Source: Tropicimonas sp. IMCC6043 (GTDB taxonomy: Bacteria > Pseudomonadota > Alphaproteobacteria > Rhodobacterales > Rhodobacteraceae). Taken from it: a DNA stretch of 64,000 nucleotides. The stretch lies in the NCBI RefSeq assembly GCF_004146235.1, contig NZ_SELO01000002.1, forward strand, positions 62,001-126,000, in the 5' to 3' direction. Under the pieces are notes generated by a model that searched no databases, was not told where the DNA came from, and saw nothing but the letters and a program-made list of their open reading frames with translations. The position numbers were made by a program, and so were the translations under genes. Of the stretch, positions 1-64,000 are shown in pieces; the stretch's first letter is position 1; each line of letters begins with the position of its first letter.

Positions 1-300
1 GTCGCCGCCGGAATCTCCACCAGAGTCGCCGCCAGAGTCGCCGCCGGAATCTCCACCGGTGTCACCACCCGTGTCACCGCCCGAGCTGCCGCCGCCACCG
101 GAATCGTTGCTGCTCGAGGCACCTCTGTCGCCGGAACCCGGATGCCGCCTCACCCCGGAGGACGAACTGCTCGAGGAGGAGGTCGACTGTGCGGCGGCCA
201 TAGAGGCCGGCTCCACGACGTACGTCTCATCAACACTGGGTTGACAAGCCAGAAGGATCGAGGTGGATCCAAGTAGCAAGGCCATGGTCTTGATGCTCAT
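1..300 (-). CDS. Ser/Gly/Asp-repeat lipoprotein, 3' end beyond window
   Basis: One hundred codons are visible and the gene runs off the left edge. The N-terminus is a lipoprotein signal: a short basic start, a hydrophobic core and the lipobox LLAC with Cys19 as the lipidation site. A tract of eight serines follows (about 41-48), then from about residue 73 a run of Gly-Gly-Asp-Ser/Thr tetrapeptides that continues to the edge. An AAAGGAG ribosome site precedes the ATG at a good distance. Protein family not recognised. The acidic glycine repeats suggest a flexible or calcium-binding surface region, which is inference only. Confidence 0.7.
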   Translation of the reverse strand, partial: MSIKTMALLLGSTSILLACQPSVDETYVVEPASMAAAQSTSSSSSSSSGVRRHPGSGDRGASSSNDSGGGGSSGGDTGGDTGGDSGGDSGGDSGGDSGGD

Positions 301-530
301 GGGTATTCTCCTTTGAAAAAAAGCGCCGCTAAAAAAAACCGGATGAACACGCGCTCCCACTGAAAGGGTGGAGCCTGAGACCAAGCGATGCAAGCATGAA
401 ATTTACGTAGGGTTACCTATTCACGGGGCTTGGGAGCCGATTGTCTCCCCCTTGAAAGACAGCCCCTTCCCCGTTTACGGCTTCGGGGCGAGCCGCGCGC
501 TTGCACAACAGAAAGAACAGTGGAGATCCC

Positions 531-1691
531 GTGGAACAGGAACGAACCCGTCTCGATATCGATGTCGCCCGGCTGCAGCAGCATCTTGCCGATCTGCTGG
601 AGATACCGAGCCCGTCAGGCTATACCGACAGCGTCGTCCGCCACGTCTGCGAGGAACTTGACCGCCTCGGCATCTCCTATGAGCTGACCCGCCGCGGTGC
701 GATCCGGGCCCGCCTGCCGGGCCAACGCAGCGGCGGCGCGCGTGCCATCGTCTCGCATCTCGATACGCTCGGCGCGCAGGTCAAGGCGCTCAAGCCAAAC
801 GGGCGGCTGGAACTCGTGCCCATCGGCACCTGGTCGGCGCGGTTCGCCGAGGGTGCACGGGCGACGATCTTTTCCGGCAAGGGCAGCTACCGAGGCACCA
901 TCCTGCCGCTAAAGGCATCTGGGCACACCTACGGCGACGAGGTCGACGAATTGCCCATCGGCTGGGACTATGTCGAGCTGCGCGTGGATGCGCGGGCAGA
1001 CAGCTCCGAGCAGCTCGGCCTTCTCGGGATCGAGATCGGCGACATCGTGGCGATCGATCCGCAGCCGGAGTTCACCGAGACGGGCTATATCGTCTCGCGC
1101 CATCTCGACAACAAGGCGGGCGTCGCGGTGATGCTGGCCGCGATGGCATCGCTGAAAGATGCGCCGCCGCCCCCGGTGGATATCTACTGGCTCTTCACCA
1201 TCGCCGAGGAGGTCGGCCACGGCGCCGCGGCGATCCTGCTGCCCGAGATCGCCTCGATGGTTGCGGTGGACAACGGCACCTCGGCGCCCGGGCAGAATTC
1301 CTCCGAGTTCGGCGTGACCCTGTCGATGGCCGACATGAGCGGGCCCTTCGACTACCACCTGACGCGCAAGCTCGCCGATCTCTGCCTGGCCAACGACATC
1401 CGCATGCGCAAGGACGTGTTCCGCTACTACCGCTCCGACAGCGCCTCGGCGATCGAGGCCGGCGCCGATGTGCGCACGGCACTGGCGACCTTCGGTGTCG
1501 ACGCGAGCCACGGCTACGAGCGCATCCACATGCACGCGCTGCGGTCGCTCGCCGAGTTGTTGACGGCCTATGCAACGAGCCCGGTCGAGATCCCGCGCGA
1601 CGAGCACGAGACCGGCGACCTCGAGGGCTTCACCCGCCAGCCGGACGCCCCGGCCGCCCCAGCCGTTCCGGTGCCATCCGAACGGCTCTGA
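531..1691 (+). CDS. M42-family peptidase of the NAGGN osmolyte trio
   Basis: About 386 residues, resembling the M42 hydrolase found beside the N-acetylglutaminylglutamine amide synthesis genes. M42 metal-site motifs are visible: SHLDTLG (His76), RHLDNKAG (Asp193), AEEVGHG (Glu226/227), VDNGTS (Asp247) and SHGYERIH (His327). The GTG at 531 is preferred over an in-frame TTG at 501 because GGAG lies five bases before it. Its exact substrate in the osmolyte system is not established; processing or turnover of the dipeptide is a reasonable guess. Unusually, its partners asnO and ngg lie more than 8 kb downstream. The 3' end meets the GntR gene tail to tail with a 9-base gap. Confidence 0.85.
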   Translation: MEQERTRLDIDVARLQQHLADLLEIPSPSGYTDSVVRHVCEELDRLGISYELTRRGAIRARLPGQRSGGARAIVSHLDTLGAQVKALKPNGRLELVPIGTWSARFAEGARATIFSGKGSYRGTILPLKASGHTYGDEVDELPIGWDYVELRVDARADSSEQLGLLGIEIGDIVAIDPQPEFTETGYIVSRHLDNKAGVAVMLAAMASLKDAPPPPVDIYWLFTIAEEVGHGAAAILLPEIASMVAVDNGTSAPGQNSSEFGVTLSMADMSGPFDYHLTRKLADLCLANDIRMRKDVFRYYRSDSASAIEAGADVRTALATFGVDASHGYERIHMHALRSLAELLTAYATSPVEIPRDEHETGDLEGFTRQPDAPAAPAVPVPSERL

Positions 1692-2469
1692 GGCGGCAGG
1701 TCACTCTGGAGTTCGCCCGCCCGGCGGACTCTCGGCATCACTGAGGAACTGGCGCAGAACCACGACCTCCTGCTGCTCCATGATCGCCTGCGCGGTGTGC
1801 ATATGCGCCCGCATGATCGCCCGCGCGGACTTTTCATCGCCTGCCCTGAGCGCGAGCAGCAGGCGCGACTGGTAATCTCGCCCGGAGCGGCGCAGTCCCG
1901 GGATCTCGCGCCGGTAGATCCGCCTGCAAACCGTCAGGTCCTTCAGCAGCGAGATCAGGAAACGGACCTGGAAACGCATCAGCGGATTGGGAGAGAATTC
2001 GGCCAGCAGGGCATGGAAATCGAGCTCGGCATGACGCTGGCGCTCTGCCTCCTCGATGGTCTTGGCCGGACGCTCATAGGCCATCATCACGTTTTCCAAC
2101 TGGGCGAGCTGACCGGCATCGAGTTGACCGGCAAGCTGCGAGACCAGGGCCGGTTCCAGCACGCGGCGCAATTCGTAGATGTCGCCGATGGAGATCTCGT
2201 TGAAGTAGAAATAGTTGCCGAGCAGCGCCCGCGCCCGCGCCTCGGAGACCTCGTTGACGAAAGCGCCGCCGCCCGGACCAGTGCGCGTCCGGATCAGTCC
2301 CTGAGCCTCGAGCACCCGCAACGCCTCGCGGATCGTGCCCTTGGCCATGGAGAAATGCTCCATGAGTTCGGCCTCCGCAGGCAGGCGGTCGCCCGGGCGC
2401 ATTCCGCGTTCCACCACCCAGTCCTTGATCGCGGCCGCAGCGCGTTGCGGCCGGCTCAACCGGGGCGCA

Positions 2470-3437
<968 letters not shown>

Positions 3438-3441
<4 letters not shown>

Positions 3442-5318
3442 GCGGCGCCCTCCTCGGGATAGAGACAGCGAACTGCGCGCGCGCCGCGCGTCGCCTCGAG
3501 TGCGACCTCGCCGCGGCGGCAGGCGTCCTGTGCCTTGTCGCAGCGCGGGGCAAAGGCGCAGCCCGCGGGCAGGTTGTCCACCGCCGGCGGCAAGCCGGGG
3601 ATCGCGTGGAGCTCGCGCCGGCCGCCGCCCAGCTCGGGCACACAGGCGATCAGGCGACGCGTGTAGGGATGGGCCGGGGCGTCTAGGATCGCCTCGGTCG
3701 GTCCGGTCTCGACGATCCGCCCGGCATACATCACCGCGACCCGGTCGCAGAGCTGCGCCACGACGCCGAAATCATGAGTGATGAAGAGGATCGCGACGTT
3801 TCGTTCGCGGCGCAGGTCATCGAGCAGGGCAAGGATTTGCGCCTGCACGGTCACGTCAAGCGCCGTGGTCGGCTCGTCAGCGATGATCAGGTCCGGCTCG
3901 TTGACCAGCGCCATGGCGATGCCGACGCGCTGACGCATGCCGCCCGAAAGCTCATGCGGGAAATCGTCCAGCCGGCGTTCGGCATTGGGGATGCGGACTG
4001 CTTTCAGCAGGTCCAGTGCCCGCGCGCGGGCCTCTGCCTTCTGGACCGGGCGGTGCGACTGGATCGCCTCGACGATCTGGTCTCCGACCTTGTAAAGCGG
4101 GTGCAGCGTCGCAAGCGGATCCTGGAAGATGTAGGAGATCCGGTCCCCGCGCAGCTTGCGCAGCTCCGAAAAGGGCGCGCCGAGGATCTCGGCATCGGCA
4201 TAGCGTACGGCTCCGCCGGCGATGACGCCGGGCGGCGAGGCGACGAGACCCATGACCGAGAGCGCGGTGACGGATTTGCCCGAGCCGGATTCGCCAATCA
4301 GACCAAGGCATTCGCCGGAGCGGACCTGTAGCGTGACGCCCGAGAGCGCCTTTAGTGTTCGCGCGCCGACACGGAACTCCGTGCGCAGGTCCTGCAAATC
4401 GAGCAGCGCGGGATCGGCGGGCGGTTCGGGCACGGAGTCGCGATCGACAATCGTGCGCGCCATCGGCCGGGTCAGCGCGCCGGACCGCAGGCGGGGGTCG
4501 AGCGCATCGCGGATGCCGTCGCCCATCAGGTTCACGCTCATGACGATGACGAAGATCATGACACCCGGCACGATCGAGGCATGCGGGTCGGTGATGAGCG
4601 CGTTGCGGCCCTCACCGAGCATCGAGCCGAGATCCGCCACCGGCGGCTGCGAGCCGAGGCCAAGGAAAGAGAGACCGGCAGTCTCCAGGATCATCCAGCC
4701 GACGGTGGTCGACATCGCGATGACGATGACCGGCAGCACATTGGGCAGGATTTCCGAGATCATGATGCGCAGATCGGTCATGCCGGCCAGCCGGGCGGCA
4801 TCGACGAATTCCTTGTGCGCGAGAGTCACGGTCACGCCGCGAATGTTGCGCGCGAAGAAGGGAATGTTGACGACGGCGACCGCGATCAGCGCATTGGTGA
4901 GGCCGGGCCCGAGGGCCGCGACGATGGCCAGCGCCAGCAGAATGTAGGGAAAGGCCATCAGCATATCGATGCCGCGCATCAGCCAGTTGTCGATGCGGCC
5001 GCCGAAATAGCCCGCGGCGATGCCGATGACCGAGCCGAAGAAGGCCGCGCCGAAGGAGGCGACGAGGCCGACGACGAGGCTGAGCCGGGTGCCCCAGATC
5101 AGCCGCGAGAGGATGTCGCGGCCCAGGTGGTCGGTTCCGAGCAGGTGGCCCGCGGTGAAGGGGCGGAGGAACTTGTCGCCCGTGTTCTGCGCGTAGGGAT
5201 CGGCAAGCGGCAGCACCGGGGCCAGCAGGGCGACAAGCACCACGAAGAGGAGAAGTATCCCGCCCGCCGCGGCGAGGCGGTTGCGGGCGAAAAGCTTGAG
5301 AAAGGCGCCGGCATTCAT
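3438..5318 (-). CDS. Fused ABC permease (DppC-like) and ATPase (DppD-like)
   Basis: 626 residues joining two subunits that are usually separate. Residues 1-285 form a BPD-type permease with about six membrane segments and the EAA coupling loop near 173-192. After a linker at about 285-305, a full ATPase follows with Walker A IGESGSGKS around 341-349, an ELSGGMRQRVGIAMAL signature, Walker B LIIADEP and the cysteine-rich peptide-importer tail. The ATG at 5318 overlaps the upstream permease stop (ATGA), so an in-frame extension upstream is disregarded. No stop or frameshift separates the halves, so the fusion appears real. Similar fusions occur in other alphaproteobacterial peptide importers. 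Confidence 0.92.
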
Positions 5319-6262
5319 GTCTTCACCCGCGGGTCGAGCAGGCTCTGGGCGACGTCGACGCAAAGGTTGAACAGCACATAGCAGCTGGCGACGATTACCA
5401 CGCCTCCCTGCACCAGCAGGATGTCACGCGTCAGGATCGCGGTGACCAGCATGCGCCCGACTCCGGGCCACTGGAAGACGGTCTCGATATAGACCGCACC
5501 GGAGAGCACGAAGCCCGCCTGCACGCCGATGACGGGGATGATCGATACCATCGCCGCCTTGAGCGCGTGGCGCCAGACGACGCGGCTCTCCTTCACGCCC
5601 TTGGCCCGCGCGGTGCGGATGAAGTCCTGCCGAAGGACTTCGAGCATGGCCGAGCGCGAGAGACGGGCGATGACGCCGGTGGCCACCACTGCGAGCGCGA
5701 TGGCTGGCATGGCGAGGTGGCGCGCGAGGTCGGGCAGGTCGCCGCCGCCATAGATCGCATACATGCCGGAGACAGGCAGCAGCCGGAGCCTCACCGCGAA
5801 GACCAGGATCATCATCATGCCGAGGAAGAAGGACGGGATGGAGATGCCGATCAGCACGACGAAAGTGATCGCCTTGTCGGCGGTGCCGTATTGCCGTGCC
5901 GCCGAGACGACGCCGGCGAGGACGCCGAAGATCGAGCAGAGCACGAGCGATGTGCCAGCGAGGATCAGCGTCGCGCCAAAGCGCTCGAGCACCTCGTCGA
6001 GCACCGGGCGGTTGAGCGAGAAGGAGCGGCCGAAATCGCCCTGGAACATGTTGCCGAGCCAGATGAAATATTGCTGAACCAAAGGCTTGTCGAGACCGAG
6101 GTCGCGGTTCAGCTTCTCCACATTTTCCGGTGTCGCATAGCTCCCGAGGATCGCCGTGGCCGGGTCGCCCGGGATCAGCGACATGATCACGAAGACGATC
6201 ACCGTGATCCCGAGGATCACCGGGATGGCGGCAAGAAGTCGCCGGAGAATGTAGCTTCCCAT
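5315..6262 (-). CDS. Peptide-type ABC transporter permease (DppB-like)
   Basis: 315 residues beginning MGSYILRRLLAAIPVILG, the usual start of DppB/OppB permeases, with about six transmembrane segments and an EAA loop near RTARAKGVKESRVVWRHALK. An in-frame GTG upstream at 6301 is less likely because it lies inside a hairpin that separates this gene from the binding-protein gene. It partners the fused permease-ATPase encoded immediately downstream, with a 4-base overlap. Confidence 0.92.
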   Translation of the reverse strand: MGSYILRRLLAAIPVILGITVIVFVIMSLIPGDPATAILGSYATPENVEKLNRDLGLDKPLVQQYFIWLGNMFQGDFGRSFSLNRPVLDEVLERFGATLILAGTSLVLCSIFGVLAGVVSAARQYGTADKAITFVVLIGISIPSFFLGMMMILVFAVRLRLLPVSGMYAIYGGGDLPDLARHLAMPAIALAVVATGVIARLSRSAMLEVLRQDFIRTARAKGVKESRVVWRHALKAAMVSIIPVIGVQAGFVLSGAVYIETVFQWPGVGRMLVTAILTRDILLVQGGVVIVASCYVLFNLCVDVAQSLLDPRVKT

Positions 6263-6284
6263 CTGGCTTGCCCGTGGCTGGGGC

Positions 6285-6310
6285 GGCAGGCCGGGTTGCA
6301 CCGGCCTGCC
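6285..6310. terminator. Intercistronic hairpin after binding-protein gene
   Basis: A perfect 10-bp inverted repeat (GGCAGGCCGG with its complement) and a 6-base loop lie between the substrate-binding-protein gene and the permease gene. There is no T-tract, so attenuation or mRNA stabilisation, keeping binding-protein message in excess, is more likely than full termination. Confidence 0.6.
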
Positions 6311-6320
6311 ACGGCTGGGG

Positions 6321-7895
6321 TCAGTTCTTGGCCACGTCCCGCAGGATCAGGAAGAACGAAGGTTCGAGCTGCAGGTTCTCGACATTAGCAGAAGTGACCG
6401 CGTTCTGCTTCCAGTTGGCAACGAAGACCCAAGGTGCTTCTTCCTGAACGATGGCCTGCATCTCCTTGTAGAGCGCGGCGCGCTCGTCCTGGCTGGTGGA
6501 AACGCGCGCTTTTTCAAGCAGCTCGTCCACTTTCGGGTTTGAGTAATAGCCCGAGTTGAAGCCGCCCTGCTCGGGCCAGGCGGCGGTGCGGAGCGCGAGG
6601 AACGGTAGGGTATCGGGGTCCTGGGTCATCCAGGCCATCTCGGCCATGTCCGCCTTGCCCTCAAGCCCGGGATTCACCTCGCCGAGGAACGTGTTCCATT
6701 CGTAGGTCTCGATCTTCACGTCGAGCCCGACGGCTTCGAGATCGGCCTGGATCGCGGTGCCCATCGGAACCGGATCGAGCATGCCCGAACCCCCTTCGGT
6801 GACGTAGAAGGTGAGTTCGGCACCTTCAGCGCCGGCCTCGGCGATAAGCGCTTTCGCCTTCTCAGGGTCATAGGGATAGGGATCGAGATCCGAATTATAG
6901 GCCCAGCCAAAGGCCGGCGGAGTCGGGCCGGCGGCAACTTCGGCGGTGCCTTCCAGGACGTTGTCGACGATCGCCTGCTTGTTGATCGCGTAATTCGCCG
7001 CCTGGCGAACGCGGACATCGGCGAAGGGGCCTTCCTTGGCGTTGAGGATCAGGAACCAGACATGCGGTCCGGCGGCCTCGAGCAGCTTGTAGCGGTCGTT
7101 CTCGAACTCGGAGAGCGCATCCGGCGGCACCTCCACCATCACGTCGATCCCGCCCGAGAGCATCTCGGCGGTGCGGGTGTTGGCGTCGGTGATCGGGCGG
7201 AAGATCACCGCTTCAAGCGGCGGGGCACCGTCCCAGTAGTCCGGGTTCTTCTCCACCACGACGGCCTCGTTCGAGCGCCACTCGACGAACTTGAAGGGGC
7301 CCGTGCCGGAGGGATGGCGCCCGAAATCCTTGCCGTATTGCTCGACGGCTGCGGGCGAGACGATAAGGCCCGTCGCATAGGCGATATTGGCCATGAAGGG
7401 CGCGTAGGGTTCGGAGAGCTTGAACTCGACGGTCAGGTCATCGATCACCGTCACTTCCTCGACCGAGGAGAAGAAGAACGAGAGCGGGAAAGGTCCGGTG
7501 TCGTGGTAGGGATGATTTTCGTCCAGCATCCGGTCGAAATTGAACTTCACCGCCTCGGCATTGAAATCGCTGCCGTCGTGGAACTTGACGCCCGAGCGCA
7601 GGTGGAAGGTGTAGACGGTGCCGTCGTCGGAAATGTCCCAGCTTTCCGCCAGCGCCGGCTCCGGCTCCAGCGTGCCGGCCTTGTAGCGGGCGAGGCCGTC
7701 ATAGACGTTCAGCAGGATGCGGAAGTCGTTCGCCGCCGTCACCGCGGCAGGGTCGAGCGACTTCGGCTCGGCGATCTGCCCCACCACCAGAACGCCCGGA
7801 GGGGTCTGGGCGAGGGTCGGCAGGCCGATCGAGGCGGTCATCGCTGCAAGCGCCAACGCGCTGACGGCGCGGCGCGTCATCGGAAGGATCGTCAT
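6321..7895 (-). CDS. Peptide-type ABC transporter substrate-binding protein (SBP_bac_5)
   Basis: 524 residues. A signal peptide ends near the Ala-Gln at 29-30 (LGLPTLAQ-like region), and the mature protein has the length and order of family 5 binding proteins (for example the ADGTVYTFHLR-type segment at SDDGTVYTFHLRSGVKFHDG). GGGAGA lies six bases before the ATG. It is the first gene of a leftward operon of binding protein, DppB-like permease, fused permease-ATPase, ATPase and GntR. This family binds peptides, opines, nickel or glutathione, so the ligand cannot be fixed from sequence; the neighbouring amidohydrolase suggests an N-acyl or N-carbamoyl compound. Confidence 0.92.
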   Translation of the reverse strand: MTILPMTRRAVSALALAAMTASIGLPTLAQTPPGVLVVGQIAEPKSLDPAAVTAANDFRILLNVYDGLARYKAGTLEPEPALAESWDISDDGTVYTFHLRSGVKFHDGSDFNAEAVKFNFDRMLDENHPYHDTGPFPLSFFFSSVEEVTVIDDLTVEFKLSEPYAPFMANIAYATGLIVSPAAVEQYGKDFGRHPSGTGPFKFVEWRSNEAVVVEKNPDYWDGAPPLEAVIFRPITDANTRTAEMLSGGIDVMVEVPPDALSEFENDRYKLLEAAGPHVWFLILNAKEGPFADVRVRQAANYAINKQAIVDNVLEGTAEVAAGPTPPAFGWAYNSDLDPYPYDPEKAKALIAEAGAEGAELTFYVTEGGSGMLDPVPMGTAIQADLEAVGLDVKIETYEWNTFLGEVNPGLEGKADMAEMAWMTQDPDTLPFLALRTAAWPEQGGFNSGYYSNPKVDELLEKARVSTSQDERAALYKEMQAIVQEEAPWVFVANWKQNAVTSANVENLQLEPSFFLILRDVAKN

Positions 7896-7922
7896 CTTTA
7901 TCTCCCTTTTTTGGTTGTTAGC

Positions 7923-7940
7923 AATTTATCATGAGAAATT
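7923..7940. promoter_or_regulatory. Palindromic candidate operator in divergent promoter
   Basis: The sequence AATTTATCATGAGAAATT is an 18-bp palindrome with a single mismatched pair. It lies in the 92-bp gap between the divergent binding-protein and DUF1028 genes, in the only AT-rich stretch there. The GntR regulator at 1701-2513 is the natural candidate to bind it; this is inferred from position and symmetry only. Confidence 0.5.
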
Positions 7941-7987
7941 ATGTGTCCCAAGGGGTTTTGTGATATGGCAGGGAAAGGAGGATGCGC

Positions 7988-8644
7988 ATGACCTTTTCCC
8001 TGCTTGCACGCGACCCGGAGACAGGCGCGTTTGGCGGCGCTGCGGTGACCGGGAACCTCTGCGTCGGCGCCTGGGTGCTGCGGGGCGATGCCCGATTCGG
8101 GCTCAGCGCCTCGCAGGGGCACACGCCGTCGACGCTCTGGGGCGAGGACACGCTGGCGCATCTTGCCGGCGGCGCGAGCGCCGGCGAGGCGCTGTCCGCG
8201 GTGGTCGGTACTGATCCCGGACGCGAGACGCGCCAGCTCGCGGTTCTCGACCGGCACGGCGCCACCGCCGTCCATGACGGCGCGGACAACCTCCCCTTCA
8301 CCGGCCATCTCGCGGCACCCGGGTGGGTCGTCGCCGGCAACTGGCTGGCCTCCAGCGCGGTGATCGAGCGCGCCGCGGAGACATTCGCCGCGCCCGGCCG
8401 ACCCTTCGCCGACAGGCTGGTTGCCGCGCTCCGGGCCGGCATGGCCGCAGGCAGCGACCGGCGGGGGACCTTCTCGGCGGCGCTTCTGGTGCTCGCTGAG
8501 GACGCGCCGCCGCTGGACCTGCGGGTCGATTTCGACGCTGCGCCGGTGGACAGGCTGGCGGACCTCCTCGATCGCACTCGGGCGACCGGCTACGCCGCCT
8601 GGCTCGACACACTTCCCACAAGACGAAAGCCTTTCACGACATGA
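7988..8644 (+). CDS. DUF1028 family protein
   Basis: 218 residues starting MTFSLLARDPETGAFGGAAV. DUF1028 proteins have an Ntn-hydrolase-like fold and often sit with peptide importers and amidohydrolases, but their reaction is not firmly known. The ATG at 7988 is six bases after AAAGGAGG; another ATG at 7982 abuts that site and is unlikely. The stop overlaps the start of the M20 hydrolase gene (ATGA), so the two are co-translated. It is divergent from the ABC operon and probably shares its regulator. Confidence 0.85.
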   Translation: MTFSLLARDPETGAFGGAAVTGNLCVGAWVLRGDARFGLSASQGHTPSTLWGEDTLAHLAGGASAGEALSAVVGTDPGRETRQLAVLDRHGATAVHDGADNLPFTGHLAAPGWVVAGNWLASSAVIERAAETFAAPGRPFADRLVAALRAGMAAGSDRRGTFSAALLVLAEDAPPLDLRVDFDAAPVDRLADLLDRTRATGYAAWLDTLPTRRKPFTT

Positions 8645-9891
8645 ACGAGACGATCGGAGACCGCGCCGCCGCGATGCTCGCGAAGGCCGCGACGATATCT
8701 GAACCGGGCCCCGGCGTGACCCGCCTGCCCTTCACCCCGGAACATGCACATGCGAACGACCTGATCGCGGGCTGGATGCAGGCCGCCGGGCTCGACACGC
8801 ATCGCGACGCGGCCGGCACGTTGATCGGCCGGCGCGAGGGCGCGACGCCCGATGCCCCGACATTCCTGCTCGGCTCGCACCAGGATTCGGTCCGCGGTGG
8901 CGGCGCCTATGACGGCATCATGGGGGTGCTGCTGCCGGTTCTGGCGTTGGAGCAACTCCACGACACCCCCCTGCCCTTCGCCGTCGAAGTGCTCTGCTTC
9001 GCCGACGAGGAGGGCGTTCGGTTTCCCACCGCGCTGATCGGACCGCGCGCCCTTGCCGGCACGCTCGACCCGGCCGTGCTCGACATGGCAGACCGCTCCG
9101 GCCTGCGGCTCGGCGAGGCGCTCGAGGGCTTCGGAGATCCGGCGGCCATTGGGAGCATCGCCCGCGCTCCGGGTTCGGTCATGGGCTATCTCGAGACCCA
9201 TATCGAACAGGGCCCGGTGCTCGAGGCCGAAGACCTTCCCGTCGGCATCGTCACCGCGATCGCCGGGATCGAGCGCCATGCGGTGACGATCACCGGCCGC
9301 GCCGCCCATGCTGGCACCGCACCGATGACGCTGCGCAAGGATGCGCTCTGCGCGGCGGCGGAGCTGGTGACCGGGGTCGAGCGGATCTGCGGCGAGACCG
9401 AGAACGCGGTCGGCACGATCGGGCATCTGGAAGTCGCCCCGAATGTGGTGAACGCGGTGCCGGCAGAAGTCGTCGCGACGATCGAGCTGCGCTCGGCAGA
9501 GGACGTGATCCGCGCCGAGGTTGCCTCCCGAGTCGCGGAGGTGGCACGGCAGGCGACGGACCGGCGCGGCTGCGCGCTCCGGATGGAGCGCACCTACCAG
9601 CAGCCCGCCAAGGCCTGCGCGCCGGAGTTGCAGGACGCGCTAGAGGCAGCAGTCGCAGCCACCGGGGTGCGGCCGCTCCGACTGATGTCGGGCGCCACGC
9701 ATGATGCCTCTGCGATCGCCGATCTCTGCCCGATGGCGATGCTCTTCGTGCGCTGCCGCGAGGGCGTCAGCCACCACCCGGACGAATATGCGGCGCCGGA
9801 GGACATGGGATGCGCCGTCGGTGTCCTCGTCAATGTCCTGCGGGGGCTTGCCGCAACCGACACGCAAGGAGCCGCTTCCCGATCCTCATGA
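8641..9891 (+). CDS. M20-family amidohydrolase (allantoate/N-carbamoyl amino acid hydrolase type)
   Basis: 416 residues. The bimetal site is visible: GSHQDSV (His80), GAYDG (Asp91), ADEEG (Glu123/124), a later THIEQGP His and SHHPDEY near the C-terminus. A small dimerisation domain sits between the catalytic halves. Relatives hydrolyse N-carbamoyl-amino acids, allantoate or ureidoglycolate. It is coupled to the DUF1028 gene and lies beside a peptide-type importer, which fits uptake followed by hydrolysis of an N-substituted amino acid or small amide. The precise substrate is undetermined. Confidence 0.87.
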   Translation: MNETIGDRAAAMLAKAATISEPGPGVTRLPFTPEHAHANDLIAGWMQAAGLDTHRDAAGTLIGRREGATPDAPTFLLGSHQDSVRGGGAYDGIMGVLLPVLALEQLHDTPLPFAVEVLCFADEEGVRFPTALIGPRALAGTLDPAVLDMADRSGLRLGEALEGFGDPAAIGSIARAPGSVMGYLETHIEQGPVLEAEDLPVGIVTAIAGIERHAVTITGRAAHAGTAPMTLRKDALCAAAELVTGVERICGETENAVGTIGHLEVAPNVVNAVPAEVVATIELRSAEDVIRAEVASRVAEVARQATDRRGCALRMERTYQQPAKACAPELQDALEAAVAATGVRPLRLMSGATHDASAIADLCPMAMLFVRCREGVSHHPDEYAAPEDMGCAVGVLVNVLRGLAATDTQGAASRSS

Positions 9892-10042
9892 CGCGCGCGG
9901 GCGACAGTCAGACGGAGGCACGGGAGGACCCGCTTCCTGCACGATTCCGCGCAGGGATTGCGCCTTCCGGGCATCCGTTTGACCTCCGGGGTGCGCCTCC
10001 TTAGGTTCCGCCCCAACGATCAACGGATGAAAGGAAGAACCT

Positions 10043-11827
10043 GTGTGCGGCATTTGCGGCGAGATAACTTTTGACGGAAGCCCGGCAAATGTCGATGCGG
10101 TAGCGGCAATGGCCGACTGTCTGGCGCCGCGCGGCCCCGACAGTTCCGGCGTCGTGGCGCGCGGGGACTGGGCCTTCGGGCACCGCAGGCTGAGGATCAT
10201 CGACCTCTCCGAGGCCGGTGCGCAACCCTTCGTCGACACCGATCTCGGGCTGACCATCGTCTTCAACGGCTGCATATACAACTACAAGGAAATCCGTGCC
10301 GAGCTGGAAGCGAAGGGGCACAGGTTCGCTTCGCATGGCGATACCGAAGTGGTTCTGAAGGCCTGGGCGCAATGGGGCGGCGACGCCATCCCGAAGCTCA
10401 ACGGCATGTTCGCCGTGGCGATCCGCGAGCGCGAGAGTGGCCGAACGATCTTGTTCCGCGACCGCTTCGGCATCAAGCCGCTCTATTATGCCGAGACCGG
10501 CAACGGGCTGCGCTTTGCGTCGACGCTGCCGGCGCTGTTGCGCGCGGGCGGGATCGACACGTCGATCGACCGGGTGGCGTTGCACCACTACATGACATGG
10601 CACGCGGTGGTGCCCGCGCCGCGAACGATCCTCGCTGGCGTCCGCAAGCTGCCCCCGGCGACTATCCGGATCCTCGACGCGGACGGCTCTGTGGCCTCCG
10701 AGCGGCAATATTGGACCCCGAGCTTCGAACGCAGCGCCGAGGACGCGACGCGCAGCGCCGAGGATTGGGAGGAACTGCTGCTCGACGAACTTCGCGCCTC
10801 GGTCCGCCGCCGGATGGTCGCGGACGTGCCGGTGGGCGTGCTGCTCTCGGGCGGCGTCGACAGTTCGCTGATCGTCGGACTGCTGGCCGAAGAGGGCCAG
10901 GCGGATCTTGCCACCTATTCGATCGGCTTCGAGGCGGCGCATGGCGAGAAGGGCGACGAGTTCAAGTATTCCGACCTGATCGCCGAGCATTACGGCACAA
11001 AGCACCACAAGCTGATGATCCCCTCGGCGGAGATGCGGGAAAACCTGCCCCACGCCATACGCGCGATGTCCGAACCGATGGTCTCCTACGACAATATCGG
11101 CTTCTACCTTCTGTCGCGCGAGGTCTCCAAGACGATCAAGGTCGTGCAGTCGGGCCAGGGAGCCGACGAGGTGTTCGGTGGATACCACTGGTACCCGCCG
11201 CTCGCCGACGCCAATGACCCGGTCTCGGCCTATGCCGACGCCTTCTTCGACCGCACCCATGCGCGTCTCGGCGAGCACCTGAATGCCGACTACATGGCGG
11301 ACAAGGACGAGAGCCGCGCCTTCGTGGAGGCGCATTTCGCGATGCCGGGCGCCGATGATCCGGTCGACAAGGCCCTGCGCCAGGACACCAATGTCATGCT
11401 GGTGGACGACCCGGTGAAGCGGGTGGACAACATGACAATGGCATGGGGGCTGGAGGCGCGGGTGCCCTTCCTCGACCACGAGGTGGTCGAGTTCGCCGGA
11501 CGCATCCCGTCGCGCCACAAGCTTGCCGATGGCGGCAAGGGCATCCTCAAGCGCGCGGCGCGCCGGGTGATTCCGACGGAGGTCATCGACCGGCCGAAGG
11601 GCTATTTCCCGGTCCCGGCGCTGAAATACCTCGAGGGTCCCTATCTCGAGATGGTTCGCGGTGCACTCACCAACGAGGCGGCCCGGGCACGTGGCCTCTT
11701 CAAGCAAGACTACCTGGACAAGCTCTTCGCTGATCCCAAGGCGCACATCACCCGCCTGCGCGGCTCCGAACTCTGGCAGGTTGCAATGCTGGAACTGTGG
11801 CTTCAGGCACAGGGGATCGAGGGATGA
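10043..11827 (+). CDS. asnO: N-acetylglutaminylglutamine amidotransferase (asparagine-synthase family)
   Basis: 594 residues with a GTG start after AAAGGAAG. Cleavage of the first residue exposes Cys2 (CGICGE), the nucleophile of class II glutamine amidotransferases. The N-terminal Ntn domain covers about 1-210, and the asparagine-synthase domain carries the pyrophosphate loop LLSGGVDSS near 270. In NAGGN synthesis this type of enzyme amidates N-acetylglutaminylglutamine. The stop overlaps the ngg start (ATGA). Ordinary asparagine synthase is the alternative, but the coupled GNAT/ATP-grasp gene is diagnostic for the osmolyte system. Confidence 0.9.
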   Translation: MCGICGEITFDGSPANVDAVAAMADCLAPRGPDSSGVVARGDWAFGHRRLRIIDLSEAGAQPFVDTDLGLTIVFNGCIYNYKEIRAELEAKGHRFASHGDTEVVLKAWAQWGGDAIPKLNGMFAVAIRERESGRTILFRDRFGIKPLYYAETGNGLRFASTLPALLRAGGIDTSIDRVALHHYMTWHAVVPAPRTILAGVRKLPPATIRILDADGSVASERQYWTPSFERSAEDATRSAEDWEELLLDELRASVRRRMVADVPVGVLLSGGVDSSLIVGLLAEEGQADLATYSIGFEAAHGEKGDEFKYSDLIAEHYGTKHHKLMIPSAEMRENLPHAIRAMSEPMVSYDNIGFYLLSREVSKTIKVVQSGQGADEVFGGYHWYPPLADANDPVSAYADAFFDRTHARLGEHLNADYMADKDESRAFVEAHFAMPGADDPVDKALRQDTNVMLVDDPVKRVDNMTMAWGLEARVPFLDHEVVEFAGRIPSRHKLADGGKGILKRAARRVIPTEVIDRPKGYFPVPALKYLEGPYLEMVRGALTNEAARARGLFKQDYLDKLFADPKAHITRLRGSELWQVAMLELWLQAQGIEG

Positions 11828-13512
11828 CCCAGGACAGCCACCCGGCGCCGACCGAGAATGCCAGCATCGATTGCGGCTGGGGCCGGCTGATCTTTGGTAA
11901 CACATTCGACGACCCGAAGGCGCTGGCGACGACGCTTGCGGCCGAGCAACACACTCGGCGCGACATCGCCTTCTATGTCGAGGACCCGCAAGTGGTCCTC
12001 GCCGAAGCACCGCAGGAGCTCTTTCTCGACCCTTCGATCTCTTTCCGACTCGACCTCACCGCCTTCGAACCTGCGGAGCAGCGCCTACCTGGACTCTCGA
12101 TCCGCCGGCTGACGACCGAGAGAGACGCCGAGGCTATCAACACGATCTATGCCGCGCATGGCATGGTCGAGGTCCCGCCGCATTTCTTCTGGTCGAACCG
12201 CGACGCCCGCGCGATTACCGTTCTGGTGGCCGAGGAGGACGAGACCGGCACAATCCTCGGCACGGTCATGGGCGTGGACCACAAGCTCTCCTGGGGCGAC
12301 CCCGACCACGGCGCATCGCTCTGGTGCCTCGCCGTCTCGCCGCATGCGCGCTATCCCGGCATCGGCAAGGCACTGGTGCGCCGGCTTGCCGAGGAGTTCC
12401 GCGCGCGCGGCGCGACGACAATGGATCTCTCGGTGCTGCATGACAACTCCGAGGCGATGAAGCTCTACGAGAAGCTCGGCTTCGAGCGCTTCCAGGCCTT
12501 CACGATCAAGCGCAAGAACCCGATCAACGAGCCGCTCTTCGTCGGCGACTACGAGACCGACGGCCTGAACCCCTATGCGCAGATCATCGTCAAGGAGGCC
12601 CGCAGGCGTGGGATCTTCGTCGAGGTGATCGACGCCGAGGCCGGGCTTTTCGAGTTGCAGATGGGCGGGCGGCGGATCAAGTGCCGCGAGGCGCTGAGCG
12701 AGTTGACCAGCGCCGTCGCCATGTCGATCTGCGACGACAAGCGGGTGACGCGGCGGATCGTCTCCGCAGCGGGAGTGCGGACCGCCGAACAGGCCCCCGA
12801 GGACAGCCCCGCGGCGCGCGCGGCCTTCCTCGCGGAGCACGGCGCCGTGGTGGTCAAGCCGGCCCGCGGCGAGATGGGCGACGGTGTCTCGGTCGACCTG
12901 CGCACACCCGAGGAGGTCGAGGCGGCCGTGGAACGGGCGCGGAATGTCTGTTCCGACATCATCGTCGAGAGCTATCTCGATGGTGAGGACCTGCGCCTCG
13001 TTGTGATCGACTACAAGGTCGTCGCCGCCGCGATCCGTCGCCGCCCGATGATCACCGGCGACGGCACACATACCGCGCGCGAACTCATCGAAACCCAAAG
13101 CCGTCGCCGCGCGGCCCAAACCGGCGGCGAGAGCACCATTCCCTGCGACGCGGAGACCGAGCGTTGCCTCGCCATGGCCGGTTTCGGCTATGACGACGTG
13201 GTACCGAAAGGCACCGAGGTCACGGTGCGCAAGACCGCGAATCTGCATACCGGCGGCCTGATCCTCGACGTTACCGAGGAGACCCACCCAGCGCTTATCG
13301 ACGCGGCGATCAAATGCGCCCGTGCGATTGGAATTCCGGTGACGGGAATCGACTTCATCGTCCGGAGCCCGAGGCAGTCCGACTATATCTTCATCGAGGC
13401 GAACGAGCGGCCGGGACTGGCCAATCACGAGCCGCAGCCAACGGCGCAGCGGTTCATTGACTTGCTGTTCCCGATGACGGTGGCGAGCGAAGCGGCCTAT
13501 CTCTCCGAGTAG
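11824..13512 (+). CDS. ngg: N-acetylglutaminylglutamine synthetase (GNAT plus ATP-grasp)
   Basis: 562 residues. A GNAT acetyltransferase domain (about 90-235, with the acetyl-CoA loop region HARYPGIGKALVRRL) is followed by an ATP-grasp ligase domain (about 290-562, with VVKPARGEMGDGVSV and IFIEANERPGL). The fusion acetylates glutamine and joins two glutamines to make the dipeptide that AsnO amidates. The ATG at 11824 overlaps the asnO stop. It is the last gene of the pair and a strong hairpin follows. Confidence 0.9.
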   Translation: MTQDSHPAPTENASIDCGWGRLIFGNTFDDPKALATTLAAEQHTRRDIAFYVEDPQVVLAEAPQELFLDPSISFRLDLTAFEPAEQRLPGLSIRRLTTERDAEAINTIYAAHGMVEVPPHFFWSNRDARAITVLVAEEDETGTILGTVMGVDHKLSWGDPDHGASLWCLAVSPHARYPGIGKALVRRLAEEFRARGATTMDLSVLHDNSEAMKLYEKLGFERFQAFTIKRKNPINEPLFVGDYETDGLNPYAQIIVKEARRRGIFVEVIDAEAGLFELQMGGRRIKCREALSELTSAVAMSICDDKRVTRRIVSAAGVRTAEQAPEDSPAARAAFLAEHGAVVVKPARGEMGDGVSVDLRTPEEVEAAVERARNVCSDIIVESYLDGEDLRLVVIDYKVVAAAIRRRPMITGDGTHTARELIETQSRRRAAQTGGESTIPCDAETERCLAMAGFGYDDVVPKGTEVTVRKTANLHTGGLILDVTEETHPALIDAAIKCARAIGIPVTGIDFIVRSPRQSDYIFIEANERPGLANHEPQPTAQRFIDLLFPMTVASEAAYLSE

Positions 13513-13566
13513 GCATGGCGCGGCGCTGCCGCGTCGCCCCGAATGAGATCTTCACGTACTGGAGAG

Positions 13567-13588
13567 AAGCGGGCCGGCGGGCCCGCTT
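13567..13588. terminator. Hairpin terminator between convergent genes
   Basis: Perfect 8-bp arms (AAGCGGGC and GCCCGCTT) with a 6-base loop lie between ngg on the plus strand and the small lipoprotein gene on the minus strand. The arms end in AA/TT but no long U-tract follows. It probably works for both directions. Confidence 0.6.
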
Positions 13589-13609
13589 CCCGATTCTGCC
13601 GTTCTGAAA

Positions 13610-13984
13610 TCAGCGGACGACGTTGTAGCCGCGGCCACGCATGCAGTTGGCGATAATGGTTTCCTTGCGCCGCTGCTGGTCGACGGCGCCCGAAACGGCA
13701 CCGGCGCCGGCGCCGATCAGGGCGGCGTCGCGGACATTCGTGCCCTGGTTGGCAAAGAGCGCGGTTCCGCCGGCGGCGACGGCAGCCGCGCCGAGCATCT
13801 GCCCGCCGGTGCTGGGCGCGAACGCGCCTTGCTGCTCGGCGAGCGACTGGCAGGCTGCGAGGTCGTTGGAATAGTTCGGCCCGACCGCCCCGTCGATCAC
13901 CGGCTGATAGCTTGAGCCCGAGTTAACGCAGGCGGCTGTGAGGCCGGCGAGAGCGAGAGTGGAGATGGATTTGGCGAGGCGCAT
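13610..13984 (-). CDS. Small glycine-zipper lipoprotein
   Basis: 124 residues. A lipoprotein signal ends in the lipobox LTAAC (Cys19). The middle is rich in Ala/Gly with small-residue spacing (GGQMLGAAAVAAGGTALF and AALIGAGAGAVSGA), typical of glycine-zipper segments in outer-membrane-associated lipoproteins. A conserved-looking C-terminal ANCMRGRGYNVV pairs with a second Cys. The function is unknown; an envelope-stability role is a guess. It stands alone, facing the osmolyte genes tail to tail. Confidence 0.8.
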   Translation of the reverse strand: MRLAKSISTLALAGLTAACVNSGSSYQPVIDGAVGPNYSNDLAACQSLAEQQGAFAPSTGGQMLGAAAVAAGGTALFANQGTNVRDAALIGAGAGAVSGAVDQQRRKETIIANCMRGRGYNVVR

Positions 13985-14175
13985 GGAAGGCCCTTTCGTC
14001 AGTTATGATTTTTTTTGCTCTGGCGGCCCGGTCGATGGTCCGCTCAGCCCTTTTAGCGCGGGATTGGACTCCGCGACAACAATTCATCAACGGGACGACT
14101 GACCCACGAGCGTGACCTTGCTCTTTTCGCGCGTTGCGGCCTACGCTCTCCCTGCGAACAGATGGGAGGACATCC

Positions 14176-14607
14176 ATGAAGACGATACTGACCGCGCTCG
14201 GCCTGTGCCTGCTGGCCACCGGCGCGTTTGCCGAGGGTATGGTGCACAAGGTGGCGATCCATGTCGACCAGAACGACCCGCAGGTGCTGAACATGGCGCT
14301 GAACAACGTTCAGAATCTCAACGCCTATTACGAGGAGATGGGCGACACCGTGGAGGTCGAACTGGTCGCCTACGGGCCGGGACTGCTCATGCTCATGGCC
14401 GACAAGTCACCGGTGCGGGACCGGATCTCAACCATGGGTCTCGAGATGGAAAACCTGACATTCTCGGCCTGCGGCAACACGATCCAGAACATCGAGAAGA
14501 AGACCGGGGCCCCCGTTTCACTGGTGGAGGAGGCCCAGGTCGTACCTTCGGGCGTGGCTCGGCTGGTCGAGTTGCAGGAGCAGGGCTTCAGCTATGTGAG
14601 ACCCTGA
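14176..14607 (+). CDS. Exported DsrE-like sulfur-relay family protein
   Basis: 143 residues. The signal peptide MKTILTALGLCLLATGAFA predicts periplasmic location. The mature part has the DsrE-like alpha/beta pattern (HKVAIHVDQNDPQVLNMALNN, VELVAYGPGLLML) with a single conserved-position Cys in FSACGNT. The start at 14176 follows GGGAGGAC; an in-frame upstream ATG has no such site. Periplasmic DsrE-like proteins are common in proteobacteria and may carry sulfur, but no reaction is established. The next gene encodes a rhodanese fusion, which supports a sulfur theme. Confidence 0.8.
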   Translation: MKTILTALGLCLLATGAFAEGMVHKVAIHVDQNDPQVLNMALNNVQNLNAYYEEMGDTVEVELVAYGPGLLMLMADKSPVRDRISTMGLEMENLTFSACGNTIQNIEKKTGAPVSLVEEAQVVPSGVARLVELQEQGFSYVRP

Positions 14608-14738
14608 CCGAGGTCCGGCCGGCGGGACGACCGCCTGTCGGCCGGCACGGCCCCAGTTGAAAATCACGCGCCCGGGGAAGAGACTGGCCGAATGGCCGGC
14701 GGCCCCCCGCCGCGCCTGATGGGAAAGGGAAGCGCGCA

Positions 14739-15395
14739 ATGTCAGAGGCAACGCAGGCGACGGTTACCCCCGTCGAGGTTCATCAGATCCACGACTGGCT
14801 CGAGGGCAACCAGATCCTTCTGGTCGATGTCCGCGAGACGTCGGAATACGAGATCGAGCATATCTCAGGAGCGCTGTTGCTGCCGATGTCGAGCTTCGAT
14901 CCGGAGACTTTCCCGCAGGTTCCGGGCAAAAAGGTCGTGCTGCATTGTGCGGTCGGAAAACGCTCGGAGGCGGCGGGCAAGATGCTGCTGAAGGAAGGGC
15001 ACACGGACGTCGCTCACATGGTCGGTGGGCTCGTGGCCTGGAAGGCCGCGGGCTTTGCGACCGAGATCCAGATTGCACCGCATTCGGAACCGGAGGCGCC
15101 GGTATTCCTCTGCCCGCCGCCGGGCGAGGTTCTGCGCAAGGAATATCTCGAGCCGCTCGGCATTGCGCCGGCCGACCTGGCGGCGCGGATCGGCGTCCTG
15201 GAGGGCACGATCAAGGACGTGCTGTCCGGCAACCGACCAATCGGCGTGGAACTGTCGTTACGTCTCGCACGCTACTTCAGCACGGCGTCGGATTTCTGGG
15301 TACACCTTCAGGTCGAGCACGACCTCGAGCGCACCCGCCACAGTGTCGGCGATCAGATCCGTCGGGACATCCAACCCAGGACATCCCTCGGATAA
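14739..15395 (+). CDS. Rhodanese domain fused to HigA-like XRE antitoxin domain
   Basis: 218 residues in two parts. Residues 8-110 are a single-domain rhodanese with active-site Cys70 in CAVGKR (Cys70 and Arg75), implying sulfur-transfer or sulfide-sensing chemistry. Residues about 122-205 match the HigA/VapI-type helix-turn-helix antitoxin (PPGEVLRKEYLEPLGI, then LAARIGV, LSGNRPIGVELSLRLARYF). No HigB-like toxin reading frame lies on either side. A redox- or sulfur-responsive DNA-binding regulator is a plausible role. The open frame is uninterrupted, so this is a true fusion. Confidence 0.85.
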   Translation: MSEATQATVTPVEVHQIHDWLEGNQILLVDVRETSEYEIEHISGALLLPMSSFDPETFPQVPGKKVVLHCAVGKRSEAAGKMLLKEGHTDVAHMVGGLVAWKAAGFATEIQIAPHSEPEAPVFLCPPPGEVLRKEYLEPLGIAPADLAARIGVLEGTIKDVLSGNRPIGVELSLRLARYFSTASDFWVHLQVEHDLERTRHSVGDQIRRDIQPRTSLG

Positions 15396-15454
15396 CGGGA
15401 ACCACGGCCGGAACCGCGCATGGTGCATTTCCGGCAAGCGCTCGACCTGCGGCG

Positions 15455-16825
15455 CTACCCGAGAACGGCCTCGATGGCCGCCCGTGTCGCCTCCACGATC
15501 TGGTCCGCTTCGGCTTTCGACAGGCACAGCGGCGGTGCGAAGCCGATGATGTCGCCCTGCGGCATGGCCCGCGCGATCACGCCACGCTCCAGCATCGCCG
15601 CAACCACCTTCGCGCCCATGCCCTGGGACGCATCGAAGAAGCTGCGCGTGTCCCGATCGGCGACCAGTTCGACGGCGCAGAGCATGCCTTCGCCGCGAAC
15701 CTCGCCGACATTGGCGTGGTCTCCCACGGCGGCCCGCATGGCGTTGTTGAGATAGGCGCCCGTTTCAGCCGCGTTCTTCACAAGCCCCAGCTCGTCGATC
15801 AGCGTGAGATTGGCGATGCCGGCCGCCGCGCCGATCGGGTGCGCCGAATAAGTCCAGCCATGGCCCATGACGCCGTTCTCGTCGGTTCCGCGCGCAAGAA
15901 CCTCCCACATCCGCTGACTGACGATCGACGCCGAGAGCGGCGCGTAGGCCGAGGTCAATCCCTTGGCGCTGGTGATTAGGTCCGGCTTCATCCCGAAATG
16001 CTCGGAACCGAACAAGCTGCCAAGGCGGCCGAACCCGGTTACCACCTCGTCGGCGATCAGCAGGATGTCGTGCCGGTCCAACACCTGCTGGATCGCCGGC
16101 CAGTAGCCGGCAGGCGGCGGAACGATTCCACCGGTTCCCAGAACCGGCTCGCCGATGAAGGCGGCAATGGTGTCTGCGCCCTCGCGAGCGATCATCTGTT
16201 CCAGTTGCTCCACGCAATGGGCGACGAAATTGGCCTCGCTCATGGCAAGGTCCGACCGGCGAAAGAAATATGGCGCCTCGGTATGGAGTATCGGAGCCAA
16301 CGGCAGGTCGAATTTCGTGTGGAACAGGTCCAGCCCTGTCAGCGAGCCCGTCATCAGCCCGGAGCCGTGATAGCCGCGCCAGCGCGAGATGATCTTCTTC
16401 TTCTGCGGCCGGCCGAGAATGTTGTTGTAGTACCACACGAGCTTGAGGTTGGTTTCGTTCGCGTCCGAGCCGCCGAGCCCGAAATACACCCGCGCCATGT
16501 GGTCCGGCGCCCGGTCCATGACCATCTTCGCGAGCGTGATCGAGGCCTCCGAACCATGGCCGGCATAGGCGTGGTAATAGCTCAGCTCGCGCGCCTGCGT
16601 GGCGATCGCCTCCGCGATCTCCTGCCGGCCGTAACCAACATTGACGCAATAGAGCCCGGCAAACCCATCCAGCAGGCGGTTGCCGTCGCGATCGGTGATA
16701 AAGACACCCTCGCCACCCGTGACGATCCGTTGCGGAGCCTCGCCACGGGCGAACTGCCCCAGATGGGTCGAGGGGTGAAAGAAGCTCTCGCGGTCCCATT
16801 TCGCCAGTTCGTCATTCGTCAGCAT
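15455..16825 (-). CDS. doeD: Class III aminotransferase, probable L-2,4-diaminobutyrate transaminase
   Basis: 456 residues, a fold-type I PLP enzyme. Asp259 ([12 protein letters not shown]) binds the pyridine nitrogen and Lys288 (SAKGL) forms the Schiff base. The ATG at 16825 has AAAGGA six bases before it; an ATG 15 bases upstream lacks one. In ectoine breakdown, DoeD converts diaminobutyrate to aspartate semialdehyde, and the neighbouring eutB, eutC, doeA, doeB and AsnC-type genes support that. Taurine or beta-alanine transaminase are the alternatives by sequence alone. Confidence 0.8.
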
Positions 16826-17075
16826 GTCCAGTCCTTTCATCCTCGGTCGCGCCCGGCACAAGTGCCCCCTCCGGCATCAAGCCGAATCCGATTGTCCGCA
16901 AAGTCAATCAAGACGACGGGTCGCCTGTCGGCGTCTCCCTCCGTTTGCCGTCATACTGCCGGAAAACGCCGAGAGAATTCTCCGGGCTTCCCGTATCCCG
17001 ACAGAGAGTTTCTCTTTTTTTGCGGTGGTCGGACGGAAAACCCGTCTGTCGGCGCGGCGTGGTGCGGTGTCGGAC

Positions 17076-17555
17076 CTAGCCGCGCAGGAGCCCGAGAGCG
17101 GGTGGCACGTCCTTGATCGACTTGGTGACGATGTAGCTGAAGTAACGCTGCACGCCGGCGCGGCTTTCGAGTAGCCCGTCCATCAGCGCCTGGAAGCTCT
17201 CAATGTCGCGTTCCACGATATGGAGCAGGTAGTCGTAGCCACCGCCGATCGCCCAGCAGCCGATGATCTCGTCCATGCGCCCGACCACGCTCTCGAAGAC
17301 CCGGAAGCTCTCGGAACGGTGGCTTTCCAGTTCGACGGTGACGAAGACTTGTACATGCGCGCCCAGACCGGCGAGGTCGATCTCGGCCCGGTATCCACGG
17401 ATCAGGCCAGCGTCTTCCAGCCGTTTCATGCGCTCCCAGCAGGGCGTCGGCGACAGGTTGACCCGCGCTGCGAGCTCGGTCTTGGCGATACGGCCCTCAC
17501 GCGACAGGGTCGCCAGTATCGCGATGTCGCGGGCGTCGAGGCGAAGGGGAGGCAT
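17076..17555 (-). CDS. doeX: AsnC/Lrp-family regulator of ectoine use
   Basis: About 159 residues: N-terminal helix-turn-helix (LDARDIAILATLSREGRIAK, then LSPTPCWERMKRLEDAGLI) and a C-terminal RAM ligand domain. The ATG at 17555 is chosen; a GTG 24 bases upstream is possible. It is divergent from eutB and adjacent to doeD, the arrangement of the AsnC-type regulator (DoeX) in ectoine clusters. By family it would respond to an amino acid such as diaminobutyrate or its acetyl derivative. Confidence 0.82.
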   Translation of the reverse strand: MPPLRLDARDIAILATLSREGRIAKTELAARVNLSPTPCWERMKRLEDAGLIRGYRAEIDLAGLGAHVQVFVTVELESHRSESFRVFESVVGRMDEIIGCWAIGGGYDYLLHIVERDIESFQALMDGLLESRAGVQRYFSYIVTKSIKDVPPALGLLRG

Positions 17556-17813
17556 GGATCGCTTGTTCCCGGAGGCCACGGGAATGTCAATCTGGACAAG
17601 ACGCCGATCCTGAGTGAATCCTTACGTCATGTCGCATTGGCCGCTCTCTCGAAACGATGTCTCACAGAGAGACGGCCGTGCCGGGACAAATTGCGATCGA
17701 AACCGGACGCCCGGCCTTCCGGCACGATGCGCCGTTCCCGTCTCTTGGGAACGGGCTCGGGCAGAGCGGAACCCCGGCAGTTCACAGAAACCGCTTCGCC
17801 GCGGGGCCGGCAC

Positions 17814-18770
17814 ATGGTGACGCCGGAGGACATCGCGGCGGCGGCGGACCGGGTCCGGGACACGGTCCGCGTGACCCCGGTCAAGCCATCGCCCAGCCTG
17901 TCGGAACTCGCGGGCGGTCCGGTCTGGCTGAAATGCGAACACCACCAGAAAACCGGCGCCTTCAAGCTGCGCGGGGCGGCCAACGCCGTCGCTCGGTTGG
18001 GAAAGGTGGCCGGTGTCACGACCGCCTCGACCGGGAACCACGGGCGCGCACTCGCCCATGCGGCGCGCGCCGTGGGCCTGCCGGCGGTGATCTGCGTCTC
18101 GCGGCTGGTGCCGCAGAACAAGCTCGACGCGATCGCCGATCTCGGAGCGGAAGCGCGGGTGATCGGCGCGACGCAGGACGAGGCTTTCGAGGAGGCGCGG
18201 CGCCTGGAGCGGGAGGAGGGCTTCGCCATGATCCCGCCTTTCGACCACGCCGACGTGATCGCCGGACAGGGAACGCTGGGGCTGGAGATCCTCGACCAGA
18301 TCCCGGAGGCCGGCGCCATCGCCATCCCGCTCTCGGGAGGCGGGCTCCTGGCGGGCGTGGCGCTGGCGGCAAAGCACCGCCGCCCCGACATACGCATCAT
18401 CGGCATCAGCATGGCGCGCGGCGCGGCCATGGCCGCCAGCCTCGCGGCCGGCCACCCCGTCACCGTGGAGGAAGTCGAAACGCTGGCCGACAGTCTCGGC
18501 GGCGGTATCGGGCTCGACAACCGTCTCACTTTCGCGCTCTGCCGCGACCTGGTGGACGAGGTCATCCTGCTGGGCGAGGATGAGATTGCCGCCGGCATCC
18601 GCCACCTCGCCATAGCGGACGGGGAAATGGTCGAGGGCGCGGCTGCCGTCGGCGCCGGCGCGATCCTGGCCGGACGGCTCGTTGCGGGGCAGGTGCCGCT
18701 GGTGCTGCTCCTGTCGGGAAGAAACATCGACCCGGCCCGCCACGCGGCCATAGTAGCGGAGGAGAGATGA
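17814..18770 (+). CDS. eutB: Hydroxyectoine utilization dehydratase EutB
   Basis: 318 residues, threonine-dehydratase-like PLP enzyme. Lys51 in KTGAFKLRGA is the cofactor lysine, TASTGNHGRA the substrate loop and PLSGGGLLAG the phosphate-binding loop. In the proposed hydroxyectoine route EutB and EutC turn the hydroxylated intermediate into the ectoine-type one. The ATG at 17814 is followed directly by an in-frame GTG; the ribosome site is weak. The stop overlaps the eutC start (ATGA). Threonine dehydratase is the alternative without the context. Confidence 0.85.
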   Translation: MVTPEDIAAAADRVRDTVRVTPVKPSPSLSELAGGPVWLKCEHHQKTGAFKLRGAANAVARLGKVAGVTTASTGNHGRALAHAARAVGLPAVICVSRLVPQNKLDAIADLGAEARVIGATQDEAFEEARRLEREEGFAMIPPFDHADVIAGQGTLGLEILDQIPEAGAIAIPLSGGGLLAGVALAAKHRRPDIRIIGISMARGAAMAASLAAGHPVTVEEVETLADSLGGGIGLDNRLTFALCRDLVDEVILLGEDEIAAGIRHLAIADGEMVEGAAAVGAGAILAGRLVAGQVPLVLLLSGRNIDPARHAAIVAEER

Positions 18771-19726
18771 GCGATATCGTCATCCTGCACGAGGCGGAGC
18801 TGCGCGCACGGCTGCCGCTTGATCTGCGCGCTGTCGACGTGGTCGAGAGGGCCTTTGCCACGCTGGCGGACGGCGGCGTGGTGATGCCGCCGATCCTGTC
18901 CATGCATATGCCGGACGTGAACGGCGAGCTCGACGTGAAGACCGCCTATGTGCCCGGATTGTCGGGATTTGCGGTCAAGATCTCGCCGGGTTTTTTCGAC
19001 AACCCGGCGAAGGGCCTGCCCTCTACCTCCGGACTGATGGTGGTGCTCTCAGCCGAGACGGGGCAGGTGCGCGCGGTGCTGCTCGACAACGGCTACCTGA
19101 CCGATCTGCGTACGGCGGCGGCGGGCGGGGTTGCGGCTCGGCACCTCGCACGTGCAGATGCAAGCCGCGCCGCGATCTTCGGCGCAGGAGTTCAGGCGCG
19201 CCTGCAACTTCAGGCGCTGCGCCTGGTGCGGCCAGTTACCGACGCGGTGATCTGGGCGCGCGACCCGGCCCGGGCGCAGGCACTGGCCGATTCCGTCACC
19301 GAAGACGGGTTTTCTGCGCGTGCCACCGCCGATCCCGCCGAGGCCGCCGGCTTCGCCGATATCCTCGTTACCACCACGCCCGCCACCGAGCCGATCCTGC
19401 AAGCCGACTGGCTGCGACCGGGCCAGCACGTGACCGCCATGGGCAGTGATCAGGCCGGCAAGAACGAGCTCGACCCGCGCTGCCTCGCCCGCGCCGACCT
19501 CTATGTCGCCGATCGCCTGAGCCAGACGCAGGCACTGGGCGAGCTGCGCGCAGCGCTCGCCGCCGGGACGATGGACACCGCCCTGACGCCTCCGGAGCTC
19601 GGCGAGATCGTCACCGGCCGCCGCCCCGGCCGGAGCGACCCCGACCAGATTACCATTGCCGACCTGACCGGCACGGGCGTGCAGGACACGGCCATCGCCA
19701 CCCACGCGCTCGCCGCGTTTTCCTGA
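18767..19726 (+). CDS. eutC: Ornithine cyclodeaminase-family protein EutC
   Basis: 319 residues of the ornithine cyclodeaminase/mu-crystallin family, with the NAD-binding motif IFGAGVQARLQL near 133-144 and a substrate region (KTAYVPGLSGFAVKISPGF) near the N-terminus. It works with EutB in hydroxyectoine catabolism, probably as an NAD-dependent oxidoreductase or cyclodeaminase. It is translationally coupled to eutB and followed nine bases later by doeA. Confidence 0.87.
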   Translation: MSDIVILHEAELRARLPLDLRAVDVVERAFATLADGGVVMPPILSMHMPDVNGELDVKTAYVPGLSGFAVKISPGFFDNPAKGLPSTSGLMVVLSAETGQVRAVLLDNGYLTDLRTAAAGGVAARHLARADASRAAIFGAGVQARLQLQALRLVRPVTDAVIWARDPARAQALADSVTEDGFSARATADPAEAAGFADILVTTTPATEPILQADWLRPGQHVTAMGSDQAGKNELDPRCLARADLYVADRLSQTQALGELRAALAAGTMDTALTPPELGEIVTGRRPGRSDPDQITIADLTGTGVQDTAIATHALAAFS

Positions 19727-19735
19727 GGAGCCCAG

Positions 19736-20932
19736 ATGCCCGAGCTGCAACGAACCCCCGAGCGCTTCACCGATGCCGAATACGAGACGCGCCTGGAGGG
19801 AACCCGCGCCGCCATGGCGGCGGCCGGGATCGACCTGCTGATCATCAGCGACCCCTCCAACATGGCCTGGCTCGCCGGTTATGGCGGCTGGTCCTTCTAC
19901 GTTCACCAATGCGTTCTGATCGGCCCCGACGGCCCGCCGGTCTGGTTCGGACGCGGACAGGACGCGCAGGGCGCCTATCGCACCGTCTGGATGGGCGAGG
20001 AAGATGTGATCGGCTACCCCGACCACTACGTCCAGTCGACCGAACGCCACCCGATGGACTACCTCTGCGCGAAACTCACCGACAAGGGCTGGCACCGCGG
20101 CACCTTGGGCGTCGAGATGGACAATTACTGGTATTCGGCCAAGGCGCATGAGCGGCTCCAGCACGGCCTTCCGGAGGCGCGCTTCACGGATGCCACGGCG
20201 ATGGTGAACTGGCAGCGCGCGATCAAGTCCGACAAGGAGCTGCACTACATGCGTCAGGCCGCCCGCATCGTCGAGCGAATGCATCGCCGGATCGCCGACA
20301 CGGTCGAGGTGGGGATGCGCAAATGTGATCTTGTGGCCGAGATCTACGACGCTGCCCTGCGGTACGATGAATGGGACGGGCATGGCGGCGACTATCCCGC
20401 CATCGTGCCACTCCTGCCCTCGGGGCCGGATGCCGCCGCGCCGCACCTGACCTGGGACGACCTGCCGATGAAACCGAACGAGGGCACCTTTTTCGAGATC
20501 GCCGGCTGCTACCAGCGCTACCACGTACCCCTCTCGCGCACGATCTTCCTCGGCACCCCGCCGCAGGAGATCCTTGATGCCGAAAAGGCGGTCCTGGAGG
20601 GCATGGATGCCGGGCTGGAGGCTGCTCGCGCCGGCAATACCTGCGAGGATATCGCAATCGCCTTTTTCAAGGTGCTCGACCGCTACGGCATCGTGAAGGA
20701 CAACCGTACCGGCTATTCAATCGGGCTTAGCTATCCGCCTGACTGGGGCGAGCGCACCATGTCGCTGCGCCGAGGCGACCGTACCGAATTGAAACCCGGC
20801 ATGACCTTCCACTTCATGACCGGACTCTGGATGGACAGCTGGGGCTACGAGACCACCGAGTCGATCGCGATCACCGACGGCGACCCTTTCCTCTTCTGCG
20901 ACATGCCGCGCAAGATGCTGGTCAAGCAATGA
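19736..20932 (+). CDS. doeA: Ectoine hydrolase DoeA (M24 peptidase fold)
   Basis: 398 residues with a creatinase-like N-terminal domain and a C-terminal pita-bread domain of family M24 (from about 165). It opens the ectoine ring to N-acetyl-diaminobutyrate. The GAGGAGCCC ribosome site precedes the ATG. It is also named EutD. The stop overlaps doeB (ATGA), so hydrolase and deacetylase are made together. An Xaa-Pro peptidase is the alternative by fold only. Confidence 0.88.
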   Translation: MPELQRTPERFTDAEYETRLEGTRAAMAAAGIDLLIISDPSNMAWLAGYGGWSFYVHQCVLIGPDGPPVWFGRGQDAQGAYRTVWMGEEDVIGYPDHYVQSTERHPMDYLCAKLTDKGWHRGTLGVEMDNYWYSAKAHERLQHGLPEARFTDATAMVNWQRAIKSDKELHYMRQAARIVERMHRRIADTVEVGMRKCDLVAEIYDAALRYDEWDGHGGDYPAIVPLLPSGPDAAAPHLTWDDLPMKPNEGTFFEIAGCYQRYHVPLSRTIFLGTPPQEILDAEKAVLEGMDAGLEAARAGNTCEDIAIAFFKVLDRYGIVKDNRTGYSIGLSYPPDWGERTMSLRRGDRTELKPGMTFHFMTGLWMDSWGYETTESIAITDGDPFLFCDMPRKMLVKQ

Positions 20933-21918
20933 GCCCGAACCCGATCCGCCCGACCGTCCCGCTCGACGCCCGGGGCAAGCACCACGGCTTCCTGCGGCTG
21001 CCGCATTCCCGCAACGACAGTGCCTGGGGCAGTGTGATGATCCCGATCACCGTGATCGCGGGTGGCGACGGTCCGACCGCGCTCCTGACCGGAGGCAATC
21101 ACGGCGACGAATACGAAGGCCCGATCGCGTTGCAGCAGCTCGCCTGGGAGATCGATCCGGCGGATGTGACCGGCCGGATCCTCATCGTGCCCTACATGAA
21201 CTATCCCGCCTTCCGGGTCGGGGCGCGGGTCAGTCCGATCGACCAGGTGAACCTGAACCGGGCCTTCCCCGGACGCCCCGATGGCACTCCGACCCAGAAG
21301 ATCGCGCATTACTTCGACAGCGTTCTCCTGCCGCTGGCCGATATCGTTCTGGACTATCATTCGGGCGGAAAGACGCTCGATTTCCTGCCCTACGCGGCAG
21401 CGCATTACCTCGATGACACCGCGCAGCAGGCGGCCTGCGTTGCCGCCGTCGAGGCCTTTGGCGCCCCATACAGCATGATGATGCGGGAGATCGACGCCGT
21501 CGGCATGTTTGATACCGCCGTGGAGGCGCAGGGAAAGGTCTTCGTCACCACCGAGCTCGGCGGCGGCGGGACGGCGACGGCGCGGTCGGCGGAGATCGCG
21601 ATCCGCGGCGGCCGGAACGTCCTGCGCCATGCCGGGATCCTCACGGGAGCGCCGGAGCGGCCGGAACGGAGCCGCATGCTGGCAATGCCGGACGACGACT
21701 GCTTCCACTTCGCTACGGTCGACGGGTTGATGCACCCGCTCGTTGACCTTGGCGAAGAGGTCAGGGCCGGCCAGCCCATCGCGCGGCTCTGGTCCAACGA
21801 CCGGACGGGGATCGCACCCGTCGAGATCACCGCCAACTGCGACGGACTTCTCGTGGCCCGGCATTTCCCCGGCCTTGTCCAGAGCGGCGACTGCCTCGCC
21901 GTTGTCGCCACGGAGTGA
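20929..21918 (+). CDS. doeB: N-alpha-acetyl-diaminobutyrate deacetylase DoeB
   Basis: 329 residues of the succinylglutamate desuccinylase/aspartoacylase family. The zinc motif GGNHGDEYEGP (His and Glu) and the later DYHSGG are visible, as is the C-terminal beta-barrel hydrolase extension. It removes acetyl from the DoeA product to give diaminobutyrate for DoeD. Also called EutE. Last gene of the rightward eut/doe operon; the ThuA gene follows in the opposite direction. Confidence 0.88.
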   Translation: MSPNPIRPTVPLDARGKHHGFLRLPHSRNDSAWGSVMIPITVIAGGDGPTALLTGGNHGDEYEGPIALQQLAWEIDPADVTGRILIVPYMNYPAFRVGARVSPIDQVNLNRAFPGRPDGTPTQKIAHYFDSVLLPLADIVLDYHSGGKTLDFLPYAAAHYLDDTAQQAACVAAVEAFGAPYSMMMREIDAVGMFDTAVEAQGKVFVTTELGGGGTATARSAEIAIRGGRNVLRHAGILTGAPERPERSRMLAMPDDDCFHFATVDGLMHPLVDLGEEVRAGQPIARLWSNDRTGIAPVEITANCDGLLVARHFPGLVQSGDCLAVVATE

Positions 21919-22022
21919 CGCCTCGCCGTTTCCGACGAGTGTCATTGGTCCGACCCCAACATCATGCCGGCCGTGAGCATCGCCGGCTCGGACGGCAGGA
22001 CGCTACCCCGAGCCGCGAGGGG

Positions 22023-22667
22023 TCAGCGGGCAGCCCAGACGAGGCCGCGGCGCAGGATCTCGCGCATCTGCGGGACTTCGAACTCCGACGCGACATGGCC
22101 GAGGGCGGAGAAGAAGATCCGCGCCTGTCCGTAGCGGTGTTTCCAGACGACCGGCATCACGGTGCCTTTCGTCCAGGGCGCGTGCTCGCCGGTGAAAGTG
22201 GTGCTCGCCAGGACCTCGAGGCCGGGGTCGACATGCATGAAATACTGCTCGGAGTGATAGTCGAAGTCACCGATGCCCGCGACGATCGGGTCGTCCGGCC
22301 GGGTGATCTCGACGCGATAGTCGATGATGTTTCCGGGATGCGCGACCCACTGGCCGCCGACCATGAACTGATAGGCCGGCTCGTTGCGGAAGGTGTCGCC
22401 CATGCCGCCATGAAACCCGCCCAGCCCGGTGCCGCCCTCGACCGCGTCGATCAGGTTTTGCAGCGCCTCCTTCTCGACCTGCACCTGCGTCGAGAGCGGG
22501 ACGATCAGGTCGTAGCGGTCAAGCCCGCCACGGGCAAGGACGTCGTTGCCCTGCTCGACATCGACGTCGAAATCCTCGCCGCGCAGCATCTCGCTTACGA
22601 CGCCGGCGCAGGCCTCAGGTTCGTGGCCTTCCCAGCCCCCCCAAAAGATCAGTGCCTTGCGGGTCAT
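22023..22667 (-). CDS. ThuA-domain protein
   Basis: 214 residues of the ThuA-like glutamine-amidotransferase-fold family (KALIFWGGWEGHEPE start, GGTGLGGFHGG and VVWKHRYGQARIFFSALGH). ThuA is tied to disaccharide and polyol catabolism in rhizobia; its chemistry is unclear, probably 3-keto-sugar handling. The gene overlaps the Gfo/Idh/MocA oxidoreductase gene by an ATGA and is last in the glycoside operon. The pairing with an oxidoreductase fits an oxidised-sugar intermediate. Confidence 0.85.
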   Translation of the reverse strand: MTRKALIFWGGWEGHEPEACAGVVSEMLRGEDFDVDVEQGNDVLARGGLDRYDLIVPLSTQVQVEKEALQNLIDAVEGGTGLGGFHGGMGDTFRNEPAYQFMVGGQWVAHPGNIIDYRVEITRPDDPIVAGIGDFDYHSEQYFMHVDPGLEVLASTTFTGEHAPWTKGTVMPVVWKHRYGQARIFFSALGHVASEFEVPQMREILRRGLVWAAR

Positions 22668-23770
22668 GCGGTCTCCTCGGATGCAATGCGGCCGGTCACT
22701 CCGCCGGGGGCGAGAGGTTCGGGCCGGTCGCAGGTGGACAGGATGGAAACGGCGGCGCCCTGCTCGGCCGAGGCCAGGAGCGCCTCCATCACTTCGAGCA
22801 CATGCAGCGCCAGCGCGCCGTTGGCGCGGTGCGGCCGCCCCTCGACGATCGCCGCGGCCATGTCCGCGAGGCCGAGCCCGCGGTAATTGCCGTCGCCATG
22901 TGCATGGGTCGTGGGCTGCGGCTCCCAGTCAGCGTCGAAAAGCTCGACCGTGCCGTCGAAGCGGTTCGGGTCCGGGATCAGCAGCGAGCCCTCGGTCCCG
23001 TAGAGCTCGAGCGGGCTGTGCCGATGCTTCTTCACCTCGAAGCTGGTCGCGATCTGCACGAGCGCACCGGAGGCGAATTCCATCACCCCCGCGACATGGG
23101 TCGCGACGTCGACCGGCACCGTCTCGCCCGCCCGGGGGCCGGTGGCGATGGTGCGCGTGTCACGACCGCGCGAGGCCAGCGCCGAGACGCGTGCGACAGG
23201 CCCGAGAAGATGCACCATCGCGGTGATGTAGTAGGGCCCCATGTCGAAGAGCGGCCCGCCACCCGGCTGGTAGTAGAAGTCGGGATTCGGGTGCCATGCC
23301 TCGTGCCCCGGCAGCATCAGCGTCGCGGTGCCGGCGGTCGGCCGGCCAATCCGGCCGGCATCCACCAGCGCGCGGGCCGTCTGGTGGGCGCCACCTAGGA
23401 ACGTGTCCGGCGCGCAGCCGATGCGGAGGCCGGCGGCCTGTGCCGCCTCGATCATCGGCCGTGCCTCGGCAACCGTGTTGGCCAGCGGCTTTTCCGCGTA
23501 GACATGCTTGCCCGCCGCGATCGCCGAGAGCCCCACGTCGACATGCGCCGCGGGAATGGTCAGGTTCAGCACGATGTCGATGTCGTCACGGCGCAGGAGC
23601 GCCTCCGGCGTCACCGCCGCGACCCCGAACGCCTCGCCCCGTGCCTGCGCCGCCTCGGGACGGAGATCGGCGACGGCGCGCACCTCGATCTGCGGGAAAA
23701 TGCGGGCGTTTTCGAGATAGATCTCGCTGATGACGCCGCATCCGACGATTCCAACGCCAAGCGGGATCAT
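22664..23770 (-). CDS. Gfo/Idh/MocA-family sugar oxidoreductase
   Basis: 368 residues. The N-terminal Rossmann motif [10 protein letters not shown] lies at 8-17, the EKPLA motif of the family at about 94-98 and a C-terminal alpha/beta domain follows ([21 protein letters not shown]). Members oxidise or epimerise sugars and sugar alcohols with NAD(P). It is coupled to both neighbours by ATGA overlaps, so it belongs to the xyloside-type operon. The substrate is not known. Confidence 0.88.
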
Positions 23771-24777
23771 GCCGTCACCTCGATCCGACGGCCATCTTCG
23801 CCGAAATGGTGGAGGTTCTCGCGCTCGGGCGTGAGGAACACCCTGTCGCCGGCGGCGAGGCGCGCATATCCGGGCAGGCGGACGATGAGGTCGCCATACC
23901 CGTCAGCCCGGACATGCGCCATGGTGTCGGCGCCGAGATGCTCGACCACCATCGCGGTCGCCGGCCAGTCGCCGGTTTCCGGGTCCGCCTGAATATGCTC
24001 CGGGCGAACGCCCACGGTCTTAATGTCGCTTCTTTGCACGGCCGCTCCTGGCAGAAGGTTCATTCTCGGGGACCCGATGAAACCCGCCACGAACTCGCTC
24101 TGCGGACAGTTGTAGAGATCCATCGGGGCGCCAACCTGCTCGATCCGGCCCTCGTTCATCACCACGATCTGGTCGGCGAGGGTCATCGCCTCGACCTGGT
24201 CATGGGTGACGTAGATCATCGTCGAGGTGATCGACTGGTGGAGTTGGGCAAGCTCCACCCGCATCTGCGTGCGCAGCGCCGCGTCGAGGTTCGACAGCGG
24301 CTCGTCGAAGAGGAACACTTTCGGCTGGCGCACGATCGAACGGCCGATGGCGACGCGCTGCCGCTGGCCGCCCGAAAGCTGGCCCGGTTTCCGGTCGAGC
24401 AGGGCCTCCAGCGAGAGGATCCGCGCGGCCTCCGCCACCCGCTCCTCGCGCTCTTTCGCCGGCGTCTTCGACAGGCGCAGGCCGAAATCGATGTTCTGCG
24501 CCACCGTCATGTGCGGGTAAAGCGCGTAGGACTGGAAGACCATCGAGATACCGCGTTTCGACGGTTCCTCGAAGGTGACGTCCTGGCCGCCAATTTCGAC
24601 GCTTCCTTCGGACGGCGTCTCGAGCCCCGCGATGATGCGAAGAAGCGTGGACTTTCCGCAACCGGACGGGCCGACGAGCACGGTGAACGAGCCGTCGGGA
24701 ACCGTCAGGTTCAGGTCCGGGATGACCGTCACCGTGCCGAAACGTTTGGTGACGTTGTTCAGGCGTACCTCAGCCAT
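23767..24777 (-). CDS. Sugar ABC transporter ATPase (UgpC/MalK type)
   Basis: 336 residues. Walker [10 protein letters not shown] near 36-44, signature [13 protein letters not shown] near 134-146, Walker [13 protein letters not shown], and a C-terminal regulatory OB-type domain ([11 protein letters not shown]). The CUT1-type ATPase serves the two permeases and binding protein encoded upstream in the same operon. Its start overlaps the end of the GH43 gene by eight bases. Confidence 0.92.
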
Positions 24778-26437
24778 GTCTCAGGGTCTCCGCCGGTTCA
24801 TAGGTGAAGTAGGGGAAATCGGCCGGCGTGCTGCGGCCCGACGTGTCATGCGCGCAGATGCCCACGAAGGCGCCAGTGAAGTTGTTGCCGGGGCCATTGC
24901 CCGCCTCGTCCGAGATCGCCGACTGGTCGAGGACAAGGCCGAGATCCTGCCACGTATCGCCGGTCGCGTAGCGGAACCGAAGCTCCGCCCCGTCGACGTC
25001 GCAGCCAAGGCGAACCGGGCCATCGTCAGGCAGGCGGATGGGCTCCTTCAGCGGGAAGTCGAGCCGCGCATCCGGCCAGTCGGCGGCGCAGCTATTGATT
25101 GTGAGGAGGCGTTCGCCCGCTTCGTTCGCCGTAACCGCGAGGTAGTGGAACTTGAAACGGTTGTACCAGGAGATCAGGCCGGCGAATTGCTGGTAGTCCT
25201 GCGGTGCAAAGTCGATCTCTGTCTCGGCCCGATACGCAAAGTCGGTCTGCCGCCGGGCGACGAGCGCGTGCTCGAAGGCCGACCCGGGAGACTCGCGGCC
25301 AAAGAGGCGCAGGAAGCCGGGCCGCTCGGTCAGGGAAAACAGGCGCTTGGGCTCGGGGCTGCGGAGCCACTGGAAGGGGAGTGGCAGGTCGGGCCCGGAA
25401 AAATCGGTGCGGGTAGGCAGCGGATCAACAGGGTGTTCGGGCAGGTCCGGCGCCTCCACCTCGGTAGCCGGAGCGCAGCCGCCATGGGCCAGGCGCGGGA
25501 ACTCGCCCTCGGGCCAGACGAGCTTCTGGATCGCCGTCTCGCGACCGAGCGGCGACCGGCGCACATCGTCCGCGTGGATGTTCGTCGCCCCGCCTGTCGC
25601 AATGTCGATCGTCTCGGGCAGCGGCCTTGAGCAGAGATGCGGCATGTAGAACTCGCCATCCTGCGTCTCGACGATGCTCGCATGGCCCGCCCGCTGAAGC
25701 CCGTGGCTGAGCGTGTCCTTTGCCGTCAGGACATGCTTTGCCGGGTCCGTCTCATACGGCCCCTCCAGGTTGCGCGACCGCGCCATCGTGACCGCATGGT
25801 CATAGCCGGTGCCGCCCTCTGCGGTCAGCAGGTAATACCAGCCGTCGCGCCGGTAGAGATGCGGACCTTCGGTGAACTTGTGATCGGTGCCGCGATAGAT
25901 GTTGCGGATCGGACCGGTCAGGCGCTTCTCCTCGACCGAGTATTCCTGAAGGACGATGCCGCCGAAACGGTCGCCCGCCGGGCCGAAATTGTGGTCCCAG
26001 ATCATGTTGACGAGCCACTTGCGCCCGTCCTCGTCGTGAAACAGCGACGGGTCGAACCCAGAGGAGTTGAGATAGATGGCATCCGACCACGGCCCCTCGA
26101 TGGCGGGCGCGGTGACGAGGTAGTTGTGCGAGTCCTTCCACGCACCGTCGCGGCGCTTCACATCGGTGTAGATCAGCCAGAACTGTCCGTCGGAATAGCT
26201 CAGGTCCGGCGCCCACACGCCGCCCGAATCCGGGTCGCCCCGCATGTCGAGTTGCTCAGCGCGCGTCAGCGGGCGCGTCACCAATTTCCAATTCCTGAGG
26301 TCACGCGAATGGTGGATCTGAACGCCCGGGAACCACTCGAAGGTCGAAGTCGCGATATAGTAGTCGTCGCCCACCCGCACGATCGAAGGGTCGGGGTTGA
26401 ACCCCGGCAGGATCGGGTTCTGTATCATCTGGGTCAT
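24770..26437 (-). CDS. Glycoside hydrolase family 43 (beta-xylosidase type)
   Basis: About 555 residues with no signal peptide, so cytoplasmic. The five-bladed catalytic domain has the GH43 acids: Asp in GFNPDPS, Asp in [13 protein letters not shown] and Glu in [11 protein letters not shown]-terminal beta-sandwich (about 330-555) is typical of the xylosidase subgroup. Start 26437 has AAGGG six bases upstream; an ATG at 26443 overlapping the permease stop is the alternative. It probably cleaves imported xylo- or arabino-oligosaccharides. Confidence 0.9.
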
Positions 26438-26439
26438 GG

Positions 26440-27267
26440 TCATCCCTTGACGGCACCGCCGGTGAGGCCGGCGACGATGTATTTCTGGGCGGCGAGGAAG
26501 AAGACGATCGCGGGCAGGATCGTCAGCGTCACGAAGGCGAGCGACCGGTTCCATTCGGTCACATATTCCCCGCGGAACTGCATCATGCCGAGCGGCCAGG
26601 TGAAGACTTCGCGGCTGTTCAGCACGACAAGCGGCAGCAGAAAGTTGTTCCAGCTCTGCACGAAGACGAAAACACCGACGGTCGCCAGGATCGGCGTCGA
26701 GAGCGGCAGCGTGAAACGCCAGAAGAACCGGACATAGCCGCAGCCGTCGATATAGGCGGCCTCGAAGAGCTCCTTCGGGAGCTGTTCGAAGAAGGTGCGG
26801 AAGAGAAGGATTGCGAGCGACAGCCCGAACGCCGTCTGCGGCAGGATCACCGCCCACCAGGTATCGAGCAGGCCGATATCCCGCACCTTGATGAAGAGCG
26901 GCAGGATCGCCGTTGCAAAGGGAAACATCAGGCCAAGCAGGAGGTAGGAGAAGAGCATCCGCGAACCGAAGAAGCGGATCTGCGCGAAGACATAGGCCGC
27001 GGCCGCCCCCACGAGCAGCGTCAGCAGGACCGTCGACGTGGAGATGACCAGCGAATTGCCGAGATAGCGCCAGAACGCCGGGTCCGTGATGATCGAGGCG
27101 TAGAACTCGGTGTTCCAGGTCTCGGGAAGGGCGAAGGCGTTGGTCCGGATCTCCGCATTGGTCTTGAAGCCGCCGAGCGCGGTCGCCAGCAGCGGCGCGA
27201 CGACGAATGCGGCGACGATCACCAGGAACGTGACACGCGCGAGATTGCGCCAGAAATGCGGGGTCAT
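26440..27267 (-). CDS. Sugar ABC transporter permease (MalG type)
   Basis: 275 residues with six predicted membrane segments and the EAA loop ELFEAAYIDGCGYVRFFWRF near 165-185. It has the MalG-type start. It overlaps the partner permease gene upstream by an ATGA and is followed directly by the GH43 gene. It forms the channel for the sugar bound by the protein encoded at 28253-29539. Confidence 0.93.
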   Translation of the reverse strand: MTPHFWRNLARVTFLVIVAAFVVAPLLATALGGFKTNAEIRTNAFALPETWNTEFYASIITDPAFWRYLGNSLVISTSTVLLTLLVGAAAAYVFAQIRFFGSRMLFSYLLLGLMFPFATAILPLFIKVRDIGLLDTWWAVILPQTAFGLSLAILLFRTFFEQLPKELFEAAYIDGCGYVRFFWRFTLPLSTPILATVGVFVFVQSWNNFLLPLVVLNSREVFTWPLGMMQFRGEYVTEWNRSLAFVTLTILPAIVFFLAAQKYIVAGLTGGAVKG

Positions 27268-28190
27268 GATTCTGCACTCCGCATGAAGACGCGCTGGTAG
27301 AAGACCGCGATGAAGACGGCCGCGACAAAAAGCATGACGCCGACGGCGCTCCCGAAACCGATGTTCAACCGCGTCAGGCCGAACGTGTAGAGATAGGTCA
27401 CGATTGTATGGGTCGTGTTGGAGGGGCCGCCATTGGTCAGCGGGATGATGACGTCGAACACCTGCAGAGCGCCGATGATGGCGAAGAAGGCGCTGACGGT
27501 GATCGCGGGCTTGATGACCGGGATCTGGACGTAGCGGACAACCTGCGTCCGGGTCGCGCCTTCGATCCTGGCGGCTTCGATCAGGTCATTCGACACGCCT
27601 TGCAACGCCGCGATGTAGATCATCATGTGGAAGCCGAAATACTTCCAGACGATGACGGTCAGGATTGCGACGAATGCCCAGTCGCGATCGGCGAGAATGA
27701 AGATACTTTCGACGCCGAATGCCTGCGCGATGGAAGCCGTGACGCCGTAATTGCCGTCGAAGACGAAACTCCAGATCAGGCCCGCGGCGACTTCGGCCAG
27801 GATGTACGGCACGAAGAATATGAGCCGGAAGACCGCATTTGTCGGCGTTTTCTGGTAGATGAGCAGCGCGAGCAACAGTGCCAGCGGCATCTGCACGAAG
27901 AGCGAGATCAGGATGATCTTTGCCGTGTTGCCGACGGCGGTGTGAAAGACGGAGTGGCCGGCGATCCGCTCGAAATTCTCGAGGCCGACATAGTTCGTCG
28001 GCGTGCCGTAGCCATTCCAGTTGAAGAATGCGTAGTAGCCGGATTCACCCAGCGGAAGCACGACGAAGAGCGTGAAGAGGATCAACGCCGGCGGCAGCAG
28101 GATGAGAACCGAAGTAACCCGCCCGTTGGTAATATTCCGTCGCAGCCGCTCGCCGAGCGGCATGCGACGACCGAGAGTGGGGGTGTGCAT
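27264..28190 (-). CDS. Sugar ABC transporter permease (MalF type)
   Basis: 308 residues, six membrane segments after a basic N-terminus, with the EAA loop DLIEAARIEGATRTQVVRYV. The ATG at 28190 has GGAG seven bases before it; a GTG three bases earlier is the alternative. It is separated from the binding-protein gene by a GC-rich hairpin and pairs with the MalG-type permease. Confidence 0.93.
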   Translation of the reverse strand: MHTPTLGRRMPLGERLRRNITNGRVTSVLILLPPALILFTLFVVLPLGESGYYAFFNWNGYGTPTNYVGLENFERIAGHSVFHTAVGNTAKIILISLFVQMPLALLLALLIYQKTPTNAVFRLIFFVPYILAEVAAGLIWSFVFDGNYGVTASIAQAFGVESIFILADRDWAFVAILTVIVWKYFGFHMMIYIAALQGVSNDLIEAARIEGATRTQVVRYVQIPVIKPAITVSAFFAIIGALQVFDVIIPLTNGGPSNTTHTIVTYLYTFGLTRLNIGFGSAVGVMLFVAAVFIAVFYQRVFMRSAES

Positions 28191-28212
28191 CACCGACTCC
28201 GCCCGTTGAAGA

Positions 28213-28238
28213 GGCGCGCGCCGTTCCGGGCGCGCGCC
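28213..28238. terminator. Intercistronic hairpin after sugar-binding-protein gene
   Basis: Two copies of GGCGCGCGCC, which is self-complementary, form a 10-bp stem with a 6-base loop between the binding-protein and permease genes. No T-tract follows, so partial termination or 3'-end protection of the binding-protein message is the likely effect. Confidence 0.6.
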
Positions 28239-28252
28239 GATGTGTCAGAGGA

Positions 28253-29539
28253 TCAGCGGAAGTCCCAGGCTTCCTGCACCTGGCTGGCCGCCTCTTCCGG
28301 GGTGATCGCACCCTGCGCGAGGTCCGCCGAGATGTCGTTCACCGTCGCGCCGACGGACGCGCCGAGGAACTGGTCCAGGAAGATCTGGTGATAGTCCGAC
28401 TCGGCGATGTCCTGAGCAACCTGCTGGAAGAAGGGGTTCTCCAGCGCCTGGCCGGCCCCTTTCACGATCGGGATGAAGATTCCCCGGCTCGCGACTTCCT
28501 CCTGATGCTCCGGGTTGAGAAGGAAGGTCAGGAAATCGACCGCTTCCGGGGTCGCCGCTGTCGTGACGGCCCAGCCGTTCATGCCGCCGAGCGTCGCGTT
28601 GTCGCCACCTTCGGCGACCGGGTCTTCGATCGACGGGAAACCGATGATCGCGAGCTGGTCGTCCGAAAGGCCCTCGCCCGAGGTCGAGCGGCCGCGCATC
28701 GGCAGGTAGTCCCAGTCGCCCATCAGGTGGAACGCGCCCTTGCCGTCGGCAAACATGCCGCTCGCAGTCTCGTAGGTGGTTCCCATGAAGCCAGGCTGGA
28801 ACGGATCCATCTCGGCGAGTTCCTGGAAGTCGCGGCCGGCTGCCACGAAAGCCTCTCCCTTGAACCCGTCGCCCTCGCCGGCCATCGCTCCGGTGACGAC
28901 ATTGGGTCCGCCCTCACGCAGGGCGAGATAGCTCCAGTAGAAATGCAGCGGCCACTTGTCCTGACCGCCGGCGATGATCGGCGTCACCCCGGCATCCTTG
29001 AGTTGCTGCACGGCGCCCTTCAGGTCGCCCCAGGTCTTGATCTCCGTGTGGTCGACGCCCGCCTGTTTCGTCAGGTCGGTGTTGACCCAGAACACGACCT
29101 CGGTCGCGTAGAGCGGAAGTCCGTAGAGCTGTCCGTCCACCGTGTAGGCGTTGATTGCCGCCTCGGGGAAGGTGGCGAGCGCCTCCGGAGAGACCATGTC
29201 CCCGATGGGCTGCAGGAACCCGGCCTTTGCCTGCTCGACCAGCGTCTCGCCGCCCCAGCTGTAGAAGATGTCCGGCCGCGCGTCAGATTGCAGCAGCGTC
29301 GGCAGCTTCGACTTGTAGGCCTCGTTGGCGATATACTCAAAGACCACGTCCACATTAGGATGCGTGGCTTCATACTGCTCCTCGACGCGCTGGTAGAACG
29401 CCTGCTCAGCGTCTCCCGGCTGGACACGCAGTATCTTGACCTCGGTCTGGGCAACCACGGCTTGCGCCGCGATCGAGCCCATGAGCAAGGCAGTAAGTCC
29501 CAGGGTCTTTTTTATGCTATCTCCTCCCGCCGGCATCAT
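28253..29539 (-). CDS. Extracellular sugar-binding protein of ABC transporter
   Basis: Up to 428 residues, solute-binding family 1 (raffinose/maltose type). The first ATG codons (29539 and 29536) have no ribosome site. A strong GGGAGGAG instead lies inside the frame, five bases before an ATA at 29515; initiation there would give (M)KKTLGLTALLMGSIAAQ, an ideal signal peptide of usual length. The start is therefore uncertain. The mature protein has the expected WGGETLVEQAKAGFLQPIGD-type region. First gene of the GH43 operon, with a LacI operator upstream. Confidence 0.9.
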   Translation of the reverse strand: MMPAGGDSIKKTLGLTALLMGSIAAQAVVAQTEVKILRVQPGDAEQAFYQRVEEQYEATHPNVDVVFEYIANEAYKSKLPTLLQSDARPDIFYSWGGETLVEQAKAGFLQPIGDMVSPEALATFPEAAINAYTVDGQLYGLPLYATEVVFWVNTDLTKQAGVDHTEIKTWGDLKGAVQQLKDAGVTPIIAGGQDKWPLHFYWSYLALREGGPNVVTGAMAGEGDGFKGEAFVAAGRDFQELAEMDPFQPGFMGTTYETASGMFADGKGAFHLMGDWDYLPMRGRSTSGEGLSDDQLAIIGFPSIEDPVAEGGDNATLGGMNGWAVTTAATPEAVDFLTFLLNPEHQEEVASRGIFIPIVKGAGQALENPFFQQVAQDIAESDYHQIFLDQFLGASVGATVNDISADLAQGAITPEEAASQVQEAWDFR

Positions 29540-29586
29540 CGCCGGGTTGTCTGCAGCAGTGCGACTCGACGCACCACCTCGGAATT

Positions 29587-29602
29587 TGAGGAACGTACAT
29601 CA
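29587..29602. promoter_or_regulatory. LacI-type operator in front of sugar ABC operon
   Basis: TGAGGAACGTACATCA is an imperfect palindrome with a central CG, the usual LacI-family design. It differs at only two positions from the site before the lacI-type gene at 30722-30737 (opposite strand). It lies about 50-70 bases upstream of the binding-protein start, in a position to repress the operon. Confidence 0.7.
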
Positions 29603-29636
29603 TTCCGAACCGAAGTGCAAAGTGGCCTTGCGCGTA

Positions 29637-30695
29637 CTAGGGCAAATTATCGCGAGTGAAGATGTCGACACGGATACGCTCGCGCTCCGCGATAATCGGT
29701 CTTTCGTCGATGAGCGACGTCAGGACCCGGACGGCGCTATGGATCTCAAGTCCGATATCCTGGTTGATCACCGCGTCGAAAAGCCCGGATTGCAGCTCCG
29801 CGCGCGCATGTTTCGTGAGGTCATGCACCACGATATACGGCCGGTCAGAAAGACCCGCCTTCCTGACGGCCCGCGCCACGCCCCGGTTCCCGGCCCCGAG
29901 ACTGTAGATGCCGACGATGTCATCGTGCCGGCGTAGAAGGTCCGACAGCAACAGCTCGACCTGCTCCGAATCGTCTGCACCTTCGATAGTCGGGAGCAGG
30001 ACGAAGTCCGGATAGTCAGCCCGCATCACCTGGTCAAAGCCGAGCCGGCGCTCGACATGGTCACGCAACACCATGGACCCGGCGATGACGGCGATCGAAC
30101 CGCGTCGCCCCGAACAAAAACGGCCCAAAAGGCCCGCCGCCGTCCGTCCTGCAACGACATTATCGATGCCCACGAAGTGCTCCCGAGGGGAACTCGGCAG
30201 GTCGCTGACAATCGTGACGACATGCACGCCCTTCTGCATCAATCCAGAGATCGCCTGCCCAGCGACGGGCGCATCCGTTGCGACAACGGCGACGCCATCG
30301 ACCTCGTCAGGCCCAAGGCCATCAAGCAGAGCAGCCAGAGTGATTCCGTCGAACGCTGGAACGGTGAGGACCTGCAGCCGCACCCGCTCCCGCTCGTAGC
30401 TCCTGCGCAGCGCCTCGATCCCGGCCTCGAGCCCGCGCATGAAGCTGTTTTCGCCCTCGGGAAGAATGAAGGTGATCCTGTATTCGCGCCGCTTCGAGAG
30501 ATTTGCGGCTGCGATGTCCCGTTCGAAGCTCAGCTTCTCCATGGCAGCGAGGACCTTCGACTGCGTCGCGGGACGGACACCGATGCGGCCGTTCAGGACC
30601 CGATCGACCGTGGCAAGGCTCACGCCGGCCGCCTTGGCGACGTCGCGGACCGTGGGGCGTGAAGAAGGAGGTCTCATTGCATTTCGCAAGCTCAT
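29637..30695 (-). CDS. LacI-family transcriptional repressor
   Basis: 352 residues: LacI helix-turn-helix at about 15-60 (TVRDVAKAAGVSLATVDRVL, hinge AAANLSKRR) and a periplasmic-binding-protein-like effector domain. The first ATG has only a weak ribosome site; an ATG six codons later is possible. It sits directly upstream of the binding-protein gene in the same orientation, with matching operators before both genes, implying autoregulation plus control of the glycoside operon. The inducer is probably the imported pentose derivative. Confidence 0.92.
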   Translation of the reverse strand: MSLRNAMRPPSSRPTVRDVAKAAGVSLATVDRVLNGRIGVRPATQSKVLAAMEKLSFERDIAAANLSKRREYRITFILPEGENSFMRGLEAGIEALRRSYERERVRLQVLTVPAFDGITLAALLDGLGPDEVDGVAVVATDAPVAGQAISGLMQKGVHVVTIVSDLPSSPREHFVGIDNVVAGRTAAGLLGRFCSGRRGSIAVIAGSMVLRDHVERRLGFDQVMRADYPDFVLLPTIEGADDSEQVELLLSDLLRRHDDIVGIYSLGAGNRGVARAVRKAGLSDRPYIVVHDLTKHARAELQSGLFDAVINQDIGLEIHSAVRVLTSLIDERPIIAERERIRVDIFTRDNLP

Positions 30696-30721
30696 CTCTG
30701 AGGTTCTTGCAAAAATACATC

Positions 30722-30737
30722 TGATTAACGTTCCTCA
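30722..30737. promoter_or_regulatory. LacI-type operator before the repressor gene
   Basis: Read on the minus strand it is TGAGGAACGTTAATCA: outer TGA/TCA and inner AACGTT are symmetric, with a central CG. It shares 14 of 16 bases with the site at 29587-29602. It lies 27 bases before the lacI-type start, so it should mediate autorepression. Confidence 0.7.
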
Positions 30738-31019
30738 CAAGCGGCCTGCTCCGACCTCCTGTGCGGGAGAATCCTGTAACTCCCCCGAACGCGTGCGGAT
30801 GAAGATGGATTGCTCCGGACGGAAGATAAGCCGGACCGATGTGCCGGCTCCCGCGGCAACGCGGCACCTCTGTCGAGCGCGTCTGCGTGATCGGGAGGGA
30901 TGACCCGTCCCGATGGCGCTTGCGATGGGCTCATGCGCCGAAGCCGACCTACTTGTCGGTTCGAGCCTGCCGGAAAGATTCGGAGAGCTATCGAATCGGA
31001 AGGCGCGGGCCACGGCGCG

Positions 31020-31045
31020 CGGCCCGAGGGAATCTCCCCGGGCCG
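31020..31045 (-). terminator. Hairpin after monooxygenase-like gene
   Basis: Arms CGGCCCG and CGGGCCG, with an inner GGGA/TCCC extension, form a strong stem 23 bases past the stop of the minus-strand gene at 31068. No T-run follows, so terminator strength is uncertain. Confidence 0.45.
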
Positions 31046-31067
31046 TGACCTGGCTGGCCTCCGCGCC

Positions 31068-31355
31068 TCAGAGCTTCGTCATCTCGTAGATCGTCGTGCT
31101 CACGACCTTGCCTTCGGTGGCCGCCTTGTGCGCGGCCAGGTGCGCCGTTTCCATGTGGTCGAGCCAGAGCTCCCGCGTCTCCCAGTTCTCGTAGAAAAGA
31201 AGATGCGTGGGGTCGTCGTTGTTCTGGTGGAGGTCGTATTGCAGGCAGCCCGGCTCGGGGAGAACCTGCGGGATCAGCTTGCGGAAGGAGGCGAGCACGG
31301 GCTCGACCTCACCCGGCTTGATCCGGATATCAGCGATGATGGTTAGTACACTCAT
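31068..31355 (-). CDS. ABM-domain putative quinol monooxygenase
   Basis: 95 residues, the full length of an antibiotic-biosynthesis-monooxygenase (ABM) domain: ferredoxin-like pattern with PGCLQYDLHQNNDDPTHLLF and YENWETRELWLDHMETAH. YgiN-type relatives oxidise quinols, but many have no known role. AAAGGG lies upstream of the ATG, and longer in-frame starts are rejected. It is a single gene with no clear partners. Confidence 0.85.
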   Translation of the reverse strand: MSVLTIIADIRIKPGEVEPVLASFRKLIPQVLPEPGCLQYDLHQNNDDPTHLLFYENWETRELWLDHMETAHLAAHKAATEGKVVSTTIYEMTKL

Positions 31356-31470
31356 GTTTCTTTGCCCTTTCGAACGGCTGGAGGCGCAGAGTAGCACCGC
31401 GCCTGACGAAATGGCATGAGGCGCGCGCGCACAGCCTGATGGCCCTTCGGAAGCGATGTGTCGAAGCGTC

Positions 31471-32040
31471 CTAATAGAACCCGATCGCCGCGAGCGACAC
31501 GTCGGCCACATGGTCCCGACCGTATGCGACAAGCCCGACCGAGCGGATCGACTCCGGCGCAATCCGGCGAGGCAGTAGCCGCCCCGACCCCTCGAATGCC
31601 GTGAGCGGCAGGCGGATCTCCTGCCAGTCCGGCCCGGTCCCGAACCCGGCCTGATAGTATTGCCAGGGTAACAGGGTGGCCGCCGTCCTGAGATGCAGGA
31701 AATAGCGCTCGCCATTGCCGCGCACTCGGATCGCGACGCCCTCCACGCCCGCTTCCGGCGGCGCGGCAAGGCGCGACTGCGCCTGGATGAAACCGCCGCG
31801 ATTGGCCGTGCTGACCTCGCCGGTGAGACGCAGCACCCGCTGCCCTCCCGCTGTCACGAGCTCCGCCTGCCCCTGGGAGACGCCGCCCATGACTGTATCG
31901 GCGATGAAGCGCCACGGCCACTCGGCCGCCGGTTGCAAAGCGCTCTCCATGGCCTGCTCCCCGCGCGCGCCCGTTGCCGCTGTTGCCGCCAGTGCCAGCC
32001 CGCCGGCAAAGAACGCACGCCTGTCGAATCCTCGCGTCAT
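31471..32040 (-). CDS. CIA30/NDUFAF1-like protein with Tat signal
   Basis: 189 residues. The N-terminus has a twin-arginine motif (DRRAFFAGGLALAATAATGARG), predicting Tat export. The remainder matches the CIA30 beta-sandwich (WRFIADTVMGGVSQG, then GGFIQAQSRL and GLVAYGRDHVADVSLAAIGFY). Mitochondrial CIA30 helps assemble complex I, but the role of exported bacterial homologues is not known; a carbohydrate-binding-like fold is inferred. Confidence 0.83.
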   Translation of the reverse strand: MTRGFDRRAFFAGGLALAATAATGARGEQAMESALQPAAEWPWRFIADTVMGGVSQGQAELVTAGGQRVLRLTGEVSTANRGGFIQAQSRLAAPPEAGVEGVAIRVRGNGERYFLHLRTAATLLPWQYYQAGFGTGPDWQEIRLPLTAFEGSGRLLPRRIAPESIRSVGLVAYGRDHVADVSLAAIGFY

Positions 32041-32116
32041 GATCCACCTTCTTTGCCTGAACTACGTCCCGCGGACCCTTCCGGATCACCTGCCCCCGAG
32101 GCGACTGCTCTGGCCG

Positions 32117-33223
32117 TCAGAGTGGCCCGGCCTGCCAGAGCCGGATCTTCAGCCCACCATGCGCCACCACCGGCCCAGGCGGCTTGAGAGGCAACCCGGT
32201 TGCCTTCGCCAGCGCCGCGTCCGAGGTCACGATCCCGACACGCCAACCCGAGAATCGCTCCTTCAGAGCCGTCCCCAGTGCCGAATAGAGTCCGAACAGC
32301 GGCCCCTTGTTGCCGATCCGCGCGCCATAGGGTGGGTTGACGATGACCAGCCCGGAGGGGCCGTCGGGCCGTGCGATCTCGCTCACGGCCGCCCGCTGGA
32401 ACGCGCAGAAATCGCCCACGCCAGCCCGCGTCGCATTCGCCGAGGCCCCGCGAATCGCGCCGTCATCCCGGTCCGATCCGAAAAAGTGCCGGTCCGGGAC
32501 CCGCACCGTGCCAGCCGCCTTCATTGCCGCGAAGGCCGTCGCATCGAAGCTCTGCAGCGCCTCGAAGGCGAAGCTTCGCGACCGCCCAGGTTGAAACCCT
32601 GCCGCCATCTCGGCGGCCTCGATCACGAAGGTTCCCGAGCCGCACATGGGGTCGAGCAGCGGTTCGGAGCCGTCATAGCCGCAGTCCCGCAGGAACATCG
32701 CCGCCATCGTCTCACGCATCGGAGCCTTGCCGACCCATTCCTTGTGCCCCCGCTTGTGGAGCGACTCGCCCGTGCTGTCGATCGAGATGGTCACGAGGTC
32801 ATCCTCGATCCGCACCATCAGCCGCAGCGGTGCGTCCGGCGAGATGACCGCCCTTGCCTCCTCGCGCATCGCCCGCTCGACCCGCTGTGCCGCCGCCCCA
32901 GCGTGATAGATCTTGGACTTGCGGCAGGTCACCTCGACCCGCACCGCCTCGCCCGGTGTGATGACCGTGGACCAGGGGAATTTCCGCGCCCGCTTGTCGA
33001 GCTGCGCGAGGTGGAAGGCGCGGAAAGATCCAATCCGGGCAAGCACCCGCGTCGCGCCGCGCAGCTCCAGGTTTGCGCGCCAGACCTCCGGCCAGCCGCC
33101 GGCGAACACCACCCCGCCCGGAACGACTTCGGCCGCCGAAAAACCGAGCGCCCGCGCCTCGGCGCGAAGTGGCGCCTCAAGCCCGGGCGTGGCCACCAGG
33201 AAGATCTCGAACGGCTCGCTCAT
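32117..33223 (-). CDS. THUMP-domain class I RNA methyltransferase (RlmL/YcbY-like)
   Basis: 368 residues. An N-terminal ferredoxin-like/THUMP part (about 1-155) precedes a Rossmann methyltransferase domain with LLDPMCGSGTFVIEAAEM as the S-adenosylmethionine site and LVIVNPPYG as the catalytic motif of N2-guanine methyltransferases. It likely modifies 23S rRNA. The ATG at 33223 follows GGAGCGGG. It diverges from pepN, with a gap of about 110 bases. Confidence 0.88.
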   Translation of the reverse strand: MSEPFEIFLVATPGLEAPLRAEARALGFSAAEVVPGGVVFAGGWPEVWRANLELRGATRVLARIGSFRAFHLAQLDKRARKFPWSTVITPGEAVRVEVTCRKSKIYHAGAAAQRVERAMREEARAVISPDAPLRLMVRIEDDLVTISIDSTGESLHKRGHKEWVGKAPMRETMAAMFLRDCGYDGSEPLLDPMCGSGTFVIEAAEMAAGFQPGRSRSFAFEALQSFDATAFAAMKAAGTVRVPDRHFFGSDRDDGAIRGASANATRAGVGDFCAFQRAAVSEIARPDGPSGLVIVNPPYGARIGNKGPLFGLYSALGTALKERFSGWRVGIVTSDAALAKATGLPLKPPGPVVAHGGLKIRLWQAGPL

Positions 33224-33332
33224 CCCGCTCCAATAGCCGCAATTGCGGCGCCCCGCGAGCGCGAAAGCGCCCCCCGTTGCGGCGCCGCCGCGCAAGCCCT
33301 AGGGTCCGCCCGAACCAGCCGGAGACATCCCG

Positions 33333-35885
33333 ATGCCCGAGAGCGCCCCGAAGACAATCCATCTCGCCGATTATGCACCCTTCACCCATGTCGTGGAGAA
33401 GGTCGAGCTCACCTTCCGCCTCGCCCCCGACGCCACGCGGGTGATCTCGAGGATAATGTTTGCGCCCAACCCGGCCAGCGACGGCGGCGACTTCTTCCTT
33501 CACGGAGAGCAGCTGAAGCTCCTCTGGGCGAAGATCGACGGCGCGGACATCTCACCCGGGATCACGGCCGAGGGCCTCACCTGCCCGGTCCCAGACTCGC
33601 GTTTCACCTGGGAATCGGAAGTCGAGATCGCGCCGGAGAGCAATACCGCGCTCGAAGGGCTCTACATGTCCCGCGGCATGTATTGCACGCAATGCGAGGC
33701 CGAGGGTTTCCGCAAGATCACCTACTACCCGGACCGTCCGGACGTGATGGCGCCCTTCGATGTGCGGATCGAGAGCGACCTGCCGGTGCTGCTCTCGAAC
33801 GGCAACAAGAAGGCGGTCGGAGAGGGCTTTGCCGAGTGGTCGGACCCCTGGCCCAAGCCGGCCTATCTCTTCGCCCTCGTCGCGGGCAAGCTCGTCAGCC
33901 ATCCCGACAGCTTCACCACGCGGTCCGGGCGCAACGTCTCGCTCAACATCTGGGTCCGGCCCGGCGACGAGCACAAATGCCCATTCGCGATGGAATCGCT
34001 GAAGAAGGCGATGGCCTGGGACGAGGATATCTATGGCCGCGAATACGACCTCGACATCTTCAACATCGTGGCCGTTGACGATTTCAACATGGGGGCAATG
34101 GAGAACAAGGGGCTGAACATCTTCAACTCCTCGGCCGTGCTCGCCAGCCCCGAGACGGCGACCGACGCCAATTTCGAGCGCATCGAATCGATCATCGCGC
34201 ACGAGTATTTCCACAACTGGACCGGCAACCGGATCACCTGCCGCGACTGGTTCCAGCTCTGCCTCAAAGAGGGGCTGACGGTGTTCCGCGACCAGCAGTT
34301 CTCCGGCGACCAGCGCTCCCGCTCCGTCCAGCGCATCCAGGACGTGCTCGCCCTGCGTGCCCGCCAGTTCCGCGAGGACAACGGGCCGCTGGCACATCCG
34401 GTCCGCCCGGAGAGCTTCGTCGAGATCAACAATTTCTACACGTCCACCGTCTACGAGAAGGGCGCCGAAGTAATCGGCATGCTCAAGCGTCTGGTCGGCG
34501 ACGAGGTGTATGCCCGGGCGCTCGATCTCTATTTCGAGCGGCATGACGGCGAGGCGGCGACGATCGAGGACTGGATCAAGGTTTTCGAGGACGCCTCCGG
34601 GCGCGATCTCACACAGTTCAAGCGCTGGTATTCCCAGTCCGGCACGCCGCGCGTGACGGTCGAAGAAGAGTTCTCCCTCGGCACCTACACGCTGACCCTC
34701 TCGCAGCGCACCCCGCCGACGCCGGGTCAGGCGGAGAAGGCGCCGCTGGTGATCCCGGTTGCGGTTGGCCTGCTCTCTCCCAATGGCGACGAGATTGTTC
34801 CGACGCGGGTGCTGGAACTTACGGAAGCCGAACAGAGCTTCACCTTCGAGGACCTGCCGGCGAAGCCCGTCGCCTCGATCCTGCGCGACTTCTCCGCCCC
34901 GGTGATCCTCGAGCGCAAACTGTCGGCGGCGGAGCGTGCGTTCCTGCTCGCCCATGACACCGATCCGTTCAACAAATGGGAAGCCGGACGGGCGTTGGCC
35001 AAGGACACGCTCATCGGCATGATCGCCGAGCGCGCAGAGCCCGATCCTGCTTTCCTCGGCGCGCTTCAGGGCGTCGTGCGCGACGAAAGCCTCGATCCGG
35101 CGTTCCGCGCGCTTGCCCTCGGCCTGCCGGGCGAAGACGACCTCGCCCAGGCGCTGTTCGACGCCGGCCGCACGCCCGACCCGCTGCGGATCCACACCGC
35201 CTGCGAGACCTTGCGCGATGCCATCGCCGAACAGCTCGGCTCGATCCTTGCCGATCTCTACGACGACATGGCGATCCACGGCCCCTATCGCCCCGATGCC
35301 GCCGATGCCGGCCAGCGCGCCCTGCGCGGTGCGGCGCTGAGCTATCTCAGCCGGCTCGATGACGATGTGCGGGCGCGGGCGCAGTTCGAGACGGCCGACA
35401 ACATGACCGACGAGATCGGCGCGCTTTCCTGTCTCGTCCGCGCCGGCGATGCCGGGGCCGAACTCGCTACCTTCCGGCGGAAATGGCAGGGTGACCGCCT
35501 TGTCATGGACAAGTGGTTCGCTCTTCAGGCCAGCCTCGCCGCGCCGAAGGAGGCGGCCACCGTGGTGCGCAGGCTTACAGCGGATGCCGATTTCGACTGG
35601 AAGAATCCCAACCGTTTCCGCGCGGTAATGGGCGGGCTGGCGACGAATGCCGCGGGTTTCCATGCGGCCTCCGGTGAGGGCTACACGCTGCTCGCGGACT
35701 GGCTGATCCGGCTCGATCCGGTCAACCCGCAGACAGCAGCGCGGATGACCACGGCCTTCGAGACCTGGAAGCGCTACGACGCCGACCGCCAGCAGATGAT
35801 GCGGGAGAATCTCGAGCGGATCGCTGCCGCACCGGGGCTGAGCCGGGATGTGGGCGAGATGGTCGCGCGAATCCTCGGCGACTGA
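33333..35885 (+). CDS. pepN: Aminopeptidase N
   Basis: 850 residues, full length for bacterial M1 aminopeptidase N. GAMENKGLN (near 254) binds the peptide amino end, HEYFHNWTG (near 289) gives the zinc histidines and the LKEGLTVFRDQ glutamate (near 312) is the third ligand. The C-terminal helical domain is complete. Housekeeping enzyme of peptide turnover in the cytoplasm. Its 3' end nearly abuts the convergent LysE-family gene (three-base gap). Confidence 0.95.
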   Translation: MPESAPKTIHLADYAPFTHVVEKVELTFRLAPDATRVISRIMFAPNPASDGGDFFLHGEQLKLLWAKIDGADISPGITAEGLTCPVPDSRFTWESEVEIAPESNTALEGLYMSRGMYCTQCEAEGFRKITYYPDRPDVMAPFDVRIESDLPVLLSNGNKKAVGEGFAEWSDPWPKPAYLFALVAGKLVSHPDSFTTRSGRNVSLNIWVRPGDEHKCPFAMESLKKAMAWDEDIYGREYDLDIFNIVAVDDFNMGAMENKGLNIFNSSAVLASPETATDANFERIESIIAHEYFHNWTGNRITCRDWFQLCLKEGLTVFRDQQFSGDQRSRSVQRIQDVLALRARQFREDNGPLAHPVRPESFVEINNFYTSTVYEKGAEVIGMLKRLVGDEVYARALDLYFERHDGEAATIEDWIKVFEDASGRDLTQFKRWYSQSGTPRVTVEEEFSLGTYTLTLSQRTPPTPGQAEKAPLVIPVAVGLLSPNGDEIVPTRVLELTEAEQSFTFEDLPAKPVASILRDFSAPVILERKLSAAERAFLLAHDTDPFNKWEAGRALAKDTLIGMIAERAEPDPAFLGALQGVVRDESLDPAFRALALGLPGEDDLAQALFDAGRTPDPLRIHTACETLRDAIAEQLGSILADLYDDMAIHGPYRPDAADAGQRALRGAALSYLSRLDDDVRARAQFETADNMTDEIGALSCLVRAGDAGAELATFRRKWQGDRLVMDKWFALQASLAAPKEAATVVRRLTADADFDWKNPNRFRAVMGGLATNAAGFHAASGEGYTLLADWLIRLDPVNPQTAARMTTAFETWKRYDADRQQMMRENLERIAAAPGLSRDVGEMVARILGD

Positions 35886-35888
35886 AGG

Positions 35889-36524
35889 TCAGACAGGAAG
35901 GCTGCGCGCCGCGATCCAGAGGCCCCAGACGAGCAGGATGCCGCCCGAGGCGAGGTCGAGCCAGCGGCTGGCACCGGCGTCGAGCCGACTGCCAGCCCAA
36001 TGCGCCATCTGCACCAGCAGGATCCACCAGAGCGCCGACCCGGTGAAGACGCCGGCGACGAGGACATAGGGCGCGGCCGGCCCACCGGAGGCCGCGGTAC
36101 CGAGGGCGGCGACCATGCCGATGAAGGCAAGGATCGTCATCGGATTCGACAGTGTGAGCAGAAACGTGGTGGCCCAGGCTGCGAAGACCCCGCGATAGGG
36201 GCGGCCATTGCCCGCCGGTTGCGGCTCGCCCGCCGCCGGCGCAACGAGAAAGCCGCGGAGCGACAGCGCGCCGAGGACGGCGATGAGCAGCCCGCCGGCG
36301 AGCGCCATCGGCTGCGCGTGGCTAACAAGCAGGCCGGTCGCCGCGAAACCCGCGGCGACCATAAGCCCGTAGAGCCCGTCCGCCGTCGCTGCGCCAAGCC
36401 CGGTGGCGAGCCCCGCAGCGCGGCCGTCTAGCAATGTTCGACGGACGCAGAGAAGCCCGATCGGCCCCACCGGCGCCGCCACCGCGACCCCTGCGCCGAT
36501 CCCCTTCAGCAGCACTTCAAGCAT
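35889..36524 (-). CDS. LysE-family amino acid exporter
   Basis: 211 residues with about six membrane segments and the LysE/RhtB N-terminal motif (GAGVAVAAPVGPIGLLCVRRTL) plus LLTLSNPMTILAFIG. The second of two adjacent ATG codons has the better distance from GGAGG. It overlaps the upstream Lrp-type gene by eight bases, so an Lrp-regulated exporter unit is likely, as in LysG/LysE or Lrp/BrnFE systems. The exported amino acid is unknown. Confidence 0.9.
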   Translation of the reverse strand: MLEVLLKGIGAGVAVAAPVGPIGLLCVRRTLLDGRAAGLATGLGAATADGLYGLMVAAGFAATGLLVSHAQPMALAGGLLIAVLGALSLRGFLVAPAAGEPQPAGNGRPYRGVFAAWATTFLLTLSNPMTILAFIGMVAALGTAASGGPAAPYVLVAGVFTGSALWWILLVQMAHWAGSRLDAGASRWLDLASGGILLVWGLWIAARSLPV

Positions 36525-36984
36525 CATCTGCCTCCAGACCGTCGATCGCCACGGCGCCCGACTCCTTGAGCGCCTGCAGCGAGAGAAGGGTTTCCGTCCG
36601 GCGGACTGCCGGAAACGGCTTGAGCTGCTCCTGAAGGAAGCGCTGGAGCGCGGCACTGTCCTTCACCCGGATCTTGGCGAGATAGGAATGCGGTCCGCTG
36701 ACATGGTGCAGTTCCATGACTTCCGGACGCGCGATCAGCGCCGCGCATGCCTCGGCCTCTCCGGTGTAGTCCATGTCGATGAAGACCAGCGCGCAGAGCG
36801 CGGCGCCGACTGCCTCAGGATCGAGCTGCGCCCGCCAGCCGGTCACAATCCCCTGCGCTGACAGACGGCGCACCCGCTCGTTTGCGGAGGAGACGGAGAG
36901 GCCCACGGCGTCCGCCAGTTCAGCGCTCGACGCGCGACCGCTGGATTGAAGGAGATCGCAAATTTTCCGATCAATAGTATCCAT
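36517..36984 (-). CDS. Lrp/AsnC-family regulator
   Basis: 155 residues: helix-turn-helix (IDRKICDLLQSSGRASSAEL, VGLSVSSANERVRRL) and a RAM domain (GPHSYLAKIRVKD). It is the first gene of a two-gene operon with the exporter. The start codon lies between the halves of a 9-bp inverted repeat, which suggests strong autoregulation. It probably senses the amino acid that the partner exports. Confidence 0.9.
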   Translation of the reverse strand: MDTIDRKICDLLQSSGRASSAELADAVGLSVSSANERVRRLSAQGIVTGWRAQLDPEAVGAALCALVFIDMDYTGEAEACAALIARPEVMELHHVSGPHSYLAKIRVKDSAALQRFLQEQLKPFPAVRRTETLLSLQALKESGAVAIDGLEADDA

Positions 36985-37005
36985 TACAGGAAAATTATCG
37001 GAAAA
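36963..37005. promoter_or_regulatory. Inverted repeat flanking lrp-type start
   Basis: TTTTCCGAT (36963-36971) and ATCGGAAAA (36997-37005) are perfect inverted copies, centres 34 bases apart (about three helical turns), on either side of the ATG at 36984. The tract is AT-rich, like Lrp boxes. Autoregulation by the adjacent Lrp-type protein is inferred. Confidence 0.5.
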
Positions 37006-37146
37006 AACTCAATAAATCAAGAATACCTATGGTTTCGCCCGAAAGAGCCGTAAAGAGATCACAGATCTCAGGCAAGCGATGCCGAAGTTCGCTTGCCAGC
37101 GTTGTGTCAAAGGCGGGATTTGTGTGAAGCAGCGACCGTTACGGCA

Positions 37147-37821
37147 TCAGCCGTCGGCCATCTTCTTCTTCAGCATCGCCAGCGGACCTTTGGCCTTGGG
37201 TTGGCAGAAGGGCTGGGTCGAAGTCCAGGCGATCATGTCCTTGCGCTTGCTCGCAGTGTGGAACGGGCCCCAGTCGGCAGCGACACCGCGCATGCCAGCG
37301 CTGACCACGCCGTCCCGCTGCACCGTGCGGGACATGATGCGGATCGCACAGCTGATATTGGCCGCGCCATTCTTCAGCGCCGATCCGCTCTTGGCCTCGC
37401 AGCCATAAAGCCGCGCCGTTGCCGGAGAGATCTGCACCAGCCCGAACCAGCGCCCGCCGCCGCCGACCGCGGCCGGGTTCCAGGTGCTCTCGTGCTTGGC
37501 GAGCGCAGAGATCAGGCCGATCCAGAACGCCTCGCGGTCAGCCTGGCTGGCGTCTGCGTAGCCCGGGCACCAGGTCTCGATATCGGCGGGCACGATCGCG
37601 GGCAGTGCCGCCCCGTGGCTTTCCAGCGCCGCCAGGCCCCGCGCGGTCCACTCCGTCGATTGCGCCTTGTGGTCCCACCGCATTGCGTACTCCGAATGCG
37701 GTGTCTTGGTCGAGGCACGGGAGCGGGTCGTCTCTGCGCCCGGCACCTCGGCGCAGGCACCGAGGACCATGGTTCCGATCAGGAGGATCGCCGTTGCAAG
37801 GCGGGAGGCGGGGATGGACAT
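37147..37821 (-). CDS. Lytic-transglycosylase-like lipoprotein
   Basis: About 224 residues. The lipobox is LGAC (Cys about 23), and an SLT-like domain follows: [12 protein letters not shown] supplies the catalytic Glu and [15 protein letters not shown] is the GLMQI-type motif. Two further Cys could make a disulfide. It would cut murein in the periplasm. A TTG 18 bases upstream is an alternative start. It diverges from gatB. Confidence 0.83.
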
Positions 37822-37986
37822 GCGGTCGTCTCGCAGCAATTTCGTCGGCCACGGGCTTTAGCGCGTTTTGCGAAATCTGGCAAAGCCCGGGGCGTCGCAT
37901 CGGCGGCTTCCCGCCCGCGCAGCAAGCCTTGCCCCGTGCCCGTGGCTGTTCTAAGACCTCTGCGATCAGCCACAGGGACCGTTCCG

Positions 37987-39495
37987 ATGCTCGACCTCAC
38001 CTATGACGCCCCGAAACCCAAGGTCATTTCCGGCGCGAAGGAAGACTGGGAACTGGTGATCGGCATGGAGGTCCATGCGCAGGTCGCCTCGAAGGCAAAG
38101 CTCTTCTCCGGAGCCTCAACCACCTTCGGCGCCGAGCCCAATTCCAACGTCGCCTTCATCGACGCCGGCATGCCGGGGATGCTGCCGGTGATCAACGAGT
38201 TCTGCGTCGAACAGGCGGTGCGCACCGGGCTCGGGCTCAAGGCCGAGATCAACCTGCGATCCGCCTTCGACCGCAAGAACTACTTTTATCCCGACCTGCC
38301 GCAGGGCTACCAGATCTCCCAGCTCTACCACCCGATCGTCGGCGAGGGCGAGGTGCTGGTCGACATGGGACCGGGCGTTGCGCGCAGGGTGCGAATCGAG
38401 CGGATCCATATCGAGCAGGACGCGGGCAAGTCGATCCACGACATGGACCCGAACATGTCCTTCGTTGATCTCAACCGCACCGGCGTGGCGCTCATGGAAA
38501 TCGTCTCGCGCCCCGATATCCGCGGCCCCGAGGAGGCAGCGGCGTATGTCGGCAAGCTGCGCCAGATCCTGCGCTATCTCGGCACCTGCGACGGCAACAT
38601 GCAGAACGGTAACCTGCGGGCGGACGTGAACGTTTCCGTCTGCCGCCCGGGCGATTTCGAGCGCTACTGGGAGACGCAGGATTTCTCGCATCTCGGCACC
38701 CGCTGCGAGATCAAGAACATGAACTCAATGCGGTTCATCCAGCAGGCCATCGAATACGAGGCGCGCCGCCAGATCGCCATCCTCGAGGACGGCGGCACGG
38801 TGGATCAGGAGACCCGCCTCTTCGACCCCGACAAGGGCGAGACGCGATCGATGCGCTCCAAGGAAGAGGCGCATGACTATCGCTACTTCCCCTGCCCTGA
38901 CCTTCTGCCGCTGGAGATCGAGCAGGCTTGGGTGGACGGCATCGCCGCGACCCTGCCAGAGCTTCCCGACGAGAAGAAGGCCCGCTTCGTCAATGAATTC
39001 GGGATGACCGAATATGACGCCTCTGTGCTCACCGCCGAGGCCGAGTCGGCGGCCTATTTCGAGGAGGTGGCGCAGGGGCGCGATGGCAAGCTCGCCGCAA
39101 ACTGGGTCATCAACGAGCTCTTCGGCCGGCTGAAGAAAGAGGATAACGACATCACCAGCAGCCCCGTCTCGGCGGCGCAGCTCGGCGGCATCATCGACCT
39201 CATCTCCAAGGGCGACATCTCGGGCAAGATCGCCAAGGACCTGTTCGAGATCGTCTATACCGAGGGCGGAGATCCGGCCGAGATCGTCGAGAGCCGCGGC
39301 ATGCGGCAGGTGACCGATACCGGCGCCATCGAGAAGGTCGTGGACGAGATCATCGAGGCCAACCCGGACCAGGTCGAAAAGGCCAAGGTCAACCCGAAGC
39401 TCGCGGGCTGGTTCGTCGGACAGGTGATGAAAGCCACCGGCGGCAAGGCCAACCCGAAGGCCGTGAACGAGATCGTCGCCCGGAAGCTCGGCTGA
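37987..39495 (+). CDS. gatB: Asp-tRNA(Asn)/Glu-tRNA(Gln) amidotransferase subunit B
   Basis: 502 residues, complete. The kinase-like cradle domain has [20 protein letters not shown] and the family signature [20 protein letters not shown]; the C-terminal YqeY-type tRNA-binding tail ends [12 protein letters not shown]. It forms the GatCAB complex that makes glutaminyl- or asparaginyl-tRNA. The ATG at 37987 is chosen over a much longer open frame. gatA and gatC are not in this window. Confidence 0.96.
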
Positions 39496-39567
39496 TCCGG
39501 CTCCACCTGTCATTGATCCCCTCGCACCTTGTGCCTAGACTCGACTAAGGCAACCGGGAGGCTGTGC

Positions 39568-39951
39568 ATGACCGTATCCGCGACGATGGTTTTGCTGCTC
39601 GTCCTGGCGTTGCAGGTCAAACATCTGGTGGCGGATTTCTACCTTCAGACCGCCTACATGCTCTCACGCCGCGGCCGCTATCTCCATCCCGGCCGGGCGC
39701 TGCATTGCCTCGTGCATATCCTCGGCACGACGCTGGTCCTTTTCGTCTTCGGCACCCCGCCCGGGCCGCTCGCCGCGATCCTGCTGGCCGAGTTCGTGAT
39801 TCATTTCCACATCGATTGGGGCAAGGCGCAGATCGTGGCCCGCCGTAGTCTCACGCCGGAGGATGCCGCCTACTGGCACGCCACCGGTGTCGACCAGGCG
39901 CTGCACCACGCGACCTATATCGGCATTGCCGGGATCTGGGCAGGACTTTAG
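39568..39951 (+). CDS. DUF3307 membrane protein
   Basis: 127 residues. A DUF3307 start (LLLVLALQVKHLVADFYLQTAYML) and about three or four hydrophobic segments indicate an inner-membrane protein. A conserved His-Asp pattern (HFHIDWGKAQI) and HALHH-like ending suggest metal or substrate contact. Function unknown. GGGAGG lies six bases before the ATG. It is convergent with the SulP transporter. Confidence 0.83.
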   Translation: MTVSATMVLLLVLALQVKHLVADFYLQTAYMLSRRGRYLHPGRALHCLVHILGTTLVLFVFGTPPGPLAAILLAEFVIHFHIDWGKAQIVARRSLTPEDAAYWHATGVDQALHHATYIGIAGIWAGL

Positions 39952-39955
39952 CCTC

Positions 39956-42160
39956 TCAGCGTGAGACCGCGTGCAGCAGCGCCGTGGTCCGGGCGAGTCG
40001 CTGCGCAATCAGCGTTGCGATCCGCTCGGTGAGTTCCAGTGCAAGCTCGGGGTCGTGGACGCGCAGCGCTTCGAGTTCCGTGCGGGTCACGATCCGGACA
40101 CGGGCCGCCGTCTCGGCCACCACGTTTGCCGTACGGGGCGCGCCGGTCAGAAGGCCCATCTCGCCCACGACCGCGCCCGGGAGGAAAGTCGCCACGCGGG
40201 TGCTGGCGGAGTCCCCGTCGCACAGCGTGGCATGGAGCCGGCCGGATTCCAGCACCGCCAGACTGTCCGACTCCTCGCCCATCTCGAAGATTTGCGTGCC
40301 CGCGGCCACCTCATGTGCCCGGAAATCGACCGGTGCTCCGGTCGCCTCGATCCGCGCCATCAGGCTGCGGAAGCCGGCGCCGAAGTTCTGGAAATGCTCG
40401 CCGACCAGCGTGTCGCCCATCGCACTGGCCAGCACCTCCTCCTCGAGCGAGATCAGTGCCTGATCGAGAATCGGAAAATACCGGACGTCGCCCTGTTCAA
40501 TCACGCTCGACAGGCGCGCCTCCTCCTCGGACGAGAGGCCTGCGAAGATCACCGCCACGCCGCGCCGCGCCGCCTGCCTGGCCAGGCGGTCGAACATGAA
40601 AAGAGCAGAGACGTCGATTCCCTGCACCCGCCTGAGATCAATCACGAGGTAGCGCACGCTCTCGCCCATTTGCTGGCTCTTCTCCATATCGCGGTCGATC
40701 CGGGAGAAAAGCGCGTTGGCGGTTCCGAAGAACATGTAGCCCTGGACCTCGAAGATCAGCCGCTCGGCGCCGGTCGCGATGATTTCCCGTGTTGCGCGTT
40801 CGGAGCGTTCGGTCGACGAGAGCCGGACCGCGCCGTTCGTTGCGCTGCGCAGCGCCGGCAGGCGCGAATAGGCGACGGTAAAGCGCATCGAGGCGACCAC
40901 AATCCCGGCGCCGACCGCCCAGACGAACCCCGCCGCCAGGGTAATTGCGAGGATCAGCAACACGATCAGGTAGTCGCCCCGCGGCAGCCGGGCGCGTTCA
41001 TGCACCAGCCACCGGCGCAGGAAACCGAGACCGAGATAGGCCAGCAGCATCACGAAGAGGCTGCGGGGGAAGAGGCCTAGGAGATCCGAACCACCGAGCA
41101 GCGCGGCGAGGACGGTGCCCGTCGCGACCGCGGGCGCGAGGCGCGTCGGCCTGGGGTGCATACCGGTGGCTAGTTCGGTAAGCGTGGTCGACTGATAGCC
41201 CACGAACCCGCCAAAGGAACCGGAGATCATGTTCGCGGCACCCGCGGCGCGCATCTCGGCGTCGATGTCGACCGGCGCGCCGGTGGCAAACTCGATCGCC
41301 GAAAGGTTCAGGAGCGCCCCGAGCGCGGCGAGCAGGGCCGCAGTGCCGATAAGCGGGAACTGGTCTCCGATCGCCTGCCAGTCGACCTCCATGAGATGGC
41401 CCGGGGCCAGCGCCCAGGACCATGCGTCGCCCTGCGCGTCGGCCAGATCGAGCAGGAGGCCCGCCGCACGCGCTTCATCAAGACTCATGCCCATCGCCGC
41501 GATGCCGGCATAGACCGCCACTGTGAGGCCGAGCGTGGCGACAACAAGCGCGGTCGCACTCTTCACGCGTCTCTCGGCGATGAGCATCAGCGCCGCGACG
41601 ATAAAGGGCGGCAGCCAGCGCATCGCGGCCGCGGGCGTGAGCGCCGCCACAAGCCCGGCGCCGCCCTGGTGGCCGATCTCCGCCGCTCGGACCACCAGCA
41701 GCCAGCCGGTCGCCGCAAGAAAGCCGCCGACCACCGGATAAGGAATGGACTTGGCGATCTGACCGAGCCGGGCGAGGCCAATCGCGAGCATGAGGGCGCC
41801 GGTTGACAGCGCGATCAGCGCAAGCAGCACGAAGACCGAAGCGACCGTCACCGGCGAGGCCGGTCCCGCCGAATCTCCGGCGATCCCGGCTGCGGCGAGC
41901 GCCGTGAGCACCACGACGATCCCCTGCGCCTGCCACATCGTTCCGGTGAAGTTGCGCCGCAGGAGCGCCGCGACCACGGCGACCAGCGTCCCGAGCAGCG
42001 CCAGCCGAACCCCCTGCCCGACAGCGGGCGAAAGCGGACCGGCAAAGACGATCTGGGCGAAGGAGACCGCGTAGAGACTCGCGAGCCCCCCTGCCAACAG
42101 CCCCGCACCGGTCGCGGACAGAAGCGCTTCGGCACGTCCTGGGTCGTTGGCTCTTGTCAT
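39956..42160 (-). CDS. SulP anion transporter with STAS and cNMP-binding domains
   Basis: 734 residues in three parts: a SulP membrane domain (about 1-430, some 12 segments), a STAS domain (about 470-590, VRYLVIDLRRVQGIDVSALF with a conserved-position Ser) and a C-terminal cyclic-nucleotide-binding barrel (about 605-725, GEMGLLTGAPRTANVVAET). The family moves sulfate, bicarbonate or other anions; the cNMP domain suggests gating by a nucleotide. The ATG at 42160 has a weak ribosome site. Not obviously linked to its neighbours. Confidence 0.88.
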   Translation of the reverse strand: MTRANDPGRAEALLSATGAGLLAGGLASLYAVSFAQIVFAGPLSPAVGQGVRLALLGTLVAVVAALLRRNFTGTMWQAQGIVVVLTALAAAGIAGDSAGPASPVTVASVFVLLALIALSTGALMLAIGLARLGQIAKSIPYPVVGGFLAATGWLLVVRAAEIGHQGGAGLVAALTPAAAMRWLPPFIVAALMLIAERRVKSATALVVATLGLTVAVYAGIAAMGMSLDEARAAGLLLDLADAQGDAWSWALAPGHLMEVDWQAIGDQFPLIGTAALLAALGALLNLSAIEFATGAPVDIDAEMRAAGAANMISGSFGGFVGYQSTTLTELATGMHPRPTRLAPAVATGTVLAALLGGSDLLGLFPRSLFVMLLAYLGLGFLRRWLVHERARLPRGDYLIVLLILAITLAAGFVWAVGAGIVVASMRFTVAYSRLPALRSATNGAVRLSSTERSERATREIIATGAERLIFEVQGYMFFGTANALFSRIDRDMEKSQQMGESVRYLVIDLRRVQGIDVSALFMFDRLARQAARRGVAVIFAGLSSEEEARLSSVIEQGDVRYFPILDQALISLEEEVLASAMGDTLVGEHFQNFGAGFRSLMARIEATGAPVDFRAHEVAAGTQIFEMGEESDSLAVLESGRLHATLCDGDSASTRVATFLPGAVVGEMGLLTGAPRTANVVAETAARVRIVTRTELEALRVHDPELALELTERIATLIAQRLARTTALLHAVSR

Positions 42161-42334
42161 AAAGGCTTGTCGTTTCTGGTGCGTTTTCCAAGGTCTAGCC
42201 GCCCTGACCCGGTCCGGCAACACCCTGTTGGCGCACTGCCCCTCAAACTCGACGCGCCCGCCCGGAAACCGGACGGACGCGTCACGAGGTTGGAGGACCG
42301 CCCGGCCATGACGGCAAGCATGGGGAAGCCCGCG

Positions 42335-43966
42335 TCAGAGCAGGATAGTGACGATTGGTGGCCAGATCAGCAGCACGGAGATGGCCGCGATCTGCACGCC
42401 GATGAACGGCAGGAAGCCCTGAAAGATGTCGGTGAGCGAGATGTGCTCGGGCGCCACCGACTTCAGGTAGAAGGCGGCGGGGCCGAAAGGTGGTGACAGG
42501 AAGCTCACCTGCATGTTCATACAAAACAACACCCCGAACCAGATCGAAACCTGCGCCGGCTCGAGCTGCCCGAAGAAGCCGATCTCGTCGATCGGCACAC
42601 GTTGCACGATCGGCAGGAAGACCGGGATGATCAGCAGAACGATACCGACCCAGTCCATGAAGGCGCCCATGAAGAGCAGGATCAGCATCATGGTGAGCAG
42701 GATCACCATGGTGGGCATCTCCGAGCCCACGATCAGGTCGGCGATGTAGCGCGGCCCGCCCGCCAGCGTGTAGGCACCCGCCAGCGCCGCGGCGCCGATG
42801 GTCACCCAGAGGATCGTGCCGGTCGAGCGCATGGTGCGCATCATGCCGTCCCAGAGCAGTTCGACGGAGGCTTCGCCGCGCAGCAGTGCAATGACGAAGA
42901 CCGCGAAGGCGCCCATCCCGGCGGCCTCGGTGATGCCCGTGATCCCGCCATAGATCGAGCCGAGCACAACGCCGATGACGGTGAAGGGCGGCACGAGGCC
43001 CTTGCCATGTGTCCAGCCGAGCCGGGCGCGCTCCCTGCCGAAGGCGAAGAAGGCCAGCGCGAACCCAAGAAGCATGAACCCGGCGAGCCAGGGCAGGTCA
43101 GACTGCATGCCTAGCACGATGGCGTCCTGCCCTTCGGCCAGATGTGTGTTCTGGCCGGTGACGGTGAAAAACAGCGCGCGAAGCAGCAACAGGCCGGAGA
43201 CGCCGCCCAGCAGCAGGCAAAGAAAGGCGCTGAACATGCCGAGTTTCTGGAACCCGGTCGGGTCGCCGGGCTTGCGCGGCGGGAGCGGGGCGTGGTCGGG
43301 ATTCATCTGGGTGCGCACGACGATATAGAGGATGATCATCGAGGCCAGCATGAAGCCCGGCAGAAAGGCGGCGGTGAAGAGCGCCTTGATCGAGGTCTCG
43401 GTGATGAGCCCATACATGATGAGCACGATCGAGGGCGGGATCATCGTTCCCAGGGTGCCCGAGGCGCAGATCGTGCCGCAGGCGAGGTTCTGGTTGTAGC
43501 CCAGTCGCAGCATCTGCGGCAGTGCGATCAGGCCGAGAAGCACGACCTCGCCGCCGACGATTCCCGACATCGCGGCCATGATGACCGCCATCAGTGAGGT
43601 CACGATCGCGACGCCGCCGCGCACCGAGGAGAGCCAGTAATCCAGTGCCTTGTACATCTCGCGGGCGACGCCGGACCGTTCCAGTAGCGCCGCCATGAAG
43701 ATGAAGAGCGGCACCGATATCATCACGTAATCCGTCAGAAGTCCGAAAACCTTCTGGGTGAGGATATAGAGCGGCCCCGTTCCCGGCCGTCCGGTCAGCA
43801 TGCCGTCACCGAAGGTGAGCGGGTTCAGCACCAGCGTCGGCTCGAATTTCAGGATCATCACCAGCACGGCCAGCGACAGCGAGGCAAAGGCCAGCGGCAT
43901 GCCGATCGCCAGGAGGACGACCAGCCCGAGGACCAGGATTATCGAGATTGTGCCGACGTCCATCAC
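42335..43966 (-). CDS. TRAP transporter large permease (DctM)
   Basis: 543 residues, longer than the usual 430 because of an extra membrane block in the centre (about 220-330), as in the long-type DctM proteins. About 14 hydrophobic segments. Overlaps the small-permease gene by an ATGA. It carries the substrate captured by the DctP encoded at 47165-48181, on the far side of the regulator, since no binding-protein gene exists in this operon. Confidence 0.92.
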   Translation of the reverse strand: MMDVGTISIILVLGLVVLLAIGMPLAFASLSLAVLVMILKFEPTLVLNPLTFGDGMLTGRPGTGPLYILTQKVFGLLTDYVMISVPLFIFMAALLERSGVAREMYKALDYWLSSVRGGVAIVTSLMAVIMAAMSGIVGGEVVLLGLIALPQMLRLGYNQNLACGTICASGTLGTMIPPSIVLIMYGLITETSIKALFTAAFLPGFMLASMIILYIVVRTQMNPDHAPLPPRKPGDPTGFQKLGMFSAFLCLLLGGVSGLLLLRALFFTVTGQNTHLAEGQDAIVLGMQSDLPWLAGFMLLGFALAFFAFGRERARLGWTHGKGLVPPFTVIGVVLGSIYGGITGITEAAGMGAFAVFVIALLRGEASVELLWDGMMRTMRSTGTILWVTIGAAALAGAYTLAGGPRYIADLIVGSEMPTMVILLTMMLILLFMGAFMDWVGIVLLIIPVFLPIVQRVPIDEIGFFGQLEPAQVSIWFGVLFCMNMQVSFLSPPFGPAAFYLKSVAPEHISLTDIFQGFLPFIGVQIAAISVLLIWPPIVTILL

Positions 43967-44811
43967 TCGACTCCGATATTGCGTTTGAGAGCTTCGATCT
44001 CGTCCTCGTCGACGTCATCCGCGGCGCTATGGACGACCTTTTCGAGGTTCCAGTCGTTGATCAGGTTGATGACCGCCTGAACTGCGATCAGTGTCATCAC
44101 GATCAGGATCGCCGGCAGGACCGTCGCCGGGATCGGCGGATCGAAGGCGGTGCCGAACATCTCCCACTTGTAGAACTTGTTGACGAAGACCTGCTGGTAG
44201 CTGCCGTAGACGAAGAAGAAGGCGAAAACGCAGATCAGCACGACTCCGAACGTATCGAAGGCGCGTTGCAGGTTGCGCGGAAGGGTGTCGTAGAGCAGGA
44301 AGATGCGGATATGGCCGCGCTGCTGCATCACGTAGAGGCCGGAGCACAGGAAGACAAAGCCCGCCAGCCATTGCGACAATTCGTTGGCCCAAAGCGTCGG
44401 ACTCTCCAGCACGTATCGCATGAAGACCTCGTAGAGCATGACCGACGTCATGGTGATGATGATGATCATCGTGACACGGCCAACGAACAGCGTCGGACGG
44501 TCGACGCGGCGCCATTTCTGGAACTCCGAATGCGCCACCTTCACCGTCAGGCAGCCGATGATGAAGAGGATCGGCACCATGACCAGCATCAGCCAGTCGA
44601 CGATATCGGCGTGACCGCCAAAGAGCCCGGGCAGCCCGGGCCAGATGTCCTTCTCCTCATAGAGCTGGCCCATGACATCCACGAGGCTCTGCTCCTTGGG
44701 CGGGTATATGTCGAGGATGAAGGCAGGCATCTGCCAGACCACCCACCCCGTGCAGAACAGGAAGGCGGCGGGAATGATCCATTCCCGGATGCCGCCAGTT
44801 GATTCGTTCAT
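43963..44811 (-). CDS. TRAP transporter small permease (DctQ, long form)
   Basis: 282 residues with five to six hydrophobic segments, longer than the common 170-residue DctQ, matching the long DctM partner. The central MYEVFMRYVLESPTLWANELSQW is the DctQ hallmark. The gene follows an enolase-superfamily gene after 12 bases and overlaps dctM. Confidence 0.9.
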   Translation of the reverse strand: MNESTGGIREWIIPAAFLFCTGWVVWQMPAFILDIYPPKEQSLVDVMGQLYEEKDIWPGLPGLFGGHADIVDWLMLVMVPILFIIGCLTVKVAHSEFQKWRRVDRPTLFVGRVTMIIIITMTSVMLYEVFMRYVLESPTLWANELSQWLAGFVFLCSGLYVMQQRGHIRIFLLYDTLPRNLQRAFDTFGVVLICVFAFFFVYGSYQQVFVNKFYKWEMFGTAFDPPIPATVLPAILIVMTLIAVQAVINLINDWNLEKVVHSAADDVDEDEIEALKRNIGVE

Positions 44812-44823
44812 GTCTCCTCCTCC

Positions 44824-45990
44824 TCAGGCGATCTTGTACTGGCGGATGAAGTCGCGGTCGGGCTCGACGCCGAGGCCCGGACCACCGGGGATCCGAACCC
44901 GGCCATGGTTGCGTCTGAGCTGTCCCTGGATGTCCAGAGGTTCCGTCAGAAGCTCGTCACGGAACTTGTTGTCGGTCGTGTCGAACTCGAGCATCGGTTC
45001 CCAGGGGAACAGGCCGCCCGGCAGGGGCGGCATGGCAGCCAGCAGGTGCAGGTTGGTGGCAACCGAGATCGCCGAGCCCCAGACATGGTTCACGACCGGC
45101 GTGAAATGGGCATGGCAGAGCGCCAGAACGCGCAGGTATTCCGAGATCCCACCGAGGGCGCAGACCTCGGGCTGGGCGATGTCGAGTCCGCGCGCTTCGA
45201 GGAGCCGCCGCCAGCCCCAGCGGGTGAACTCCGCCTCACCGCCGGAAATGTTGACCTTGAGGCGTGCACGCAACTCGGCATAGCCCTCGAGATCCTCAGG
45301 CGCCACCGGCTCCTCGAACCAGTACGCGCCGAGGTCCTCCAGCCCGCGTCCGACCTCGAAGGCGTCCGCGGTCGTGTAGGCGTGGTTGGCGTCGGCCATG
45401 AAGGGGAAGTCGTCGCCGATGCCGCGGCGCACCGCCTCGGCAAGCCGGATATCGTCCTTCGGCCCGAGACCAATCTTCATCTTTGTGGCGGCGAAGCCCA
45501 TCTCACGGATCGCCTCCGCCTCGTCGGTGAACCGCGCCGCGAGTTCGACGGCCGGTTCTGGGCGCAGCATCATTCCGTAGCCATAGGCGCTGACACTGTC
45601 GCGATGCGCCCCGCCGATGAGCTTGTGAAGAGGCAGGCCCGCGACCTTGCCCGCGATGTCCCAGAGCGCGATATCGACGCCCGAAAGCGCTTGTAGCGGC
45701 ATCCCCTTCTGGCCGTGGTCGCGCATCATGTTGTAGGCGCGGTGCCAGATCACGTCTCGGTCGAGCGGGTCGGAGCCGATCACCAGCGGTGCGATCACGC
45801 CCTCGACGATACCCTTGTTGGCCAGTGCCACTGGACCTGGCCCGAAGCATTCGCCCCAGCCAGTGAGTCCCTCGTCGGTTTCGATCTCGACGAGATGGGC
45901 GCTCCGGCGGGCGTAATATTGCTGCGAGTAGCCAAGAAGCTCCGGCATGTCATAGCCGAGCACGTGGCTCCGAACGGATGTGACCTTCAT
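44824..45990 (-). CDS. Enolase-superfamily enzyme, galactarolactone-cycloisomerase-like
   Basis: 388 residues, mandelate racemase/muconate lactonizing family. The capping domain has GWGECFGPGP. The barrel has KMK (Lys170, Lys172), metal ligands Asp200 (ADANH), Glu226 (WFEEP) and Glu252 (GGEAEF), and base His302 (NHVWGSA). From memory, the C-terminal EPMLEFD...GPGLGVE pattern is close to D-galactarolactone cycloisomerase. It heads the operon with the TRAP permeases and should act on an acid sugar or its lactone. The exact reaction is unknown. Confidence 0.85.
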   Translation of the reverse strand: MKVTSVRSHVLGYDMPELLGYSQQYYARRSAHLVEIETDEGLTGWGECFGPGPVALANKGIVEGVIAPLVIGSDPLDRDVIWHRAYNMMRDHGQKGMPLQALSGVDIALWDIAGKVAGLPLHKLIGGAHRDSVSAYGYGMMLRPEPAVELAARFTDEAEAIREMGFAATKMKIGLGPKDDIRLAEAVRRGIGDDFPFMADANHAYTTADAFEVGRGLEDLGAYWFEEPVAPEDLEGYAELRARLKVNISGGEAEFTRWGWRRLLEARGLDIAQPEVCALGGISEYLRVLALCHAHFTPVVNHVWGSAISVATNLHLLAAMPPLPGGLFPWEPMLEFDTTDNKFRDELLTEPLDIQGQLRRNHGRVRIPGGPGLGVEPDRDFIRQYKIA

Positions 45991-46312
45991 GACCCCCTCC
46001 TCGTCACGCCCTCACCTCAACGTTGTCGAGGCGCTCGACGACTCCCGGCTGGTATCGATACCGGGAACGGGCCTAGCTTCGAAGCCGTCCGTAAAGGTCT
46101 GACCCTCAGCGTCACACGCTCCTCCATTGCTTGCCGAAAGGCGCTCGGGGCCATTCGCGCGACACGCCGCTGGCCCTCTTGAAAACCAAAGTTATCCCCC
46201 GAACCTCAGGGTTGCAAGAAAAAGATTGAAATTGGCCAAAATCCCGAGATTATGTCGAATAACAAGATTCTCGACTCAGAGAGCGGTTTTGGAACGATCT
46301 GGGAGGAGTACG
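45991..46312. other. Divergent regulatory region with GntR-type palindrome
   Basis: 322 bases between the leftward enolase/TRAP operon and the rightward GntR gene. The palindrome at 46051-46062 is the clearest element; 46180-46290 is AT-rich with an 8-bp TTGGCCAA palindrome at 46232-46239. No credible coding frame was seen. Confidence 0.55.
46051..46062. promoter_or_regulatory. GntR (FCD-type) operator candidate
   Basis: GGTATCGATACC is a perfect 12-bp palindrome, preceded by T to give TGGTAT as a half-site. This matches the TGGTAT/ATACCA half-sites of UxuR/ExuR-like FCD regulators. It lies about 60 bases before the enolase-type gene and upstream of the adjacent GntR gene. Confidence 0.6.
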
Positions 46313-46975
46313 GTGGAGAGCGAGAGCCTTTTCGAACAGATGCGGGACCGTGTCGTCAGTGGAGAGTTCGCTCCCGGCCAGAGGCTGCGTGCGGAGGATC
46401 TGCGCTCGGATTACGGCGTCTCGGCCTCGACCATGCGCGAAATCCTTTTCCGCCTCTCGACCGTCTGCCTCGTTGATTTTCAGGAACAGCGCGGATTCCG
46501 CCTGACCAGCCAGTCGCCGGTGCTTCAGAACGACCTGACGACCTTCCGCATCCTTCTCGAATGCGAGGGCGCCTGCCTCTCGACCCGACTCGGCGGCGTC
46601 GAATGGGAGGCGCAGTTATCAGCGGCACATCACGCTCTAAGCCATATCGAGTCGCGCGTCCGCGCCGGTCAACCGTCCCGGGAGCTACTTGCGCTCTGGG
46701 TCCGTAGCGAGCTGGAGTTCCACCGCACTCTCATTTCGGCCTGCGGCAACGAAGTCCTCAGGGAGACCCATCTCAACGTCTTCTACCGGTTCCGTCAGCA
46801 ACTCATCACCAGCGACCGGCAGTTCTACGCCGTGCCGCAAAACATCGAACAGCACAAGGCGATCGTCGACGCGGCGCTGAGCAAAGACGAGGCGCTGCTC
46901 CGCACGCGGATCCACGACCATCTGATACAGAACCTGGTCGACCCGGCCAGCGTCCCGACCGGGGAGGCGACCTGA
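46313..46975 (+). CDS. GntR-family (FCD) regulator of the sugar-acid island
   Basis: 220 residues from a GTG preceded by GGGAGGAG. Winged helix at about 5-70 (LRAEDLRSDYGVSASTMREI) and a helical FCD effector domain at about 85-210. In-frame ATG codons upstream give an unrelated N-terminus and are rejected. It lies between the divergent enolase/TRAP-permease operon and the dctP/enolase genes, so it probably controls both, with an acid sugar as effector. Confidence 0.88.
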   Translation: MESESLFEQMRDRVVSGEFAPGQRLRAEDLRSDYGVSASTMREILFRLSTVCLVDFQEQRGFRLTSQSPVLQNDLTTFRILLECEGACLSTRLGGVEWEAQLSAAHHALSHIESRVRAGQPSRELLALWVRSELEFHRTLISACGNEVLRETHLNVFYRFRQQLITSDRQFYAVPQNIEQHKAIVDAALSKDEALLRTRIHDHLIQNLVDPASVPTGEAT

Positions 46976-47164
46976 ATTGCGCACCCCGATCACGCCATTT
47001 CCGATCCAACTGCACGGGCGGGGGAGCCCACGCGACAGGATCGGAACCGAGTCTGCGACAGCATCGCGCAGGCATCATCCGGCCCGGAGTGGGCCGAGGG
47101 AGGAGTCCGGTCCAGACGTGGCCGGGCACCTGCACGTTCCAAATCACCACGAAAGGAAACTCAG

Positions 47165-48181
47165 GTGAAAACCATGTCCAAGCTTGCAGTCACCACTGCC
47201 ATCGCGCTCGGCCTCGCGGCGACCGCCGCCGGCGCCGCCGACGTCACGCTGCGCATCCAGAGCCACCAGTCCCCCGAATCGACCCAAGGCAAGCTGCTGG
47301 CGCAATTCGTCGAGAACATCGAGACGATGTCGGAAGGCTCGATCGCGATCGAAATGTTCTACTCCGCCGCCGTCGTGAAATCGGCCGAGACCTTCGACGC
47401 TGCCGCCACCGGCATCCTCGATTGCGACATGACCAACGGCTCCTACCAGACCGGCAAGAACCCAGCCTTCCAGTTCGTCGCGGACACGATGGGCGGCTAT
47501 GACACCCCGCTCCAGTATCTCGCCTGGATCAACTTCGGCGGCGGCAAGGAAGCCGTCAACGAGCTCTACAACCCCTATGGCATGACCTTCATCGGCGCCC
47601 AGGTCGGCGGCCAGGAATCGCTCGTCTCCACCAAGCCGCTGCCCGGCATTGACGCGCTCGGCAACTTCAAGTTCCGCTCGCCCCCGGGCATGGAAACCGA
47701 GATCTTCCAGAAGCTCGGCGCCAAGCCCGTCGTGATGGACTTCACCGAGGTCTTCACCGCGCTTGAAACCGGTATCGTGGACGGTGCCGATGCCTCTTCG
47801 CTCGCCGTGAATACCTCGATGGGCATCTACGACATCGCCAAGCACACCACCTATCCGGGCTTCCACTCGATGTCCTCCGACAGCCTGGCCTGCCGCACCG
47901 ATATCTGGGAGAGCCTGACCCCTGCGCAGCAGAAGATCATCGAGATGGCCCACAAGAACCTCATGGTCGACTATGTGATGAAGACCATGATCGAAAACGG
48001 CGAAGCGCTCGGCAAGCTGCATGAAATCGGCGTGACCACCTATGACTGGTCGGCCGAAGACCGCGCCAAGTTCCGCGATGGCGCCAAGGCGTCCTGGGAC
48101 GAATGGGCTGCCAAGACCCCCGAAGCGGCCAAGATGGTCCAGAGCCACAAGGACTTCATTGCCCGCATCGGCCTGGAGTAA
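47165..48181 (+). CDS. TRAP transporter substrate-binding protein (DctP)
   Basis: 338 residues with a cleavable signal (SKLAVTTAIALGLAATAAGAA). The GTG at 47165 follows AAAGGAA by six bases; an ATG at 47174 is the alternative. The DctP fold is recognisable by FRSPPGMETEIFQKLGAKPV, with the arginine expected to bind the substrate carboxylate, and by EVFTALETGIVDGAD. It should feed the permeases encoded on the other side of the regulator. A hairpin terminator follows directly. Confidence 0.92.
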   Translation: MKTMSKLAVTTAIALGLAATAAGAADVTLRIQSHQSPESTQGKLLAQFVENIETMSEGSIAIEMFYSAAVVKSAETFDAAATGILDCDMTNGSYQTGKNPAFQFVADTMGGYDTPLQYLAWINFGGGKEAVNELYNPYGMTFIGAQVGGQESLVSTKPLPGIDALGNFKFRSPPGMETEIFQKLGAKPVVMDFTEVFTALETGIVDGADASSLAVNTSMGIYDIAKHTTYPGFHSMSSDSLACRTDIWESLTPAQQKIIEMAHKNLMVDYVMKTMIENGEALGKLHEIGVTTYDWSAEDRAKFRDGAKASWDEWAAKTPEAAKMVQSHKDFIARIGLE

Positions 48182-48200
48182 TCTCTCGGTTGCCCCCTGC

Positions 48201-48229
48201 ACCCCCGGCCACGCGCCGGGGGTGTTTTC
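48201..48229 (+). terminator. Terminator/attenuator after dctP
   Basis: Perfect 9-bp arms ACCCCCGGC and GCCGGGGGT, a 5-base loop, then GTTTTC. It lies 20 bases past the dctP stop and 46 bases before the next enolase-type gene in the same direction, so some read-through is likely. Confidence 0.75.
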
Positions 48230-48274
48230 GTGAAAGACAGTCATGTTCCCGGGAAGTTCCGGGTGGGAGGAAGA

Positions 48275-49366
48275 ATGCCCAGGATCGAGTCCGTCCGGAC
48301 CCGCCTCTTCAACGTGCCGCTCGCCGAGCTGCTCGTTGACGCAAAGCACGGCAACCACACCCATTTCGAGCTGATCACCGCGACGGTGACGCTGGAGGGC
48401 GGCGCCACCGGCACCGGCTATACCGTGACCGGCGGCCGTGGCGGCCATGCCATCGAGGCGATGATCGAGCACGATCTTGGCCCCTGGCTCATCGGACGTG
48501 AGGCCGATCCGGTGGAAGAGCTCTGGGACGGGATGCAGTGGTATGTCCACTATGTCGGCCGCGGTGGCGTCGCCTCCTTCGCAATCGCCGCGCTCGATAT
48601 CGCGCTCTGGGACCTGCGCGGCAAGGCGCGCGGCGAGTCCCTCCTGAAGATGGCCGGCGGCACCTCCGACCGCTGCCGCTGCTACGGCGGCGGGATCGAC
48701 CTCAACTTTCCGCTTCCCAAGCTCCTGAAGAACATCCAGGGCTACCTCGACCGTGGCATGACCGCGGTGAAGATCAAGGTCGGCCAGCCGACGCTCGAAG
48801 AGGACGTCGACCGTGTCCGCGCGGTCCGCGACCTCATCGGCCCCGAGGCCGGTTTCATGGTCGACGCCAACTTCTCGATGAGTGTCGAGGAGGGCATCGC
48901 CGCGGCCGAGGCGTTCAAGCCCTTCGACCTCATCTGGTTCGAGGAGCCGATCATCCCTGACGATTACGCGGGCTACGGCCGCATTGCCGAAGCCACCGGC
49001 CACCCGCTCGCCGCGGGCGAGAATCTGCACACGATGATCGAGTTCGAAACCGCCTTTGCACAGTCGAAACTGAGCTACATCATGCCCGACGCCGGCACCT
49101 GCGGCGGCATCACTGCATGGCTGAAGGTCGCCGAGATGAGCCGCAAGGCGGGTATCGAGGTCTGCAGCCACGGCATGCAGGAGCTTCAGGTGAGCCTCGT
49201 CTCCGCGCAGCCGAATGCCGGCTGGCTGGAGGTCCATTCCTTTCCCGTGGATGAGTACACCACCCGCCCGCTGGTGATCGAAGGCGGCAAGGCGGTGGCT
49301 CCGGACGTTCCGGGCATCGGCGTTGAGTTCGATTGGGAGAAGCTCGCACCGCACGAGGCGGGATGA
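48275..49366 (+). CDS. Enolase-superfamily acid-sugar dehydratase-like enzyme
   Basis: 363 residues starting at the ATG after GGGAGGA. Barrel motifs: KIK (Lys166, Lys168), metal ligands Asp197 (MVDANF), Glu223 (WFEEP) and Glu249 (AAGENL), base His299 (CSHGMQE). This is a mandelate-racemase-like active site, usual in acid-sugar dehydratases. It is distinct from the enzyme at 44824, so the island holds two non-identical family members. The substrate is unknown. Confidence 0.85.
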
Positions 49367-49419
49367 GACCTGGCCTGGCCGGATGGACTCGTCCGCCCCC
49401 GCTATGCCGGAACAGACAT

Positions 49420-49449
49420 GCACCGGCCCGGAGGCCTCCGGGCCGGTGC
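49420..49449. terminator. 30-bp perfect palindrome between convergent genes
   Basis: Fifteen-base arms (left arm GCACCGGCCCGGAGG) are perfectly self-complementary without a spacer. It sits between the convergent enolase-type gene (ends 49366) and the ApnO-like gene (ends 49534). No T-tract is present; a bidirectional terminator or cruciform-prone site is the likely meaning. Confidence 0.65.
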
Positions 49450-49533
49450 CGGTGCGGCGTGTGGGGAGGGATACCCCGCCGCGAGACCGCCATGGCAGGC
49501 GGGAGAGGCCGCCTGCCGGTCATGCTGCAAGGC

Positions 49534-50361
49534 TCAGGTGATCCGCTTGACGCTGTCGAGGATCTCCTGCTTCTCGAAGACCTTCTTCCAGTCGTCCTTC
49601 ATCAGCGTCGGCACGCCGAACTCGATGGCCTTGTTGCAGGCATCGGAGAAGACGCCCTCAACCTCGCCGAAGATCACCGCTCCGAGGATGTTCATGTGCC
49701 CAAGCAGGAAATCGCGGGCGCAGGCCTCGGAGACGCCGGTCTTCACCACTTCGTCCATCGCCTGTTTCATCACCGTCAGCAGCGATGCACAGACGGTCTC
49801 GGAGAGGCCGGGCTCGAGATAGGCCATCTGCTCGACCGTGCAGCGATAAGTGTCGCGGACCGGCGCGTAGATCGCCCGAGCGACGGCATCGCCCATCGCA
49901 TAATGCTCCTCCGGTCCCTGCATCAATGCGTTCACGACGCCCTGCGGCGCGGCGATGCCGCCGAAATGGTCGTGCAGCGCTTCCTGGGTCTCGGAATAGT
50001 TGAAGATCACCGGGTGGCAGGGATGGGTGATGAAATAGGTGATGTCCGCGCGCTCGGGCAGGTAGCCGGCATAGGGCGCCGCGGCGTCGAGGATGACGAC
50101 CATCGTGCCGGGCGCGAGTTGCGGGATCAGGTCCTTGGCGACCTTGCCGATCACCGTGTCCGGAATCGCGAGGATCACCACGTCGGCACCGTCGATCGCC
50201 GCGTCTGCTGGGACCGCCTCGGCGCCGATCTCCTCTTTCAGCCGCTTGAGCCCGGCGTCGGAGACCTCGACATGGCGGGTCTCGAAATCGGTCTTGGCCA
50301 GGTTCCGGCCGAGCCGAATTCCCATCTTCCCGCCCGCGCCGAACAGGGCAATCGTGGTCAT
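49534..50361 (-). CDS. ApnO-like D-apionate oxidoisomerase / 6PGDH-fold dehydrogenase
   Basis: 275 residues. A Rossmann motif (ALFGAGGKMGIRLGRNLA) starts the protein and a helical 6-phosphogluconate-dehydrogenase-type C-terminal domain follows. The size and the divergent DUF1537 kinase plus nearby RuBisCO-like protein match the D-apionate oxidoisomerase that forms 3-oxo-isoapionate. GGAGGAG lies before the ATG at 50361. The assignment rests on recognition and context; another branched or linear acid sugar is possible. Confidence 0.68.
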   Translation of the reverse strand: MTTIALFGAGGKMGIRLGRNLAKTDFETRHVEVSDAGLKRLKEEIGAEAVPADAAIDGADVVILAIPDTVIGKVAKDLIPQLAPGTMVVILDAAAPYAGYLPERADITYFITHPCHPVIFNYSETQEALHDHFGGIAAPQGVVNALMQGPEEHYAMGDAVARAIYAPVRDTYRCTVEQMAYLEPGLSETVCASLLTVMKQAMDEVVKTGVSEACARDFLLGHMNILGAVIFGEVEGVFSDACNKAIEFGVPTLMKDDWKKVFEKQEILDSVKRIT

Positions 50362-50391
50362 CTTGCGCTCCTCCATAGGTTCTGAGGCATC

Positions 50392-50422
50392 TTGTCAAAC
50401 TGGTATGATGAGATAATATCAT
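50392..50422 (+). promoter_or_regulatory. Promoter region of the DUF1537 kinase gene
   Basis: TTGTCA at 50392-50397 is followed after 16 bases by TAATAT (50414-50419). An extended -10-like TGGTATGAT also lies at 50401-50409, and ATGAT/ATCAT inverted arms (50405-50422) cover the -10 area. The 12-mer TGGTATGATGAG recurs with one change before the RuBisCO-like gene. Confidence 0.5.
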
Positions 50423-50455
50423 GACGACAGAGTCAAGTGCGAAGGAGAGGATTCC

Positions 50456-51826
50456 ATGTCGAAAGACGCCGCAGGGGCCGCGCCCTGGCTCACCTGGTAT
50501 GGCGACGATTTCACCGGCTCGGCCGCCGTCATGGAGGTTCTGGCCTTCGCCAGCATCCCGACCGTGCTTTTCACCTCCATTCCGTCGGACTCGCTCAGGG
50601 AACGCTTCGCCGATGCCCGCGCCATCGGCATCGCCTCGACCGCGCGCTCGAAGTCACCCGACTGGATGGCGGAGAACCTGCCCGCGCCGTTGAACTGGCT
50701 CGACGGACTCGGTGCGCCGATCCTGCATTACAAGGTCTGCTCGACCTTCGATTCCTCGCCCGAATCCGGCTCCATCGGAAAGGCGATCGAGACCGCCCTC
50801 GCCCTCCGACCGAGCGACGCCGTTCCGATGATAACCGCCGCCCCGCAGATGCGCCGCTACCAGGCGTTCGGGCATCTCTTCGCCGGCACTTTCGATGGCG
50901 TCTTTCGCCTCGACCGTCATCCTGTGATGGCGCGCCACCCGGTCACGCCGATGGACGAGGCCGACCTTCTGGTCCACCTCGCCCGGCAGACCGACCTGCC
51001 CTCCGCCTTGATCGACCTCGAGATGCTGGCGGGTGATCCGCAGGAAGCGCTGGAAACGGCGCTGGCGGCCGGCGCCCGCATCCTCTCCATCGATTCCATG
51101 GAAGAAGCGTCCGAGACCGCCGCCGGCCGGCTGCTGTGGGAGAACCGCGACCGCCTGCGGTTCGTCGTCGGCAGCCAGGGGGTGGAATACGCCTTGGTGC
51201 GCCACTGGATCGCCAGTGGCCGGCTCGCGCCCGCTGTTCCCGCCGGCGGCGCCGGCGCGGTCGACCGGATCGCCGCCGTCTCCGGCTCGGTCTCGCTCAG
51301 CACCGCCCGCCAACTCGCCCATGCTGGCGCCAACGGTTTCGCGCTCCTGGCCTTCCCGGCGACCTGCGCGTGCGGCCCCGAGGAAGACCGCGAGGCCGAG
51401 ATCCACCGCTTGATCGCCGAGGGCGTGGCCGCCGCCGCGCGGGGCGCAAGCCCGCTCGTCCACTCGGCCAGCGGCCCCGACGATCCGGCCGTCGCTGCAT
51501 TCCGCGCGGCACTGTCCAGCTCCTCGGTCGACCCGGCCGAGGCCAATGCACGGATCGGCGACGCGCTTGGCCGCATCCTCGACGGCATCCTCCGGGAGAG
51601 CGGCATTCGCCGCGCGGTAATCTCGGGCGGCGACACCTCGGGCTACGGCATGGCCCGGCTCGGCCTGCAGGCCCTTGTCGCCCGCGCACCAACCATTCCC
51701 GGCGCGGCGATCTGCACGGGCTATGGCGAGTCAGATCACGACGGGCTGGAAATCGCGCTCAAGGGCGGGCAGATGGGGTCGGAGGACTTCTTCGACTGGG
51801 TCCGCAGCGGTGGCGGGCCGCGCTAG
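50456..51826 (+). CDS. DUF1537 four-carbon acid sugar kinase, OiaK-like
   Basis: 456 residues with the two DUF1537 halves: N-terminal substrate domain starting LTWYGDDFTGSAAVMEVLAF and C-terminal nucleotide domain with VISGGDTSGYGMARL and ICTGYGESDHDGLEIALKGGQMG. The family phosphorylates 3-oxo- or 2-oxo-acid sugars with ATP. Beside an ApnO-like gene and a RuBisCO-like gene, 3-oxo-isoapionate kinase is the best guess, with 2-oxo-tetronate kinase (OtnK) as the alternative. GGAGAGG precedes the ATG. Confidence 0.82.
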   Translation: MSKDAAGAAPWLTWYGDDFTGSAAVMEVLAFASIPTVLFTSIPSDSLRERFADARAIGIASTARSKSPDWMAENLPAPLNWLDGLGAPILHYKVCSTFDSSPESGSIGKAIETALALRPSDAVPMITAAPQMRRYQAFGHLFAGTFDGVFRLDRHPVMARHPVTPMDEADLLVHLARQTDLPSALIDLEMLAGDPQEALETALAAGARILSIDSMEEASETAAGRLLWENRDRLRFVVGSQGVEYALVRHWIASGRLAPAVPAGGAGAVDRIAAVSGSVSLSTARQLAHAGANGFALLAFPATCACGPEEDREAEIHRLIAEGVAAAARGASPLVHSASGPDDPAVAAFRAALSSSSVDPAEANARIGDALGRILDGILRESGIRRAVISGGDTSGYGMARLGLQALVARAPTIPGAAICTGYGESDHDGLEIALKGGQMGSEDFFDWVRSGGGPR

Positions 51827-51829
51827 GCG

Positions 51830-53020
51830 ATGGTGGCCGCCCTAGCCCCAGGACGCGGCGCACTCGGGAAGCTCCAGGCAGCGCTCGCCGCCGCGTCCTT
51901 CATGCTGCTCCTGGCGGGCACAAACACGACGACGCCACTGCTGCCGCTCTATCGCGACATGCTCGGCTTCTCCCCCCTCACCGTCACGCTCACCTTCGTC
52001 GCCTATGTCAGCCTGCTGGTGGCGACGCTCGCCGTCGCGTCCGGCCCCAAACTCGTGCGCTATGCCCCGAGCGTTCTCGTCGCCGCGCTCGCAGTCGCCC
52101 TGCTGGCTGACCTCGCGCTTTCCACCGGAACGGCGCCTGGCATCTTGGCCGGACGCGCACTCCAAGGGGTCTCCAGCGGCATCGGCACTGGCGCGGCGGC
52201 GGCGCTTGTCGTCGCGGTGGTCGGCAACCGCGGTCGGGCGCTCACCGCAACCGGCAACCTCGCCGGGGCGATCCTCGGCACCGCGGCGGCACAGGCCGTG
52301 CTGCACCTGGCGGGCGCCCGCGCCATCAGCATCAGCTTCGAGATCCACGCCGGCGTTTGACTCGCGGTCGCACTGCCGCTCCTTGTCATCCTGAGACTGC
52401 GCGCGGACGCCAACCGGGCCGCCATCCATGTTCCGACCGGGACGCTCCCCCCGCTCCGCCCCGCCCTGCTGCGGCACTGGCGAGAGCTCCTCTCCGGCTG
52501 CATCTCCTGGTGCGCGATCTCGATCTACATCGTCTTCCTGCCGACCTGGTTTTTCGATTGCGGCCTGCCCCGCGCGCAGGCGCTCGCCGTCCCACTCATG
52601 CTGCTCGGCTCGCTCGCCGCGCAGCTCTCGAGCGCCGCGCTCGCTCGGGCTTTCCCGGCCGCCAGTGGCATGACCGCGCTGGCCCTCGGCATCGCAGCCA
52701 CCCTCGCGGGCGGCGCCCTCCTCAGTGACTTCGCCGCGGCGCTCGGCTGCCTTGTCGCCGGGGCGGGCGCCGGCCTGTCCTTCCGCTGTGCGCTGGTGCT
52801 GCTCACGCGCGGCGCTTCGCCTGCCGGACAGGGGCGCCTCGCCTCGGCCTATGCGGCGATTACCTATCTCGCCGCGGCCGCGCTGGTGCTGCTCTGCGGT
52901 GCGCTGGTAAACCGTTTCGGGTCGACCGACGTCACAATGGCCCTGTTCGCCGCCACCGCCGCCGCAGCACTGTCCGCGCGGCGGTTCGCGCCGAGGATCG
53001 GCCGCCTCACGACGCCCTGA
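51830..53020 (+). pseudogene. MFS transporter interrupted by one in-frame TGA
   Basis: The frame starts three bases after the kinase stop and encodes a hydrophobic 12-segment transporter of about 396 codons. It is cut by a single TGA at 52358-52360 after residue 176, between the first and second halves. The same frame continues without further stops to 53020. TGG to TGA would explain it, giving a lost Trp. Other genes here use TGA as a normal stop, so recoding is not suggested. Nonsense mutation or sequencing error are the options. Confidence 0.75.
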
Positions 53021-53039
53021 CGCTCCGGCGGGGACCGCT

Positions 53040-54323
53040 CTAGCCCTTGCCGAATTTCGCCAGCGACGCCGCCAGCTCCGGATGGCTTTCGCCGAATTCG
53101 GCGAGCGGAATGCCCCGCTCCGCCGCCTCCCAGGCCTGCCGGATCGCCGTCACTCCGGCCGCCGGCCCCATCGGGTGGCCGTGGATGCCGCCCCCGCCGA
53201 GATACATCAGGTCGAGCCGTCGCCCCGTCCGCGCGTAGGTCTCCGGTGCCTGCCCGCCCCACTGACCGGAACAGACCACCGGCAGCGCTCGATCGGCCTC
53301 CGAGAAAATCGGCGTCAGGCAATCGTCGAAGCTCCGGACAAAGCTCTCGTCCGGCTCCCAATACTTCGCAGCGATCCCGTTGACCTGGAACTGGTCAACT
53401 CCGAGCAGGCGCCAGATCTTCTGATAGGCGCGGAATTCCATTCCAAGCGCCGGGTGGCGGGTCAGGATGTCCCAGCCGTTCCGGTGCGCGTGGAGGCAGA
53501 GCGCCGAGCGCTTGCGCAGGAAACTCATCCCGCCGTAGCCCACCGAATTGATGTTGATCACCGCGGCCCGCCCGCCGGCGGCATGAACGATGTCGTGGTT
53601 GCGCATCATCTGGTCCGGATCAGCCGAGGAGATGCCGAAGGCGTAGAGGACGCGCTTGCCCGATTTCTGCTCATGCGCGTCGATCACCGGCATGATCGCC
53701 GCGACCCGCTCTTCGAGCGGCGAATAGCCCGGCGACATCAGCTTCTCGTCATCTTTTATGAAATCCACGCCTGCTGCGCAGAGCTGGCCGATCACCTCCG
53801 CCGTCTCCGCCGGTGTCAGCCCGAGCGCCGGCTTGATGATCGAGGCGATCATCGGCCCTGCAGGCACACCCATCAGCGCCCGCGAGCCGGAGATGCCGAA
53901 TTGCGGGCCGGGGTGGCAAGCCCATTCCGGCGGCAGGTCGAAATCCATGACGCGGACGCCCGAGAGCCCGCGCGCCGAATAGACCCCGCCCACGGTGATC
54001 GTCATCAGCGCGGCGATATCGGTGCCGACTGCTTCCAACGGATATGCGATCACTGCATCGCCGCGAAGGTAGCGCGTGCCGTCGGGGTCGCCCGGACGCG
54101 GGAAGCCGGGCGTCTCTGCCGACTCCAGCTCGGTCAGCCCGACCACGCGGGCGGCACAGCGCGCCTTGACCTCCGCCGTCTCTCCGGGAAGCTCGGTAAA
54201 GGTCCCGGTTGACTGGTCAGACGCGATCTTTGCCGCCATCGCCTCGAGGCTCGCCCCGGCCACTGCCGGCACTTCCAGCCGGTAGGTGACGCGTATCTCG
54301 TGCCTGGGCGCGCGGCTTTGCAT
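53040..54323 (-). CDS. RuBisCO-like protein (form IV), OiaX-like
   Basis: 427 residues. The catalytic barrel keeps Lys164 (SIIKPALG), the carbamylation lysine Lys190 with Asp192 and Glu193 (FIKDDEK), a HAHR motif and the phosphate-site GGGGIHGHPMG. The second lysine of KPKLG is Ala here and loop 6 is altered, so it is not a CO2-fixing RuBisCO. Near the ApnO/OiaK-like genes it may be 3-oxo-isoapionate-4-phosphate transcarboxylase/hydrolase, giving 3-phosphoglycerate and glycolate. GAGGAGAG precedes the ATG. It is a separate minus-strand transcript. Confidence 0.82.
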   Translation of the reverse strand: MQSRAPRHEIRVTYRLEVPAVAGASLEAMAAKIASDQSTGTFTELPGETAEVKARCAARVVGLTELESAETPGFPRPGDPDGTRYLRGDAVIAYPLEAVGTDIAALMTITVGGVYSARGLSGVRVMDFDLPPEWACHPGPQFGISGSRALMGVPAGPMIASIIKPALGLTPAETAEVIGQLCAAGVDFIKDDEKLMSPGYSPLEERVAAIMPVIDAHEQKSGKRVLYAFGISSADPDQMMRNHDIVHAAGGRAAVININSVGYGGMSFLRKRSALCLHAHRNGWDILTRHPALGMEFRAYQKIWRLLGVDQFQVNGIAAKYWEPDESFVRSFDDCLTPIFSEADRALPVVCSGQWGGQAPETYARTGRRLDLMYLGGGGIHGHPMGPAAGVTAIRQAWEAAERGIPLAEFGESHPELAASLAKFGKG

Positions 54324-54351
54324 GGGTCTCTCCTCGTCCAAATTAGGCGTG

Positions 54352-54382
54352 CTCATTATACCACTTGGAGTAGCGCTGTCAC
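54352..54382 (-). promoter_or_regulatory. Strong sigma-70-like promoter of the RuBisCO-like gene
   Basis: On the minus strand GTGACA, a 16-base spacer and TATAAT in an extended form (TGGTATAATGAG at 54363-54352). The transcript would start about 25 bases before the ATG. The TGGTATRATGAG string also occurs before the DUF1537 kinase gene. Confidence 0.65.
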
Positions 54383-54562
54383 GCTCCGTCCGAGTCGACG
54401 GAAACGAGCGTGCCGAGGCCCACGGCCTTCGCGAACATCGCGCCGAGGTTGGTGAGTGCGTCGTTGGGAGTTTGCGGTGCCTGCGCCCGGACGGGGTCTT
54501 CGCCCGGAGCCGTGCGCGGATCGCGGCAAGCACCGGGGCTGTTCAGGTCGAGCCGCCCTTGC

Positions 54563-54597
54563 CGAAGAAAATCCGCCGCCCCTCCGGGACGGCGGAT
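54563..54597 (-). terminator. Rho-independent terminator of dhaL-to-isomerase operon
   Basis: On the minus strand ATCCGCCG, an 11-base loop and CGGCGGAT are followed by TTTTCTT. It lies 16 bases after the stop of the TIM-barrel gene and separates that operon from the RuBisCO-like gene downstream. Confidence 0.85.
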
Positions 54598-54612
54598 CCG
54601 TTCTCAATGCAG

Positions 54613-55545
54613 TCAGGCGCGCGGCAGGATGCGGCGCAGGGTCTGGAGGTTCTTGCCGCAGACCGACAGTCCGTCGCCGCCATAGCTCTCAAGCAGGATC
54701 GGGCTGGCGAAGCCTTCGGCCAACGCCATGCGGATCGCCTCGCGGTAGTTGATGATACCGAATTCGATCGGCACCGGAGCGGAGGAAATCGCACCCGTCG
54801 CCGGGTCCTCGTCACGGATGTAGTTCTTGACGTGCCAGTATTTCATGAAGGGCGCGACTTCGGCCATCATGACGTCCCATTTTGGCATCGGCCGGTGCAG
54901 GCGCACGAGGTTGCCGATATCGGCACAGATACCGACATTGTCGCGATCCACGTCCGTCACGAAGCGCACCGCGCTCTCAGGCGTGCCCATGTAGGTGTCT
55001 TCATACATTTCCATGGCGATGGAAATGCCGACCTCCTTGGCGTGATCGGCCAGTTCGCGGATGCGGTCGACGGCCAGCTTCCAGGTCTCCGGATCATCGG
55101 GGTTCTTGTATCCTTCGGCCAGCCAGAACCAGAGCACCTGCTTCTGCGCCTCGGTGAACGGCCCGAAGAAGCCGAACGCGACCTCCTCGGCGCCGAGATC
55201 GGCGGCAGTGTCGAGGAAGCGGTGGCAATAAGCCAGCATCGCGTCACCCTCGACCGGGTCGATCACGCATTTGCGCGAGGTCGACATCGCCGGGATCGTC
55301 AGCCCGGCTTCCTTCACAACCGCCTTGAACTCCTCGAGGCGCGGCTTCTCGAGATCGGCCACCCGCATCCAGCTGTCGGTCGGGTCGAGCTCCGTGAAGC
55401 CTTCGTCGGCCACTTGCGCGAGCGTTTCGGCCCAGACTTCGGCCGGCGCGTCCTGCACCAGGCTGCCATCGGGCAGCGTTGGCGCGAACGGGATCATCGC
55501 ACAGGCGATCGGCCAGTTGTCCCGGGTCCATTTGTATTTCGACAT
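54613..55545 (-). CDS. Xylose-isomerase-like TIM-barrel enzyme (OiaC/LerI-like)
   Basis: 310 residues. Metal-ligand positions expected of the family are visible: Glu in AMEMYEDTYMG, Asp in ICADIGNLVRL, His in YWHVKNY and Glu in LLESYGGDG. Such enzymes isomerise or epimerise sugars; OiaC, a 3-oxo-isoapionate decarboxylase, and LerI, an erythrulose-phosphate isomerase, have this fold as remembered. Either activity would suit the neighbouring DhaK/DhaL genes. GGAGG precedes the ATG. Last gene before a clear terminator. Confidence 0.8.
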   Translation of the reverse strand: MSKYKWTRDNWPIACAMIPFAPTLPDGSLVQDAPAEVWAETLAQVADEGFTELDPTDSWMRVADLEKPRLEEFKAVVKEAGLTIPAMSTSRKCVIDPVEGDAMLAYCHRFLDTAADLGAEEVAFGFFGPFTEAQKQVLWFWLAEGYKNPDDPETWKLAVDRIRELADHAKEVGISIAMEMYEDTYMGTPESAVRFVTDVDRDNVGICADIGNLVRLHRPMPKWDVMMAEVAPFMKYWHVKNYIRDEDPATGAISSAPVPIEFGIINYREAIRMALAEGFASPILLESYGGDGLSVCGKNLQTLRRILPRA

Positions 55546-55549
55546 GGTA

Positions 55550-56539
55550 TTAGCCTCCGATTTTTCCGCCCAGCTCGTCATCGATATGGATGCGGATGAT
55601 TTCGTCAAAACTGCTCTCGGCGGTGAAGCCGAGCTCGCGCGCACGGGTGCCGTCGAAGCGCTGTGCCCAGCCGCCGACGATGCCCCGAATGGTCTCGTCA
55701 GGAACGCGCTTGATCAGCGCCGCGACCTTGGGTCCGGCGACCCGTTCCAGCGCAGCGATCTGCTCGCCGACCGTGGCCGAGAGGCCCGGCATCGACAGAT
55801 TGCGACGCGGACCGATCTTCGACGTGTCCATCGTCGCGGCATGCGTGAAGAAGCCCACCGCGGAGCGGGGGCTGGCGAACCAGTGGCGCACGCTTTCGTC
55901 GACCGGCAGCACCGCTTCCTGGCCTGCCAGCGGTTCGCGCAGGATGTTGGAGAAGAAGCCCGAGGCCGCGGCGTTGGGTTTTCCGGGCCGGACACAGATG
56001 GTCGGAAGCCGGATGCCGACGCCATCGAAGATGCCGCGGCGCGAATAATCAGCCAGCAGTAGCTCGCAGATCGCCTTCTGGGTGCCGTAGCTGGTGAGCG
56101 GCGTGCAGAAGAAATCGTCCGGGATCGACGGCGGGAAGGGCGCGCCGAAGACAGCGACCGAAGAGGCGAAGACCATCCGCGGGCAATAGGGCGCCTTCAG
56201 CCCCTCGGCGCGGATCGCGTCGAACAGCGCCCGCGTGCCATCGAGGTTGACGCGGTAGCCCTTGTCGAAATCGGCCTCGGCCTCGCCTGAGACGACGGCG
56301 GCCAGGTGGATCACGAGGTCGGGCCGCTCGGCGGCCAGAGCCGCGGCAGCGCCCGGCTCGGAAAGGTCGACCGTTTTCGAGCTCGACACCCCTGCGAGCG
56401 CCGCAGGCGCCTCGGGTGCAAAGACATCGACGAGGGTCAGGCTGTCGATCTGCCCTCCGAGCACGCCGGGCTCGGCGGCCACCTTTTCCAGCAGCTTGCG
56501 GCCGACCATTCCGGCCGCGCCGATCACCAATACCTTCAT
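55550..56539 (-). CDS. denD: NAD-dependent epimerase/dehydratase family, DenD-like
   Basis: 329 residues, extended SDR. The dinucleotide motif GAAGMVGRKL is at the N-terminus and the catalytic YGTQK and Ser (FASSVAVFG) are present. The start MKVLVIGAAGMVGRK, the GVLGGQIDSLTLVDV segment and the length recall D-erythronate dehydrogenase DenD. It would oxidise a C4 or branched acid sugar to its 2- or 3-keto form. It is followed five bases later by the TIM-barrel gene. Confidence 0.78.
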   Translation of the reverse strand: MKVLVIGAAGMVGRKLLEKVAAEPGVLGGQIDSLTLVDVFAPEAPAALAGVSSSKTVDLSEPGAAAALAAERPDLVIHLAAVVSGEAEADFDKGYRVNLDGTRALFDAIRAEGLKAPYCPRMVFASSVAVFGAPFPPSIPDDFFCTPLTSYGTQKAICELLLADYSRRGIFDGVGIRLPTICVRPGKPNAAASGFFSNILREPLAGQEAVLPVDESVRHWFASPRSAVGFFTHAATMDTSKIGPRRNLSMPGLSATVGEQIAALERVAGPKVAALIKRVPDETIRGIVGGWAQRFDGTRARELGFTAESSFDEIIRIHIDDELGGKIGG

Positions 56540-56615
56540 CTCGTCACTCCCTTGTCCTGCGCGCCCGGCGGGCGCCGTTTCGTTCGCACCCCGGCCGCGC
56601 CGGAGCGATTCCATT

Positions 56616-58685
56616 TCATCCCGTAGCCACCGGCGCGACCCGGAAGGCCGGCGTGTGGCAGGGATGGTCGAGCAGCCCTTTCAGCTCCGCGTCGAGATGC
56701 ATCATCGTCACCGACATGCCGACCATGTCGAGCGAGGTGCAGTAGTGACCGGCCCAGCTTCTGGCCACGACGACGCCGCGCGCCTTGAGCCGTTGGCGCA
56801 CCCGGCGGCCGATGATGTGCAGCTCCATCAGCGGCGTCGCCCCAAGCGAGTTGAGGAGCAGCGCCACTTCGTCGCCCTGCTTCGGGTCCATGGCGGTGAG
56901 GATCCGATCCACCACCAGGTCGGCGGTGTCGTCGGCGTTTTCCAGCGCCTGGCGCGCCACTCCGGGCTCGCCATGGATGCCGACACCCACCTCCATTTCA
57001 CCGGCGCCAATGGCGAAGAGTGGCCGCTGCGTCTCGGGCAGCGAGCAGGGCTCGAGTGCTACGCCGATCGTATAGCTGCGGTCGTTGGCCTTGCGCGCCA
57101 GCGCCGCAACCTCGACGAGCGGCAGCATCCGGTCCGCCGCCGCCCCCGCCGCCTTGAAGACGAGGACATTGCCCGCCACCCCGCGGCGCGCCTGCCGCTC
57201 GCCGGCGGACGCAACGTCGTCGGTCGTCACCAGCGTCCGGACCGCGATCCCTCCGGAGTCCGCCATCTCCGCAGCCATCTCGAAATTCATCACATCTCCG
57301 GAATAGTTTCCGAAGAGGTGTAGCACGCCCGCCCCGCCGTCGGCGGCGCGGGTGGCGTCGAGGATCGGCCCCGGTGGCGGCGAGGCAAAGACATTGCCGA
57401 TTGCCACGGCATCGGCCATGCCGCGGCCAACATAGCCGAGGAAGCAGGGGTCGTGCCCGGCGCCGCCGCCGATCACCACGCCGACCTTGCCCGGGCGAGG
57501 CCCGTCGAGCGCGACAAGCGCACGGTTGGACCCGCGCACCGGCCGCAGGAAGCCGGCATAGTCCGCCACCGCCCCCTCGAGCGCCTCGTCGACCGCCTCG
57601 TCGGGCGCATTGAGGAATTTCTTCACGCGGGTCCGCACGGGCAGTCCCGCGACGGTTTCCTGGCCGGGCCGAACCTGCGGCACGGAAAGGCCCTCGGCAT
57701 GCAGGATCCCTGCCCCTGTCGCAGCGTCAGTCACCAGCACGTTGGCATGGCCGCCGCGCAGAGCCGCAAGGATCGCGGGGACCTTGTCGACCCCGCCGGC
57801 AATGGCGATCCGCTGCGGCACGCGGGCGAGATCCTCGAGCGTGATGCCGATCATCCGCGCCTCAAGCGGACCGGAGACCGGCAGACCGCGCGCGTCGACG
57901 AAATGGCCAGCAATCTCACCCACCGCACCGGCATAGGCGTCCCGGAACATCGGACCGTCCTTTAGCAGGCCCGAGGCATGCAGGGTCGAACTCGGCCGCA
58001 TCGAAGCGATGCCAAGGACGATCCGGTTGAGTTCGGCGAGGCAGGCGAGTTGCTCGCGTACCGGGCTTTCGCGGCAGAGCAGGTCGCGCAGCTCGGGGGT
58101 CGAGACGATCGCCGGCGCTGAGAGCGGAATGCATTCCGCACCGATAGCCGCGGCCATGGCCGTCGCGCAGGCGGCGGGCGTATAGGGCACGTGTGCGCTG
58201 GTCGAGCCGGTCACCTGGACGACGCGGATATCCTGCAGCGCCTCGGTCGAGAGCGCCTTGGCCGCCGCAAGTACCGAGCGGCCCCAGCCCACCCCGATCG
58301 TGTCGCCGGAGCGGAAGAGCGCACGCAGCGCCTGTGCGCCGGCCGCGCCAAGGCTCTCGACCAGCGGCCGCTCACCGCCGGTGCTAGGGATGACCAGGCA
58401 ATCCTTCAGCCCGAAATGCTCGGACAGGCTGCGAGCCACCGAGAGCGCGCGCAACCTGTTCGTCTCGATGGAGATATTCACGATCCCGCGGGTTCGCGCA
58501 TCGGCCAGATAGGAGATGACGGACGCTCGCGAGACACCGATGATCCGGGCGATGTCGCTTTGCGTCATCCCTTCTTCGTAATAAAGCCAGCTCGCCCAGA
58601 GCAGCAGGTCGTCTCCGAAGCGCAGCGGCACCCCGGCGCCGGCATCGGCACCGCGGGCGCTTCCGGAGGAACTGCGCGGCGGCAT
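56616..58685 (-). CDS. SorC-type regulator fused to DhaK kinase subunit
   Basis: 689 residues. Residues 20-335 are a SorC/DeoR sugar-binding regulator (HTH MTQSDIARIIGVSRASVISY, effector domain after it). From about 350 a full DhaK domain follows: GGGAGHDPCFLGYVGRGM and GIHGEPG, whose His (about 571) covalently holds the ketose. GHDP replaces the commoner GHEP. The ATG at 58685 overlaps the dhaL stop by one base (TGATG). The fusion may couple kinase flux or substrate binding to transcription. Confidence 0.88.
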   Translation of the reverse strand: MPPRSSSGSARGADAGAGVPLRFGDDLLLWASWLYYEEGMTQSDIARIIGVSRASVISYLADARTRGIVNISIETNRLRALSVARSLSEHFGLKDCLVIPSTGGERPLVESLGAAGAQALRALFRSGDTIGVGWGRSVLAAAKALSTEALQDIRVVQVTGSTSAHVPYTPAACATAMAAAIGAECIPLSAPAIVSTPELRDLLCRESPVREQLACLAELNRIVLGIASMRPSSTLHASGLLKDGPMFRDAYAGAVGEIAGHFVDARGLPVSGPLEARMIGITLEDLARVPQRIAIAGGVDKVPAILAALRGGHANVLVTDAATGAGILHAEGLSVPQVRPGQETVAGLPVRTRVKKFLNAPDEAVDEALEGAVADYAGFLRPVRGSNRALVALDGPRPGKVGVVIGGGAGHDPCFLGYVGRGMADAVAIGNVFASPPPGPILDATRAADGGAGVLHLFGNYSGDVMNFEMAAEMADSGGIAVRTLVTTDDVASAGERQARRGVAGNVLVFKAAGAAADRMLPLVEVAALARKANDRSYTIGVALEPCSLPETQRPLFAIGAGEMEVGVGIHGEPGVARQALENADDTADLVVDRILTAMDPKQGDEVALLLNSLGATPLMELHIIGRRVRQRLKARGVVVARSWAGHYCTSLDMVGMSVTMMHLDAELKGLLDHPCHTPAFRVAPVATG

Positions 58686-59335
58686 CACCCGGCCCTCAGC
58701 GCGAGAACGTCGGCAAAGGCGGCGACGAGGATCGCTGCGGAGGCTGCGCCGGGGTCGACATGACCGAGGCTGCGCGCCCCGAGCCGCGCGGCGCGACCGC
58801 GCGACGCGGTCATGCTGCGCGTCGCCTCGGCCGATTGCGCTGCGATCTCCTTGAGATCGGCCAGCGTCGCGGCGAGCGGTGTGCCCCGCGCTTGTTCGGT
58901 CCTCGCCGCCTGTGCCACCGGAAGCCAGACATCCATCATCGTCTTGTCGCCCGCCGCGGCCTTTCCCCGCTGCCCGATACCTTCGGCAAGCGCGACCAGA
59001 AGCATCGGCGCTTCCGCCGCCGGAAGCGACTTGCGCCCCTCGGCCCAGGCACCCGCGCGCAGGAGACCCGACGCATAAAGAGGCCCGGCGGTCGCACCCA
59101 CGGCATCTAGGAAGCTTCCGGCACAGAGCGCGAAAAGTGCCGTAAGATCGGTGGCGGCGGGATCGACCTCGTTCAAGGCCCGCAGAATGGCGGCGAAACC
59201 ACGCGCCATGGTGGTGCCATGGTCGCCGTCGCCGATCGCGCCGTCGAGGCGGCCGAGTTCCTCGGTCGCTTCGGTCAGCCGCGCCGCCGCCTCGCGCAGC
59301 ACCGCCATCACATCCTCGACGCCGACCTCGGCCAT
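58685..59335 (-). CDS. dhaL: DhaL-type kinase subunit, copy 1
   Basis: About 216 residues, all-helical DhaL domain. GDGDHG (magnesium aspartates), AGPLYA, GDKTMMD and GRAARLGARSLGHVDPGA are present. The ATG at 59335 is eight bases after GGGAG; one at 59341 is too close. It supplies ATP- or phospho-donor activity for the SorC-DhaK fusion encoded next, likely phosphorylating a ketose such as erythrulose or dihydroxyacetone. Confidence 0.88.
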   Translation of the reverse strand: MAEVGVEDVMAVLREAAARLTEATEELGRLDGAIGDGDHGTTMARGFAAILRALNEVDPAATDLTALFALCAGSFLDAVGATAGPLYASGLLRAGAWAEGRKSLPAAEAPMLLVALAEGIGQRGKAAAGDKTMMDVWLPVAQAARTEQARGTPLAATLADLKEIAAQSAEATRSMTASRGRAARLGARSLGHVDPGAASAAILVAAFADVLALRAG

Positions 59336-59361
59336 TTGCATGTCTCCCGCGGGCCGCCCGC

Positions 59362-60006
59362 TCACGCGTCCGACAGGCGGCTTGCAGTGCCCTTCGCGAG
59401 CGCGCAGAGGATCAGCGCACAGGAGGTGGCTCCGGCATCCTGTACCCCGCGCGAGCGCTCGCCGAGCCGCGCCGCCCGGCCGACCTTCGCCACCATGTCG
59501 ATGGTCGCGTCGCGCCCGGCCTCGGCTGCCGCGCACATCGCCTCGAGCGCCGCCGACATACCGCTGCCGGCCGCGAGCGCCTTTCCGTAGGCGTCGACCG
59601 CCGGCACATAGGCGTCGAGCAGCGTCTTGTCGCCGGGCTCGGCCGAGCCAATGTCTCTCACCTCGTCGAGCCCTGCCTGCAGCATCGCGCCGAAATCCTC
59701 GGCGTCGATCTCTTCTGCGCCCTCGATCGCCTCGGCCATGCCGGAGAACATCATCCCGTAGAGCGGCCCCATCGAGCCGCCGATCTCCGACATCAGGACG
59801 TCCGACAGCACCGAGAGCGCCTCGGCCAGGCTCTCGCCGCCTTCCAGCCGCTCGGCCGTTCGACCGAACCCCTTGGCCATGTTCACGCCATGGTCACCGT
59901 CGCCGATCTTGCCGTCGATCTCCGAAAGCCATGCCTTGTTCTCGACGATGACGGCCGCCAGTTCGGCAACCAAGCCGCCATTTCCGGCATTCGCAATGCG
60001 TTCCAT
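59362..60006 (-). CDS. dhaL: DhaL-type kinase subunit, copy 2
   Basis: 214 residues, the same fold as the neighbouring copy but clearly diverged. GKIGDGDHGVNMAKG keeps the metal aspartates, GGSMGPLYG is nearer to the usual DhaL signature than copy 1's GATAGPLYA, and GDKTLLD is present. AGGAGG precedes the ATG. First gene of the operon, behind a promoter region rich in inverted repeats. Two DhaL proteins for one DhaK domain is odd. Confidence 0.88.
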   Translation of the reverse strand: MERIANAGNGGLVAELAAVIVENKAWLSEIDGKIGDGDHGVNMAKGFGRTAERLEGGESLAEALSVLSDVLMSEIGGSMGPLYGMMFSGMAEAIEGAEEIDAEDFGAMLQAGLDEVRDIGSAEPGDKTLLDAYVPAVDAYGKALAAGSGMSAALEAMCAAAEAGRDATIDMVAKVGRAARLGERSRGVQDAGATSCALILCALAKGTASRLSDA

Positions 60007-60107
60007 GATATCCTCCTGCTGACCCCGGGCGGCTCGGGCGTTTCGACACGCCGTCGAAGGAAGCCGCCGCGCCGAGCGTGTTCCGAGCCTGACGCTAGAC
60101 CCGGGAG

Positions 60108-60174
60108 TGACATCTGTCAAATTCTTGGTGACATTTGAGTTTTTGAGAAATGCTATACATTTCAGTTCACTGAA
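60108..60174. promoter_or_regulatory. Cluster of repeats upstream of dhaL operon
   Basis: Elements: TGACATCTGTCA palindrome (60108-60119); GTGACATYTG twice, 21 bases apart (60107 and 60128); TCAAAT/ATTTGA arms (60117-60138); GAAATG-CTATA-CATTTC (60147-60163); TTCAGT-TC-ACTGAA (60161-60174). A third GTGACATTT lies inverted at 60209-60217. The SorC part of the operon's own fusion protein is the likely binder. Confidence 0.55.
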
Positions 60175-60233
60175 GTGCGGGACATCCCGTCAATCCCGCC
60201 CCGTAACGAAATGTCACGCCCCCAACGCCCAAG

Positions 60234-60268
60234 GAAAAGGCCGCCGGAACGTTACGTTCCGGCGGCCT
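60234..60268 (-). terminator. Rho-independent terminator after transaldolase gene
   Basis: Perfect 15-base arms (AGGCCGCCGGAACGT and complement) around one base, followed on the minus strand by TTTTCCTT. Located about 33 bases after the minus-strand gene ending at 60301, it isolates that gene from the dhaL operon. Confidence 0.85.
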
Positions 60269-60300
60269 GTGCGGAGCCCACGAGGGAAGAGGCGCCGCTC

Positions 60301-60954
60301 TCAGAGAATGGACTGCCCGGTCGCGGCCCAGTCCTTGGAGAACTGCTCGAGCCCCTTGTCGGTCAGGACGTGCTTGGCGAGGCTCTTGATGACGCCCGGC
60401 GGAATCGTCGCCACGTCGGCACCGACGATCGCAGCTTCCTTGACATGGTTGGGCGAGCGAATCGAGGCGGCGAGGATCTGAGTCTCGTAGCCGTAATTGT
60501 CATAGATCGCCCGGATCTCCCGGATCAGTTCCATGCCGTCGATATGGATGTCGTCGAGCCGGCCGAGGAAGGGCGAGATATAGGTCGCGCCCGCCTTGGC
60601 GGCAAGCAGAGCCTGATTGGCTGAGAAGCAGAGAGTGACATTGGTCTTGACGCCCTTGTCGGTCAGATAGCGGCAGGTCTTGAGCCCGTCGAGCGTGAGC
60701 GGCAGCTTGACGACCACGTTGTCGGCGATTGCGGCGAGCACGTCGGCTTCCTTCACCATGCCCTCGTAATCAAGCGCGGCAACCTCGGCGGAGACCGGGC
60801 CGTCGACGATCTCGCAGATCTCGGCGATCACCTCCTTGAAGTCGCGTCCCGACTTGGCGATCAGCGAGGGGTTGGTGGTGACCCCGTCTAGCAGACCGTA
60901 ATCGTTGAGTTCCTTGATATCCTCGGTCACGGCAGTATCGACGAAGAACTTCAT
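60301..60954 (-). CDS. tal: Small transaldolase (TalC/Fsa family)
   Basis: 217 residues, single-domain TIM-barrel transaldolase. Lys83 in VVVKLPLT forms the Schiff base. The [10 protein letters not shown] segment carries Phe where fructose-6-phosphate aldolases have Tyr; Phe is the transaldolase-type residue, so transfer between sedoheptulose/fructose phosphates and erythrose 4-phosphate is more likely than F6P cleavage. AAAGGA precedes the ATG. Divergent from the RpiB-like gene. Confidence 0.87.
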
Positions 60955-61336
60955 CTGGCTTCCTTTCTTCTCAGCAACGCCCCAACCCGGGCGACGAGGG
61001 CACCGATACGATGCCACATTCCTTCCAGACCATCGAGTCCGCTGCGCTGCAACCCCGGACGACCGGCGGATTGCCCGCTGCGAGGCGCCGGGTCCGGCGG
61101 TGGCCTGTGACAACCGATTCCCTTGGCACGTCGCGCCTCTCGCCACATTCTATTAACGCAAACGTCACATGTGTTCAACACAATATCCCATTAATTGCGT
61201 TACAGAACGGGGAAAATGGTTGTGATTCCCACATGAGATGTTACAAACGGCCTGCACGCATGACGCACTCCGCGGCCTTCAGCCCTTCCACCTGCACGAC
61301 GCAGGGAAGGGCGGCCGCCGGAAGAAAGGACCGAAA
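60955..61336. other. Divergent promoter region, tal and rpiB-like genes
   Basis: 382 bases. The AT-rich core 61140-61255 contains the TAACGCAA inverted repeat and CACATGTG, and should hold both promoters. The parts near each gene contain only leader sequence and ribosome sites; no coding frame was convincing. Confidence 0.5.
61154..61202. promoter_or_regulatory. Inverted repeat in tal/rpiB-like divergent promoter
   Basis: TAACGCAA (61154-61161) and TTGCGTTA (61195-61202) are perfect inverted 8-mers with centres 41 bases apart (about four turns). Between them lies CACATGTG. Looping by a regulator of both genes is possible. Confidence 0.45.
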
Positions 61337-61792
61337 ATGAAACTTGCAGTGGCCGGCGATTCCGCCGGCAAGGGCCTCGCCCACGAGCTCGCCGAATATC
61401 TCAAGGACCGCTACGAGGTGACCGAGGCCACCGCAGGCCCGGAAGGCGAGGAGAAATTCTACGCCGACATGGCTGACCGCGTTGCCTCTGCAGTGGCCGA
61501 CGGCACCTATGACAAGGCCATCCTCTGCTGCGGCACCGGGATCGGTGTCTGCATGTCCGCCAACAAGGTGCCTGGCATCCGCGCAGCGCATCTGCACGAC
61601 TGCTATTCCGCCGAGCGCGCGGCCCTGTCGAACAACGCCCAGGTCATCACGATGGGCGCGCGGACGCTCGGCGTCGAACTGGCCAAGAAGATCGCCGACA
61701 CCTTCCTCGAGCTTACCTTCGACGAGGCAGGCCGTTCCGCCGGCAATGTCGACGCGATCAACAGGGTCGACGCGAAATACAACAAAAGCTGA
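61337..61792 (+). CDS. RpiB/LacAB-family isomerase (DerI-like)
   Basis: 151 residues. The C-C-G-T-G-I-G catalytic Cys region ([20 protein letters not shown]) is intact. The first motif is GDSAG instead of the GDHAG-type of ribose-5-phosphate isomerase B, so the usual His is Ser. Beside DhaK/DhaL genes, D-erythrulose-4-phosphate isomerase (DerI), giving erythrose 4-phosphate, is likely. AAAGGA precedes the ATG, and a terminator follows. Confidence 0.85.
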
Positions 61793-61819
61793 GCTCCGAG
61801 GAGCATTCTGGGTGAAATG

Positions 61820-61850
61820 ACCGGCGCGTACGAAAGGAGGCGCCGGTTTC
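61820..61850 (+). terminator. Terminator of the rpiB-like gene
   Basis: Arms ACCGGCGC and GCGCCGGT with a 12-base loop, followed by TTCCTT, 28 bases after the stop. Confidence 0.65.
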
Positions 61851-61998
61851 CTTGTACCGTCATCGTGCGGACCCCGCTCTTGGGACTGCGTCTTGCTGAA
61901 TTGCGCCGTCCGGCGAATGACGGCGGCAGGGGCCGACCAACACGGTCCCGGGCCTTCATGAGCGTTGACCTACCGCTCTGAACGCACTGACGGAAGCG

Positions 61999-62036
61999 CG
62001 CCGGCCGCGGCCTGTCTCAGCGGGCCGCGGCCGGCG
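61999..62036 (-). terminator. GC-rich hairpin after repeat protein gene
   Basis: A perfect 14-bp stem (left arm from CGCCGGCCGCGGCC) with a 10-base loop, 48 bases past the minus-strand stop at 62084. There is no T-run. It faces the rpiB-like terminator from the other side. Confidence 0.55.
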
Positions 62037-62083
62037 ATCTGTTTAGACGGGCGCCGGATATGCTCGTATCGGGGAAAGAACGC

Positions 62084-62806
62084 TCAGGCGGCTTCCTCGT
62101 GGTCGTGCCCATCTTCTCCGTCACCACCACTGCCTTTCTTCGCCTTCCCCTGATCGTGGCCTTGGCTGTTGCCTTGGCCCTGGCCGTGACCTTGGCCGTT
62201 GCCTTGGCCGTAGCAGTTTCCCTTGCCTTTCCCCTGGCCATGGCCCTGATCCTCGCCGTCATGGCCACCGCCATGACCTGGCTCTTCAGGCTCGGTCGTG
62301 GGGTCGGGCTCAGTGGTAGGGTCAGGCTCGGTCGTCGGGTCGGGCTCGGTCGTCGGCTCCGTAACTGGGGTCGAGACGGGCGTCGGCGTGACCGCAGCCG
62401 GGGCTGGCGTGGCAGCGGCAGGCGCGCTTGTTGGTGCGGCACTAACCTCTCTACCCGAACCGCCGCCACGTTCATCAGTGGCCCGGTCACGGCCGTCGCG
62501 GACTGGCGCGGACCTCAGCGAGGCCGTCGGCAGATCCGTGATGGCAACCGCAAGACCCACGCAGGACGACTCGAACCCGTCGACGAGGTCGAGAAAGTCC
62601 GACCGTCGCTGCAGATAGGTCACGGCGCCCCGAGTGATTGCGCCGCAGTTGCACAGGGCGTTCTCCTTGCCCTGGGAAATGGCGGCCCGAACGTAGTCGC
62701 GTGTGCAGGCTTGGTTGGTTTGCGCATTCGCGTTGCTTCCCGGCACGAACAAGGCAAGTACCAATATCGCTCCGGAAACTGTTCCAAAAAGATGACTTCT
62801 GGTCAT
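62084..62806 (-). CDS. Secreted Pro-Asp-Pro-Thr-Thr-Glu repeat protein
   Basis: 240 residues. A signal peptide ends near NANAQ. A short Cys-containing N-terminal domain (about 30-100, four Cys) is followed by an Ala/Pro/Thr linker with at least three exact PDPTTE hexads (about 153-172). The tail is very rich in Gly, Gln, Asp, His and Lys (about 175-235). Such tails can bind metals or act as spacers; the family is not recognised. Its neighbour upstream on the same strand is an acidic protein 68 bases away. Confidence 0.75.
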   Translation of the reverse strand: MTRSHLFGTVSGAILVLALFVPGSNANAQTNQACTRDYVRAAISQGKENALCNCGAITRGAVTYLQRRSDFLDLVDGFESSCVGLAVAITDLPTASLRSAPVRDGRDRATDERGGGSGREVSAAPTSAPAAATPAPAAVTPTPVSTPVTEPTTEPDPTTEPDPTTEPDPTTEPEEPGHGGGHDGEDQGHGQGKGKGNCYGQGNGQGHGQGQGNSQGHDQGKAKKGSGGDGEDGHDHEEAA

Positions 62807-62874
62807 TTCAGCCTCTCTTTTCCAAATTGCCCAGGGCCGGCGGCGCAGCTGGCAGCCGCCGGCACCAATCGCGT

Positions 62875-64000
62875 CTAGTTCGTTGCAGAGTGAGACAGGT
62901 CCTCCGGGATGGCATATTCATGGATAAACTCGATCACGGCGCGCGCATCGTCGGCTGCGAGCGTGTAGGCATCGAGAGTGCCGCTTCCGCTTACGTCGTC
63001 TCCCTCGAAAACTTCGAGATAGACATCGACGCTTTTCTCCACCCAGACGCCGTCCTCGAAGACAAGGACATCCACCATCACGCCGCCATAGGTATCCGAA
63101 CGGTCATAGCTGAAGTCCGAATAGTCGATGTTGGCATAGGTGACGCTGTCGATCGTCTCGGTCTCAATGCCAAGGAAGGCATCGATATAGGCGATCTGGT
63201 CGGCGGTGAGTTCGCCCGACTTGTCAGTGGCCGCAGCGAGAAATGCGGTCGAGTAGGCGAGGTCCTCGGCTGTGAGCTGACCGTCGATCAGGAAGTCGAA
63301 CTCATCACCCGGCAGATCGCCGACACCCGGGATCGTGCCCTCTGTCAGAAGGGCGACATAGATCGCCAGGTTCTCGAGCGGCGAGTCGATCGTCTTGGCC
63401 TCTCCGTCGATGGTGAGCACCAGCCTGCCCGCGGCGTCGGTCGTGATCTCGTCCGCATCTTTCAGCACCGCAACAACCTCGTCCTCGCGCGTGCTGAGGA
63501 CATGGGACGGGGACCGCCCCACATTCAGCCGGCCGATCTCGACTTCCTGTGCGAGGTCTTCGTCGATCGGCATGCCCTCCTCGTCGAGCGGGATCAGGTT
63601 GCCGTCAGCGTCCACCGGCTGAACCCAGATGGTCGGGGAGCCGGAAATCACCACAGGCTCTCCGTCGACAAGCACCGGGTCGCCGAGATCATCGACTTCC
63701 ACGAGCAGGTCGCTGCCATCAATGTCCACCAGCCGGACCAGGATGCCGTCGCTGGTGATCAGGATCGGTGTGCCGTCGTCGTAGCGGGCAATCACCCAGA
63801 GGTCGCCGAAGAGATCGCCCTTCCTGTCCGCCGCGCTGTCGGGCTTGCCGCCTCCGGTGGTCGGGCCGCCCGGGACGCCGGCCCATTCCGGTCGGTCGGA
63901 GTCACTGTCGTCGTCGCTCTCTCTTACAACCGGCCGCAGAGATTGAGCCGGGGCATTCCCTCCGCCGCCGCCCCTTGCTGCGGATTTGCCTTTACTGGAC
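62875..64000 (-). CDS. Large acidic protein, 5' end beyond window
   Basis: At least 374 codons; the frame is open to the right edge, so the GTG at 63795 is not the start. The visible N-terminal part is low-complexity (SSKGKSAARGGGGNAPAQ, RESDDDSDSD), then GDLFGDLWVIARYDDGTPIL and a beta-rich region with many Asp/Glu, and a C-terminal half with YIDAFLGIETETIDS. No signal peptide is in view. Not recognised. The acidity suits an exported protein of a halophile, but this is a guess. Confidence 0.72.
   Translation of the reverse strand, partial: SSKGKSAARGGGGGNAPAQSLRPVVRESDDDSDSDRPEWAGVPGGPTTGGGKPDSAADRKGDLFGDLWVIARYDDGTPILITSDGILVRLVDIDGSDLLVEVDDLGDPVLVDGEPVVISGSPTIWVQPVDADGNLIPLDEEGMPIDEDLAQEVEIGRLNVGRSPSHVLSTREDEVVAVLKDADEITTDAAGRLVLTIDGEAKTIDSPLENLAIYVALLTEGTIPGVGDLPGDEFDFLIDGQLTAEDLAYSTAFLAAATDKSGELTADQIAYIDAFLGIETETIDSVTYANIDYSDFSYDRSDTYGGVMVDVLVFEDGVWVEKSVDVYLEVFEGDDVSGSGTLDAYTLAADDARAVIEFIHEYAIPEDLSHSATN

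Follow-up and report, generated by a model that had tools for sequence, protein, structure and literature searches.

D-apionate is degraded with a xylose-isomerase-type decarboxylase, OiaC, in one known pathway, and with a RuBisCO-like decarboxylase in another, which Carter et al. (2018) reportedly described as ApnO-OiaK-OiaX-LerI-DerI. This D-apionate work is cited in the accessible part of PMC6302742. Among the pathways for algal sugars, the dauABCD naming and growth on 3,6-anhydro-D-galactose are reported in the available portion of PMC6262041. In Vibrio sp. EJY3, 3,6-anhydro-L-galactose is processed by an AHG dehydrogenase and a cycloisomerase, and AHG dehydrogenases share just ~40% identity between bacteria (PMC9706016, accessible text).

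The window, that is the whole 64,000-nucleotide stretch of Tropicimonas sp. IMCC6043 DNA analysed here, carries genes resembling those of several such pathways at 42335-61792 in six runs of alternating strand (Table 1). All genes named in the initial annotation were recovered in place from open reading frames and Pfam/NCBIfam matches. On balance, the stretch is probably a mosaic of three acid-catabolic modules with the substrates proposed below: A (DctQM, GntR, Eno1, Eno2), B (ApnO, OiaK-like kinase and OiaX, a RuBisCO-like protein or RLP) and C (OiaC-like protein, DenD, SorC-DhaK, two DhaL, transaldolase and DerI-like protein). The region seems to serve acids of two unrelated kinds, derived from land-plant apiose and probably from red-algal gels, all substrates and reactions being those we infer for the encoded proteins. 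DctP and Eno2 lie on the plus strand behind the GntR/FCD regulator, and DctQM-Eno1 on the minus strand with a 4-base overlap of DctQ and DctM. The OiaX start codon was chosen by ribosome-site context. The region yielded six terminator-like stems where 8.3 were expected by chance, which makes both listed stems weak, and three promoter-like sites where 1.7 were expected.

Table 1. Features of the region in window numbering, with gene families as directly observed and the matches behind each assignment
Feature	Module	Position	Strand	Basis
DctM, TRAP large permease	A	42335..43966	-	PF06808, 218 bits
DctQ, TRAP small permease	A	43963..44811	-	PF04290, 83 bits
Eno1, enolase	A	44824..45990	-	64% to Pseudoalteromonas carrageenovora plasmid enolase
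GntR/FCD regulator	A	46313..46975	+	PF00392, PF07729
DctP, TRAP solute-binding protein of DenD/apionate-linked clade		47174..48181	+	PF03480
Eno2, probable 3,6-anhydro-L-galactonate cycloisomerase	A	48275..49366	+	59.8% to 5xd7
Terminator-like stem between Eno2 and ApnO		49420..49449	-	13-pair stem, weak
ApnO-like, D-apionate oxidoisomerase-like	B	49534..50361	-	PF16896, 228 bits (family level only)
OiaK-like four-carbon acid sugar kinase	B	50456..51826	+	NF042436, 466 bits (below equivalog cut-off 700)
MFS transporter gene, in-frame TGA at 52358-52360		51830..53020	+	PF07690, 28.4 bits on first piece (below cut-off 33.4)
OiaX, predicted RuBisCO-like 3-oxo-isoapionate-4-phosphate decarboxylase	B	53040..54323	-	NCBIfam equivalog NF042437 passed, 749.6 bits (cut-off 700)
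Promoter-like site of OiaX, in 289-base gap behind OiaC		54355..54382	-	11/12 consensus bases
OiaC-like, putative TIM-barrel decarboxylase	C	54613..55545	-	PF01261, 111 bits (family level only)
DenD-like, putative D-erythronate dehydrogenase	C	55550..56539	-	NF043036 passed, 353.6 bits (cut-off 325)
SorC-DhaK, sugar-binding regulator fused to DhaK	C	56616..58688	-	PF04198, PF02733
DhaL1	C	58685..59341	-	TIGR02365, 168 bits (cut-off 138)
DhaL2	C	59362..60006	-	TIGR02365, 168.6 bits (cut-off 138)
Terminator-like stem between transaldolase and DhaL2		60238..60268	-	14-pair stem, weak
Transaldolase (Tal), small type	C	60301..60954	-	269 bits to transaldolase 1vpx
DerI-like, putative D-erythrulose-4-phosphate isomerase	C	61238..61792	+	NF051858, 232.3 bits (narrowly below cut-off 240)
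LerI-type triose-phosphate-isomerase gene, with DeoR regulator		~64904-65671		0.9 kb outside window; 73% to Rhizobium etli gene

The modules were found apart in the related loci examined: Eno1 and Eno2 in none of 80 RLP loci, an RLP, ApnO or OiaC in none of 71 other Eno2 loci, and ApnO or an RLP in none of 15 other OiaC loci. The two enolases, DctQM and GntR belong to a cluster seen repeatedly in the family. Since the two enolases match 3,6-anhydrogalactonate cycloisomerases and stand apart from RLP, ApnO and OiaC in the 71 loci, these genes look more like modules placed side by side than like a single pathway with a wider or different substrate, for which the initial annotation had taken the enolases as extra dehydratases; that reading would lead enzymologists to seek a sugar-acid dehydratase among the enzymes of apionate degradation. 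A single island whose enzymes are all supplied by one TRAP importer, with enolases that dehydrate or isomerise acids within that one pathway, is unlikely. Its genes are all contiguous, and among the eight other members of the DctP clade five adjoin DenD and two lie within 10 kb of an RLP, so that the importer and DenD may have a common ligand; however, this union of genes was seen in no other RLP or Eno2 locus examined, the strand alternates between runs, and the enolases resemble ring-opening cycloisomerases of algal sugars.

The same DctP clade, supported at 100/100 in the tree, lies outside that of the Eno2-linked DctPs, whereas DctM shows a median identity of 77% to ten DctMs from Eno2 loci also holding Eno1. 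The GntR regulator is 62-63% identical to those adjoining DctPQM in two loci (L125 and L126). Because its DctP clade is tied to DenD and apionate loci, the importer looks mixed, with a DctM of module A type, and the earlier link of the importer to the apionate and erythrulose genes is partly supported, by way of DctP. As DctP sets specificity, anhydrogalactonate uptake by this TRAP system is not assured.

In module B, OiaX is accompanied by both an ApnO-like protein and a four-carbon acid kinase, and of the 80 RLP loci 72 contain ApnO and 76 contain OiaK. The kinases beside OiaX in R. etli (473 bits), Salipiger and the two loci L005 and L006 also score 445-483 bits with NF042436. The ApnO-like protein passed no equivalog model and shares 67% identity with its counterpart in the R. 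etli OiaX run. Between OiaK and OiaX, the MFS gene is interrupted in frame, and L005 and L006 have uninterrupted MFS frames at the matching place. In the reaction order of modules B and C, which we take from the published D-apionate pathways, ApnO would turn D-apionate into 3-oxo-isoapionate, which would be phosphorylated and then decarboxylated by OiaX to L-erythrulose 1-phosphate.

Module C probably leads from erythrulose to erythrose 4-phosphate: OiaC would decarboxylate first and SorC-DhaK with DhaL would phosphorylate afterwards, LerI and DerI would convert the erythrulose phosphates to erythrose 4-phosphate, and transaldolase would pass this product into the pentose-phosphate pathway. 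The only PDB sequence relative of the OiaC-like protein, 5tnv (331 bits), is listed only as an AP-endonuclease-family protein, and relatives of SorC-DhaK are annotated as bifunctional regulator/DhaK. The R. etli DerI passes NF051858 (257.9 bits). Fructose-6-phosphate aldolase was rejected as an identity for Tal (110 bits to 1l6w), though TIGR00875 (fsa_talC_mipB) was passed. Both the D-apionate and the erythrulose/erythrose-4-phosphate parts of the earlier proposal are supported by sequence and neighbourhood, and its two lower branches, OiaK-OiaX and OiaC-DhaK/DhaL, are present. One organism would then carry, next to each other, both known routes for the decarboxylation of 3-oxo-isoapionate, the one that uses an RLP and the one that does not, and their division of labour could be tested by deletion. 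In the 15 other OiaC loci, OiaC may act on a substrate that ApnO does not make from apionate, since ApnO is absent from all of them and a PdxA-family gene is present in 10.

The mosaic leaves DenD and the two DhaL per one DhaK without account. DenD is 74% identical to the DenD adjoining OiaC in another locus (L120) and 73-75% identical to DenDs on three rhizobial plasmids, two of which hold relatives of OtnK, of OtnC and of the TIM-barrel gene that adjoins these two. Together with its equivalog match, this could place DenD in a kinase-last tetronate route, in which a C4 acid would be oxidised, the 3-oxo acid decarboxylated by OiaC to dihydroxyacetone, and this phosphorylated to dihydroxyacetone phosphate; OiaC is accompanied by a kinase in 11 loci, and in eight of these the stretch lacks both TIM and RpiB genes. 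We consider this route improbable, because TIM and/or RpiB genes join the OiaC-kinase pair in three loci (L123, L223 and L224), fitting erythrulose, and Tal is a transaldolase rather than a dihydroxyacetone-using aldolase. A further point against it is that the Thalassococcus TIM-barrel gene adjoining OtnC has no separate relative in the window. The same holds for the 3-oxo-tetronate kinase and decarboxylase of Thalassococcus, so that the OtnK, OtnC and OtnI partners of a DenD-OtnI-OtnK-OtnC pathway were not found nearby.

Eno1 and Eno2 of module A are mandelate-racemase-group enolases that passed no NCBIfam equivalog and most resemble the cycloisomerases acting on 3,6-anhydro-D- and -L-galactonate in the breakdown of carrageenan and agar. 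Aligned with 5xd7 over 358 residues, Eno2 keeps the KIK motif, the metal ligands and the catalytic His (Asn in 5xd9), so that both sequence relation and catalytic residues point to the 3,6-anhydro-L-galactonate enzymes. Read from its alignment, Eno1 retains the catalytic Lys, metal ligands and His of the residue list in the available part of PMC5698469. Its P. carrageenovora relative lies in a plasmid run of aldehyde dehydrogenase, enolase, KDGal kinase and KDPGal aldolase, to which dau names were given by gene-order match to the accessible part of PMC6262041. Action on pectin-type acids, as galactarolactone cycloisomerase and talarate/galactarate dehydratase, is quite unlikely: the best PDB match of Eno1 is 4ggb (311 bits, versus 277 for DauB 5olc), a galactarolactone cycloisomerase according to the same part of PMC5698469, and talarate/galactarate dehydratase is the top NCBIfam model of Eno2, but the models score far below cut-off (229 versus 500 bits), Eno2 matches the 5xd7-type enzyme at 513 bits versus 181 for the dehydratase 2pp0, and an aldehyde dehydrogenase gene adjoins each of the four best plasmid relatives of Eno1, joined in two cases by genes for KDGal kinase and KDPGal aldolase. 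As anhydrogalactonate cycloisomerases, Eno1 and Eno2 would each open the ring of an already oxidised D- or L-anhydrogalactose of carrageenan and agar, taken up as 3,6-anhydrogalactonate, to give 2-keto-3-deoxy-galactonate, with next-step genes elsewhere in the genome.

The 71 Eno2 loci comprise 34 linked to TRAP, eight to a sugar ABC importer and 29 to neither. A directly observed pattern is that AHG-type sugar dehydrogenase, counted at 40% identity, occurs in none of the TRAP-linked and seven of the eight ABC-linked loci (Fisher p = 3e-7), which suggests that module A probably takes up finished acids, not sugars. The 29 remaining loci likewise lack the dehydrogenase, whose absence is therefore not peculiar to TRAP loci; by a looser test, a 33% relative lies near Eno2 in the TRAP locus L287, and on two plasmids with annotation, loci L147 and L149 combine a dehydrogenase with a nearby TRAP of a different type, whose DctM is 27-32% identical to that of the window. 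Eno1 is present in 15 of 34 TRAP-linked and none of the ABC-linked loci. On the Eno2 tree the TRAP label requires eight changes and the ABC label six, at least three each by well-supported branches. In the window, no AHG dehydrogenase lies within 9 kb of Eno2. The best genome relatives of the AHG and dauA dehydrogenases share 38% and 37% identity, and since these AHG enzymes diverge so far across bacteria, the former could still perform the sugar-oxidation step. Another contig of this genome encodes an ADH and an SDR (64% and 77% to genes adjoining Eno2 in Paracoccus).

It is conceivable, if rather doubtful, that Rhodobacteraceae are split into anhydrogalactose sugar eaters, with ABC importer, dehydrogenase and cycloisomerase, and acid eaters, with TRAP and D- and L-cycloisomerases but no dehydrogenase, living on anhydrogalactonates freed by others; the acid-eater TRAP here would have swapped in a binding protein from the erythronate/apionate side, and in the adjoining island two different decarboxylases, one of them RuBisCO-like, would act on 3-oxo-isoapionate, with phosphorylation before or after decarboxylation. 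If so, anhydrogalactonates would pass between organisms as a metabolite traded during the decay of seaweed, and TRAP-Eno1-Eno2 without dehydrogenase would be a marker for their consumers.

Compared with the Vibrio sp. EJY3 pathway (PMC9706016, accessible text), the window shares a close Eno2 relative, but the genome has no close AHG dehydrogenase and TRAP replaces the sugar importer. Compared with the dauABCD pathway of Zobellia and Pseudoalteromonas (available parts of PMC5698469 and PMC6262041), Eno1 resembles the gene in dauB position, whereas dauA is found neither nearby nor as a close genome relative, and the kinase and aldolase (DgoK/DgoA) lie ~113 kb from the window genes, near 221 kb on the same contig. 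The OiaC-kinase operons are matched in that OiaC adjoins DhaK and DhaL; among the 15 other OiaC loci, a PdxA-family gene occurs in 10, a TTT permease gene in eight and ApnO or OiaX in none, whereas here DenD takes that place, with ApnO and OiaX in the immediate neighbourhood. R. etli p42f holds OiaX, kinase, TIM, RpiB and ApnO in a row, but differs in an ABC importer, a Gfo/Idh gene and a presumed lactonase (within 10 kb in 53, 64 and 60 of the 80 RLP loci), which have no close relatives in the window, so that the acid rather than an earlier compound seems to be the entry point here. The best RLP relatives, in L005 and L006, show the RLP-MFS-OiaK-ApnO order found here, and all five enzyme types of the RuBisCO-like D-apionate route are encoded here, with LerI lying a short way beyond the window. 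The parts are mostly known, whereas their combination looks new, as does the mixed importer.

Every gene listed in the initial annotation was found in the region 42335-61792, with the expected families. The genes fall into module A (DctQM, GntR and the enolases Eno1 and Eno2), module B (ApnO, an OiaK-like kinase and OiaX, a RuBisCO-like protein or RLP) and module C (OiaC-like, DenD, SorC-DhaK, DhaL1, DhaL2, transaldolase and DerI-like). They run DctM, DctQ, Eno1 (minus strand), GntR, DctP, Eno2 (plus), ApnO (minus), OiaK, MFS (plus) and OiaX (minus), followed on the minus strand, read upstream, by OiaC, DenD, SorC-DhaK, DhaL1, DhaL2 and transaldolase, and then by DerI (plus). Intergenic gaps are -4 to 20 bases inside DctMQ-Eno1, DhaL2-DhaL1-SorC-DhaK and DenD-OiaC, and 76 bases between SorC-DhaK and DenD. 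OiaX follows OiaC after a gap of 289 bases and has its own promoter-like site; three such sites were found against 1.7 expected. Searches for tRNAs and for RNA families reaching the gathering score returned none, and no mobile-element-like repeats were seen in 41500-62500, where repeats are short and imperfect only. The genome (G000) comprises 5.46 Mb in 293 contigs, the window being G000:C79:62001-126000.

Coordinates of features in the window and in fetched DNA stretches (L-numbers)
Feature	Coordinates	Model
OiaX-adjacent kinase under 700 bits	L142:13257-14591	NF042436
OiaX-adjacent kinase under 700 bits	L141:2614-3966	NF042436
OiaX-adjacent kinase under 700 bits	L005:12755-14050	NF042436
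OiaX-adjacent kinase under 700 bits	L006:12483-13862	NF042436
MFS gene	window 51830-53020	
In-frame TGA of the MFS gene	window 52358-52360	
LerI-type TIM gene and DeoR regulator	L160:6905-8541 (window numbering about 64904-66540)	
RuBisCO large subunit	L001:961-2490	PRK04208
DeoR to 2-hydroxyacid dehydrogenase run	L303:517-8302	
GH43 beta-xylosidase-type gene and neighbours	window 22664-29539	
Asparagine-synthase-like and GNAT/RimK-like genes	window 10109-13512	
561-residue frame	contains window 62875-63795; noted under window 62084-63795 and L160:4876-6561	
Frame beside it	window 62084-62806	
18-base repeat array in that frame	window 62286-62375	

Elsewhere in the window, a GH43 beta-xylosidase-type gene stands together with genes for a sugar-binding protein and Gfo/Idh, perhaps a xylo-oligosaccharide locus. 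An asparagine-synthase-like gene is followed by a GNAT/RimK-like gene, an order reminiscent of N-acetylglutaminylglutamine amide synthesis. The 561-residue frame is without a Pfam match at E 1e-6, and the frame beside it carries a repeat array.

In module A, Eno2 is 59.8% identical over 358 residues to 3,6-anhydro-L-galactonate cycloisomerase (5xd7) and retains a His whose counterpart in 5xd9 is Asn. Eno1 shares 64% identity with an enolase on a P. carrageenovora plasmid, where the order is aldehyde dehydrogenase, enolase, KDGal kinase and KDPGal aldolase; a sulfatase and a family 16 glycosyl hydrolase are encoded close by. We equated these plasmid genes with dauABCD by gene order, since PMC6262041 gives genes in that order as dauABCD in strain 9T and describes growth on 3,6-anhydro-D-galactose. 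By PDB score, galactarolactone cycloisomerase 4ggb is closer to Eno1 than DauB 5olc is, but the two PDB proteins are 41% identical according to PMC5698469, so this ranking alone is not decisive. Galactarate/talarate or galactonate dehydratase identities were rejected for the enolases, all NCBIfam equivalogs scoring far under cut-off.

Relatives of Eno2 occur in 72 of 394 family genomes (E 1e-100), and up to 20 kb was taken around each of the 71 others. With thresholds of our own setting, a TRAP importer of the window's type was counted from 58% identity of DctM or 48% of DctP within 9 kb of Eno2, and an aldehyde dehydrogenase of the 3,6-anhydro-galactose (AHG) type from 40% identity. TRAP importers were found at 34 of these 71 loci, a ribose-type sugar ABC importer at 8, both at none and neither at 29, several loci being cut by contig ends. 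The AHG-type dehydrogenase lay within 9 kb at none of the 34 TRAP loci, 7 of the 8 ABC loci and none of the 29 with neither (TRAP vs ABC, Fisher p = 3e-7). A looser test gave one TRAP locus (L287) with a 33% dehydrogenase relative; two annotated plasmid loci (L147, L149) combine Eno2, the ABC importer and the dehydrogenase with a TRAP importer of another type nearby. Eno1 accompanies 15/34 TRAP and 0/8 ABC loci, ADH 13/34 and 8/8, and SDR 14/34 and 7/8, respectively. On the Eno2 tree, whose bootstrap was not settled and from which short or stop-bearing rows were left out, TRAP and ABC states are mixed, and thus the pattern does not reflect one inheritance.

The search for the dehydrogenase covered the whole genome studied here and, for the other TRAP-type genomes, the fetched stretches. 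The best relatives of two AHG dehydrogenases in this genome reach 38% and 37%. The 38% relative, an aldehyde dehydrogenase on contig C62, is unlikely to be an AHG dehydrogenase because it sits with PfkB kinase, DeoC/LacD aldolase, fucose-isomerase-like and Gfo genes; the next-ranked relative, on C58, has genes for a lipoyl-domain protein and a 2-oxoacid dehydrogenase acyltransferase as neighbours. Next-step genes are present elsewhere in the genome: contig C293 carries ADH (64%) and SDR (77%) relatives of genes beside Eno2 in Paracoccus seriniphilus, adjoining genes for glucose-6-phosphate dehydrogenase, phosphogluconolactonase and phosphoglucose isomerase, while DgoK and DgoA are on C79 near 221 kb. 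Carboxylates are named as the main ligands of TRAP binding proteins in PMC4646407. Taken together, these observations make uptake of finished anhydro acids by module A the simplest reading, though they do not prove it. Among the matches listed, no published work dealt with TRAP uptake of anhydrogalactonates; such work may exist in print. A run at L303 comprises DeoR, PfkB kinase, DeoC/LacD aldolase, fucose-isomerase-like, Gfo/Idh, aldehyde dehydrogenase and 2-hydroxyacid dehydrogenase genes.

The importer itself appears mixed. Its DctM is 77% identical (median, n=10) to the DctMs of Eno2 loci with Eno1, whereas DctP is only 53% identical (median, n=15) to the corresponding DctPs. In a tree of 69 DctPs, built without L012 (in-frame stop), 29 of 32 Eno2-linked DctPs part from the window's protein at the first fork, and its own clade includes no Eno2-linked member. 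With L012 added (X at the stop), the tree of 70 places the window's DctP in a clade of nine with support 100/100. A DenD-family gene adjoins five of the eight other clade DctPs (L193, L195, L196, L197, L032), all five without DctQM of the window's type nearby; four of these DenD-family genes were scanned and 4/4 pass the DenD equivalog. The L032 DctP is also within 10 kb of an RLP, and the long-branched L012 DctP shares its locus with RLP, ApnO, kinase, TIM and DerI; the loci of the remaining two show neither DenD nor RLP. The window's DctP thus points to the apionate/erythronate side. Its PDB relatives, mostly named only TRAP or solute-binding and in some cases lactate-, keto-acid- or sialic-acid-binding, do not decide the ligand.

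In module C, OiaC has few relatives, which were seen in 4 of 394 family genomes (E 1e-40) and in 2 of 385 class and 5 of 398 phylum genomes (E 1e-60), this genome counted each time. Eight plasmid regions were taken from 95 plasmid records containing OiaC, and the 15 other OiaC loci are not independent since several come from related Sinorhizobium-type genomes. They contain a PdxA-family gene (10/15), a DhaK/Dak kinase (11/15), a TTT permease gene (8/15, one only 36% alike), TIM (2/15), RpiB (2/15) and DenD (1/15). Where TIM or RpiB joins OiaC (L123, L223, L224), erythrulose is the most straightforward product. Six loci (L140, L219, L220, L221, L222, L225) lack ApnO and share a conserved series of genes: GntR, a PdxA-family dehydrogenase, TctCBA, OiaC and a relative of DhaK-DhaL fusions. 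The PdxA-like enzyme of this series may catalyse a hitherto unnoticed first step towards the OiaC substrate.

The window's DerI-like gene scores 232 bits (cut-off 240), and a transaldolase gene is also present. The reading that LerI is absent was rejected, as a LerI-type triose-phosphate-isomerase-type (TIM) gene, 73% identical to the R. etli TIM, lies with a DeoR regulator 0.9 kb past the window, and with it the route to erythrose 4-phosphate would be complete. The transaldolase-like genes (31-34%) that accompany RLP at 4 of the 80 loci fit erythrose 4-phosphate disposal; a fructose-6-phosphate aldolase identity for the window's transaldolase was rejected by sequence comparison. SorC-DhaK and DhaL adjoin a second DhaK-DhaL kinase on plasmids of Thalassospira, Aureimonas, Paracoccus and Roseibium, so the window's second DhaL may be a leftover of such a pair. 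In three of these four groups that second kinase is a single long gene carrying the annotation DhaL.

Judged by its genes, module B appears to match the published D-apionate route. OiaX exceeds its NCBIfam equivalog (749.6, cut-off 700), and among 80 RLP loci kept of 501 found, an ApnO relative lies within 10 kb in 72 and a kinase in 76. The OiaK-like kinase falls under the OiaK cut-off (NF042436, 700 bits); this low score was rejected as proof of another function because the R. etli kinase scores alike. OiaX-adjacent kinases of R. etli, Salipiger, Tropicimonas and Gemmobacter also fail it (445-483 bits), and the cut-off looks too strict. The MFS gene has one in-frame TGA, which may be a genuine lesion or an error in sequencing; in L005 and L006 the RLP and OiaK genes flank an unbroken MFS frame in the corresponding position. 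The reactions presumed for ApnO, OiaK, OiaC, LerI and DerI are those of the D-apionate pathways, genes beside RLP loci were taken to be apiose dehydrogenase and lactonase, and the route reportedly stems from Carter et al. 2018. PMC6302742 and PMC11747546 touch on D-apionate pathway enzymes. A RuBisCO large subunit (790 bits, cut-off 438) is also encoded in the genome, apart from the RLP.

No locus joining modules A, B and C was found elsewhere among the 80 RLP, 71 Eno2 and 15 OiaC loci. Eno1 or Eno2 (from 55% identity) and OiaC are each in 0/80 RLP loci, RLP, ApnO and OiaC in 0/71 Eno2 loci, and ApnO and RLP in 0/15 OiaC loci, the identity thresholds for the RLP, Eno2 and OiaC loci being again of our own setting. 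S. meliloti pSymB has both OiaC and OiaX, more than 1 Mb apart, and Paracoccus sp. TOH and P. liaowanqingii have them on different plasmids. Published work treating the two together was not among the matches listed and may exist in print. The initial observation stands, and its interpretation as one sugar-acid island, with the enolases as extra dehydratases for a wider or different substrate, is only partly right; we infer substrates and reactions throughout.

Among known systems, the annotated R. etli run comprises OiaX, a four-carbon acid kinase, triose-phosphate isomerase, an RpiB-type isomerase and an ApnO-like gene, and continues with an ABC importer of the ribose type, Gfo/Idh, a large hypothetical protein, DhaK and DhaL. 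The best relatives, from Tropicimonas (L005) and Gemmobacter caeni (L006), share the window's RLP-MFS-OiaK-ApnO order. Every part of the region has a known relative, and what looks new is the junction of the modules, the mixed TRAP importer and the pattern of TRAP without the dehydrogenase.
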